Origin: Tetradesmus obliquus
Lineage: Eukaryota > Chlorophyta > Chlorophyceae > Sphaeropleales > Scenedesmaceae
Length of the DNA stretch: 64,000 nt
Direction of reading: 5' to 3'
Assembly (NCBI GenBank): GCA_030272155.1
Contig: CP126197.1
Location: 1,302,001 to 1,366,000 of the forward strand
Below are positions 1-64,000 of the stretch, in pieces; position 1 is the stretch's first letter; each line of letters begins with the position of its first letter. The position numbers and the translations under genes are program-made. The notes below the pieces were generated by a model. The model was given only the letters and a program-made list of their open reading frames with translations. It searched no databases and was not told the origin of the DNA.

Positions 1-1004
1 GGATGCATATGAACTGTTTTGTCCACACAACAAGGCAATTCTGGTTGTGCACTTTTGTCTTCAGTGGTGAGGGTTGGTTGCGAGTATCGCCACTGACAAT
101 GCATCCTGCACAGACAGCCAACTGCACACTGGCAGATGCTTGAAAATTTGAACGCAGGTATTTTGAGCCTTTCCATGGGCTATTTCGCTGCCCCATCACG
201 GACTGATGATACGGTGTGGGCGCCATAGTGTTTGTCAGCATGTGACAGAAGCTGTGTAGCTGTGCAATGCACAGTGTGCATGCACCAACATGTTGAACAA
301 GGAATTGTAAAATGTATGGTTAGCCATGAACAGACATTGACCAGGTTTACCTGTGGGGGTGTTTCCTGAAAATTTTGTTGTTTATGATGTGCAGTTTAAT
401 GCATACAGAGGAATGTGTGTGCGGTGGTTGCGTGACGCAGCTGCCTGATGATCACTCAACACCGTGGCTGGCAGTGCCACTGGCAAGTTAACAGTGTTAC
501 TGCAAGTGTTACTGCAACCGTTGCCAGTGTTTCTTGGAATGTGGGGAAAACAGCCACCACGTAATATGCTTCAGTTCGCTTCAAGCCTTTGTATCAACGC
601 CATTTCTGAACAATACCAATTGGCCTCACACCCCACTGGGGCACATGGCATGAATCTGGCAGCGCTGGCAACACTAGTACTGCTCTTTGGCATGCACAGC
701 TGTCTGTGTCCAGGAGGCCAGCCATGACGTGCTGCTCTGCTTAATTGCTCTGAATGCACTTGTGCATGACAGATGGGGAAGCTGGAAGCAATAATTGGGC
801 CACAAGCTCAGAATAAGACAACCCTACCTGTGACACGATTCAAATGCAGAAACACAACGCTCCGGCATCGGCACGCCTACAACCCACTCTCAAGATCGGT
901 GACATATCAAAAGTGCCACCAGGACGACTCAAAGCGTACGCGAACAGCCGTAATTTTGCAGAATCAGCTGCGACAGTGCAGATACCCTCAACTCCCGGCA
1001 CTCC
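1..1004. other. upstream region, no gene seen
   Basis: Only short open frames with no recognisable domain occur here on either strand. The stretch just before 1005 would be the 5' leader and promoter of the F-box gene. I see no RNA gene or mobile element. Confidence 0.5.
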
Positions 1005-4000
1005 ATGGCTGCCTCTGCTGAAGATGCTGCGGGCTGCCCCCTTACGGATCTACCTGCAGCATGTTTGAGGGGCATTTTGCAGTGCCTGTGGCCCGACGCA
1101 CGCGATGCTGCGGCCTTTGCCTGCTGCTGCAGCACCATTCGCACTTTGTGCGACGATCAGCTGCTTTGGAGGGAGCTACTGGTTAGGCGATACGGTGAAA
1201 CCGTGATACCTGGAATGAAACCGACTCCAGGTGCGTGTGCGGAATGTCTGTGCCCTGCTGTGCCCCGTCATTGCTTGCAGCAGCAGCACCACAGCACCTA
1301 CAGCTAACTTGCTGTGCACACGTGCATGCGCCTGCAGAGCAAACGCGGCCAGCAGAAATCGATGGATACGTGTTTTATCAAGGCCAGGACGGGTCAGCAG
1401 AGGCAGACAAGCAGCATGCAGATGCTGACCTGGCGCAGCTGGCCAAGCTGACACAAGGTGAGTGCCAGCTGGTGCCAGCTGCTGTTGCACCAGCAATGGG
1501 GTGTCGGTGCCACGCCAGCTGCGTGCAGCTGCACGTGCGCGTGTGCAGGAAACGCACATCATGCATTGAGTTAGCCGAGCGTGCGCGTTGCTGCCTGTGA
1601 CTGCAATGAGGCTGCTTTGGGCCGCAGCTGCATGCATTGCAATGCACGACTGCAGGACGCTGTGCCAGCAGTACATGTGCACAGTATGCACCCATCTGGG
1701 CAGCAGCGCCTCTTCTGTCAGTGCTGCTTTGTACGTTCTCCTGCTTGCAGCTTGCTAGCAGCATGCCCCTGTGCCATGTTTCCGTGCTGCTGCCTCAACT
1801 CATCAGCTGCTTGTGTCGCTCTGCCTGCACACTCCTGCATCAAGGAATGCACGCCCATTGCCACTGACGCTGGTCCCATGCTGCTACATCAAGTGTACAA
1901 TGTGTAACTCAGCTGCCTGTGTGTCCCTGAATCAAACAATGCGCGCCAATCAACACAGATGCTGGCGCTGAGGCCTTCACCACCTGCGGCAAAGTCATAG
2001 CGTGCCTGCAGCCGCAGCAGGCGTGGCGCCACAGCAGCTTCAAGCCCAGCCAGGGCATGTACGTGAAACAGGCGGCACTGCAGTACAGGCAGCTGCAGGA
2101 GCCGGCACCAGCCAGCGACCTGGCAGGTGACTGTTCTGTGGTGTTTGTGTGTACTCTATGCACTAGCACTGCTCGTGCTGTTGCATAGCTCCTGCATGTA
2201 CGTGAAGAAGGCGGCGATGCAGTACAGGCAGCTGCAGGAGCCAGCTCCAGCCAGCGACCTAGCAGGTGATTGTTGTTCAGTGTATGTGTGACTTTTTGAG
2301 AGACATGCCAAGCAAGTGCTTTTGTTTTTAAGGTTTTGGCCGTATCTGGCCCTGGCTTGTGGGTTTGCACTCACTGGTTAGGAACCACCTAAGGTGGTTT
2401 GGGAGTGGCTCCCTCCTCTGGGTTCACCTCTTGCTAAAAAAACGTGTAATTGTTTGATTGATTGATTGTATGTGTGATTGCTGGGTATGTGTGACTGCTA
2501 TGCATACTATGCACTAGCGCGGCCCATGCTGTTGCATGAGCTCCAGCGTGTACGTGAAAAAGGCGGCACTGCAGTACCGGCAGCTGCAGGAGCCAGCACC
2601 AGCCCGCGACCTGGCAGGTGACTGTTCTGTGGTGTGTGTGTGCATTCTATGCACTGGCACTGCTCGTGCTGTTGCATTTCTCCTGCAGGTACGCGAAGGA
2701 GGCGGCAGTACAGTACAGGCAGTGGCAGGAGCCAGCTCCAGCCAGCGACCTTGCAGATGATTGTTGTTTAGTGTATGTGTGCCTGCTGGTTATGTGTGAC
2801 CATGCAATGCACACACACATCCACGGGCAGCACCACATCCTTGCCAGTGTGCACCGCCACACGGCCAGCCACACATCACACCGCGGCCACAACCACTCAT
2901 CTCTTGGTCTCGCTTTCTGGCTCACGGCTGCTGCTTACAGACGCGTCCTGGCCGCCGCATTTGCCAGGCTGGGTGTACTTCCCATCCTGTGCCAGCCCAG
3001 GGCACCACAAGCTGGAGCCGGCAGACACACTCTGCATTGCACACACATCCACAAACAGCATCACATATTTGCCGGTGTGCATTGCCACACAGCCAGCCAC
3101 ACATCGAACCGCGGCCGCAACCACTCATCCTAACCCGTCTGCCACCACTTATCTCGCTTGCTGCTTGCCTGCTGCTGCTTGCAGACGCGTCCTGGCCGCC
3201 GCATGTGCCAGGCTGGGTGTATTTCCCCTCCTGTGCCAGCCCGGGGCACCACAAGCTGGAGCCCTCAGATACTTTGGCCCGCTACCAGACGCTGGAGGCA
3301 GCGCTGCGTGCGGCTGCGCAGCGCTACAACGTCGTGGCAGTGACGACTGAAGGTGCGTGCGTGTGTATGTGCTGATGGGGAGTGGACAGGGGCAACAGGA
3401 AAGAGCAACGTGGTGATGAGGTGACTAGCAGTTGCAACTGCTTGATTATTATAACATTACTGCATGAACGTGCTGACTATACCCTGGAAGGTTGGGAGGC
3501 AGTGGTCAGCAGTTGCTATGGCAGCAGCTGGCCAGGGGTGCTGGCCCGCTACCAGACGCTGGAGGCAGCGCTGCGCTCGACTGCGCAGCGCTACAACGTG
3601 GTGGCGGTGACTACACAAGGTGCGGGTGCTGGTAAACAGGGAAAGGGCAGGGAAGGGTGGCTGTGGCTGTACGCAACACATGAAGCTCGCCCGTAGCTTC
3701 TACATGCTCGTGTTTGACACCAACCACACAGTTGTACAATACTGTTACATAACACATTGTAACACGCTCTGCATGTGGCTGCACACACTCCTTTGTGTGG
3801 CGAAACATACTCAAGGACATATGCCTGTTTCGTGTTTGCTGCTGCAGGCGAGATGAAGACCAAGCTGCGCCCGCAGGCGTGCTGGGAGGTGCACCCCAGC
3901 TATGATGTGGGGCTGTACGTGCGGGCGCCACATGTGCAGCAGCTGGGGCTGGTGCCCAGCCCTGCAGGTGCGGCATGTTGGAATGCAGCGTTTATCACAA

Positions 4001-4936
4001 GCAGTATTAACCGTTTGGTGAGGTGGAAGTTGCCACCATGTGCAGCAGCTGGGGCTGGTGCCCAGCCCGGCAGGTGCGGCAGTGTACAATTTGCAGGAAC
4101 ACGTTATGTCACGAGATGCAGTCATTGATGATGCGTGTTCTGTGAGGTGCATGTTACAACCATGTTGCAGCAGCTGCAGCTGGTGCCCAGCCCTGCAGGT
4201 GCGGCATTTTGGAATGCAGCGTGTATCACAAGCAGCAGTAATGAATGTTCGGTGAGGTGGAGGTTGCAACCATGTGCAGCAGCTGGGGCTTGTGCCCAGC
4301 CCTGCAGGTGCGGCGTGTTGGAATGCAGCATGTTTCACGCAAGGTGCATGTTGCCACCTTATTGCAGCAGCTGTTGGTGTTTCGGCAGGAGATCTTCGGC
4401 TGGTGCCCAGCCCTGCACGTGAACAGCTCTTGAGCAGCGCATAACGCATAACGGCCAATTCGTCTTACACAAGCCTAGCCCTGCAGGCAAGCAGCAGTTG
4501 CAATGCGCAGCTGCAATGCCTCACCACCATGGTGCTCGCCTGCTGGATGCAATCTGCCGGGCTATGGCTTGAATTGGGTCGTTAAGTGTTCCAGAGTGTC
4601 CACCTCCCTGCTACGCACGGCTGTGCTCTGCTGCCTGCCTCCCTGCACAGTGCCCGACTACCGACGGCTGTGCTGCATACACCCCGACGGGCTCCCACCT
4701 TCGCTTGACGTATTATACGTGTGTCCTTGTGTGTCCTCGCACTGCTTGCTGCTGCTGTCCACCTCTAAATGCAGTGCCCGACTACCGGCCGCTCTGCTCG
4801 AGGCTGCAGCAGCTGCGCCTGGACGCAGCACACATGTCGTGTGCCTGGCTGAATGACCAGTACTTCAGCCTGCAGTGCATGCGGGACAATCTGTCAAGCT
4901 GCAACCTGCTGTTGTGCTCTGACCTCCCTGCTGTCC

Positions 4937-4980
<44 letters not shown>

Positions 4981-5159
4981 CTACATGTTGATTGCAGTGC
5001 CCGACTACCGGCGGCTGTGCTCCAAGCTGCAGCAGCTGCGCCTGGACGCAGCACACATGTCGTGTGCCTGGCTGAATGACCAGTACTTCAGCCTGCAGGG
5101 CATGCGGGACAACCTGTCAAGCTGCAACCTGCTGTTGTGCTCTGACCTCCCTGCTGTCC

Positions 5160-5203
<44 letters not shown>

Positions 5204-5786
5204 CTACGTGTTGATTGCAGTGCCTGACTACCGGCGGCTGTGCTCCAAGCTGCAGCAGCTGCGGCTGGACGCAGCACACATGTCGTGTGCCTGGCTGAAC
5301 GACCAGTACTTCAGCCTGCAGGGCATGCGTGACAGCCCTGCTGACAGTGTCATGGCACTGGTGCTGCATAGCGTGTGGTGGCTGGACATCAAAGGCAGCA
5401 TCCCTGGTGAGGGTTATGTTGCATTGTGCCTTTGCAAAGTGTGTATCCTGCAACTCTTTTCACACAACTCTGGAGCACAAGTTCTCTGCTTAGTGGGCTG
5501 GTCCAACAGCTGGTTATGCTTCTTGGCTGGTGTTGGTGTACGGCTGATGCCAGAAGAAGGGTTGTATAGCATGGTGATGTGCTAGTAGTGGCGCTGGTGC
5601 TGCACAGCGTGTGGTGGCTGGACATCAAGGTCAGCATTCCTGGTGAGGGGTTGTGGTGAGCGGGGTTCAAATGACATACTGGTGTTTCAACTTGGAGTTG
5701 CACTCACTCAGGCTGCAAGTCATAAAGCACTGTGCTCCAGCTGCTTGCTGTATCAAGCTTGGACCGTTTGCAATGCTGCACTGCCA

Positions 5787-5834
<48 letters not shown>

Positions 5835-6276
5835 AGGTGTCCCGCCTGGGTGCTATGAGGTGGCCTGGGTGGTTGATGTGACCAACAGCTACCTTGACAA
5901 TGTCACCATCACACTGTCAGCAGAAGCTGTGCCGGTGCATGCCAAGCAGCAGCAGCAGCAGCAGCAGCAGGGTGACGAGCCTGCAGCTGCTGGTGCTTCT
6001 TCTGCGGCTTGCAGCAGTGCAGCAGCAGCAGCAGGTGAGGCTGCAGGTGCAGAGGGCAGCCAGCTCAACAAACTGGAGGTGCAGCAGCGCTGGGATCCTG
6101 ACTTAAAGCGGCTGCAGCAGCTGTGCAGGGGGCAAGGTACTGCGTGGGGCGTTGTGTCTGGAGGGCTGCTGCATGTGACAGACTACAGCACTGTGCAGCT
6201 GGGGTTCAGTGCTACAGACAACACGTACAAGCAGAACATGCGCTGGGCTATGGTGGAGCTGATACCAGTTGATTCT

Positions 6277-6313
<37 letters not shown>

Positions 6314-6386
6314 CAGCAGCGCAGCGCAACAGAGTGTGGCAGCAGCCAGCGCGGCAGGCGTGCAGGATGCAGGGCCAGGGGCGTGG

Positions 6387-6428
<42 letters not shown>

Positions 6429-6510
6429 CAGCAGTGGATTTGCTCAGCATGGCTATGGGCAAGGTTTGATGAGTTGGCTGGAGAGCATGTTTGGGCGCCG
6501 CTTTGAGTGA
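1005..6510 (+). CDS. F-box protein with PAN-like modules and a PP2-like domain
   Basis: Best model, seven exons: 1005-1230, 1338-1457, 1959-2126, 3185-3352, 3848-3967, 5221-5406, 5837-6510, all phases agreeing, 553 residues. The N-terminus (about residues 10-65) has the F-box pattern LTDLPAACLRGIL followed by LLWRELLVRRYG, which in this family binds Skp1 in an SCF ubiquitin ligase. Exons 2-5 hold two similar modules, one running from GYVFYQGQD to FTTCGK and GMYVK, the other from GWVYFP to VAVTTEG and GLYVR; they resemble PAN-like repeats of algal proteins. Exons 6-7 match the plant phloem-protein-2 domain: VWWLDIKGSIPG, CYEVAWVVDV and a C-terminal MRWAMVELIPV. Plant F-box/PP2 proteins usually lack the middle modules. 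Exon 7 carries poly-Q and poly-A tracts. Four introns contain junction copies (listed separately). The exon 2 acceptor could also be at 1355. The substrate is unknown; the F-box and PP2 calls are the surest. Confidence 0.75.
2191..2756 (+). repeat. three extra copies of the F-box gene exon 3 tail plus donor
   Basis: The last ~70 nt of exon 3 (encoding YVKQAALQYRQLQEPAPASD) recur at about 2191-2264, 2545-2616 and 2687-2756. The first two copies are followed by a GTGA donor; the third reads into ATGA and has lost its donor. All lie in intron 3, downstream of the full exon. Confidence 0.85.
2941..3030 (+). repeat. extra copy of the F-box gene exon 4 head
   Basis: An acceptor at 2940 is followed by a near-identical copy of the start of exon 4 (SWPPHLPGWVYFPSCASPG). 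The copy diverges after about 90 nt and is not needed for the reading frame. The complete exon starts at 3185. Confidence 0.8.
3537..3619 (+). repeat. extra copy of the F-box gene exon 4 tail
   Basis: The end of exon 4 (LARYQTLEAALR to VAVTT) is repeated inside intron 4 and ends at another GTGCGG donor. Confidence 0.85.
4040..4308 (+). repeat. three extra copies of the F-box gene exon 5 tail
   Basis: The last ~36 nt of exon 5 (QQLGLVPSPAG) recur near 4040-4076, 4163-4197 and 4270-4308, each with a GTGCGG donor and some following intron. A weaker fourth trace lies near 4400-4420. Confidence 0.85.
4651..5220 (+). repeat. head copies of F-box gene exon 6 with CTG tracts
   Basis: Acceptor plus exon 6 head (VPDYRRLCSKLQQLRLD...) occurs at 4651 (short), 4775 and 4998 before the complete exon at 5221. 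The last two units are 222-223 bp apart, and each ends in a (CTG)n tract of about 14 triplets. They diverge from the true exon after QGMRD. Confidence 0.9.
5591..5642 (+). repeat. extra copy of the F-box gene exon 6 tail
   Basis: A copy of the exon 6 end (VLHSVWWLDIK, then SIPG) with its GTGAGG donor sits in intron 6, ahead of a (GCT)n tract that leads into the exon 7 acceptor. Confidence 0.85.
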
Positions 6511-7005
6511 AGGGGCTAGCAAGTGGGGCTAGTGGGGCTAGTGTTGTTTAGCGTACAGGAGTGGGATGTGTGGGAGGACCACGTTCACCAGCGTGGGGCT
6601 AGTGTTGTTTAGCGTACAGGAGTGGGATGTGTGGGAGGCAGTACAGTTGCAGCATGGCTGTACCATCCAGGCCTGCTGTTGTTGCTGCTTGTCACTCCTT
6701 CCTTCTGGCAGGAAGGGCGTGTTTGCTGCGGCTTAAAAATTTTTCGTTGTTGAATCGCGGTGTTTGGCGGATTGTCAGTGCTGTGTTTGTTTCCTTGCAC
6801 TCACAGTTGGCACTATCGAAGGGTAATAAGCGGATCCTTTGCTAATGTTTTTCGGAGGAAAACTATCTATTACATCTTGAAGAAATGTTGTTCATCGATC
6901 CTATACTTGCAGAAACTGTTGAGTTTGGCACGTTAGCACACAAACGTTGCGCGGGATGATCCTTACAATGGCAGCCACGGCTTGACAGAATTCACTAAGT
7001 TTACA
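6511..7005. other. intergenic region with a short direct repeat
   Basis: Holds the 3' region of the F-box gene and the leader of the sulfatase gene. A segment of about 46 bp at 6532-6577 is repeated at 6593-6638. No gene is seen. Confidence 0.6.
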
Positions 7006-10000
7006 ATGGCAACTCTGATAGCGTTCGCAGCTGTGCTGGTGTCGCTGGGAGCCGCCTGCGCAGGTGCGAAACTGGAAAATGTCCATGCTGCTTCCTTGCT
7101 GTGCAGTAGCAACGAATCATGCATCATCAAGCTCATCATCGGTTCTGTTACACTTGGTTATTATCATCACTATTGTGCTGAAGTTGTGTATGTCGTAGCA
7201 TGCTGCTGCTCGGCCGTCCAGCTGTCCTGGGCGCTGCACCAGCAGTACACACTGCAGTGGCAGGCCACTGGCCTGGGATGATCCTGGGCCATCATGGGCC
7301 ATCAACTACTGGCATGCAGACTGCAAAACCAAATCATCAACATCTTGTCTTATACTGTTTTTACACTGTTTGCTGCAGCTGATCCAGCAGTAGTGCGACC
7401 AGGGCAGGTGCCCATCCCAGCCCTGCCAGCTGGCCAGAAGCCAAACTTCATTGTCATCCTGACAGATGACCAAGGATGGGATGACATCGGGCTGCATAAT
7501 TCCAATTACGTCAACACGCCAAATTTGGACAGGTTCATCAAGGGTGGCACCTTCTTTTCCAACTTCTATGTGACGCCGCAGTGCGCGCAGACGCGTGCTG
7601 CGTTGATGACTGGCAGGCAGTACCCAAGGACCGGCACCATGCTGGTGCACGCAGGTGCGAGGCAGCAAGATGGCAACATACCAACCATCTTTGGTGCACC
7701 ATATGCTTACAGTGCCTTTGCAGCAGGTGTTTGCAAGGTAGCAAGTTCTCTGTGTTGGCCCTCCAACACTGCAACAGCTGCAATGTATCCTTCGCTGATG
7801 CAACATACAGCAGCAGCATCTGCTCAATCTTCCCTTTTTCCAAGCAATTCTGTACCTGCCGGCTCGGGTGCTGCTGCAGGCTGGGACTTCATGAACACAG
7901 CTGAGGTCACAGCAGGCGAGGTGATGTCGGCAGCAGGCTACCGCACCGCGCAGTTTGGCAAGTGGCACAACAGGGAGGTGGCTGGCTATGAGCCGTGGTC
8001 TGTGGGCTTCCATGAGGGAGAGCTGCCTGCCGCCAACAAGGACTGCCCAGTAAAGTGAGCAGACAGCTGGAAAATCAAGTCCTTTGCGTTGGCAGTCAGC
8101 ATGCATCCGAAGAGTCGGTGGCCTGCAAGTGTTGCAGCAGCATACGCCACGCCCTGCTTGAACTTGCTCAACTCAAAAACAGCTGGTGCCAGCATGCGTG
8201 CTTTTTTCCATGCCAGCCGTGTGACCTCTTTGTGGTAGAGTATGTAGCGCTAATCCGGCATTGACACATGCTATCATGTGACATGCCAGCCCACTGTTGC
8301 TCAACGCTTGGCCCCTGCTTGCTCTGCTCATTCCATGCAGCCGCAATGGCGTCTACGTGCTGCCAGACTCCATCTCAGAAGCAGCAGCAGCAGGAGCAGG
8401 AGCGGGTGTGGATGCAGCAGCCAGCCGCAGCAGCATCAGCCGCAGCGCCAGCGTCAACCGCAAGTCAAGCATCACCCGCAGCAGCAGCGCCGCGCAACAC
8501 ACAGCCGCCAGCCGCACTTCCAGCAGCAGCAGCAGCAGCACAAACAGCAGCAGCAGCAGTGTGGCCATTGCTTCTGTGAACAAGCTGTTCAAGGGTGATA
8601 TGGCTGCAAGGGAGCAGACAGAGATCAAGATGATGGATGGAGTGCTGAAGCTTCTTGGCAAGCACAGCGCAGCAGCAGCACAAGGCAGCAAGCAGCCGTT
8701 CTTCGTATACCACGCGCCGCATGCAATCCATGTGTGAGTGGCTACAGCATCAACACGGCGGCATGTTGCATTGAGACCATGCAGGTGTCAGTATGTGCAT
8801 GCTACTGTTGCTAGGCACAGCGGAGGGGCAGTGCTTCACAGCCAGCAGCCGCAAGTGCTCTACCCGCACTGCACAGCAACTGTACGTCCGCGACTATACG
8901 CTGCCGGTTGCTGCAGGACTCCTTTGCACTGCGCATCTGTGCTGCTGTCAGACACAGTGCTCGCGAGTTCAAAAAGGCGAACAATAATGTAATTTTTATA
9001 TATATAAAAATTGCATGCTGCAGGACTCCTGTGCGGCTGGATGGCAAGTTCAGGAAGGTCAGGTTCTCACCCCCGGAGTTCAAAGTGAAGTATTACAGCG
9101 AGCCAAAGTACAAGGGCATCTCAGAGAACACACTGGACGTGAGTAGCAGAGCGGCACAGCCTGCGGCACAGAGTATGTTGACTGTCAATGCTGACCAGCT
9201 GCATGTGTGCGGCAACTCAAGTTCGGCAATAGCATCGTGGCTTGTAGGAGAAAGCCACGCAACAGGTGATGATTCATACTGCATCACTGCATCACTGCAG
9301 CTGCAGCAGCTCCAAGAGGGCAGGCGGGCATCAGGGAATGGCCCAGCAGTAGACTGTGGCCGCGCTCGACCCCGCCTTACAACCAATTGACATTAACAAG
9401 AGCTTGCCACTGCAGCCTGATGCTGCTGCTACTGCTGCTGCTGCTGCTGCTGCCGGCCTGGTCCATGCTGTTGTACCTGGACTCATTGCTGGGACGGCTG
9501 TTCAACACCCAGTTCAACTGTCATCTAGCATATCTGTAACACTGTAACATGTTACGCAGGCCTGGGCCATGCTGGAGTACCCGGACTCAGTGCTGGGGCG
9601 GCTGTTCAAGCGCCTATTCTCCAACCATCTGTCACACGACATATAGGTAACGACGTAACATGTTATGCAGGCCTGGGCCATGCTGGAGTACCTGGATTCA
9701 GTGCTGGGGCGGCTGTTCAAGCACCCGTCACTCATCAAACTGTCTTGTAACGTATGTAACATGAATGTAACAATGTTACGTGTTATGCAGGCCTGGGCAA
9801 TGCTGGAGTACCTGGACTCAGTGCTGGGGCGGCTGTTCAAGCACCTCAAGGACACGGGGCTGGACAAGAACACTTACGTGATGATTATGAGTGACAATGG
9901 CAGCTTCCTCATGCCAGATGAGCCAAAGAAGGTGCGGCTGCAATTTGATGCAAAAGCGAAATGAAAAATGAGCCACATGGTGCGATAGCAGCACATGGAG

Positions 10001-13000
10001 TGTGGTGTGACCTGTATATGCTGCGTCTGGGCAATAGATATTGCTTAGATGCGATGGTGTTGCCCTGCTGGAGTGCACAGGCATGCTTGCTGCCGTCCTG
10101 TTGCCTTGCGCGCGCCGCTGCATTGCCGTGCACAAGTGTCGCTGCTGATACTATCACCCATCCAGTGCACGTGCTGTACTTTTTTGCAGCTGCTCACAGC
10201 CAACATCCGTGCTCATATTTGCTCACACGCCCAGACACCATGCACCTGCTGCTGCTGATGCTGATGCTGATGCTGATGCTGATGCTGATGCTGATGCTGA
10301 TGCTGATGCTGCTGCTGCTGCTGCAGAAGCGCATGCCCAGCCGCCTGACTGGCACCAAGTCTGAGGTGTTTGAGGGTGGCGTGAGGAACTTCTTGGCCGT
10401 GCAGGGCCCAGGGGTGCAGGCTGGCGTCACTGACAGCACCCTGCTGGACATCACAGGTGAATGGGGCTTGTCATATGTCGTTGGTTGCGCTAGCCTTCAC
10501 GATGGTATTTTTTGACTGCGCAATGTACGACGGCAGGCTGCTGTCACTGACAGCACCCTGCTGGACATCACAGGTGAGGCATGCGTGTGCATTTTGCACT
10601 TGTGGTATCCATTGTGTTTGAAGGCGGCGTGAGGAACTTCCTGGCTGTGCAGGGCCCAGGGGTGCAGGCGGGCGTGTCTGACAGCACCCTGCTGGACATC
10701 ACAGGTGAGTGGGGCTATTTTGGTAAAGTTTATGCTACTAGCCTTCGCTATGGGTGACTCCTTTTTTGCAATGGATGACGGCAGGCTGGCGTCACTGACA
10801 GCACCCTGCTGGACATAACAGGTGAGTGGGGCTTGTCATATGTCGTTGGTTGGGCTAGACTTGACGATATTCTTGCAAAGTGGCCCACTGTACAGCGGCA
10901 GGCGGGCGTCACTGACAGCACCCTGCTGGACATCACAGGTGCGGCGCGTGCATGTGGCACGCCCTGCGTTTTTTACTGGTGTAGAAGCTACTTGCACCTG
11001 CCGCTTGTCCCCGAAATCCATCACACAAACCACTTCCCAAAGATATCATGCATGGCTGCCCACAGCTGTCAAGTGTAACCAGTCAGCTCACCTGCACCAT
11101 TGCTTGTTGCAGCAGTCACACATACATTACCCAGACTGGTGGCTCTAACATGTATCATCCGCTCCCTGCCAACTCTGCTGCAGATATCCTGCCAACCATG
11201 GCAGACCTGGCAGGAATCAGCAGCAGCTCAAAGCACCTGCCCTGGGACGGCCGCAGCTTCAAAAACCTCTTAGTCCCAAGCAGCAGCAGCAGCAGCAGCA
11301 GCAGCGCTGTTGTCAGTGCAGATGGCAGCCGTGGCACCAGCCTTGCCACCAAGGAGCAGCAGGAGCGGGTGCTGTTCCTGTTGGGGCCGCAGTGCTGGGA
11401 TGCCAATGCAGTGCCTCTGCTGACGGCAGAGAGGTGAGCCTATGATACCTGCGTTTTCTGGTACCGACATGCTAGTCGAAGCTGCTTCACAGGCGTGGCC
11501 ATGCTGAGAACGGCATGTTATGAGTTGTGGCTAGTGCTTTTGTTGCCTTGGCACAGCTGAGGTGCTGATGGGATACACCCGACATGTTTGAGGAGGGCAG
11601 TACAAGCTGCATTTTGAAAATGACGCCATTGCAGTGCTTCAACTGACAGCAGATAGGTGGGCCGGTTGTGCTGGTTAACGCGGTACAGAAAAGGCATGCT
11701 GGTGGCGTGTGAAGCAGCCCAAAATATTTGCTGTCTTCCTTTCTTGGCAGTGAACACTTGTTGCGCATGCCAGCTAGCACCACCCAGTTTCTGCTGGCCT
11801 ATGCTGCCCTGCTGAGTTGTGCAGGGAGGTGGACAAGCGACAAGCACTGCTGAACTATGACAGGGGAGGCATGCCCAACCACATCTGGAAGTGGCTGCCC
11901 AGCCTAAAGCCCAGCAGGCCGGCAGGATTTGAGGCCTGTGTGGGGGCACGCTACAAGGAGTTCAAATGGGTGGGCGTGAACAACAAGGTGTACAGGTGCG
12001 GTGGCTGCGGCATGTGCAACAAGTGCACAGCCAGCTGGCAACAATACACTGCTGTGTGCAGATGCAGCAGCTGCAGCTGATTATGTTCATGGGCAATCTG
12101 CGAGCAGTGCACAATGCAAGAAGCAGCATGCCGCTGGCATCTTCACCAGCTCTGCTTTTCATCCGAGTGATGATGCCTAACAACTGAGGGCGCCTGCTGC
12201 ATGCCTGAAACGTCAACTCTGCAGGTTTGACGACGAGTCCCACCTTGAGAACGAGCAGACAGAAGTACCCCCAGCCATCGCAGCAGCAATCAGCAGCAAG
12301 CTCTCAGATGCAGCTCGCAGCTGGTGGAATTCCATGCTTGCAGAGCCACATAGCTTCAACAAGCCCACCTTTTATCTGGGCCTGGGCAGCAGCCTCGCAA
12401 GCAATGTGCTGGCGGCTGGCGCGCACGAGCGCACGCCTGGCAATGTAACACTGCTGGCGATGGGGGCGAGTGGATTCAGCAGCCCTGGGGACCGCGTGTG
12501 CTACAAAGTGCAGGTGGGAGCGCCCCAAGATTGTGATTGCGTTGCAGCTTTGTTGCGTTGTACGTCGTCATATGTTGTTGCTTCTGGGTTCTCATAATCA
12601 CCTGGCCTGCTGGTGATTTTGAGGAAGGATGCTTGCACGTTTTGTATTGGCACAAAGAACAGAGAGTTGCCGCACCTGCTGTCTTTGGTCTAGTTAGACT
12701 GATGGCAATGGGGGCGAGCGGCTGCAGCAGCCCTGGGGACTGCGTGTGCTACAAAGTGCAGTTGGGCATTTTGGCCGTGTTTTCAGCCACCTGGTACCAC
12801 TCATCTGTAGCCTGCTTGCTCCTTTGCAGGGTTGTCTGTGCTGGGCTGCCGGTTTTATGGTGACTGCTGGGCTGTGGTTAGACATTGCTGCTGCATCTTA
12901 CCATCATTGCACCAACAGGCTTGCAAGCTGACTCCCCACCCGCTTGCACCCGATTACACCCTTCAAAGCGTGGACTCACCTGGTGCTCCTCACATGTTTG

Positions 13001-13768
13001 TTTTCCACCTGCCCTGCAGGTTATGACAGCCGGCACATATGATGTGACGCTGATGTACACCTCAAGGGCAGCAGCCGCAGTGAAGCTGTCTTTTGGCACC
13101 TACCAGGCCATCAGGAGCGGCGCTGCTGCCAGCATCACCGCACAGCTGCCTCGCCAGGTGGGGCCCTGCAGCTGTTTGGAGAACAAAATAACAATGCCAT
13201 CTTTGTGACTGCATCAGTGGCCATACAGCCTGTGTCAGCAGCAGTTTTGCCAGAGATCTTACTGGTGCCTTGCAGTACTGGGTGCTGCAGTACAATGTTC
13301 ATTATCCTGCACGCCTTGCTTCGTGAGCGCTGAGCAACTGTGCCACTACCATTGCTGCTGCCACTGTTGCTGCTGCTGCTGTTGCTGCTGCAGGCGAGCA
13401 AGATGGAAGGCTTCTCAGTCGGCTCCCTCACCCTGCCAGCATCAGGCACCAAGAAAACCGAGCTCTGCCTGGAGCTGGCATCCAGCAGCAGCCCTGGCAG
13501 CCCGGCATTCAGCAGCCTTGCAAACATCCGCTTCACGCGCATCGCACAAACACCAGCATCACAAGGTCAGCTGAGAGGTGGCAGTGGTGCGTCTGCTGCG
13601 GGTGCAGCCGCACTGGATAGTGCAACGCTTGAGGCGCTGCGGGCAAAGTGCAACTGGGTGGGTAGTGTGAATGTGGCTGAGGATGTGGATGCTGTGATGG
13701 AGAGCATGTTCTCGCCGTATGATGCGGAGGACACAGACAGCTGCGCAGAATGCCAGCCGCAGCTGTGA
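7006..13768 (+). CDS. secreted sulfatase, arylsulfatase B/I/J type
   Basis: Twelve exons, all in phase, 836 residues: 7006-7063, 7379-7654, 7880-8054, 8341-8733, 9024-9138, 9791-9931, 10327-10456, 11184-11433, 11825-11995, 12225-12513, 13020-13157, 13394-13768. Exon 1 is a hydrophobic signal peptide (MATLIAFAAVLVSLGAACAG). The sulfatase fold follows: NFIVILTDDQGWDD with the metal-binding Asp pair (residues 49-50), PQCAQTRAALMTGR (Cys88 to Arg92), GKWH, a catalytic His in APHAIHV, MSDNG, a Lys in GTKSEVFEGGVR, and DILPTMADLAG. Sulfatases hydrolyse sulfate esters, here probably of extracellular polysaccharides or as a sulfur-scavenging enzyme. The signature differs from the usual C-x-P-S-R, with Gln and Thr in place of Pro and Ser. 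About 300 further residues form a Ser/Ala-rich C-terminal region of unknown role. Several introns carry junction copies. The family call is firm; the substrate is unknown. Confidence 0.85.
9409..9790 (+). repeat. three upstream copies of the sulfatase exon 6 head
   Basis: Copies of the start of exon 6 (AWAMLEYLDSVLGRLFK) occur near 9460-9512 (degenerate), 9560-9610 and 9671-9725. The last two follow a TTAYGCAG acceptor. The complete exon begins at 9791. Confidence 0.9.
10256..10324 (+). repeat. CTGATG hexamer tract followed by CTG triplets
   Basis: About nine CTGATG units run into a short (CTG)n and then directly into the exon 7 acceptor, so the repeat forms the polypyrimidine region of intron 6. 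Confidence 0.9.
10535..10940 (+). repeat. four downstream copies of the sulfatase exon 7 tail
   Basis: The end of exon 7 (DSTLLDITG) with a GTGAG or GTGCG donor recurs near 10535-10573, 10615-10705, 10783-10820 and 10905-10940. The second copy is longer and starts at FEGGVRNFLAVQGPG. Confidence 0.9.
12692..12762 (+). repeat. extra copy of the sulfatase exon 10 tail, donor lost
   Basis: Copy of the exon 10 end (AMGASG, then SSPGD and VCYKVQ). The base after CAG is T rather than G, so the GT donor of the original is gone. Confidence 0.85.
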
Positions 13769-15034
13769 GCCTCCTGCTGGGGTTGAAGCTTCAGCTACAG
13801 TAACAGTGGTGCCACCAGTGACTCCAGATACGAGGCTGTCGCCTACAGGCGCTGTCCTGGGCATTGCCATCAGTAGGTGGTGTTCAACTAAAAGTATATT
13901 GGATGTGATTGGCCTCATTTCAATGCTGCTGAGGATGTTGATGCGGTTATTGAGATAATGTTCTCGCCTTGTGGTGCGGAGGACCTGGATTGCTGCGCAG
14001 ATTGCCAGCTGCAGCTGTGAGGTGGAACGTTGAAAGTATTGCTGCAGAAGGCAATGCATTAGCTGCTGCCTGCAGGGGCTGCCATTGGTACGTCATGCCA
14101 TCAGGGAGCACTTGAAGATTGCAGCCGTTATCACTCAGTTGATTGGCTTCGTGCAAGTACTACATGTAATTACTAGTAGTAAGGCACAGACACGGAATGA
14201 ATTTAAGGTAACACCATCAAAGTGTTGGGCTATGGCAGACTCATTTGGCGACCGCCTGATTCAAAGATCTTCAACCTTTAGGCAAGCAAAGCCCTCCCGC
14301 AATGCCTGAACACTCGCTACAAAACACTGTCAACGCTGGCACTGCTGATGGCACAGCAGCACATCTAGGAAAGCAGCTCCAGAACTGCACTTGCCTGTCT
14401 GCACCCCTAAGACACAAGAGCACAACTCAGCATGCATTGAATACAGCGTACTGATGCAGCATCGAACATCACCCGGGCGCCGCACATACGGCACAAAAGG
14501 CGGTTCACAATGTCAACCACTGCCCCCCAATACGCACTTCGCTGTCTGTCTAGATCTACCGATGCTAGACTTGCCAGCAGCAGCTGCGTGAGCGTGCTCA
14601 ATTGAATGCAACGGAGGAAGCGAGCGATGCTGATGCGACACGTCAGCTGCCGCCACAGCACCCATGCACAGCGCAGTGTTGTCCTACTCAGCAGCACATG
14701 CTGTCTGACTTGCAGAGAAGAAACTCATTCACAAACACGAGACGGTGTGGCAGACGAGCTGCCAAACATACATATCTACACAGCAGAAGTACAATAAATA
14801 TGTCCAGAATGACACATTCGCTAATCCAACAAAGCATGATGGTCCCCAGGAAGAAGTCAGTGCTAGCAGCAGCCTGCAGAGCTCAGATCATGGTGCACAC
14901 AGAAGCATGCCAACTGCAGCTGAGCGACGTAATGTTTACCAGCCACGTGATGATGACACCACACCAATCATTGCTTTGCCGACTGCTAGCGAAAAACTGC
15001 ACTTCATTGGACCACGTCGCACCTACTGTGCTTA
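13769..15034. other. 3' region between convergent genes
   Basis: Lies between the ends of the sulfatase gene and the minus-strand gene at 15035. A duplicated coding end is present at 13905-14021. The remaining open frames look non-coding, including a long plus-strand frame that runs antisense into the next gene. Confidence 0.5.
13905..14021 (+). repeat. copy of the sulfatase coding 3' end beyond its stop
   Basis: The last ~110 nt of the coding region (AEDVDAVMESMFSP to the stop) are repeated here with many substitutions, about 250 bp downstream. It is not part of the reading frame. This is the 3'-end version of the exon-tail duplications. Confidence 0.75.
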
Positions 15035-15175
15035 CTATGGCAGCTTTGCGAAGTACTTCAGGATGGAGTTGTTACCAGCTGCAGCTGTGGTGGGCTGGGC
15101 TGCTGCTGCTGGCTTGCCTGCAGCTGCACTCCTGGCCTGAGGCGTGTCCGTGACTACCGCTGCTGCGGCTGCGGC

Positions 15176-15210
<35 letters not shown>

Positions 15211-15447
15211 CACTTGGTGCCTGCTGCCCATTGCCTGCTGCTGGGGTTGGAGAGGAAGCTGCAGGTACCCCCCGCGGTGCTGGCAGTTCCAACGCTGTCG
15301 CTGCTGCTTCTCGCACCTCTGCTGCATCTGCCTCTGCTGCTGCTGCTGGCAGTGGCGCTGCTGCTGCTGGTGTCCCAGCTGCCTCTGCTGCGTCATGTCC
15401 ACCACCTGCGTCGCTTCCTGCAGCTGCAGCAGCACTGGCGGCATCAT

Positions 15448-15483
<36 letters not shown>

Positions 15484-18473
15484 GGCCTGCAGCAGAGAAC
15501 ATACTGCGTATCCTTGCCCTCTCCTCATCAGACCGTGCTGACGCCATCATCGACTCCTGCAACAGCTGCCGCGTTGCTTCTTGGCCGGCAGGAGACCGCA
15601 TCTCAGCAAGCCATTCCTCGCTGCATCATGCGGCAGGAGTGACAAGCAGCAGAGACATGGCTGCGTCAGCGCAGTCAGCAATAAATTCAGGCAGGGCCTG
15701 CAGCAGCACATTGTGAAGGTGCAGCACTACAGCGGCATCTGCGGCAGCCAGGCACAAGAGCCCAGCACAACAACTGTAGTCGGGCACAGAGCGCTCACGC
15801 CTCTATAGAAGGAACTGCCGCCCTAGGCTGATGCCTGCTAACAAGACCGATATGCGGTCATTCCCGTCAAGCACTTCAGTCATCTTGGTACAGTTGGGTG
15901 AACCGCTGTGTGCAGCGGCAACATTCGCCGCACCCGCGTACAGCTGTGATGCAGCACGCATACAGCTGCAACACATGCGGCAGAGCCATTGCAGCTACTC
16001 ACTGCCAGCAAATGCCGTGGCAGCGCCATGCACTGAGGCCGTTGCAGCACTGCATATCCATGTTGCAGAGCCGTTGCAGTTCTAGTTCAGCACTCACTGC
16101 CAAGCACTCCAGCTATGTTGATACAGTATGGAATTCTGCGAAGCAGCAACATTCGAGCACAGCCTGTCCGCAGCAGTAGCCGCTCCAACACGTGCAGCAC
16201 AGGCGTTGCAGCTACTCACTGCCAGCGAATGCCGCAGCTGCTCCATGCACTGAGGCCGTTGCAGCTACTGCAGATCCATGTTTTGTGCAAATGTTGCAGA
16301 GCCGTTGCAGTTCTAGTTCAGCACTCACTGCCAGCGAATGCCGAGCCGCATGGTGTTCATGTGGCGCCGCCACAGCTCAGCGTTGGTGTCAACGTGTGCC
16401 AGCATAGCCGGAGGCTTCTTGATCTGCCCCACGCCGCGCTTGCTGAAGCGGCGCACCAGCAGCTTGCCGTTTGTGGCATCCAGGTCCACAGCAGGCGCCC
16501 CTGCGCCGTTGCTGCCGGCGATGCAGCCCGGCACGTGGTGCCTGCAGGCACATGTGGCAGCGCAGCAGGTGGTGTTATTGCCCACTATTGCGCAAAGTAG
16601 AGTGGCATGCCAGCAGCTTGCCATTTGTGGCGTCCAGGTCAACAGCAGGCGCCCCTGCGCCGTTGCTGCCGGCGATGCAGCCCGGCACGTGGTGCCTGCA
16701 GGCAGATGTAGGTCGTGTGATGCAGCAGGCGATGCTTAGTGCTGAAGGTGGTGCGGGGAAGTGACGAGGCATGTCTGTGCGTTGCTGCCGGCGATGCAGC
16801 GAGGCACGTGGTGCCTGCAGGCAGATGTGGCAGCGCGGCAGGAGGTGTTAATGCTAATCATTGCTCAAAGTAGTGTGGCATGCCAGCAGCTTGCTGTTTG
16901 TGGCGTCCAGGTCAGCAGGAGGCGCCCCTGCGCCGTTGCTGCCAGCGATGCAGCCCGGCACGTGGTGCCTGCAGGCGGATGTAGATTGTGTGATGTAGCA
17001 GGCGATGATTAGTACTGAAGGTGATGCGGGGAAGTGGCGTGGCATGTCTGTGCGTTGCTGCCGGCGACGCAGCGAGGCACGTGGTGCCTGCAGGCGGATG
17101 TAGATTGTGTGATGCAGCAGGCGATGATTAGCACTGAAGGTGATGCGGGGAAGTGGCGTGGCATGTCTGTGCGTTGCTGCCGGCGACGCAGCGAGGCACG
17201 TGGTGCCTGCAGGCAGATGTAGGTCGTGTGATGCAGCAGGTGGTGTGTATTGCTGAAGGTGATGCGGTGAAGTGGTGTGGCATGTCGGCGCGTTGCTGCC
17301 GGCGATGCAGCGCGGCACGTAGTGCCTGCAGGCAGATGTGGCAGCGCAGCAGGTGGTGTTGTTGCCCACTATTGCGCAAAGTAGTGTGGCATGCCAGCAG
17401 CTTGCCGTTTGTGGCGTCCAGGTCAGCAGCAGGCGCCCCTGCGCCATTGCTGCCGGCAATGCAGCGAGGCACGTGGTGCCTGCAGGCAGATGTAGGTCGT
17501 GTGATGCAGCAGGTGATGATTAGTGATGAAGGTGATGCGATGAAGTGGTGTGGCATGCCGGCGCGTTGCTGCCGGCGATGCACCGCGGCACATAGTGCCT
17601 GCAGGCGCGTGTGGCAGTGCAGCAGGTGGTGTGTATTGCTGAAGGCGATGCGGGGAAGTGGCGTGGCATGTCGGCGCGTTGCGGCTGCTGCAGAGGCATT
17701 GTTGCTGCTGGCGATGCAGCACTGCTGGTGCTGCTGGTGATGGGCTGTGAGAACAGCTGATGCAGCTCAAAGGGCAGCTGCGCAATCATCAACAGCAATG
17801 GCACCAATGCTTATGAAGCCTGTCACTGTCGTGAGGACGCCAGCAGTGAGCTTCAAAAAAGAGATGCTTGTCTATTATCTATTGTATTTCTCTCACCTGC
17901 CATCCGCCCTGTGCTTGTCCACCACCTCCACCCTATACTGCTTGCCATCTGCCTCATAGGTGAATGCATCCCCAATGGCTGCCTCGCTCTGGCCGTATAT
18001 GTTGAAGAGCTGTGCTGTCTTGGCTGCCTTGACGGCTTTGCTGGTGGCAACAGACACAAAGCTGAACGCCTGCGCAGTTGCGGCAACACAGTGGCTGCCG
18101 CTTGAGAAGCGTACTTGGAAAAACTTAAAATGCTACGGATTTGATGGTGTGCTGCTTGCAGATGTTTGTGCTGCCCTGCGCCAAATGCTGTGCACACATG
18201 TGGTGACAACACCTGCCCAGATGCCCGGCTACCAGGCTGCACAGAACATCCTTGCCTTCTGCTGCCTCCTGCTGTTGCCTTGGCAAACGAACCAGCAGCC
18301 CAAGACCTTGCTGTTACCTTTCCGTCGATGGTGGAATCACTTTGCCGTGGTTTGAAGCAGAACTGCAGACATCTGTGCAGGTTGAAGAAGGTGATGGTCT
18401 CCAGCACGATGAAGTCACGCGTGGCCCTGCCATTTCGCTCAGTCGCTTTCACGAGCAGTAATGTATCCACCAT
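15035..18473 (-). CDS. unrecognised protein with PIP-box-like C-terminus
   Basis: Four exons agree in phase on the minus strand: 18473-18318, 18123-17897, 16541-16329, 15620-15035, giving 393 residues from an ATG in good context (ACCATGG). I do not recognise the family. The first half includes TERNGRATRDFIVLETITFF, FFQVRFSSGSHCVAATAQAF and DGKQYRVEVVDKHRADGR; the middle has VDLDATNGKLLVRRFSKRGV and ELWRRHMNTMRLGIRW; then EEWLAEMRSPAGQEATRQLL leads into a long Q/A-rich linker. The protein ends NNSILKYFAKLP. The segment N-x-x-I-x-x-Y-F fits the PCNA-interacting PIP pattern except for Asn in place of Gln, so a replication or repair role is possible but is only inference. The start could lie further upstream. 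The introns are inflated by junction copies. Confidence 0.6.
15990..16250 (-). repeat. two copies of the exon 3 tail of the PIP-box-like gene
   Basis: The exon 3 end (CATTCGCTGGCA before a GTGAGT donor) recurs near 16203-16250 and, as CATTTGCTGGCA, near 15990-16040. Both lie downstream of the real exon end at 16329. Confidence 0.75.
16600..17640 (-). repeat. about eight upstream copies of an exon head, ~120-155 bp spacing
   Basis: The acceptor and first ~40 nt of exon 3 (HHVPGCIAGSN, acceptor CCTGCAG) recur near 16690, 16815, 16970, 17090, 17210, 17330, 17485 and 17600. Copies near 16620-16690, 16890-16970 and 17395-17485 are longer and include GAPAVDLDATNGKLL. The complete exon starts at 16541, the 3'-most position on this strand. 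Confidence 0.85.
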
Positions 18474-20157
18474 GGTAAAGTAAGGAGCTGTGCGATTGTT
18501 GAGTGTGCAGCGGAGCGTAACAACGAGAAGTAGAAAACACCAGGGTGCTGCAACAGGCCTTAAAGCAGTTTGAAAAATGAATTTTTGTGATTTCATTACA
18601 TCTGAAGGTTGCGGAGTGCCACGATGAAGCAAGGACAGCATGTGTCTGTAACGTGTCACAAATTTCAACACTGTTTGAATTTGTGCGGGTAATTTCGATT
18701 GCCCAAGTAATGAAGGAGGAACTGAGTACCTTTCCAACCCTCATGAGCGGTAGATCGGCTCGCTGGGCTTGTGCCTGAGGTGGATCCGTTCCATACTTTG
18801 GTATTGGTATTTGTATTGGTGTTGGTATCATACTATATTCAGTGAATCAGCATGTCAGAGTGTGTCAATGACGCTGTCAAATTTCGTGTCCTTAACAATG
18901 ACGTCCGTGCCATGACTGGTGCTGTTGCGACTTGGAACTTGACTGCTGATGTCAGCAGGGGGCTGTGACGCACTGTGCCTCACAGGCTGTGTTGTGGTCT
19001 GGGTTCCTAGGAAGCTGTCATATGCACAATGCATTGTGGAAGCCTGTGGAAGCCTGTCACGGGCCGCCCGTGGCATGCCTCTCCATCATTCGAATTCAGG
19101 TAACGCAGGAGATGGGATGCCGTGCTCCCACACTGCTGCCGCGGCCGGGGTACTGCCTGAGGCCTGTACACGTGTAGTGCACTGTATGGCGTGGCACGCC
19201 GTATGTACTGGCAGTGTGCAGCATTTGCAAACCATTATCTCAGATAGCTGCCTCCGTGGCTCCCTATTTCGTTGGAGTAAAAACAAGTTTGGGCCGCCAC
19301 TGTGGCACTCGAGAGGGCCCTACTAGGGCTTTGAACTTGGGTATGAGGGGAGTAAAGCAGCTGCTATGTGCTTCAATCGGTTAACTTTCGAAGAATTGGG
19401 CTTGCCCAGTTCTGCTGTGGTAGCGAGCCAGTAAGATTCCGTCCCCCTGGTAACAAAAAAAACTTTCCTCATTCGGGCTTTTTGGTGCCGGGGTTTGGGC
19501 TGAGTGGGGTGGGGCTCCGGGAGGAGCGCGCATGGGTTGGGGCGGGCTCCTGGTGACTGCAGGTTTGGGGGGTGGGTGGGGGGTGACTGTGACTGTCACT
19601 GGCCGGCTAAGCGGCCGGCTAAGCGGCAAAGAAGATGTTGTCCAAGTCAGAGCCTCACACACGGTTCAAGACAGCTGCTTGCTGTTGTACACTTGTTGCT
19701 TGCAAGTGTACACCGGCGGGCTAAGCGGCGAAGAAGATGTTGTCCAAGTCAGAGCCTCGCACACGGTTCAAGACAGTTGCCTGCTGTTGTACACTTGTTG
19801 CTTGCAAGTGTACAGTATTCAATTGGTACAACGTGCAAGCAGGTCAATCATTGCAGGTCAATCATTGCATGCAACATAATGCGTACTCACATAGCAAGAA
19901 GGGGCCCCCCAGGAAGTGTACAACAGCATACATCAACAAGTGTCCTGCAAGACAAAGACATCTGACACATCACGAGTTGTGTGTTACACGATGGGAACAC
20001 AGCTCGATGCGAGCCAATCACAGGCTCATTGGGCAACCACCAAGTCCATCAACGATGCACCGGATTTGGCCAGTGACTCTAGCGCACTTGCATGCTACAC
20101 TATGGCAACCAGCCCCTACACCCGACTACACGTACAGCAGCCCTGCTCCACTTATCA
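18474..20157. other. intergenic region between two minus-strand genes
   Basis: No complete gene is resolved. A duplicated possible terminal exon lies at 19614-19780. Short minus-strand frames near 18855-19076 might be further upstream exons of the PIP-box-like gene, but no phase-consistent join was found. Confidence 0.4.
19614..19780 (-). pseudogene. possible terminal exon, present twice
   Basis: An acceptor followed by ATVLNRVRGSDLDNIFFAA and a stop occupies 19780-19721. A second copy at about 19673-19614 has TGA in place of the CGA arginine codon. No partner exon could be joined upstream, so this may be the relic of a gene end or part of an unresolved small gene. Confidence 0.3.
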
Positions 20158-20308
20158 TCAGCTCTTGACCCAAAACTCCACATCTGCCTGAGAGCCAGCT
20201 GCTGCCACCCAATCCTGAAACACAGCAGCCAACCTTGGCCCACCAGCAGCTGCATCGTCTGCTGCTTGATCAATGCCTGAGCTGCCACCACTGACAGCAG
20301 CTGGCAGG

Positions 20309-20344
<36 letters not shown>

Positions 20345-23300
20345 TGCAGCCCGGCACTTGCTAAGGGCACCCCTAGGCCAGCCGTGACTGACTGTAATGG
20401 GCTGCTGCTGCCTTCTACAGCTGCTACGGCAGCTGCCTTGCTGTGCTGCTGCTTGCCAGAATGCTGCTGTGCAAGCTCCTGGCCAAACCAGCCCAGCATT
20501 GCAGCTGCAGTTTGTGACACTGCTGTGTCCCGGGGCAGGGGGCCTGCAGCGTACAGCAACACACATGGCGAATACGCCAGTGGAGATAGAGTTGACCCTG
20601 AAACATGACTAGCATGGCGCGGGCGAGGCCAAATCCAGGGCTGACAACAAAGACTACACCTGCTGTTGTCTGCAGGTGCCACACCTCACCTCCGCCAATC
20701 ACCCTGTGCAGCAGCAAAGCTTCCACTCCTGATATTATTGATGACGATGATGATAATGACAACAACAATAATGAAAACCCTTAACGATTAAAATACATGG
20801 ATAAGGAATCTCACCTCCTCCAAACACCCTGTCAAGCAGCCACGCTTCCACCCCTGTTGGTGGCTTCATGAAGGTCGTGTGGCCAGCACGCTTCAGCAGC
20901 ATCAGCCAGGAGCCGGGTGCAGCAGCGGCCTCAAACAGCTTCCAGTTGCTGCCCTCTGGGTTGGAGCTGCTGACCAGCCCGGCAGCTGCAAATTGGTAAG
21001 GGAGAGTTCTCAGTTTATCATGTATGCGTGCGAGCAAAGCAGCAGGTATCAGAAAAGCATTGCAACATGGCAAGCAGCACTGGGGTCAGCAGGTGACGGA
21101 CCAGCATTGCAAGATGACAGCAGCACCGGGGTCAGCAGGTGACGGACCAGCATTGCAGCATGGCAGCAGCAGCAGCAGCAACGGCCGGTTCAGCAGGTGA
21201 CGGACCAGAGACAGACGCCCTGCTGCCCCTGCCCTGCCGTGAAATGATGTTTCTGCACTGCCGTTGCGACGACGCCCCTCACCTGCCATGCCGATGACGC
21301 CCCTCACCTGCCATGCCGATGACGCCCCTCACCTGCCATGCCGATGACGCCCCTCACCTGCCATGCCGATGACGCCCCTCACCTGCCATGCCGATGACGC
21401 CGCTCACCTGCCATGCCGATGACGCCGCTCACCTGCCATGCCAATGCGGAGGCCAGCTGCCCTGAGGGCCTTGCTTGCAGAAGGGTAGTCAGCAGACTCC
21501 GGAGTGAACCTGCAGCACCAGAGATATAAGTCCTGTCTGAGCAGCCCCGATGCTGATGGATGCAAGCTGGACAACGATGCTGCCTTTTGTGGATGGTCAC
21601 AAAAGTCTTTTTGCTTAACGAGGCCCAAAATATCCAAGGCATCAGGATGTTGTGCTGTTAGCTGTTGTGGGCCTCACAGGATATGCATCAACAGTAGTGC
21701 ATTGCCTTCGAGCCATCCACTGCAGCGCTTGCTATGCATGCACCAACACACATGCAGAGCATGGAACTGAGGTAATAATGCAGCCTCATCTCCAAGCACC
21801 AAACATTACACTGCACCGCGCATTGCATGCTGCACAAGCACAAGCCCTCTTTGGTTCAACAAAGAAAATCATGTCCAAGGCTGCTCACGCGGTGTTGTCC
21901 ACTGGATCAATCAGGAAGGCGGAGCGAATGGGTAGCCCAGCTACGCTGCCTGATGAATAGTGCAGCGCAGCCAGCTTGCCGCCCCTGCTGTGCCCAGCAA
22001 CCACCAGCCGGTCAAAATCAGCCCGCCTGCAGCCACAAATTTCTCTCGTGAGGAAAAGATATGTTGGATAGGAAACATATTCACTAAATATTATGTATCT
22101 GTTGGGTATCTGTTGGAAAGCTGTGACTCTTATGAGGAGGGGGTTTGGTGAGTCACTGCAGCCATCTCACTGAGCGCAGCGCACCGTGTGTTGAGTAGCA
22201 GTGGTATGCATGGCACACAGTATGTGCAGAATCGCACCGGGTGTACACAACGACAGAGGCAAGTTCCTGTCAACAAGAAACTAGCACAGAAGGCTGGGCA
22301 TGGGCGCCGTGTCATGATGCACATACCCGTGCACCCCCCGGACACCGCATAAAACGTGTCTGGATAAAAGCTGGCAGGGACAGCCGGCTGTGTGCGTGGT
22401 GGAAGCTGCGTCTCAATCACGGATGATGATCATTCTGCCGCTTGTATGCACTCCACGGCATGCTGGTGACAGTGTGAGTGCATGATGCATGTAAGCACTC
22501 TACATGTACTACATGCTTAGTAAGCAAGCCAGCGTAGAGGTAGGCAAGGCAGTACTCCACGGCATGCTGCTGACAGTGTGAGTGCATGATGCATGTAAGC
22601 ACTCTACATGTACTACATGCTTAGTAAGCAAGCCAGCGTAGAGGTAGGCAAGGCAGTACTCCACGGCATGATGGTGACAGTGCGAGTGCATGATGCATGT
22701 AAGCACTCTACATGTACTACATGCTTAGTAAGCAAGCCAGCGTACAGGTAGGCAAGGCAGTACTCCATGGCATGCTGGCTGACTGCACTGATGCAGCCAG
22801 TAATGCTCCTTGCTGGGCCCCTGCTGGGGTATCATGCCAGCCACCAGCTGCGGTGATGGTCTGGTGCATCATTCCTGGCGTGTAACAGAACACCACTGCT
22901 TTGTGTGGCATTCAGCAGCATTCAGCAGTTGTTGCAAGCACCACCCTGCTCCCCTCGACCTGCATCGAATCTCTTGCACCTCACACTTGCACGTGTGCTG
23001 CTGTGCCTAATCAGGCATAACGCTCACCCCTGCAGTGCTGGCTGCGCAGCGTCGCCGCTGCTGGCTGTCTGCAGCCACTTTACGGCTTCACCCAGAAAAG
23101 GCATCTCAGCTGCATCTGGGATGATGGTGAGGGCTGGTGCGTTGTACTGCAGCACTACATAGCCCCAGGAGGCCAGGCGGCGTGCCAGTGGCGCATAGTA
23201 GCTGGCACGCGCCTGCATGGAGCCAGAAGAGTTTGCAGGAACTGTGCTTCAGCAAGCAGTGCTACACAAATGATGAATCCATTGCAAGTAGTAGCGAGCA

Positions 23301-24024
23301 CGCGTCTATGTGCAGCACACAAAGTTTGCAGGAACGGAGCAACAGCAGCACGCATGCAGCGATGAAGGTCCAAAGAGCCACGCGATGTGCATGTCACGTG
23401 ACGTCAAGCTGTATCAGCGAGTGCCGACCCTGTGTGACAGAGGCAGGGCTGCTTTCATGCATCATGTTGGACCATTCAGCGAGTGCCGGCCCTGTGTGAA
23501 TGAAAGAGGCGGGGCTGCTTTCATGCATCATGCGCAGGCTTGCATGCGCTGCTGGAAAAGAGCTGGCAGCGCCGTGCATCTCAGCCAAACAGCAACTGCT
23601 GGCAAGCAAACACATGCTGTCGGGCGTCCTGGCCTCAAGTTCACTGGTAGGCGTATATGCAGCTGAGGACAAAGACTCCTCAAGGCTGTATGTTTAGCAC
23701 ACATTTGTCTTTGACTTGAGATACATGCGCAACCTGTCTGCTGTTGCAGCACCACTGGGTGCTGTTGCCGCTGCTGCTGGTGCTGCTGCTGCAGCATGTC
23801 CTCACCTGGAAGCCATTTAGCAGCACGCATACGGGAAAGGGTCCAGAAGGCGCATCAGCAGTAGGACTGGTAACCATTGGCACTGTTACAAACAACGGCA
23901 GCTTGACAGCGCGTGTGTCCTCGTGCTGCTGATGGTGCCCTGTCGGACGCACTGAAGTGATGTGGTCTGTCACCACGGACCATACGTAGGGCCCTTCTCG
24001 CAAGATTTCAGGTGTTTTGGTCAT
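20158..24024 (-). CDS. chlorophyllase-like alpha/beta hydrolase
   Basis: Six exons in phase on the minus strand: 24024-23806, 23212-23028, 22026-21889, 21509-21433, 20985-20815, 20597-20158, 409 residues. Features of the chlorophyllase family appear in order: PVCVLLNGFQ, RASYYAPLARRLASWGYVVL, the lipase motif GHSRGG with the nucleophilic Ser, IDPVDN with the likely catalytic Asp, SADYPSASKALRAAGL, and KRAGHTTFM with the likely catalytic His. Chlorophyllases remove the phytol tail of chlorophyll. I see no obvious transit peptide, but the start is uncertain, since the ATG at 24024 is only the best candidate. The last exon contains an 11-residue poly-A insert and ends FWVKS. Its acceptor could also be about 70 nt further upstream. 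The gene is divergent from the FAD synthetase gene. Introns carry a 25-bp donor minisatellite and a 104-bp repeat. Confidence 0.8.
20690..20735 (-). repeat. copy of the chlorophyllase-like exon 5 tail
   Basis: GVEALLLHRVIGGG followed by GTGAGG repeats the true exon end GVEAWLLDRVFGGG at 20815, about 100 bp downstream on the minus strand. Confidence 0.85.
21281..21440 (-). repeat. 25-bp minisatellite of splice-donor sequences
   Basis: Seven units with exact 25-bp spacing (plus-strand positions 21281, 21306, 21331, 21356, 21381, 21406, 21431). On the minus strand each unit contains GGCATGGCAG before GTGAG, so the exon 4 donor is offered seven times. The first donor, at 21433, is the one that fits the protein. 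Confidence 0.95.
22451..22790 (-). repeat. 104-bp tandem repeat in an intron
   Basis: Units begin at 22451, 22555, 22659 and 22763 (the last partial) with few differences. It lies in intron 2 of the chlorophyllase-like gene and matches no exon. Confidence 0.9.
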
Positions 24025-25007
24025 TGAGTCACTCGTATGAGGCGCTGCTGCAGCGGCTCTACACCGTAAAGGCCAGCGGAATGGCATGGAACTTCCGGTG
24101 CGTGAGACGATGAAGCCAGATCCGCATGCATAACCAAAGCGCCTCACAACATGGTACGTGGCAAAGTGAAACATTTTTGGGGACAATGCGCGATGCAGGT
24201 ACCAACGAACAGCGAACCCCAACCCTGCTGGTGACGTGTGACAGTAACCCTGGCTTGCTGCCGGACTTGGTACTTGCTGGATGAAACTGTACGCGACTGG
24301 GCACCTCAACTCGTTCCATTGAGTTAGAATGGAACAGCACTAGGAGCTTCAGCACGGCATGGCGCTTTTTGACAGCTTTGGGGTGGTTTGACAAGGGACC
24401 CACAGCCTGGCTGGAGTCCACAGATCGAGCTGTTGAGACTGGTCAGAGTCCACTCTGCATCAGGTTCACGAGGCTCCTCATTTTCCCACTGTGCACTAAA
24501 CGCCTTTGAGAAATACGACTCAGTTACATATAACAAGACTGCCATCTGAGGCTTTTCAGAGCGCGCTAGCTAGCTGCTGTGAGTAAATTGATCGCTGGCA
24601 CAGTGGATGCAGAACTATCTTGCAGACTAAAGCAGGCAAACCACATAAAAAAACCAGTCGCAAAGAATTGTTTTTGACCTGCTGGGGCAGCACTCCAAGT
24701 ACGGAGTAGATCCCAACTCTGCAGCCTGAGGCCTGATAAAAGGCTGTGTTTTTTGGGCGTGATCGGGGAGCTTGTTAATAAACAGCCAAGATAAAGTTGA
24801 TACTAATCGACAGAACATTGAAAACTTTGCAGGTTCAAGCGTCCCTGATTGTTGTTGCAATGCTTGAAGCATCAACCCTCACTGGTCCAGGCCACGTGTC
24901 CGTGATCAACGCGAGTTATTGAGGCTGCGCAAGGATACACAATCTAAACTAAACATACAGTTGATTCTGATCAAGGAGCACATGGCGTGACAAGGCTTTT
25001 TTCGACG
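24025..25007. other. divergent intergenic region
   Basis: Separates the starts of the chlorophyllase-like (minus) and FAD synthetase (plus) genes, so it probably carries both promoters. No other gene is recognised, although further 5' sequence of the hydrolase may lie here. Confidence 0.5.
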
Positions 25008-26027
25008 ATGAGCCACGTATCACTGCAGCAAAGGCATGCAGTCGCCTTCGATAGACACCCTGCACATGTATCCAGCACACACGATCGTGTCATCTACTCT
25101 ATCCGCAACAGCTCTCGTAGGCATTGCCGGGTAGCAGCTTTCGACGACGTTCCACCAGCAAGGTTGCAAGCGGCAGTGCCTGCAAGTTCTTCACCGGCTT
25201 TAATAGACAGGACGTTTTCTGGCAACTGGAAATCTTCATTGGAGGGTGAGAGCGCGTAGTCAAGCAACAAGCTGCTCAGCAGGGGCAGTGAAGCAAAGCA
25301 GAAGCAGCAGAAGCAGTGCAGCAGCAACAGCAGAAGAGCCACCACCACCAGCAGCAGCAGCAGCAGCAGCAGCGCTATATAACCTTGCACATACTTTTCT
25401 CCTTGCCAGTATCTGAGAAGTTTCTGCGCAAAACCTAGTGTATTCTGACCACCCGCTAGAAAGCCCAGCACAGCAGCCGTTGACCGGCCGTATTCTTGCT
25501 GGACCTGCCGCGTCTTGTGTTCTGTTCTGGTAGGCCACGACCATCCCAACCCAGCGCTCAAGCCTATAGTCTGCCTTGGCAAGTTTGATGCCCTGCACAA
25601 GGGCCATCAGTCCCTAGCAGCAGCAGCATGCGCACTAGGTGGCAGCCCTGTGCTGCTGTCCTTCAGTGGCATGGGAGCAGTGCTGGGCTGGCAGCCTCGC
25701 AAGCCACTTGTTGCTCCTTGTGACAGGCCACGCGTACTGGACCTGTGGGCTGCACAGATCTCGCAGCAGCAGCAGCAGCAGCAGCATGATGCCGGCACAT
25801 CCAGCAGCAGACATAACAGCAGCACACATGCAACACCATCAGTCACCAGCCCTTCGCAACAGCAGCAGCAGCAGCAGCAGCAGCAACAGCAGGACTTGGT
25901 TCTTGTCCGTCAGCACTACATTCCATTTGCTGCCATCCGCTCCATGAGCCCCGAAGCATTTGTGCAGCTGCTGCAGCAGGAGCTGCGAGCAGCTGGGGTG
26001 GTGGCAGGCGTCAACTACCGCTTTGGT

Positions 26028-26082
<55 letters not shown>

Positions 26083-27772
26083 TTGAACTGTGTAGTGTGT
26101 ATGGGTGTCTGAGGTCGTGTGCCAGTGCCAGCACTTGCAGCGCTGCTACCAGGCCAGAAACCACTGCTTGGCCCCAGGCCCGAAGCAACATGACACAAGC
26201 AGCAACATGCGGGTCCGGCATCAAAATCACTGGTGTGTTCTGTGCTAAACAGTACAGCCAGTGCTGTCTGCACTTTGGCAGGTGACGTGCTGTGACTAAC
26301 AATGCATGTCATGCCATGTGTGCCGCCCGCTGTGAGCTTCGAGTAATGCAACTGCAATGTTCAGGCGTAGCAGCACTGTCCGTTCAACTCTCCCCATCAC
26401 TGCACCAGCCGGTACCTGCTGTTGCTGCTTGAATATGCTTGAACAGGCTATCGTGCTGCTGGAGACAGTGCCCTGCTGCAGCAGCTGTGCGGTGCCGCTG
26501 GCCTGCCCATCCGCATAGTAGAGCTTGTTGGAGCCGCTGAGCCAGGGGCGGTGGGCGTGGTGTCATCATCCAAGGTACGCATGCAGAACCATCAGCCATC
26601 TTGCTGCATGGCAGCCATGCATCCAGCATGCAACCACAGCCATGCATCCAGCATGCACATTATGCAACAACCGGCATGCACGAGAGCGGTGGTTATTGGT
26701 CTATCTGCCAGCGAGGATGATTGCAAGAAGCAAGTTGTGCACGTACAGTCTTCTTCACACAATGTTGGAGCGTGCATCATTACCAGTGCATTCCCCCTGT
26801 TAGCGGCTAAGCCAGGGGCAGTGGGAGTGGTGTCATCATCCAAGGTGTGTGTGCAATCAAGCAGCACTTTCATGCAACGGCAGCAGCTGTCATAAGCGCA
26901 CAGCCAGCATTGTTACTGGGCAACAGCCGGCGCGGTGTGTTCATGTAAGGTGTGTGTGAAGATCAACCGGCCATCATCAAATGTTACGATGTACGCCATA
27001 GCATAGCAACACTGACATGACCCTGCGCCCCACTCGGGTGAGTGAACAAACCAGCCATTGCTCTGCAAATTAGCATCCATCAAATCTGTGCAGCCAGTGT
27101 GCTTTATACGCTAACAGCTGGCACAGACAGGAGGGTTGGGCTTCTTGGTATGCTGCTAGCTAGTGTGCGAAGGCAGGAAGCAGGAACGCTTGACTGCAGC
27201 GACGCTTGACACGCATCAGTACTATGCTCACTTCCGGTGCTGTGAGCTGATAACACTGCATGGGCTTGATGCCTTAGATCACCAGCTGATGATAACACTG
27301 CATGGCCTTGATGCCTTAGATCATCAGCTGATGATAACACTGCATGGGCTTGATGCCTTAGATCACCAGCTGATAATAACACTGCATGGCCTTGATGCCT
27401 TAGATCAGCAGTATGAGTGCAGCTGTGCGGTACCGACATGAAAGGTGAAGCCGCCTGTGAGACGCACATAGGTCAGCCGAGGCTCCTGCTCTACCTCTTT
27501 TATGCTCTGCTGCTGCTGCTGCTGCTGCTACTGCTGCCGCTTGCACTCTCTGCTGTTTTCTGCTGCTGCAGATCCGAGAGATGCTGGCGGCATGCCGCAT
27601 AGACGCTGTCAGGAAGTCTTTGGGCAGGTTGTACCGCCTAGTAGCAGCAGTACAGCTGCTGCAGCAGCAGCAGCAGCAGGGGCTGCTGTTCAGTGACACA
27701 GGTGACAGCAGCAGTAGTGCGTTCATTAAGAGTGTCGACAACAGGCCAGCACAGGCGCAGCAAACCGCTGTA

Positions 27773-27808
<36 letters not shown>

Positions 27809-28558
27809 GCCGCACGCCAGCAACTGGGCGAGTGGTTTGTGGGTGAAGAGCAGATGCTAAATCAGCACCCGGGCCCAGGAGTGTATGTCTGCAACGTGCA
27901 GCTGTACCTGGGGGCTACTGTGCATGATGACCTGCTGAACCTGCAGTCAGCTGCTGCTGCTGCTGCTGCTGGTAGAACTGACTGTGGCCACGTTTCCCTG
28001 TTTCGTGGCCTCAGCAGTGGCAGCAGCAGCAGCAGCAGCACTGATGCAGACAGGGAGCCTGTGCAGCTGCTGCAGGGGCTGCGGGTGCCTGGCAGCAGCT
28101 GCTTTGCAGCGGTCACTGCAAGCTGCCAGCACGTCATAGTCTCAGCTGATGGGTGTGTGCTGCCACCCCAATTGGCGGAGCTAGCAGCAGCTGCAGCTGG
28201 CAGCTGCCAAGGTGCCGACAGCAGCAGTAGCACTTCCCGCGGCGGTGCTGGTGCTGTTGGTGAAGGTAATGGTGGCAACATCAGTAGCACCAGCAGCAGC
28301 AGCAGCAGCGGCAGCAGCAGCAGCAGCAGCAGCAATTGTAGCATAGGAAGCGGCATCGGCGGAGGCAGTCACAGCGGCAGCAGCAGACACAACAGATGGT
28401 GCGAGCTGGAGCGTGCTGCTGCTGACCCTTGCTGCTGGGATACGGATGACAATGAAGACAGTAGGGATGATGATGGTGACAGCAGCTGGCAGGTGCTGGT
28501 GGTGCTGGATTTTGAGCGTTGCCTTCGACAGACATGCAGCCCTCCAGCTGAGGCTTGA
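25008..28558 (+). CDS. plastid-type FAD synthetase (FMN adenylyltransferase)
   Basis: Four exons, all in phase: 25008-25245, 25534-26025, 26447-26574, 27572-28558, 614 residues. The protein matches the plant RibF1/RibF2 family: CLGKFDALHKGHQSLA (nucleotide-binding G-x-F-D-x-x-H-x-G-H), LLSFSGMGAVLGWQPR, RSMSPEAFVQLLQQELRAAG, GVVAGVNYRFGYRAAGD and SSSKIREMLAACRIDAVRKS. It would adenylate FMN to FAD. Exon 1 (79 residues, rich in Ser, Arg and Ala, few acidic residues) looks like a plastid transit peptide, as in the plant enzymes. The protein is much longer than the plant forms because of poly-Q inserts inside the catalytic domain and a Ser/Ala/Gly-rich C-terminal third. Intron 2 opens with a long CAG tract; intron 3 holds an exon-tail copy and a 42-bp repeat. 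Confidence 0.9.
26802..26844 (+). repeat. copy of the FAD synthetase exon 3 tail
   Basis: Repeats the exon end encoding KPGAVGVVSSSK, with a GT donor, about 230 bp into intron 3. Confidence 0.85.
27244..27411 (+). repeat. 42-bp tandem repeat, four units
   Basis: Four near-identical 42-bp units lie in intron 3 of the FAD synthetase gene. They alternate CATGGGCTTG and CATGGCCTTG, which suggests an 84-bp dimer. No exon similarity. Confidence 0.95.
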
Positions 28559-29417
28559 AGGTAGCAGTAACATCTCTGTGTATGCTCGGCACCAGCACCT
28601 TTGACCACTTCTAGCCATGTGAGTACTCGTGATGTTGCATTCTGTGACCTGCGAGTATTTGATTCGACGGGATGGAAGGGCAGCTTATGCCTGGTTTGTG
28701 CATCAGCCGCCGGTTTCATTTGAAACCTCGTTTGTAGTATTTCGGCTCTCTCTTTAATGTATTGATGAGTACTCATACTTGCGTTGGGTACAACATGAGC
28801 CTGGCGTTGGCTCCCAAACAGGCGAGGTGTGTAACCTTTATACACCCGCGTTATACTTTGCACTGCGCAAAGAATGTGCTGTTGTAACGCTGGGACCAAC
28901 AGGAGCGTGGTACGCTAAATCAACGGATCCATCATAGTCCGGACTATGCGTGGCGAGCACGCTGGCACATTTCAGTGGTTGCTGCAGGCCCTGCAGTTGC
29001 AACTGCCAATTTGCAGCTGGAGCTTAGACTGAGCAGGAGGCTCCTCAGAGGAGGAGGAGCAGGTGATAGCTGAAACTGTAGATGAAACTGCGCCTGCAAC
29101 CTCTTACTTACGTAGATGTCTACGACAATGATTCCAAACGCCTTGTGCCATGACCCCTCGATTATGTACTCGGCGCTGCACCGGCGTCTTGCTGAGCTGG
29201 AAACGTTGGACCGTCACTTGTCACCTACGTGCAGCAACTGGCATGCCAGCTGCGTGCGGTACTTGATCCCATGCACAACTCGCATCAAGACGTTTTTGAA
29301 CTTGCTCGACAATCAGCAAAAGCTGACAAAGCACATCCTTCTTCAAACTAGACTTCCCGGAAACCCTTTTGTCGACACTCGACACCAGTCAAAGGCAGTA
29401 AACAGCGACGTACGGCG
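28559..29417. other. intergenic region and leader
   Basis: 3' region of the FAD synthetase gene followed by the leader of the small secreted protein gene. An open frame of 101 codons at 29116-29421 overlaps the next start codon in another frame and could be an upstream ORF; it shows no domain. Confidence 0.4.
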
Positions 29418-30246
29418 ATGAAGTCCACTGTCCGCTGGAAACTGTTCTTCGCCTTGCTCATCAGCCTGAGCGTGGCTGTGCTGGGCGCCAGGACCAGGCC
29501 CATGCTGGTGAGGCCACATGTGCTGCAAATATTTGCATTGATGCGCCTGCGTTTGCGCTACGCGACCTGATTATGCTCGTCAAAGCTTGCGTTTGGCTGC
29601 AAGCATGTCGTCTGTTTCACGGCATGAGTCGGCTGCGGTGCTGTCGACATCTGCGTATGGTTGTCCCTTGCCCACTGCTGCTGCTGCTGCTGCTGTGCCG
29701 CGCAGGTTACATCTGCTCCCGGCAGGAAGACACTGGCTGATTCAAACAACCTCTTCCCGCAGTACAAGTGGGATTATGGCAGGGGAAGCAACACCCTCTC
29801 CACAGGCACCACCCAGCTGCAGCAGCCCCTGCTTGATGATGCCTGGAAGCACCTGCAGGTGCGCGCCTGCATACGCAGCGGTCTACAATGTCTGCCAGGT
29901 ATTACAGCATGCTACTAGGGGTTGCAACCATGCTCTTGTGTTGTGGGTGTCCAGCCAGGCCGTGACTTTGATTGATTGCGTGGAAAGGCGTCGCCACCGA
30001 CACTTGGGGCGTCGCCATGCGCTGTAGCTGCGCTGATGTTCACGCGTCACATTGAAGCTTGCCAGCTGCCGCCAAAACTGTTTGCAGGATGAGCAATAAA
30101 CATGCCGTGTCACTTGCCTTTTTTGCTGAAATGCTGCCCCTGCTGCTGCTGCTGCTGCTGCACCGCAGGAGGACATGAACCCTGGCACAAAGATCAAGAT
30201 CCAGTGCGACGAGCAAAATCCTGCCATGTGTCCCGACAGAAAGTGA
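29418..30246 (+). CDS. small secreted protein, unrecognised
   Basis: Three exons, all phase 0: 29418-29507, 29706-29858, 30169-30246, 106 residues. Exon 1 is a signal peptide (MKSTVRWKLFFALLISLSVA), so the mature protein of about 80 residues is probably exported. The mature part contains FPQYKWDYGRGSNTLSTG and LLDDAWKHLQ and ends with two cysteines in QCDEQNPAMCPDRK. I recognise no family. It is compact, has no homopolymer runs and shows no junction copies, unlike its long neighbours. The model rests on signal peptide, splice sites and phase agreement only. Confidence 0.55.
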
Positions 30247-31096
30247 TCGGCTGCCGCTGTACACCGCTGCCAGCAGTGCTAAGCTGCTGCGGCAGCACAG
30301 GTTGCCGCAACCAGCGGCTGTCATGTATGAGATGACAGATGTGTGCCACACTTCTTGTTGCATAACAAAGGATGCTCGAGGGATGCGTCTTGTGAGCCGC
30401 ATGTGTGCGGGGTCAGATATGTACATGCTGCCTGCACCTTGTGCAGCCTGCAGGTTATGCTATGGCCTGTTGTATGTGGTTAAATGTCCTGAGCTTGTTC
30501 AAAGACAGGCCGAAACTCCCCACCTGTCTACACTTGCTGCACAGCTGCTGAAGGCTTGTGCAGAATAAAATGGTGGTTTGTCATGATATGACGCTGCTAG
30601 AGCTGCAGCTGAAGGTGGTGCTGCATTTGTTACAACGCCACAAGATTGAGGCCACGCGTGCTGAGGGGGTTACAGCTCTTCAATCATGCACTGCATACCT
30701 GCTTTTGGCTCAACAATTTGTACCTCTATGTTGACAGCAACGCATACATACTTTTGGCTTGGCCAGTTGATCGTCTATCTTGACAGCACACATACTGCCG
30801 GCAGGATGCAACCCATTGTATACGCATCTGCTGCTCTATGGTGTTTTCATGAGCCCTAACAGCCCATATGACGTCATTGTGTCACAGTGAACCAGCTTGT
30901 GTCAAGCATGTTGTGCTGCACCCTTATTGCTGCGTCACCCTTTGCCATGACGGCTGCTGCACGTTTGAGCACTGCTACATGAGCACACCTACACTTGTGC
31001 TTGGTACCATGCACTGTTTGGTTATAGCGCGTGAACGGTGCTGTGCTGCTGGAGTCATTTAGATGTTGTTCCAGCAGAGATGAGCACGCTTGTCTT
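30247..31096. other. intergenic, no gene seen
   Basis: No supported gene on either strand. The region leads into the 165-bp satellite. Confidence 0.5.
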
Positions 31097-32140
31097 GTTT
31101 AATTGTTCAGCACCGTACTCCAACCATGACAGCTGCCTCAGCAGCTTGATGTACACTTGATGCGGTACGCAACATGCCATATCACACCACAATCATTGCA
31201 TTGTCCAGGGATGTGGGCCAGGGGCAACACTGCGTGTTTCATGTGGATGTTGCTTGTTTTGTTTGATTGTCCAACACCGTACTCCTACCATGACAGCTGC
31301 CACGGCAGCTTGATGTACACTTGATGAGGTACGCAACATGCCATATCACACCACAATTAATGCATCGCCCAGACATTTTGGCCAGGGGCAATACTGCGTT
31401 TTTGATGTGGATGTTGCTTGTTTTGTTTGAATGATCAACACCGTACTCCTACCATGACAGCTGCCACGGCAGCTTGATGTACACTTGATGAGGTACGCAA
31501 CATGCCATATCACACCACAATCAATGCATCGCCCAGACATTTTGGCCAGGGGCAATACTGCGTGTTTCATGTGGATGTTGCTTGTTTTGTTTGATTGATC
31601 AACACCGTACTCCTACCATGACAGCTGCCACGGCAGCTTGATGTGTACACTTGATGAGGTACGCAACATGCCCTATCACACCACAATCATTGCATCGCCC
31701 AGACGTTTGGGCCAGGGGCAACACTGCGTGTTTCATGTGGATGTTGCTTGTTTTGTTTGATTGTCCAACACCGTGCTCCTACCGTGACAGCTGCCTCAGC
31801 AGCTTGATGTACACTTGATGCGGTACGCAATATGCCATATCACACCACAATGCATCGTTCAGACATGTGGGCCAGGGGCAACACTGCGCAATGTTGCACG
31901 CATGTGGATGTGGCTTGTTTTGTTTGATTGATCAACACCGTACTCCTACCATGACAGCTGCCACGGCAGCTTGATGTACACTTGATGTGGTACACAACAT
32001 GCCATATCACACCACAATCATTGCATCGTCCAGACATGTGGGTTAGGGGCAACACTGCGTGTTTGATGTCGATGTTGTTTTGTTTTGTTTGATTGTTCAA
32101 CAACATACTCCTACCGTGACAGCTGCCTCAGCAGCTTGAC
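31097..32140. repeat. tandem satellite, ~165-bp unit, six to seven copies
   Basis: A GTTTGATTG...CAACACCGTACTCC block recurs at 31097, 31261, 31425, 31589, 31755, 31922 and 32087, spacing 164-167 bp. Each unit also holds ATGACAGCTGCC and ATGCCATATCACACCACAAT. It has no exon similarity and no long open frame. Confidence 0.95.
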
Positions 32141-33616
32141 AAGGCACTCAACACATCACATCATACAACGTTTGCGGCACGCCTCATCAGTTTGGTTTTG
32201 GGCCAACACCATGTGGATACTTGGGTGGTGTTTTGTTCTGCTCCATCGTTCCTTGCATGCTTGTATGAGCCCGTATCACATGCTTGCATGGTGCAACAGC
32301 CTCTGCAGCCGTGGGTGGCTTGAGCTATGCTGTGTTGACGGATTTACATGTTGCCGTACTACAGGTCCGACCTGAGTACCGGCCTTGAGTTGTGCTGCGG
32401 CCGCACATATGTTGGTGGTGTGTGTTGTGACTGTCTGCAGGGAAAGCTTCAAACATTGGCAGAGGGATTGCACCCAGATGCATGTAACAATGCCATCGTG
32501 CACTCAATGTTTACAGCACCGAGGACACATGCTTTCACCGTCCAAGCTCTGGTCATGGTTGGTCACTCACTGATTACTCTATTCAACACCACGTAACCAG
32601 GTGCGTCGTGTCAGGACTTCAGGCGCTTTGCTGTGTCAAGTCGCTAGGCATCCTCTACTTCTGGTGGTGGCCTTGCATTGCACTTTGCAAATGTCTTTGC
32701 TTGACACCAAATGTAACAAGCATTCTTATGCTTACACCTCAACCATGACAATGAATATGGTTACGTCTGCGACTTGTGCCTGCCACACCACCATGGCCAG
32801 CAAGTGCAGCATGCTGCTGGAGATCAAACATATGCTGTTGCAGCAATGCTGCCTTTCCAGCTGTTGCTTGCTGTTCGTATCCAGCAGCCCAAACCATGCA
32901 CCGCCAACAGAGCCGCTGCTGCAGAGTGCAAAGGCAGCAGGACCGCAGGTGCAACCCCTGGCATGCAGCGATCTGCAAAGAGTGCTCATAGTGGCATGGT
33001 ACAGATGTGCAGATACCATTTAAACCTGGCACCAGCAGATACATGCCCGCAAACTTGATGCCAGGCTGGCTGCAACAATCACCTTGAATGATGTGCACAA
33101 TGTTATCCATGTGCCGCAGCAGCACCACATCACGACAGTTTCCCACCTTTGTGTAAGCGTGTAAGCCCACCAACACAATGCACAGTCAGTGCAATGTACG
33201 CCCAGTACCCGGGAATCGTCACAGGATCACCACCAGCTGTCGTGCAAAACACCTCTCACACCTCCTCATACACCTCACCCGCCCTGCACCAGAAAGAAAG
33301 AGAGAGGTTCTTGAGGAGAACCACTGAAAAAGCATGCAGCCTGTGCTCTGACGGTCCACTACACAGCTTGCACACAGGAGGTGCTTTGCGCTGGCAGCTT
33401 CAGGAGCAGAGCAAAGGAGACACAGCTGGGTGCATGTGACACACGTGCTTGACCACCGCTTGCTGCTGCCTGCACAACTACAGAAGTTAGGCAGGTGCCA
33501 AAAAACAGCAGCGGCGGCAGCTAGCGACACATGCACCCCAGCTGCATTGCTACATGCAGACACCATCACCCAATCCAACCCACACATTGCAGCGCTCTGT
33601 AAAGAGAGCATGCGCC
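32141..33616. other. intergenic, no gene seen
   Basis: Open frames here are short, rich in Cys, His and Leu, and lack recognisable motifs or phase-consistent splicing. The right part is downstream of the selenoprotein K gene and may include the end of its 3' UTR. Confidence 0.4.
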
Positions 33617-33694
33617 GCCTGCACTGTAAAGAGATCCACCGGGCAGCTTGCACACACAGTGCATTGAACTGCCGGCTTCATAACCAGTGCAGGC
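33617..33694 (-). promoter_or_regulatory. SECIS element (form II) in the 3' UTR of selenoprotein K
   Basis: On the minus strand this 78-nt stretch folds as a eukaryotic SECIS. The lower helix is a perfect 10-bp pairing of GCCTGCACTG with CAGTGCAGGC. An asymmetric internal loop follows. The core then has ATGA at 33681-33678 opposite GGAT at 33637-33634, allowing the U-U, G-A, A-G, N-N quartet. An upper helix (GCCGGCAG with CTGCCCGG, one bulged C) follows. The conserved AA at 33665-33664 is 12 nt after ATGA, and a five-pair ministem TGCAC/GTGCA caps it, which makes it form II. It lies about 400 nt after the in-frame UGA. Its role is to recruit SBP2 so that UGA is read as selenocysteine. Confidence 0.85.
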
Positions 33695-34083
33695 AGAAGC
33701 ATCGCTGCATGCATGTGCACACCACATGATTTTCACCTTGTGGTGTGCGCCATGCATACATGTCAGTGCTTCATACGCATGCAAGGGCAGCTGCGCGAGC
33801 TGCACCCAAAATCAATTAGAAGGCTCCAGGTGCCGAGCAAGACGCCACGTCAGCGCGCACACAGGTATAGTAATCCAGCCAGGGGATTACTCCTGCCAGC
33901 ATGCACCAGTGACGCCTCTCAGCAAAGCAGCTCCCTCCTGGAACTGGAGCCCCACGCCACACCCGTGTGTGGCACAGGCACTTGCTGCCACCAGCTTGCA
34001 CAGCAGCACAGCAGCTGTGGTGCTGCTGCGCCAAGCAGCTGCTGCTGCTGCTGCTGTGCTAGCTGGCAGCTAGGCAAGTGCCC

Positions 34084-35589
34084 TTACCGGCCTCAGCCGC
34101 CACCTCCGCAGCGAGCAGCTGCAGCAGCACGACACAAAACAAACCAGAAGCGACAATGGCAGGGCAGCAACAGCCACGCGGTGATCAGATGGTAAAACAC
34201 ATGTACACGGAATGGACAGACTGTCTAGAACAAGGCAGTGCCACAGTGACAGTACCCAGGTGCAACAATCACAAGCAGAGCGCTGCTGCCTTTGCTCAAA
34301 CTCATACATTTGTGTGCTTTTGATGCTGATACTTGCATGCAGCAAACACCACACGGCTGCAACAGTAAGGAGCTCGTCTTCTGCTGCTGCTGCTGCTGTG
34401 CACTCACTGTGGTCTGCTTGCAGGTTGTCCATGCCAACGATCCTGCCGCCCCTCCTGCCGCTGCCGCCACTGCCACCGCCTCCTCCGCGCCTGTTATTGC
34501 CGCCGCTGCCGCCGCTGCTGCGCATGCTGCTGACGGCTGAAGGGTCAAAGATGGACTGGAAGCTGCAGCAAACAGCAGCAGCAGCAGCAGCAGCAGCAGC
34601 GCAGGACTCAGCAGGCGAGTGCAGTGTGGCTGCAGGGCACGCACACTTTGAACAATTTGCGCAAGGCCAAACCCACACACATCAGAAGGGCATGCATCAG
34701 CACATGGTCACTGTCCTGCAAGCTGCTGCAGCCCTTTGCTTGGTGTGCTTGTCACTTAAGCAGAGTAGCAGCTGCTGGCGTCTGCAGCTGCGTATGCTTG
34801 CAGGACAGGGAGTGCGGCTGACAGCACATCTTGCACAAATGTGCATCTGCGCTCGTGTTGCTGTGAGCGTAGCAAGCGTCCGGGCATCACGCGTGCGAAT
34901 CAAGCACAGCTACTGTCTGCAGCTGCGTTTGCTTGCAGGACAGGGGGTACTGCTGAGCAACGCACAGCGCGTCTTGCAGGACACGTGTGTGCACAAACCG
35001 CGCCCCTGTACCTTGTTGTATCACAAGCCCCAAACGTGTTGCATAACCATAATATGTATGTATATCGCAGGTGCTGCGCCACTCACAAGATTACCAGCAG
35101 GCTGATGGCTGCCATGAACAGCTCAGCGATGATGCTGAAGCGCCAAGGGCTGCGCTTCTCCAGCACCTGGCCTGCAGGAGTCAAAAGCAGCAGCAAACAA
35201 CACAGGCAGCAGCGGTGTGAAGCAGCCAACAGCAGTTTTGTGAGTTGATAAGGTGGTGATTGAAGTGAGGGGCGTCAGCGCTGCTGAATGTGGGTTGTGC
35301 TGGATGGTTCTGGAGCTTTGCAGGCAGCAGCACTGCTCCTGTGTGCAACAGCTTCCCTGCTATTGATGCCAGGGAGCTCAGCAGCCTCGCACATGCTGCA
35401 CGCATGCGTAGCTGGCATGCAAGCACATTCCAGAGCTAATCCATTGGGCAGAACATATGCAGGCTGTGGGCTGCAAACAGGGACAGCAGCTGCAGGACCT
35501 TGGGCACTGATGGGTCTGCCTGAAGCCGCGGAGCTAAATCGTAGCGGACGAAGCGATTAAACTGGCTCACCATCTCTCACGTAGACCAT
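34084..35589 (-). CDS. SELENOK: selenoprotein K, with UGA-encoded selenocysteine
   Basis: Four exons on the minus strand, in phase: 35589-35571, 35171-35087, 34562-34408, 34118-34084, 97 residues counting Sec. It begins MVYVRDGQVLEKRSPWRF, which aligns with the start of animal and plant SelK. A hydrophobic membrane segment (IIAELFMAAISLLVIFF) follows, then a Gly/Arg-rich tail with RRGGRIVGMDNLQ. The last exon reads CGGGG-UGA-GR-UAA, so the TGA at 34095-34093 gives the family's terminal Gly-Sec-Gly-Arg, and the true stop is TAA at 34086-34084. SelK is a single-pass ER membrane protein of the ER-associated degradation machinery. An ordinary gene caller would stop at the TGA or drop the last exon. 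A SECIS element is found downstream. The introns show no junction copies. Confidence 0.92.
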
Positions 35590-36010
35590 GGCTGCGCCCT
35601 GGGGCGAGCCTTGCCCCTCCTCCCCGCTCCTTCCGACCCGGCCTGCAGAGCTTGTCTGGCGTTGAGCACTAGCCTATACTAGAGAGTAAGAACGATCGTC
35701 TCCACAAAACCGTTTCTGAGGCAAGGCGCGTAGAGTTTGGTCCTCGCGACTCAGGTGATTGCAGGGGCACGCCCAGCAAGTCTAGCAGTAGTCCTTCCCC
35801 ATAAACCTCCCCAACTTAGTGGCCATGAAACACGGCGTGCCGATTAAAAAGGAACCGATGCTCCAAAGCAGCTGGGTCCCACGGCATAACCCTGCCATAA
35901 CACAGCAGGTCACCAGATGAGCTTGATGCCAGCGTGTGCTGCCAGCAGGCCAGAGCAACCTTCACCCCTTGCCAGCTACTATTTTCATCCCAAATCGCAC
36001 CCCTCTCACA
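35590..36010. other. divergent intergenic region
   Basis: Short region between the starts of selenoprotein K (minus) and the 71-residue protein (plus); presumably carries both promoters. No further feature is recognised. Confidence 0.5.
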
Positions 36011-36607
<597 letters not shown>

Positions 36608-36621
36608 ACAGCACCCTACTG

Positions 36622-36624
<3 letters not shown>

Positions 36625-36677
<53 letters not shown>
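36625..36677 (+). repeat. (CTG)n tract, about 17 units
   Basis: Uninterrupted CTG run just after the stop codon of the 71-residue protein gene. It is complementary in sense to the CAG tract about 400 bp upstream, so one transcript could pair the two. Confidence 0.95.
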
Positions 36678-36678
<1 letters not shown>

Positions 36679-37698
36679 GGCAACACTACCAGCTAAATGC
36701 TGCAGCGCTCACATGTGTTATAGCAGAGGCGTTTCAGGCGGTGTGCAAAGCTCAGAGTAATCGACTTTTTTTGGACATGTTTTGAAGCCATCGCTGCTGC
36801 AGACCTAGTTATGGCTGTGCAGCGGAGTTGTTGGGCGATGCAGGGAACAGTGCCTTGTGGCAGGGACAGAGACAACAGTACAGTAAAAACAGCTGTGCAG
36901 CTGTTCTCTTAAAGAAGGTGCAGCACTAGGCATGCTCGTGTTTGTTTGTTATGCATCTTCTGGTGCTTCTGCAGCTGCTGGCTTTTGGCTAGGCGCAAGC
37001 GCAAGTTCATAGTGGCATTTTGGCTCGCACATGACCACATTCAACTTGTGCTCGGGGATTCAAGCTACAAAACTTATGTGGGCCAACAATGATTGGTGGA
37101 TTTCGAACTTGGCAACCTCATTGTGTTGCAGTGCACAGCAGCCATCATCAGCGCTACTGGCCGGCAGCAATGTTGTTAACGTGCAGCGCGTGTGCACTGA
37201 ATAAGGCAGCGCAAGGCACTGCTGCTAAGAATGTGCTGCGTGTCAACTGTTTCTGTGGATATGATTGCTCGCGCCGTTGAATATGGCACAGCAATGGCCT
37301 TCGGTTGACGGGCGATCATGCTACATTGTGCTGTACTGTTGTGCACTGTCGCGCGTGTGGTGCTGCAGCGCCTGCATACCAGCAGCGTTGCAACATGTGG
37401 CTTTGAAGTGCACAGCGTGCTGTCAAGGTGATCTTGCTGCACTGCTTACATTTGTGCTTCATGTGCTTGCGGCAGAAGCCGCAGGCTGTTGACAGCGAGA
37501 CTGCTTTCGGAAGCCTGTGACAGATGGCCAATAAGCGTGTGGAGCCCCTGGTGTACACCCGCATGTGGGCCGCTGTAATCATCCTCAGTGCGTTACCAAC
37601 GCGTGGGTGGTACCCATCACGTGACAGCTACTGTCATGGCGGACTATGGCTTGATGGGTAACATGATGATGATGTCATGGCGGACTGCTGTGCACAGC

Positions 37699-37776
37699 AG
37701 TTGCACCGGCCGCGGCCTTGCTTATAGGGTGTGTCACGTGACAGACCCTATAAGCAAGGCCGCGGCCGGTGCAACT
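37699..37776. repeat. 78-bp palindrome, one mismatched pair
   Basis: Two 39-nt arms are exact inverse complements except for G opposite G at 37731/37744. There is no spacer; the centre is GTCACGTGAC. The arms are GC-rich (GGCCGCGGCC). No flanking target-site duplication was recognised. Confidence 0.95.
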
Positions 37777-38423
37777 TTATGTTGCAACTCTGCCTGCTCA
37801 AGCAGCAGCTTCATAACATCTGGTGCAAGAGGACACAAGGCGTGTACATGCTTCCCTGTCGCAAATGTCACCCCAACATCCAAAAGTGCCACGACGAAGG
37901 CACGAGGCTGGCAGCTGCAACACTCAAATGCACTCAGCCTGCCCGCCACTTCTCCCATTATTTGCCACACACATTTCCTGCTCAGGAATGCTGAGCCTGG
38001 GCAGACACACATGCTGCTGCAACGCAGCAAGAATACCTTGATTAACACCACTCCCGGTGTCATAGCCTGCTGCCCCTTGTAGGCCCCATATGCTTCATGG
38101 CGCTGCATGCCGCAGCAGTCGCCACAACCTGCAGTGCTGCTACGTGCGCATGAGCACCATTGCTGCTGTGGCGTCGGCCCTGTGCTGGGCAACAAACCGT
38201 CCCTGCTCAACTGCAGGGCCTCAGCAGCTGCAGTGGCTGAAAACCTTATGCTTCATGCGCGTCGCGTACGGCGTCGCCACTGCTGTGCTGTATAGAGCCG
38301 CATCACATCACCGCATCAGCGCTGCCTGCCCTCCTTGCCTCACTGGCAGGCTCTCGTGCTCCCGGCATAAAGCTGAGGCACAGCTGAGCCATTGCAACAA
38401 GGTCTCCGCAGCCGCGCCTGTTA

Positions 38424-38466
<43 letters not shown>

Positions 38467-38506
38467 CCGCTGCCGTGGTGCTGCATGTGTAAGGTGCTGC
38501 ATCACT

Positions 38507-38656
38507 TCCGCCGTCTCTCCTCGCCCTCTTTGGGGGCTGTGCGGGTCACATACGGCTTCAGCGCAAAGCCTAGTGGGAACTCCGGCACCTGGTACTGCGG
38601 CAGCATGCTGGGCGCCACCAGCGGCAGCCCATCATGATCAATAATGCTGACGCCGC

Positions 38657-38710
<54 letters not shown>

Positions 38711-39101
38711 GCCTGCAAGATCCACTTTATCGACGTCATGCCACTGCACTGCTGCGCCACTTCCGCTGCCTCTCCTCGCCCTCTTTAGGAGCTTTGCCAA
38801 CCACACGGCTTCAGCGCTGAGCATAGCCGCTGCAACACAGCTGCTGCTGCCGCAGCGGCTACTGCTGCTGCCGCCGCGGCTGCCGCTGCTGCTGCCGCCA
38901 CCGCCGCTGCTGCTGCCACTCAATCACCATCACTGCCAATGCGCAGCTGCATCACATCCGCCGCCGCTCCTCGCCCTCTTTAGGAGGCGTGCGAGCCACA
39001 TACGGCTTTAGCGCAAAGCCCAGAAGGACCTCCGGCACCTTGTACTGTGGCAGCATGCTGGGCACCACCAGCAGCAGCCCAGCATGCTCAACACTGCTGC
39101 C

Positions 39102-39147
<46 letters not shown>

Positions 39148-39345
39148 CAGCTGCGCCTGCAAGATCCACTCAATCACCATCACTGCCACTGCGCAGCTGC
39201 ATCATTTCCGCCGTCTCTCCTCGCCCTCTTTAGGGGCTGTGCGAGCCACATACGGCTTCAGCGCAAAGCCTAGCGGGAACTCCGGCACCTTGTACTGCGG
39301 CAGCATGCTGGGCACCACCAGCGGCAGCCCAGCACGCTCAAAGAG
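38507..39345 (-). repeat. three downstream copies of the mL41 coding 3' end
   Basis: Copies near 39345-39205, 39078-38952 and 38630-38507 all encode VPSMLPQY, then GFALKPYV and PKEGEERRR. They are separated by CTG tracts and lie beyond the stop of the full exon at 39430. Some carry substitutions such as PEVLLGF. Confidence 0.9.
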
Positions 39346-39429
39346 TGCTGCCGCTGCTGCCGCTGCTGCTGCTGCTGCTGCTGCACCTGCAGTATACTCG
39401 CTCAGAGCTGCTGCCACTGCGCAGCTGAA

Positions 39430-39633
39430 TCACTTCCGCCGTCTCTCCTCGCCTTCTTTAGGCGCTGTGCGGGCTACATACGGCTTCAGAGCAAAGCCTA
39501 GCGGAAATTCTGGAACCTTGTACTGTGGCAGCATGCTCGGCACCAGCACAAAGTTCTTGTATCTGTCCATGAAGCCTGCCTGCATGGCGCGCTTGCCCTT
39601 GTTGAAGTCGCGCTTCTGCTTGCCGGTCAGCAC
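39430..39633 (-). CDS. mitochondrial ribosomal protein mL41, terminal exon
   Basis: The exon opens after TTACCCAG and encodes 67 residues from VLTGKQKRDFNKGKRAMQAG to a TGA. The core KVPEFPLGFALKPYVA matches mL41 (human MRPL41 has VPDLTGFKLKPYVS; plant forms have VVPDLTDFKLKPYVS). mL41 is a protein of the large mitoribosomal subunit. The 5' exon is not resolved; candidates lie at 39883-40010 on the minus strand. Both edges of this exon are duplicated: two head copies upstream and three tail copies downstream. The exon here is the only copy with both ends intact. Confidence 0.75.
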   Translation of the reverse strand: MLTGKQKRDFNKGKRAMQAGFMDRYKNFVLVPSMLPQYKVPEFPLGFALKPYVARTAPKEGEERRRK

Positions 39634-39721
39634 CTGGGTAACAGCAGCCGTGGGGTGCAATACACAGCGTGATTGTCAGTGTTTGGTGCAATTTGCGGTC
39701 ATTTGAGGTGGTGCCCTTGCA

Positions 39722-39882
39722 AAGTTGCCGCTTTGCTTGCCAGTCAGCACCTGCAGAAATGAGGGATAAAGGCGCACTGCGCCTGGCAGGCAGCACATGC
39801 AGGGCGCCCAGTCGGCACCTAGCGTGGTGAGGTGAGGTGGTGATGTTGTCAAATTCGCGCTGCTGCTTGCCAGTGACCACCT
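39722..39882 (-). repeat. two upstream copies of the mL41 exon head
   Basis: Acceptor plus VLTGKQSGNF (39755-39722) and acceptor plus VVTGKQQREF (39882-39850) precede the full exon VLTGKQKRDF at 39633. Confidence 0.85.
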
Positions 39883-40010
39883 GTGGCGAGTGGTGTGAAG
39901 TGAGCTGCGGTAATGCAATGCACACAGCGGGTGCCAGGTGCTGCTCAAACCGCAGCAATGCTGCATGGCTGCAGCCTCCGACATGAATCTGCGCCTGCTC
40001 GAAGCGCATA

Positions 40011-41031
40011 CTGCAATGCTGAAGCTACACCAAGCCAAACGTTGCGTCCCAAGTTTCAAAAGGAAACTACAGTCTGCCCACCTTCCACCCTCGCTTGGGC
40101 ACTGAGCGTGTGCGAGCCATGGATGACAGCAGCCCCACGAGTGACATGGCTGCTGCTGCTGCCGCTGCTGCTGCTGCTGCTCCTGCTGCTTCTGCTACAG
40201 CCTGCTGTTATGAACCAGAGACCGCCAAGAGACGTTTGCTCTGTGTATGCTACTGCTTTTTACTGCACTTGCAGAACATGTTCGAGGTGTGGTGCAGTGG
40301 AGTGACTGCTGCTGCTGCTGCTGCTGCTCCTATGCTGCTGCTGTTGCAGTGCTGCTGTTGGTGCGCAGCGTCTACAGACGATAACGCAAAGCGACTAAAG
40401 CGATGAAGTTTAATAACGCGTCACAAGTGGTTCTAGTTGACGCTGCGGTGCAAGGATCCTGAGCAGCAGAGGGAGGGCAGAAGCACTGGGGTCACTCAGG
40501 TGGCTGGAAAGCTGATGTGTAAACTAGAAGCTCATCGGCCAATCTAAAAACGTTTGTTGATCGTTTCAATGTTGCCATTGGCGACTTCGGTGTATAGGAG
40601 CAAGTGACATGGCACGTTCTAACTTGAACTCGCTGCTGCACGAATGCCTCCTGCGTCTGAGTGCTGCTCTCAGTCGCCGTTTTTGTTGACATGTTCTTGG
40701 CTGTAGATGATCACTACATGAACAGTGCTGTTCAGCAGCAACGCTGTCTTGTTCTGCCCCAAACTGATTGGAACACTTCCACGCTTGCAGGCCTCACATA
40801 CAGCAGATGCACTTGATCTACAATCAAATATAGTACAAAAGCATTATCCACACGCAGCCACTGCACGAGCAGGCTGCAGTGCACACCAAGAAGCTGTAAG
40901 CTGTATCGCTTCAGCAGCAACACGCTCACTGCTGCTGCTGCATAGCCAGCACCCTCCGCCCAACCTATCGCCAGCAGCAGCAAACGCAGCAGCAACCGGA
41001 TCACCACCACTACCACTACCACCACCATCAC

Positions 41032-41062
<31 letters not shown>
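40011..41062. other. intergenic region, doubtful small ORF
   Basis: A plus-strand frame from an ATG at 40121 (MDDSSPTSDM, then poly-A) to a stop at 40406 may be a small gene or part of one, but no convincing splice model was found. The end of the region is a CAG-rich leader of the TIP41-like gene. Confidence 0.35.
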
Positions 41063-41063
<1 letters not shown>

Positions 41064-44000
41064 TGGAGCCGCTTGCCCGTGCCAGCCGCGTGCATGAGGA
41101 GTCATACAGTGTAAGGGGCTGGAGCGTGGCCGCCCGCACAGCCCCCATCATAGGAAGCAGCCTCATGGATCAGTATTCAGAGCAGTTGGGAGGCGTACTC
41201 ACTCTGCCTGAGATCTGCTTTGGCAACAGCAGCCTGCAGCTCAGGCATGAGGCCTCAGGTGTTGTGTTACAATTTAATGCGCTAGATGCACTAAAGCAGT
41301 GGAAGGCAGATGATTTGCCGCCGCTGAAAGTGAACCTTGCGAGGGAGTGGCAGGCGGCACGCTTGCAGGAGATTGAAAAGCAGCAGGCAGTTGTTCTGGA
41401 GTATGACTGGACCTACACGACGTCGTATTGTGGCAGCCTGAGCTTGTCGCCACCACACTTCGGCAGCAGCAGCAACAACAGTGGAACAGAACAACAGCAG
41501 CAGCAGCAGCAGCAGCAAGTGGCTGCTGCAGCACCAGCTGCCGCCGCTTGCAGTGCACCCGACGCCAGCACCTCCCAGCAGCAGCAGCAGCAGCAGCAGC
41601 AGCTGCCGCAGTGGCAGCGCAGCAGCAGCCAGATCGACCGCCGCATGCTGATGAGCAAGGATGAGCCCATCCTGTTTTATGCCGAGGTGCCGCTGTATGA
41701 ATCAGAGCTGGACGACAACGGTGTGTGCCAGCTGACAGTTAAGGTGCGGCGGTAGGGTGTAAACCCCTGTTCAACTGCTTGTTCTGCGTGCTTTGTAACT
41801 GTTGCTGTTTGAATCAGAGCTGGATGATAATGGCGTGTGCCAGCTGACCGTCAAGGTGAGTGTGTAGCTTGTTGGTTCTGACATATCTCAGGTTACATGC
41901 CGTGCATGATGTTGCTGTGTGGTTCAAAGCTGGACGCCAACGGCGTGTGCCAGTTCACCATTCCGGTGGGGCAGTGGGACACCACCCATGTGCGCTGTCT
42001 ATGTTACAACGTAATTTTTTTCTATTTTGCTGTTAGTCTGATGCAACAGTGGTAACGCTGCATCTGAAGATGTCCCTGTGCCTCTGCTGCTACTGTTGCT
42101 GCTGCTGCTGCTGCTGCTTGCTTCAGGTGCGGGTGATGCCTCGCTGCTGGCTGGTGCTGCTGCGCTTCTGGCTGCGCGTGGACGGCTGCCTGGTGCGGCT
42201 GCGGGAGGTGCGCCACTTCTGCAGGTGAGGCGGCTGTTTGTTATGTGCTGCTGTTTTCTTGGATTTTATTTGTGAAACAAGTGTTTGCTCCTTGCTGTTC
42301 GAGAAGTGCTGTTGCGACAAGTGGACGGCTGCCTGGTGCGGCTGCGGGAGGTGCGCCACCTCTGCAGGTGGCAGTGCCGCTGGTTTGTTTTGTTCCTTTT
42401 ATGTCGAGCAATGAGTCATTGCTTTGGACAGTGGACGGCTGAGGGAGGTGCGCGGCTTCTGCGGGTTAGGGGGCCACTGGTTGCGTGCTGATGTTTTCAT
42501 TTCATGTTGGTGTCTTGGAGTGTGGACGGCTGCCTGGTGCGGCTGAGGGAGGTGCGCCACGTCTGCAGGTGGCACTGCTGCTGGGTTTTTTGTTCCTTTT
42601 ATGTCGAGCAATGAGTCATGGCTTTGGACAGTGGACGGCTGAGGGGGGCGCGCAGCTTCTGCGGGTTAGGCGGCCACTGGTTGCGTGCTGATGTTTTTCA
42701 TTCATGTTGGTGTCTTGGAGTGTGGACGGCTGCCTGGTGCGGCTGCGGGAGGTGCGCCACCTCTGCAGGTGGCAGTGCCGCTGGTTTGTTTTGTTCCTTT
42801 TATGTCGAGCAATGAGTCATTGCTTTGGACAGTGGACGGCTGAGGGAGGTGCGCGGCTTCTGCGGGTTAGGGGGCCACTGGTTGCGTGCTGATGTTTTCA
42901 TTTCATGTTGGTGTCTTGGAGTGTGGACGGCTGCCTGGTGCGGCTGAGGGAGGTGCGCCACGTCTGCAGGCGGCACTGCTGCTGGGTTTTTTGTTCCTTT
43001 TATGTCGAGCAATGAGTCATTGCTTTGGACAGTGGACGGCTGAGGGAGGTGCGCGGCTTCTGCGGGTTAGGGGGCCACTGGTTGCGTGCTGATGTTTTCA
43101 TTTCATGTTGGTGTCTTGGAGTGTGGACGGCTGCCTGGTGCGGCTGAGGGAGGTGCGCCACCTCTGCAGGTGGCAGTGCCGCTGGTTTGTTTTGTTCCTT
43201 TTATGTCGAGCAATGAGTCATTGCTTTGGACAGTGGACGGCTGAGGGGGGCGCGCAGCTTCTGCGGGTTAGGCGGCCACTGGTTGCGTGCTGATGTTTTT
43301 CATTCATGTTGGTGTCTTGGAGTGTGGACGGCTGCCTGGTGCGGCTGAGGGAGGTGCGCCACCTCTGCAGGTGGCAGTGCCGCTGGTTTGTTTTGTTCCT
43401 TTTATGTCGAGCAATGAGTCATTGCTTTGGACAGTGGACGGCTGAGGGAGGTGCGCGGCTTCTGCGGGTTAGGGGGCCACTGGTTGCGTGCTGATGTTTT
43501 TCATTCATGTTGGTGTCTTGGAGTGTGGACGGCTGCCTGGTGCGGCTGAGGGAGGTGCGCCACCTCTGCAGGTGGCAGTGCCGCTGGTTTGTTTTGTTCC
43601 TTTTATGTCAAGCAATGAGTCATTGCTTTGGACAGTGGACGGCTGAGGGAGGTGCGCGGCTTCTGCGGGTTAGGGGGCCACTGGTTGCGTGCTGATGTTT
43701 TTCATTCATGTTGGTGTCTTGGAGTGTGGACGGCTGCCTGGTGCGGCTGAGGGAGGTGCGCCACCTCTGCAGGTGGCAGTGCCGCTGGTTTGTTTTGTTT
43801 CTTTTATGTCGAGCAATGAGTCATTGCTTTGGACAGTGGACGGCTGAGGGAGGTGCGCGGCTTCTGCTGGTCAGGGGGCCACTGGTTCATTCATGTTGGT
43901 GTCTTGGAGTGTGGACGGCTGCCTGGTGCGGCTGAGGGAGGTGCGCCACCTCTGCAGGTGGCGGTGCCGCTGGTTTGTTTTGTTCCTTTTATGTCGAGCA

Positions 44001-44943
44001 ATGAGTCATTGCTTTGGACAGTGGACGGCTGAGGGAGGTGCGCGGCTTCTGCTGGTTAGGGGGCCACTGGTTGCGTGCTGATGCTTTTCATTCATGTTGG
44101 TGTCCTGGAGTGTGGACGGCTGCCTGGTGCGGCTGAGGGAGGTGCGCCACCTCTGCAGGTGGCAGTGCCGCTGGTTTGTTTTGTTCCCTTTATGTCGAGC
44201 AATGAGTCATTGCTTTGGACAGTGGACGGCTGAGGGAGGCGCGCAGCTTCTGCGGGTTAGGCGGCCACTGGTTGCGTGTCGATGTTTTCATTTCATGTTG
44301 GTGTCTTGGAGTGTGGACGGCTGCCTGGTGCGGCTGAAGGAGGTGCGCCACCTCTGCAGGTGAGCTGGTGGTTTGAGGCTACTGTATTTGGTTGGCAACA
44401 ACCGCCGCATTTGTCTAGCTCAGCTCGTCAAACGCAGAGTTGCCCGCTTGCGTGGTGCAGCCATGTCAGAAAGCACGGAACTGCATGCGTGCAATGGAGT
44501 ATCACAGATCACCACCCGCCAGCTGCAGTATGGAAGTATGGCTTTCATCAAGAAACACTAAACTCAGTGAAGCGGATGCATTGCCGTCTTGAAGGAGTCA
44601 TGCAGTTGCTTCTGCATGTCACTTGCCCAACACAACTTGCTCATCTTTCTGTCAACAAGCGTCGCTGCTGCTGTTGTCCTGCAGGCTGGATGTGGCGCAG
44701 CCTGTGATCATCCGGGAGACCAAGCACTGCGAGGGCAGTATGCAGCAGCTGGCAGCAGCAGGCGCGCCCACCTCAGTGGCGGGCTACGAAGATGCAGAGG
44801 CAGCCGCCAATGTGTTTTCAGCCATTGCGCCGCAGTGCCTCACCAAGTTTGAGCTGCACGAGCTGCTGCTGCCAACACAGCAGCAGCAGCAGCAGCAGCA
44901 GGATGGTGTAGGAGCAGCAGCAGCAGGCGCAGGGTCGGCATAG
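41063..44943 (+). CDS. TIP41-like protein (PP2A-pathway regulator)
   Basis: Three exons: 41063-41743, 42127-42224, 44685-44943, all in phase, 345 residues. The TIP41/TIPRL family pattern is clear: LTLPEICFGNSSLQLRH, FNALDALKQW, EYDWTYTTSYCGSL, then DEPILFYAEVPLYESELDDN, VRVMPRCWLVLLRFWLRVDG and a C-terminal VIIRETKHCEGS. Family members bind catalytic subunits of PP2A-type phosphatases and act in TOR signalling. Poly-Q, poly-A and Ser stretches (about residues 134-187) are inserted between the TTSY and DEPI blocks. The C-terminus has a further poly-Q run. Intron 1 has two extra exon-1 tails. Intron 2 spans 2460 bp, most of it an array of exon-2 tail copies, so the message depends on skipping many decoy donors. 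Confidence 0.88.
41811..41962 (+). repeat. two extra copies of the TIP41-like exon 1 tail
   Basis: Copies of ELDDNGVCQLTVK with a donor occur near 41811-41855, then in more diverged form (KLDANGVCQFTIP) near 41925-41962. Confidence 0.85.
42321..44362 (+). repeat. 11 tandem copies of the TIP41-like exon 2 tail, ~201 bp each
   Basis: The exon 2 end encoding VDGCLVRLREVRHFCR recurs at 42321, 42522, 42722, 42923, 43123, 43324, 43525, 43726, 43911, 44112 and 44313. Spacing is 200-201 bp except one of 185. Most copies read VRHLCR before GTGG. The last ends in GTGAG, the donor form also seen at the true exon. Units from 42321 onward also hold a second, internally deleted exon tail (GTGGACGGCTGAGGG) with no donor, so the amplified unit is a dimer. 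Confidence 0.97.
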
Positions 44944-45925
44944 TCTGTGGTCCGATGTATCAGCAGCAGTGGCATGACCTTGGGCACATGGTGTGGTTGC
45001 AAACAACAGCAAGCAGTGCTTGTGGATTGTTGAGAGCATGCAGCGTCACAATTGCCGTGTTCTTCTGGTGGCTGGTGTCCTGATCATGACTCATTTGATG
45101 AGTTGCTAAGTGCAGGTGCAGCAAGGCATGTGCTGCGGTGGGTTCAGCTGCAAGCTCTGTGTTCAGTGCATGCTAGCCACATGATGCCGTTGTGTTACTT
45201 TGTGCATGCTGCAGGATCGCGCAAGCACAGTGTTTGCTTGTGGCGGCTACCTGACGTGGGGCACATGTAAGAGAGTCAACCATCACTGGCTACCCTGGCA
45301 GTCAGCTCAACCTGCACGTTGCTCAACATCACGGTCGCTTTGTGCAGGTGCCAACGTGTTATTTGAACACAGGCATGTTGCCCTGCATCAAAATCCACTG
45401 GTGCCAGCACACCTCCATGTGTGACTGCCAGCAAGGCGTCAGACTGCGAACATGAGTCGGACGATTGCAGCTTTGCAGCAAGACCAAACCCAGCACAGCA
45501 GACCAAATTTCTTGATTATAAGGGCCCGGCAGGGTTCGCGTGTGGTCACCCGGCCTCCCTTCTCGCCACGGCATAAAATCCAAGGTTCCCACCTGCCATC
45601 GGCTACAAGATTAACAGACACGGGCCTCAACCGTGATGGCATGTAAACGCGAGCAAAGCATCAGGCGTGGTACTCACTTTCTTTACGTTCTGCCCTGATC
45701 TGGTGGGGAAACAACAGGTGGGTTTGGCGGGAACAGCACAAACTCGCAAAGGCACCATTGAGCGTACTTACAGCTGCTGTCAATGTCATTTAGATTCAAT
45801 CCTAGTCCAACCATGCTAAGTCGAGTGGCTCTGGCGGCACGCTGCTGTGCTGACCCTTCACTGCTGCTGTTCCTGCAGACTGCCACTGCCGATTACCTTC
45901 GCCGTCTGCCAAGCAGTGCTACACC
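44944..45925. other. intergenic region and leader
   Basis: 3' region of the TIP41-like gene and 5' leader of the next gene. An ATG at 45813 opens an upstream frame (MLSRVALAARCCADPS) out of frame with the signal-peptide start at 45926; it may be an upstream ORF or lie before a 5' UTR intron ending at the CAG near 45880. Confidence 0.45.
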
Positions 45926-48004
45926 ATGGCAAAGAAACTCTTCTACGCTCTCCCTCTGGTCTTTATTTGTGGAGGTGCCCTGTGTCAGCTGGCGCTGGCA
46001 GCCAGGGACTTTGGTGTAGCAGACAGTAAGTTGCAACAGGGCCCTGCTCTGCCAGCAGTCTCGGCTATTGCAGCATGCCTTGGACCAATCGAAGAACCTG
46101 CGATGGACCAGAAAGCAGCATAATATGGGCCTGGAGATTGCATGCCATAGACCAGCATGCAGCATGGCGTGGGCCAGCAAACAGCAGACCATGACTCAGC
46201 AAACAGCACAGCATGGCATATACAACAGCATGCTATGCTGGCCGGCCAGCTAGCATCATCATGGTGTCTTAGCTTGGCAACAGCGTGCCACAACCCAGCA
46301 AGCAGCATGCCATGGCCAGTAAATTGATCCATGCGCAGGCTGCTGCTGACTTTCCTGCAACCCTGCAACTGCTGCTGCTGTTCCATTGCCAAGGTCGCAA
46401 GCCCGAATGGCCGCGTGACCTTCCCGGGCTCCCAGACTTTGCAGGAAATGAAGCAGAGCGCCAAAAGCATGATCAGGACCACCATGATGATCACAACAAT
46501 CACCAGCAGCGTGTTTCTGCTCAGCCCCAGCAGTTTGGGCAGTGGCAGAATGGACCCACAGCAAACCTCTCTGGCGCAGTGGCTGCTGCTGGCTTCGCAG
46601 CAGTGCCTGGCTTTGTAACTCTTCCTGGTGCAGCAGCTGCCCCTGCCACGGCATATGTCCCCGCCACAGCAGCTGTTCCTGGCGCAGCAAATGTTCCTGC
46701 CACAACAACGGTTCCTGCAAGTGGCGCAGCAAACGTCCCTGCCACAGCAAATGTCCCAGGCGCTGCAGCTATTCCTGCCAGTGGCGCAGAGTCCGCTCCT
46801 GTTGCAGCAAACATCCCTGTGGCAGCAACCGTTCCTGTTGCAGGGCCTGTTCCTGCAAGCGGCGAAGCAAACATCCCTGCGGCAGCAACCGCTCCCTCCA
46901 GTGGCGCGACAAATGTTCCATCCATTGGCACCAAAGATGCTCCTGCAAGCGGCACCAAAGACGCTCCTGCAAGCGGCATCAAAGACGCTCCTGCAAGCGG
47001 CACCAAAGACGCTCCTGCCAGCGGCACCAAGGATGCTCCTGCAAGCGGCACCAAGGATGCTCCTGCAAGCGGTACCAAAGATGCCCCTGCTAGGGCACCA
47101 AAGACGCTCCTGCAAGCGGCACCAAGGATGCTCCTGCAAGCGGCACCAAGGATGATCCTGCAAGCGGCACCAAAGATGCCCCTGCTAGCGGCACCAAAGA
47201 TGCCCCTGTTACTGGCACACAAGATCCTACTGCGGGTGCGTGGCGATGCATTGGATCACTTTGTCACGCACTGGCAGATGCACAGTGTGCCATGCAGTGC
47301 TGCAGCAAGCACTGCTGCAGCAATCGTGCCAGCATGTGCTGTCAACTGCCCGCTTAAACGTGCACGCTCTGTTTGGAAAGCGTTTGCATGGTACGCTTGT
47401 GCAGAATGACGTGGTTCTGCATGGTAACCTTCGAAGTTGATTGCCTGTTGCCGTTGTGCAGGTGGCAATGTGGCTTTGAACAAGCGGTCAAACGCCAACT
47501 ACCATGTGAGTGCAGGCTGCATGTCAGACAGGCGTGCAGCAGTTTGCTCAGGATTTTGCATGTGTTTTGAAGTGGACAGCCTATTGGAGAGGCAGGTGGC
47601 AGTCTGCTATGTGTTTGTCATGATCTGTTTGGCACGCGCAGGTGCGTGTTTGCATGCGCTACGTATCTGATGTTTGCAAGCTTCAAAGTTTCTGATGTCA
47701 GCAAGCACATGATTGAATGATCGTTAGATGATGTCCACTTCCGTTACTGCTGCCGCTGTCTTGCTGCTGGCAGATCTATGACAACGCCAACTTCCCAGAT
47801 GGCAGGGTGAGTAGCTGAAGCAAGGTCACAATGCTGTGCAACACAAGTGATTGCCAGAAGCATCATCAGCTGAATGCCTGACAGCTGTGAAGCTGCGGGA
47901 TCCTGCTGAAACAGGTGCACTGAGCAGTGTTGTGGAGTGCAATGCTGTGATGAGATAGCAACTACTTGGCACGAGCAGCTGTATTGTTTTTTTGCGTCAC
48001 CAGC

Positions 48005-48036
<32 letters not shown>

Positions 48037-48614
48037 AGACTCAACGCGGCAGCCACCCCGGCTACCCCAATGTGCAGAACCTGTACTGCATGTGCCCCCT
48101 AGAGGGCAAGAGCTCCGACTCTGAGTTCTTCAAGCAGTACGGCTGGATCGCTGCAGGGCCGGAGACAGGCATCCAGTGCGGCGAGTGCATCAAGATCAGG
48201 AATGTGCTGAATGTCAAGACCATAGTGGCGCGGCGTATGGATGAAAAGGGAGAGGGAAGGTGAGTGGCGACCTGTCAGTTGTCAGCTGCTGTTGTAGCAT
48301 CTGGTGCAGCCGCCAAGGCATGCCAAGTATGTTGCAGGCAGCACGACTGTAGGGGACCCATTGCTGCACACAAGCATTGCATGTCAATCGTATGCGTAAT
48401 GAACACAATGAGCTGCGCTTCCTCTGGCCGTATTGCCAAAACATGCTCCAGATTACAGTTCAACTTATAGTCCATGGAATGACGCTTGTTGCTGCTGCTG
48501 CTGCTGCCCAGGTTTGACTTTGACTACGAGCGCACCTTCAAGCCGCTTGACTCTGGCGACGTCAACTTCAAGCGCGGCAACATGGACTTTGACTGGGCCA
48601 AGGTGCCGTGCTGA
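45926..48614 (+). CDS. secreted double-psi-beta-barrel (expansin/barwin-like) protein
   Basis: Six exons: 45926-46025, 46394-47235, 47462-47505, 47774-47806, 48039-48259, 48512-48614; about 447 residues if one missing base in exon 2 is allowed for. Exon 1 is a signal peptide (MAKKLFYALPLVFICGGALC). Exon 2 encodes an Ala/Pro/Val-rich stalk and then about 12 octapeptide repeats GTKDAPAS, typical of cell-wall linker regions. Exons 3-6 form the likely barrel domain: GNVALNKRSNANYH, IYDNANFPDGR, then IQCGECIKIRN, FDFDYERTFKPLDSGDV and a final FDWAKVPC. This order resembles RlpA/barwin/expansin domains, which act in or on walls. The frame shifts near 47092, where one repeat unit lacks a C; without correction the protein ends early and exon 3 cannot join. 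It may be an assembly error or a real lesion. Confidence 0.65.
46920..47215 (+). repeat. coding minisatellite, 24-bp unit
   Basis: About 12 units of 24 bp encode the octapeptide GTKDAPAS with minor variants (GIKDAPAS, GTKDDPAS, GTKDAPVT). A single-base deletion in the seventh or eighth unit shifts the frame. Confidence 0.95.
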
Positions 48615-48680
48615 GCTAACTGGAGCAAGCTGGCGTGCTGAGCCAACCAGGGCAAGGTCACATGCTGAGCCTCTGCCTAT
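48588..48680 (+). repeat. tandem copies of a coding 3' end
   Basis: The last 27 nt of the barrel-protein gene, ending GTGCTGAG, are followed by two diverged 27-28-nt copies that also end in GCTGAG. The same kind of end duplication is seen in the sulfatase and mL41 genes, on a smaller scale. Confidence 0.7.
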
Positions 48681-50819
48681 GCGAGCCGCATTGGCCGCGT
48701 CCAGCAGAATCCTCGGATGGCTGCGCTTGGTGTGTAGTGTGTCTCTGGTGAGGGCCCAACGCAGCGAGTTAGGCCAGAGTGCAATATCCTTCATGTGTGC
48801 AGCAGCTGCACAGTCATGTGTCAGCCGGCATGCTTGGACTCAAGAGCTGCGCATGGCGCAAAAGCTGCGCGGTTTTGCGAAGTTGGCGATTAACCGCCAA
48901 TAGCATGAAAACATTTCATGATGTTTGTTTTGCGTGATCAACTCGCCTGTGGTGTGGATTTGCAGGCCGGACAATGCACACGCGTAACCCCCAGTAGCAT
49001 GGCATTTGATACATTGACTATGTTTTGTTATTGATTTTTAGCATTGCTTTGTAGCATTGCTTTGTAGCATTGCTTTGTAGCATTGCTTAACAGCAAAGTA
49101 GCGTTTTGTGCTTGGATCTTCCGCCCCCAGCTGGCATGATGTACATGACTGCATGACGGCACTAGCACATGACTTGACCAACCACGGTTTTGTTACGGTC
49201 ACGGTGGCGCCGCTTGTGGTGTGTTGCCATCCTCATTTGATCCATGAGAATAAGGTGGTTGAATTGCGGACATGCTGTGACCTATTGAAACGAAAGCATG
49301 CCGTGTCAGTGGCATGCTGGTGATTTGACCTCCCTGATGGTGTATGTCTTTGAGAACATTGTTTGCCGTATGCTGTTTGACCACACCTGTCTTGTCAGCC
49401 GGCCGGCTGATTGTTTAGTTGTGCAAGCAGAACCAGAGTGCAAGCAGAATCAGACTGCGGCTCAAGCCACTATGCACCGCATGATGTGAAAATTTCTGAA
49501 TCGGCTACTGCACCCATCCACACGGCGCAGCTCCCTTTCATGCAGTGGCTTCTGTGAGATGTTGGGCGCGATTTTGGGCGGGAATTGTCATGGTTTCATT
49601 CGAATTGAGTCAGGGGCATCATGATCGCAAACTGCCGTATACATTGGCATCTTGCGGCCACGCGCGGCATGCTTGTTGTGCAGCATTGAACTGCCTCAGA
49701 TCAAGGTGTGCAGTCTGCATGGAAGGCAATGATACATGACGTCATTGCGCATATAACTGTTACACACAAGGCCGTCTAGGGAGGTTCAAGGCTTGAACTT
49801 CAAGCTACATAAGGAACGGGATGCAAACCTTCTGATGAACATCCACCAGTGCTGCTCATTTCATCAACGAAATGAATTCAACGACTGGTACCAGCGCCAT
49901 GTGAAGCTCACTGAGCTGTTGAACAGCCTGCAAAGCTGAACAGCACTGCGCCGCAACATGTGCACTGGCTGGCATCTGAGGGTGGTGCCACCGAGCAAAG
50001 TAACACATAGTTACACTGCACACACACTGCTTGATCCCAGCACTTGTCACGTAGAATGGCAGCAGCCATGAAGAATAGGTCACAGAGGACTCACACCACC
50101 ATGATATCACCGACAGAGTTGGCGGGTAACGTGCCGCGGCGCTGCAAACATGTGAAAACATCTCACAACTATGTCGTGCATGCAAAACAGGTCCCAACCC
50201 CCACATCGCCTAATAGCTAGTAGTTATCAGCCACAGCAGCGTAAATCAAACCAGTTGGCATAGTACAAAGAATAACAGGCTGTTGTACCGTGGTGCTGGT
50301 TAGCTTTCATTGATGCACAGGCTGCAGGTCACGCTGCAAGTCACAAGAGGCATACAGATGCTCTGACAGACACAAAATTGGGCATCTTAGTACTGTACAG
50401 TCATTGCCGGGTGAGCCGGTGCACAAATGATCACGAGTGATACTGAGCCAGATACAACCATGGAGTCGCACAATCCGTCATACTACAGTTATATGGGTCC
50501 CTGCGTCAGGTGGCAATATACATCCTGTGACCACATCAACGGTACACAAGTGAATGCCAGCACAATGCTGTGCTGTGCCTGTTTCCGTCAGTCACGGTGT
50601 ATCCAAAGTACACACATCACCGCACACCAACACAGCAACAAGACTCCAACCTTGTCCAACAGCTGCAGCATGCGCTGCTGCTGCGTCGAGGCAAAAGCAA
50701 ACCCAAAGCAGGCCTGTCTGTGCACAACTGCATTGCAGCATCACAGCCAGTAGCATGCGGCAGCAGCCATAGCCGTGCTCACCGTTCGCAGCTGTGCAGC
50801 CAAACATATGCTTGTTCAA
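48681..50819. other. intergenic, no gene seen
   Basis: No open frame with recognisable features. At 49040-49090 the motif TAGCATTGCTT is repeated four times at about 17-bp spacing. Confidence 0.5.
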
Positions 50820-50899
50820 CCACTGCAGCTGCTATGATGCTTGCAGCTGCTATGATGCTTGCAGCTGCTGCCTGCTGCAGCTGCCACGGCGCTTGCAGC

Positions 50900-51625
50900 T
50901 GCTGGCGCGCCTCACGTGCTGAGCCGCAGGTACCGCTGCTAGCCTGCTGCCAGCAGTGCTGCTGCTGCTGCCGCGGCCATGCCGGCTGCTGCTGCTGCCA
51001 CTGCCATGCCGGCTGCCGCTGCTGTCATGGCTGCCGCGCCTCGCGTGCGGAGCCGCAAGTACCGCTGCTATGCCTGCTGCTGCCGCCGCCGCTGCCATGC
51101 TTGCTGCTGATGCTACTGCTGCCATGGCTGCAGCTCCTCACATATTTAGCCGCAGGTAGCGCTCGCAGCACGCATTAGCAACCAGCGTCAGCGCCAGGCC
51201 AGCAGCTAATGAAGCCATCAAATTGTCTGTTGAAACGAACGCAGCAAACATGGACGCCGGGCCCACCACAAAGCGAGCTGCTGTGCCTCCTGCTGCGTTC
51301 CCAATGCTTGCAGCTGCTCACGCACCTGACTTGCTGTGCTGCAGGTACCAGTGCCATGCCTGCCGCTGCTGCTGCTGCTGCCATGACTGCAGCTCCTCAC
51401 GTGCTGAGCCGCAGGTACCGCTCGCAGCATGCATTGGCCACCAGCGTCATCGCCAGGCCAGCAGCAAAAGAAGCCAGCAAGTTGTCTGTTGCAATGAACG
51501 CAGCACACATGGATGCCTGGCCCACCACAAAGCGAGCCCCCAGCCAGCCATGCACCAGCTTTGCCACTAACTCCTCACTCTCTTCCTCTGCTGAACCCAG
51601 GTTTGATGCAGAGTCAGGTCAGCTG
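50900..51625 (-). repeat. downstream copies of the terminal exon of the 51657 gene
   Basis: Two long copies at about 51620-51395 and 51300-51130 repeat ARFVVGQASMFAAF through NACCERYLRL plus a stop. Shorter copies of only the tail (RYLRLST and stop) lie near 51030-51065 and 50905-50945. All lie beyond the stop of the full exon at 51657. Confidence 0.85.
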
Positions 51626-51656
51626 CTGCTCTTGCTGCTGCCATGGCTGCAACGCC

Positions 51657-53287
51657 TCATGTGCTGAGCCGCAAGTACCGCTCGCAGCATGCATTAGCAA
51701 CCAGCGTCATTGCCAGGCCAGCAGCGAACGAGGCCAGCAGGTTGTCTGTTGCTATGAACGCAGCAAACATGGACGCCTGGCCCACCACAAAGCGAGCCCC
51801 AAGCCAACCATGCACCAGCTTTGCCACTAACTCTTCACTTTCTTCTTCTGCTGAACTCAGATATGATGCGAAGTTTGGGTCACTTGCTGCTGCTGCTGCC
51901 GCTGCAGCCGCCGCTGCTGCCGCAGCTTCCTGCACTGCTTTTGGCTCGTAGCGCAGCAGCTGCTTCTTTGTAGCGGCCTCAGCAGCCGCCGTCTGCCGCT
52001 GCTGCTGTAGGTTGGTGGTCTTGGTCTTGGAATGGAAGTCGTAGCGGGTTGCAATCATGCAGCAGATGGCTGCTGCTGCCAGCCATTCAGATCCCAGGCC
52101 GCATGCGCTGCCTGCTGCTGCAGGGGCTGCTCCAAGCAGCAGCGGCTGCTCGCACACTCCAGCCTCCGTGAACCTGTCCAGCAGCAGAAAGAAGGTGGCA
52201 GCAGCAAGGTGGCAGCAGCAGGGTGCATGTCTGAGGAATGACGGTTGTGATGGTGCAACATCACAGTGCTGGCTGCTGGCTGCAGCCGCTCCACAACATT
52301 GACAACTGCTCATCAACAACTGCTTTCTCTACTATGATAACCTTGTACAAAAGTCTGTTCCCTTCAACTCCACACCGCCTCACCTTGCAGCCAGCCACGC
52401 GCTGCTGCAGCCAAGCAGTACTCCACAAGCCAGCAGATCGTTAATCAGCAGCAACAACACTGTGCTAGCGACAACACAGCAATGCAGGAGCACTGCTGGT
52501 TGTTTGCTGGAGCTGCTCAACACGGCCACTGCTCATTGCAGCCTGCTGCTGCTGCTTTATAAATCTCTATATGCTCACCTTGCAGCCAGCCAGGCGCTGC
52601 TGCAGCCAAGCAGTACTCCACGAGCCAGCAAGTCATCACTCAGCTGCGCTCCCGCCTCCAGCATTGCCCTGCGCATGCCGCCCGCCGCACCAATCAAACT
52701 GTACCGCATGTTGTGCAGGTACACATACTCGACTGCTTCCTGCATTGCTGCTGCAGACAGGCCAGGCCCAGCTGCTGCTGCTGCTGCTGCTGCTGCTGGT
52801 TTGGCCTGCTTGGTGGCTGGCAGGCTGCTGCTGATCATCAGTAGTGCTGCTTCCATTGCAAGGCAAGGAGTAGCTGCTTGAATGCCTATCAAGATGTGGC
52901 TGGCTTCGAAATGCAAGTGTGAAAACAGGTTGAGGTGCAGGGCGTAGGCTGCTGCCATGGCGATGCTGCCCCTGCAGTGTTTTGCAACCAGGGCATGGGG
53001 CGCAGCGCAGAATGCGGCAGCTTAGGCAAGGCCCAAGGAGTGCACGTGCAGCTACATGCGCCAGTAGCTGTGTGGATTGAAGTTCTGCCAACTATACCAC
53101 ACTAGAGGAATTAGACAGCGCTGGCTAGCTCAGGTCACCTGCAACTTGGCAAGCTGTGCTATGGCAGAGTTTCCTTGCTTGCAGGGCAACGGAGCTGCCA
53201 GCGAGCAGGCAGGCAGGCAGCAACGTGATGGTGCTACAGCTGTACAGTCGAGTTGCACAACTGCCACATAGCCAGTTTGACTGCAGC

Positions 53288-53333
<46 letters not shown>

Positions 53334-53439
53334 AGCTGCTGCCAGGCCTCACCTGATGCCAGTCTCCACCACTGACTGCAGCGTCTTCTCCTCTGGCGTC
53401 ACAACAGGCGGCTGCACCACTGGCCGCTTGAAAGCGTTG
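51657..53439 (-). CDS. unrecognised hydrophobic protein, 5' end missing
   Basis: Three exons fit in phase on the minus strand: 53439-53353, 52830-52579, 52173-51657 (the 52830 acceptor is least certain). The visible ~285 residues run from NAFKRPVVQPPVVTPEEKTL through an Ala-rich linker, YLHNMRYSLIGAAGGMRRAM, LARGVLLGCSSAWLAAR, WLAAAAICCMIATRYDF, a poly-A insert, and the C-terminal QASMFAAFIATDNLLASFAA, ending ERYLRLST. The alternating hydrophobic and Ala/Gly-rich segments suggest several membrane-embedded helices. No family is assigned; a plastid-envelope protein of the RETICULATA type was considered on weak resemblance only. No initiator exon was found. The terminal exon and the exon 2 tail are duplicated downstream. 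Confidence 0.45.
52385..52432 (-). repeat. copy of an exon tail with donor
   Basis: Repeats GVLLG and the following SSAWLAAR end with its GTGAG donor, about 150 bp after the true donor at 52578. Confidence 0.85.
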
Positions 53440-54783
53440 CTGACACGTAACACTTTCAATCGCCCGAGGCTCCTGGCTGCAGGAACCTGCTCAGGCAGAG
53501 AGCATGGTGCAGCAGCAGTGCAGCAGGCATGTGATCAGCATGCCAGCCTGTGAAAATGGCAATCGCTCGTTTCACTGCCAACTAGCCTGATTGCCGCTTC
53601 ATAGGCGCATGAGGTTATGCGGATTGCAAGTGAGGCACAAGAAAGGTGCGGAACGGGCTGAATATATCACAGCGTTTGCTTGTACGCTGGTGCCAAAGAG
53701 TGCATCCGCTGGTGCCTCACCAGCCTTCCTCGTGACGCGCATGTGCTAGAAATACGTTTCATTGAACCACAAATGCACACAAGGTGTGTTCAACAGTACT
53801 GCGCGATGAGCAGGCGAGTTCTGGGCGAATGGTGGTGGGCGTGCGTTAGAACTGCCTCGCTTTGGTCGAACGGGCCGAATTGAACCAATATACACGTTCG
53901 AGATAGTTTACGGCTCATAGACACCAGCACAGCGGCCAGAGACACATAGATGCCTGCTCAACTTCTAGCCACGTCAGATGCGTCCCTTGCTGCTGGCAGC
54001 CCAGTCAGCCGATTCATCAGCAGCATGCCTCTTCCATTGCAGCAACTCAACTACTGTTTTTAAGCCCCGGTACACAAATGTCACAGACAGAAGGTACCAG
54101 GTACAGGAGCAGTCATACAGGGTAGGCTGTCCATCAACACCCACCCCGCCGGCAGGCTGCGGCCGCAGCTGCGGCAGGCTGCGAAGGTGGCCAAACCCTG
54201 ACATGAGTTGGAGCAATGATTGGAGGTGCATGCTTGTGTTTGACCTGTTCAAACGCATGTTTTGACAGCGCAGGCAGCCTACATCAAGAGGCATAGCCAA
54301 GCACGCCGCTGCACCGCCCGACATGTACATGTGGTGCCACTGCAGTGCCATTGACTGGCATGGTGACCAGTGAAATAAGGAATCCAAGCATCGATTAATG
54401 TATTTATTTGTAGACGATGCGTTATCCGTGCTGCTTGGCTTCTCAGTCCACTACAGCTGTAGTTGGGTCAAGGTGAGGGAACATGCTCTGCATGTGGTAG
54501 GGTCCACATCGTAGACCGTACCGCTGACTGCGGCAAACACGCAGAAGTGGCCTGAAACAAGTTGGTTTGGAAATGAATGATATAATACTGGGATCGGTTT
54601 CACTGCCGCGTGTCTAGGCTTTGTTGTTTTGTATGGACAGACAGTGACACTCTTTTTTCTTCTTGCAACTCACCTCACTGCACGATCACCCATCTACTAA
54701 AGTTCTTTCTTACCTGCCTGTGATAATATACAGTATATGTGCTGAAACACCCCACCATCGAGACAGGCCATCTCGGACAGAGG
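53440..54783. other. intergenic region, unresolved minus-strand frames
   Basis: A minus frame at 53974-54387 ends with LSVTFVYRGLKTVVELLQWK and a short one at 54551-54451 reads GHFCVFAAVSGTVYDVDPTT. They may be exons of unresolved genes, but no phase-consistent join was found. The end is the leader of the GH1 gene. Confidence 0.35.
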
Positions 54784-60714
<5,931 letters not shown>

Positions 60715-63700
60715 GGATGCTGGCAGGGTATGCATACGTTTGTGCATGTACAGCAGGCTTGCGTACGGATTCATCATGTTGCATCACCTTGCAAAGAGAT
60801 GTACGAGAGCATTGTTAGTGGATAGCCTTGCATAGCCTATTATCACTAGCACAGCACGGCTACGCGGCAGGTGATCAGCTCAAAGACATGTGTGGGCGTG
60901 CCTGCCTTGTTTGCTGGTGGCATGCTTCTGGCATGTGCACGGGTCTAAACTCAATCCGCTTGCCTGCTGCAACTCAACACATCAATGATTTGACAGCGCA
61001 TGTCAAACGCGCTTCAAAGGACCGTTGTTGTCAGCTGCAAATGCTGAAGGGGCGTGGCACAGACAACCAGCTTGAATGAGTTATTGACCTGCCTGCAGCA
61101 GCTCCGCGGGGTTACGCAGTTGAGGAGCCAGCGCAGAGAGCTGTTGCCTGTCTTGCAAAGCACTGCAGTTGAAGGTGTGACTCGCAGCTGCAGCTGCGCT
61201 GGCACGGACACTGCAGCTTGAATGAGTCATTTGACCAGCATGCAGCAGTCCTGCGGGGTATGCAACTGAGATTACCAGCGCAGAGAGCTGTTGACAGTCT
61301 TGGAAAGCACTTCAGTTGTGCGTGTGCGTGACTGCTGCAGCTACAGATGCTTGTTGACGTTGTTTTACCGTCGTCAGCTGTACTTGCTGTGGCTATTTTG
61401 CCTCATGCGAGCAGCAGTGGTTGTGTCCAGTCTATTATGAGTTTGCTGTCCCGGATTGTAGTATCTTTGACTGAGTAGTGATAGCTTGTACACGCTGTCG
61501 TGTCTGATATTGAAACCCAATGCATGCAACTGTAGTTGAGCACTGCCAGCAGCACACATGGATGCAGCTGAGCAGCTCTTGAATCAATATGCCAGAGCTG
61601 TGACGTGACACATGCACAAGCTGTTGGGCGGGAAAGGGGACTTGTATGGCGCAAGTAACAGCGAGTGGTTGCGCAAGGTACGGGGGCATCGCAGTCTGTT
61701 GTGCTCCACGCTGTGTGGAAGCATACACGTGCACGTTCCGCACACTTGCATGCTCAAGGCGTTTTCATGTTGGCGGCTGTAGGCTATCAACTGGCCCATC
61801 ACAGGCCATCCGTGTAACACGCGAGCTTGCTGGGCAGTTCAAGAGTATGGGGCGGCTATTTACGCTAGTTAGCGTCTACAGTGGTACATGGCTGGCGCGT
61901 GTGCACCCTCGCGGCAGCAAGGCTGCCTCCGGCAGATGCCTGGTGCTCAAGTTCAAGGCCCGGCCATGCCATACCAGCATGTTACCTATGTTACAAACCT
62001 GTCAAACGTGCCAGCGGCATCCCTCCAACCTGCGGGCGCCCAATGACAAGCCTTTCAGCCCTGCATAACAGCTGCGAGCACTGCAACTCTGCAGCTCTTC
62101 AAACAGTGCCTTTGAACCTCGTGAAGCTTCTTTGATCAGTGGGTGGTATTCTGCAATAGCCAACAATCCAGTGCCAAGGTACATTTGTGTGGAACTGATG
62201 CATGGCAAAGCACATGCAGCTATGTGCAGAACACCTCCGTTGCATTGAGAACAATTGGGTAACCCTGGCATCACATCAACACGCCAAAGCAGCATGGCAC
62301 ATATGTAAAGCCGCAGCGGGCCACCTCTGTAGCCCCTACGGAGCCAAGTGCATCAAACAGCAGCAGCAACAAGCAGGTGCACTGCCACCTGGCGGCTCTG
62401 CAGTTTTGCAAGCAGTCTCGACAAAACAACATGCAGCCACAACATGGTATCAGTGCCTTTCAGACGGCCTTTGAAGCAGCCAAGCCCATCAACCTTGGCA
62501 ATGAGCCACAGGCAGCCCAGCACAACTTGTGGCTGAACCAGCAGTGCCCATATAACAAGGCTCCCCGCATCAACAGTATACGTTTGTCAACAGCATATTT
62601 TCTGCAGGAGAATGCACGCATAGGCAAGGGTTCAGTCCAGCTGCTTCAACAAGTTGCGTGTGTCAGACAAGCCCCCATCAGATACATATGAGTCACAGTT
62701 GACGTACGTCTAATCAAGCTGAGTTGCAAGGAAGCAAAACAAGCGCCAAACATTGTGGCCATGCATTTCGGCAGGCAATACATCCAAGGCAGTTGTGTGA
62801 CTGTACCGCCAGGCAAATAGCAACAAGCACTTCCCCATGCATGCAACAAGGGTGCAAACCTGTACCCACACCAACATCACAAGATGACCAACCATGCATC
62901 CATACATACATGCAATCTGACTTGCATGAACTTGAATACGCTGCCAGATATTTAGTGACCATGCATCACGGCATGTAATGATGTAAGGCAGTCGTACAAA
63001 CACACGCACAGACCGAATGCAACAAGCAGTTCACCATGACGGCCACATAGCTTAGTCAACAACCATCACCACCACCATTTGGTAGCACACCAGCCGCGCT
63101 GGTATGCAAAATCCCAATGCGCTGCCAAACAAGGTTGCTTTGCTCAGAGCACAGTGGCCACAAAGCTCCATCACTGCCAAAGCATCAAACGTTTGAATAG
63201 AGGGCTGGCATATGCCATGCCTCACGCCATGCGTCATGCACTGAGGAGCAGCAGCAGCAGCATGCCGCTAACTTTGTACAGCAATACACACAGCAAAATT
63301 GTGCAGCAAGTATGTGCAGCAACTGCTGTTTAGTAAACAACGCAACAACAAGCACATCGCCAACATGCAAGCATGCACAAAGTCATCGGTGACTTCCACC
63401 ACGAAAGTCAAACCACCCACCGCTGTAGGCCTGGCATTAGCAGCGGTCGGGGTGCTGCTACCTCTGCACAGAAACACATACAGAAATTATGTGCAGCAAA
63501 TGCTGCCGAGTTGTCAATGCAGCAGCAAGCACTTCCAAACACTGCAAGCATACAACAAGCCATTTGTAACCTGCAGCTGGCATGGTTAGGGGCGGTGCTG
63601 AAACCGGTGCATGCCATACAGGGCAGCAATGGTGCTACAGCTTTACAGCAAGCCTGGACACGTCTCAAAACATCTCATGGCTCACAGCAAACAGTCAAGC

Positions 63701-64000
63701 AATAAGTAGTTTAGCAACATCGCCGTCAGCAGCATCACTGGTCAAGCTCAGTGACGAAAGGCACTGAGCCACACGTTGCTCTGTACTGTGATACTGAGCC
63801 AGTGCGGCATCATGTAGAGGCTACGGTAAGCCTCAAAACTGCATGTCCCGACGCATGTCGCAGCAAAGCAGCATCATGATGCAACATCTCAGTTCTGCAA
63901 CACTTCACTCAGCAGCATCACCAATCCAGGATTGATTGCCGGTGGCCAGACGCACTGATCCAGCCGGCACTGCGCCACACATTGCTCTGTACTGTGAACA
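60715..64000. other. intergenic region, no gene resolved
   Basis: No open frame shows a recognisable domain or a consistent splice model. A two-copy repeat of about 147 bp lies at 61073-61345. At the right edge a block containing TTGCTCTGTACTGTGA occurs near 63775 and again near 63980, possibly part of a gene cut by the window end. Confidence 0.4.
61073..61345. repeat. two-copy direct repeat, ~147-bp unit
   Basis: GAATGAGT...GACC through GCAGAGAGCTGTTG, CTTG and AAAGCACT is present at 61073 and again at 61220 with moderate divergence. Confidence 0.75.

Follow-up and report, generated by a model that had tools for sequence, protein, structure and literature searches.

The window analysed here is a stretch of 64,000 nucleotides (C7:1302001-1366000) from the genome of the green alga Tetradesmus obliquus, which spans 104.66 Mb in 17 contigs. 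Its G+C content is about 55%, and self-comparison revealed abundant direct local repeats. Exons were predicted by a small gene finder that was self-trained on the window and on 200 kb from contigs C1-C5, and five 40 kb blocks from elsewhere in the genome (C1-C5) served as the comparison sample. The splice signals that it learned were AG/GTGAG for donors and TGCAG/G for acceptors. Exon limits rest on this finder and on homology, not on RNA, and the finder itself frequently called copies as exons; predicted exons shorter than 60 bp or scoring below 8 were excluded, as were alignments with fewer than 20 unmasked exon bases.

A curated scan of the window located partial exon copies of two kinds, tail copies, which carry the exon end and its donor, and head copies, which carry the acceptor and the exon start. 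At the left of the window, on the plus strand, the PP2-like (‘F-box’) exon 1959-2126 is accompanied by tail-plus-donor copies at 2194-2290, 2546-2767 and 2685-2781. Exon 3185-3352 has a head copy on its 5′ side (2812-3028) and a tail copy on its 3′ side (3542-3624), exon 3848-3967 has tail copies at 4032-4206, 4161-4318, 4271-4338 and 4398-4421, and exon 5221-5406 has both head copies (4648-4677, 4742-4888 and 4848-5114) and a tail copy (5589-5649). In the plus-strand sulfatase gene, head copies lie within 9451-9725 for exon 9791-9931, tail copies at 10533-10577, 10614-10826, 10781-10960 and 10898-10941 for exon 10327-10456, and a tail copy that has lost its donor GT at 12698-12766 for exon 12225-12513. 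Within 13394-14021, the copy of the final sulfatase exon as called ends at CTGTGAG, and the called TGA stop may belong to a GTGAG donor. On the minus strand, exon 16329-16541 has an upstream run of head copies (16610-17734), and the chlorophyllase-like exons 20815-20985 and 21433-21509 have tail copies at 20685-20731 and 21258-21371. The plus-strand exon 26482-26574 has a tail copy at 26802-26846.

Further along, the minus-strand mL41-like exon 39482-39633 has tail copies within 38425-39320 and head copies at 39712-39753 and 39846-39883. The end of this exon is doubtful and probably wrong, as the frame appears to continue (KPYV...) beyond the called donor. The plus-strand TIP41 exon 41310-41743 has tail copies at 41804-41858 and 41914-41978, and TIP41 exon 42127-42224, on the same strand, is followed by a tail-plus-donor array in which a 201-bp unit recurs about ten times (42321-44375). 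The ‘51657 gene’ exon 52579-52827, on the minus strand, has a tail copy at 52379-52452. The remaining cases lie on the plus strand in the GH1 region: exon 55885-55973 (tail copies 56088-56231, 56201-56347 and 56312-56389), exon 57142-57407 (head copy 56981-57109, tail copy 57492-57614), exon 57829-57914 (head copy 57691-57748), exon 58489-58638 (tail copies within 58678-58872) and exon 59400-59632 (head copies 58971-59039, 59115-59182 and 59257-59322, tail copy 59773-59866). Three other repeats were recorded in the window: a tandem array whose 164-bp unit is repeated about 6.4 times (31088-32139) and to which the edge scan attached no exon edge, a near-perfect 78-bp palindrome that is 97% self-complementary (37699-37776), and a 24-bp minisatellite of about 11.8 copies (46927-47208) whose translation would give GTKDAPAS-like repeats.

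Among the gene names in the preliminary description of this DNA, those of the GH1, sulfatase, TIP41, chlorophyllase and mL41 (MRP-L27) genes were borne out by matches passing the Pfam cut-offs. The sole match of the ‘F-box’ gene was to PP2, at 24.7 bits just below the 25-bit cut-off, and the ‘FAD synthetase’, ‘PIP-box-like’ and ‘51657’ models had no Pfam match. When only complete exons were joined, the predicted proteins matched GH1 at 1.7e-102 (residues 1-382 of 405), sulfatase at 3.9e-37 and TIP41 at 2.5e-43. The GH1 model begins at the exon at 56618, exon 55885-55973 having been left out because its joining gave stops; it aligns along solved beta-glucosidases, and the TIP41 alignment spans the junction that conceals the ten-unit array. 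As these proteins find their matches without the repeats, the copies are intronic and form no part of the proteins; for these three genes the complete exons suffice, in support of the earlier proposal that the message skips the decoys.

Edge copies are frequent. The curated scan found them at 32 of the 90 edges of 45 window exons (23 tail, 9 head), a few being weak or of low complexity, besides two whole-exon matches and one internal match; every tail copy lay 3′, and every head copy 5′, of its complete exon. An automated count on 42 confident window exons gave 25 of 84 edges, and across the window and the blocks 72 of 338 confident exon edges, about a fifth, carry copies, with up to seven at a single edge. 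The claim that such copies pervade the introns of the window is thus confirmed, and it holds outside the window too. The alignment of introns with their flanking exons that the preliminary description had proposed was run on the 135 introns between confident exons, 26 of 195 exons being set aside as copies themselves. At 40 bits, the own upstream exon was matched in 31 introns and the own downstream exon in 19, against a chance expectation of 0.05 each (from 13 matches among 34,560 unrelated exon-intron pairs); on the minus strand, the same introns gave no own-exon match at this threshold. The facing exon edge was reached by 46 of the 50 own matches (27/31 upstream and 19/19 downstream, where chance would give 1.7 and 0.9).

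Copies were held by 37 of the 135 introns, distributed as 14/34 in the window and 5/13, 0/23, 0/14, 6/25 and 12/26 in blocks C1 to C5, respectively. The median length of introns with a copy was 652 bp, against 310 bp for those without, in support of the suggestion that a local process lengthens introns by copying their junctions. The distribution is uneven across the genome, with copies at none of 58 edges in block C2 and one of 38 in block C3, as if the duplication process were regional. Local duplications numbered 0.23 and 0.15 per kb at the loci of these two blocks (L006-L009 and L010-L013), against 0.47-1.15 elsewhere, and exons there are also richer in G+C (0.69-0.70).

Copies also occur at loci chosen by gene family. 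From 61 genome matches to the TCP-1 family, 12 loci on nine contigs were fetched, two pairs of them overlapping; eight of the 12, spread over five contigs, held copies, and of these copies 19 were tails on the 3′ side, ten were heads on the 5′ side and two were neither (29/31 with the expected sidedness). One of these loci, L022, has a TCP-1 exon tail with five copies (2017-2933 of the reverse complement). For tRNA-synt_1, the match table lists overlapping half matches, sided as in the window, on contigs C10 and C13. Edge copying is real, and it extends beyond the window.

The polarity noted in the preliminary description, with tail-plus-donor copies 3′ and acceptor-plus-head copies 5′ of the complete exon, holds across the window and the blocks. 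Among copies of confident exons lying within 800 bp, 135 of 145 edge copies fit the rule (83 tails on the 3′ side and 52 heads on the 5′ side). Four of the ten exceptions lie in one 24-bp coding minisatellite (47103-47235), one comes from a model that overruns into a copy, and five are others; the same count held 20 internal and two whole-exon matches. Selection, which had been offered as a possible cause of the polarity, is not needed, since the geometry of tandem duplication alone forces the sidedness. When a tandem unit crosses the end of an exon, the first copy stays with the exon body and the second falls downstream, therefore giving a 3′ tail copy; a unit that starts in the intron and ends in the exon is the mirror case, and therefore gives a head copy on the 5′ side.

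Spacing was measured on the nearest copy at each edge, after 291 records had been reduced to 168 on the proper side, 160 with copy-exons removed, 78 with one per edge and 72 with a spacing below 800 bp. Of these 72 spacings, 47 fell at 90-160 bp, two at 161-199 bp and 17 at 200-280 bp, with one below 90 bp and five above 280 bp. This preferred spacing near 115 bp, together with its double, is a feature that the preliminary description did not contain; the hump at 200-280 bp may represent dimers, a reading prompted by the arrays at 10327 and 9791. In 30 of the 72 edges, the nearest copy is head-to-tail, the aligned length filling the spacing. In the other 42, a class likewise absent from the preliminary description, the match ends 0-40 bases past the splice site.

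We favour, with a probability of roughly 70%, the explanation that frequent short tandem duplications across exon edges, tolerated within introns, gave rise to the copies. Short tandem duplications, mainly of 90-160 bp, would be frequent events in this genome. A unit lying within an exon would presumably damage the message and be lost, and one that crosses an edge would be tolerated while the spliceosome keeps using the site of the complete exon; the partial copy would then end up in the intron, on the side that geometry dictates, and each event would make the intron longer by one unit. Later, many spacers would diverge, the exon part would stay alike and the decoys would retain some coding signature. 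The small number of internal relative to edge copies (20 versus 135) was counted in favour of this explanation.

Plain duplication followed by decay does not predict the early stop of the match in 42 of 72 edges at equal divergence of the exon part. This stop just past the splice signal recalls a copying process aimed at junctions, such as template switching coupled to splicing or transcription. Greater age of the unmatched spacers was considered as their cause and found unsupported, median exon-part divergence being 9.3% in the short-extension class and 8.6% in the head-to-tail class. When short-extension spacers were compared directly, 22 of 45 had no similarity at p 0.05 and the remainder had weak to clear similarity, so that about half of those tested retain some similarity. 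Both classes also share the same spacing, as a single duplication process predicts. Junction targeting might equally account for the excess of edge-crossing pairs: random 90-160 bp duplications modelled over 23 exon chains would place 25% of the tolerated ones across an edge, and the observed pairs were 34 edge-crossing, 11 intronic, three exonic and five other. We do not take this excess as proof of targeting, because present-day introns have already grown and similarity within intronic pairs is lost sooner, yet it is not explained away. On balance, copying directed at junctions appears an improbable substitute for plain tandem duplication.

The copies bring near-identical splice sites close to the functional ones, and most of these sites persist, with GT retained in 86 of 103 copies and AG in 54 of 58. 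Among 44 edges, the exon donor was stronger than its nearest decoy in 15 (eight of them through loss of the decoy GT), equal in 17 and weaker in 12 (sign test, p 0.70); among 28 acceptors, the corresponding figures were 17 (two through loss of AG), two and nine (p 0.17). The decoy sites are also closer than the true sites to the opposite end of the intron. Strength and proximity both fail to single out the true donor, which makes exon definition the likely arbiter: a decoy would lose to the true site for want of a partner site across the exon. Second splice sites at the inner ends of copies were not enriched over control: an acceptor-like site lay by the start of 46 of 104 tail copies (control 55%), and a donor-like site by the end of 21 of 58 head copies (control 47%). 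Tandem alternative exons would carry an acceptor as well as a donor on every copy, which is not what these copies display, in keeping with the earlier view that most of them are not alternative exons. Acceptor-like sites were not depleted in tail spacers (4.66 per 100 bp, against 4.54 in copy-free introns).

The preliminary description also held that the copies are decaying, through stops and lost donors, and this stands in part. In 28 exon-decoy pairs judged by their own intron flanks, 88 changes fell at codon positions 1 and 2, against 100 for neutral decay; the reading frame is not protected, as exon-part indels do not come in threes (8, 24 and 9 by length modulo 3); and some donors have been lost. 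The wording was nevertheless too strong, given the retained splice sites, the scarcity of stops (4 versus 9.2 expected) and the comparison of decoys with one another, in which 27 pairs with alignable flanks had 91 changes at positions 1 and 2 where their flanks predicted 190. Exon-part indels numbered 19 against 49 expected, a yardstick that intron repeats may inflate.

Such figures lend some colour to the idea that the copies function as half exons, through minor isoforms or through translation by some other means, with their amino acids under selection. The exon-decoy dN/dS over 72 edges was 0.29 (bootstrap 0.23-0.36; 255 synonymous and 215 other changes), where a neutral decoy would give about 0.5; it was 0.17 at 13 TCP-1 edges, and 0.35 between decoys of 27 families, although decoys born serially from the exon can push decoy-decoy ratios down towards 0.5. 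A mutation bias of CpG or trinucleotide context was rejected as the source of the synonymous excess, as dN/dS was unchanged. The families are uneven. Comparisons among four L022 decoys gave 2-4 differences at 23 third positions against none at 46 others, and two head decoys of GH1 exon 59400 differ at 6 of 20 third positions and at 0 of 42 others, their flanks differing by 32%; both families look strictly coding, and that of TIP41 exon 41310 looks free. Against half-exon function stand the inner ends without partner splice sites, the indels out of frame, a copy spacing with no clear frame preference (29, 24 and 19) and the fit of exon-decoy pairs to neutral decay. We are aware of no way in which a half exon could be read, and consider functional half exons unlikely.

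Constraint is likely in some decoy families. As a tentative and rather doubtful suggestion, half-exon decoys could form a selected or continually refreshed reservoir of diverged, protein-equivalent exon ends that swap by recombination with the functional exon; decoys would then stay coding though untranslated. Exchange between decoy and functional copy, within or between haplotypes, is a low-confidence guess at the origin of the retained coding signature, and a four-gamete test of it, which found one incompatible pair among 15 pairs of sites (P 0.15), had no power.

An assembly artefact, in which alleles or the strains of a mixed culture were joined end to end, might account for the allele-like, synonymous-rich differences in some families; it is very improbable in view of the up to seven copies per edge, their varied divergence, preferred spacing and strict sidedness, and their presence on many contigs of the 17-contig assembly. 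Introner-like mobile elements, which also change introns en masse and are reported from green algae as dispersed families that create introns (PMC9860276), have next to no likelihood here, as the copied sequence is that of the flanking exon, unrelated exon-intron pairs across the sample gave 0 matches in 34,560 at 45 bits, and no family shared by unrelated introns emerged from this comparison or from the self-comparison of the window. The distinction from transposon-like introners drawn in the preliminary description holds as far as tested, the 11 distant matches on the plus strand of the window being apparently triplet repeats. Both phenomena remodel introns on a large scale; the copies described here are local.

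Short tandem duplication across exon edges, our preferred explanation, is a known kind of event on an unusual scale. In the potato RdRp gene, a tandem duplication across an intron-exon boundary is described as carrying the splice signals along (Ma, Lan, Niu 2016, PMC4974935), as in the present case; that account concerns one gene in which a new intron arose, whereas here 72 of 338 edges are involved and no new intron is needed. The sidedness expected of junction-crossing tandem duplication is present in 135 of 145 edge copies and in 29 of 31 at the TCP-1 loci, and a head-to-tail arrangement is seen in 30 of 72 nearest copies and not today in the other 42. Intron gain by AGGT duplication likewise relies on tandem duplication to supply duplicated splice sites, but in that mechanism the duplicate of a purely exonic unit turns into the intron, whereas here the unit bridges a junction that was already present and adds length to the intron beside it; the matches are not purely exonic, 27 of 31 and 19 of 19 of them reaching an existing edge. 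One further study reportedly identifies within-gene duplication as a source of intron change. A search for literature on duplicated exon-intron boundaries, judged by title and the start of the abstract, returned nothing on the present pattern. As for the repair route, fill-in at staggered breaks is one candidate: work in mouse and human cells has established small tandem duplications at such breaks (PMC8355091), by a route that similarly yields short units.

Overall, our analysis indicates that in this alga introns grow in gene after gene through duplicated exon edges rather than through mobile elements. It also offers a natural experiment on splice-site choice, in which the many transcripts with a true site and near-identical decoys allow the effect of strength to be told apart from those of position and exon definition. 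Should the decoys truly retain a coding signature, the common expectation of free decay for intronic fragments would fail here.
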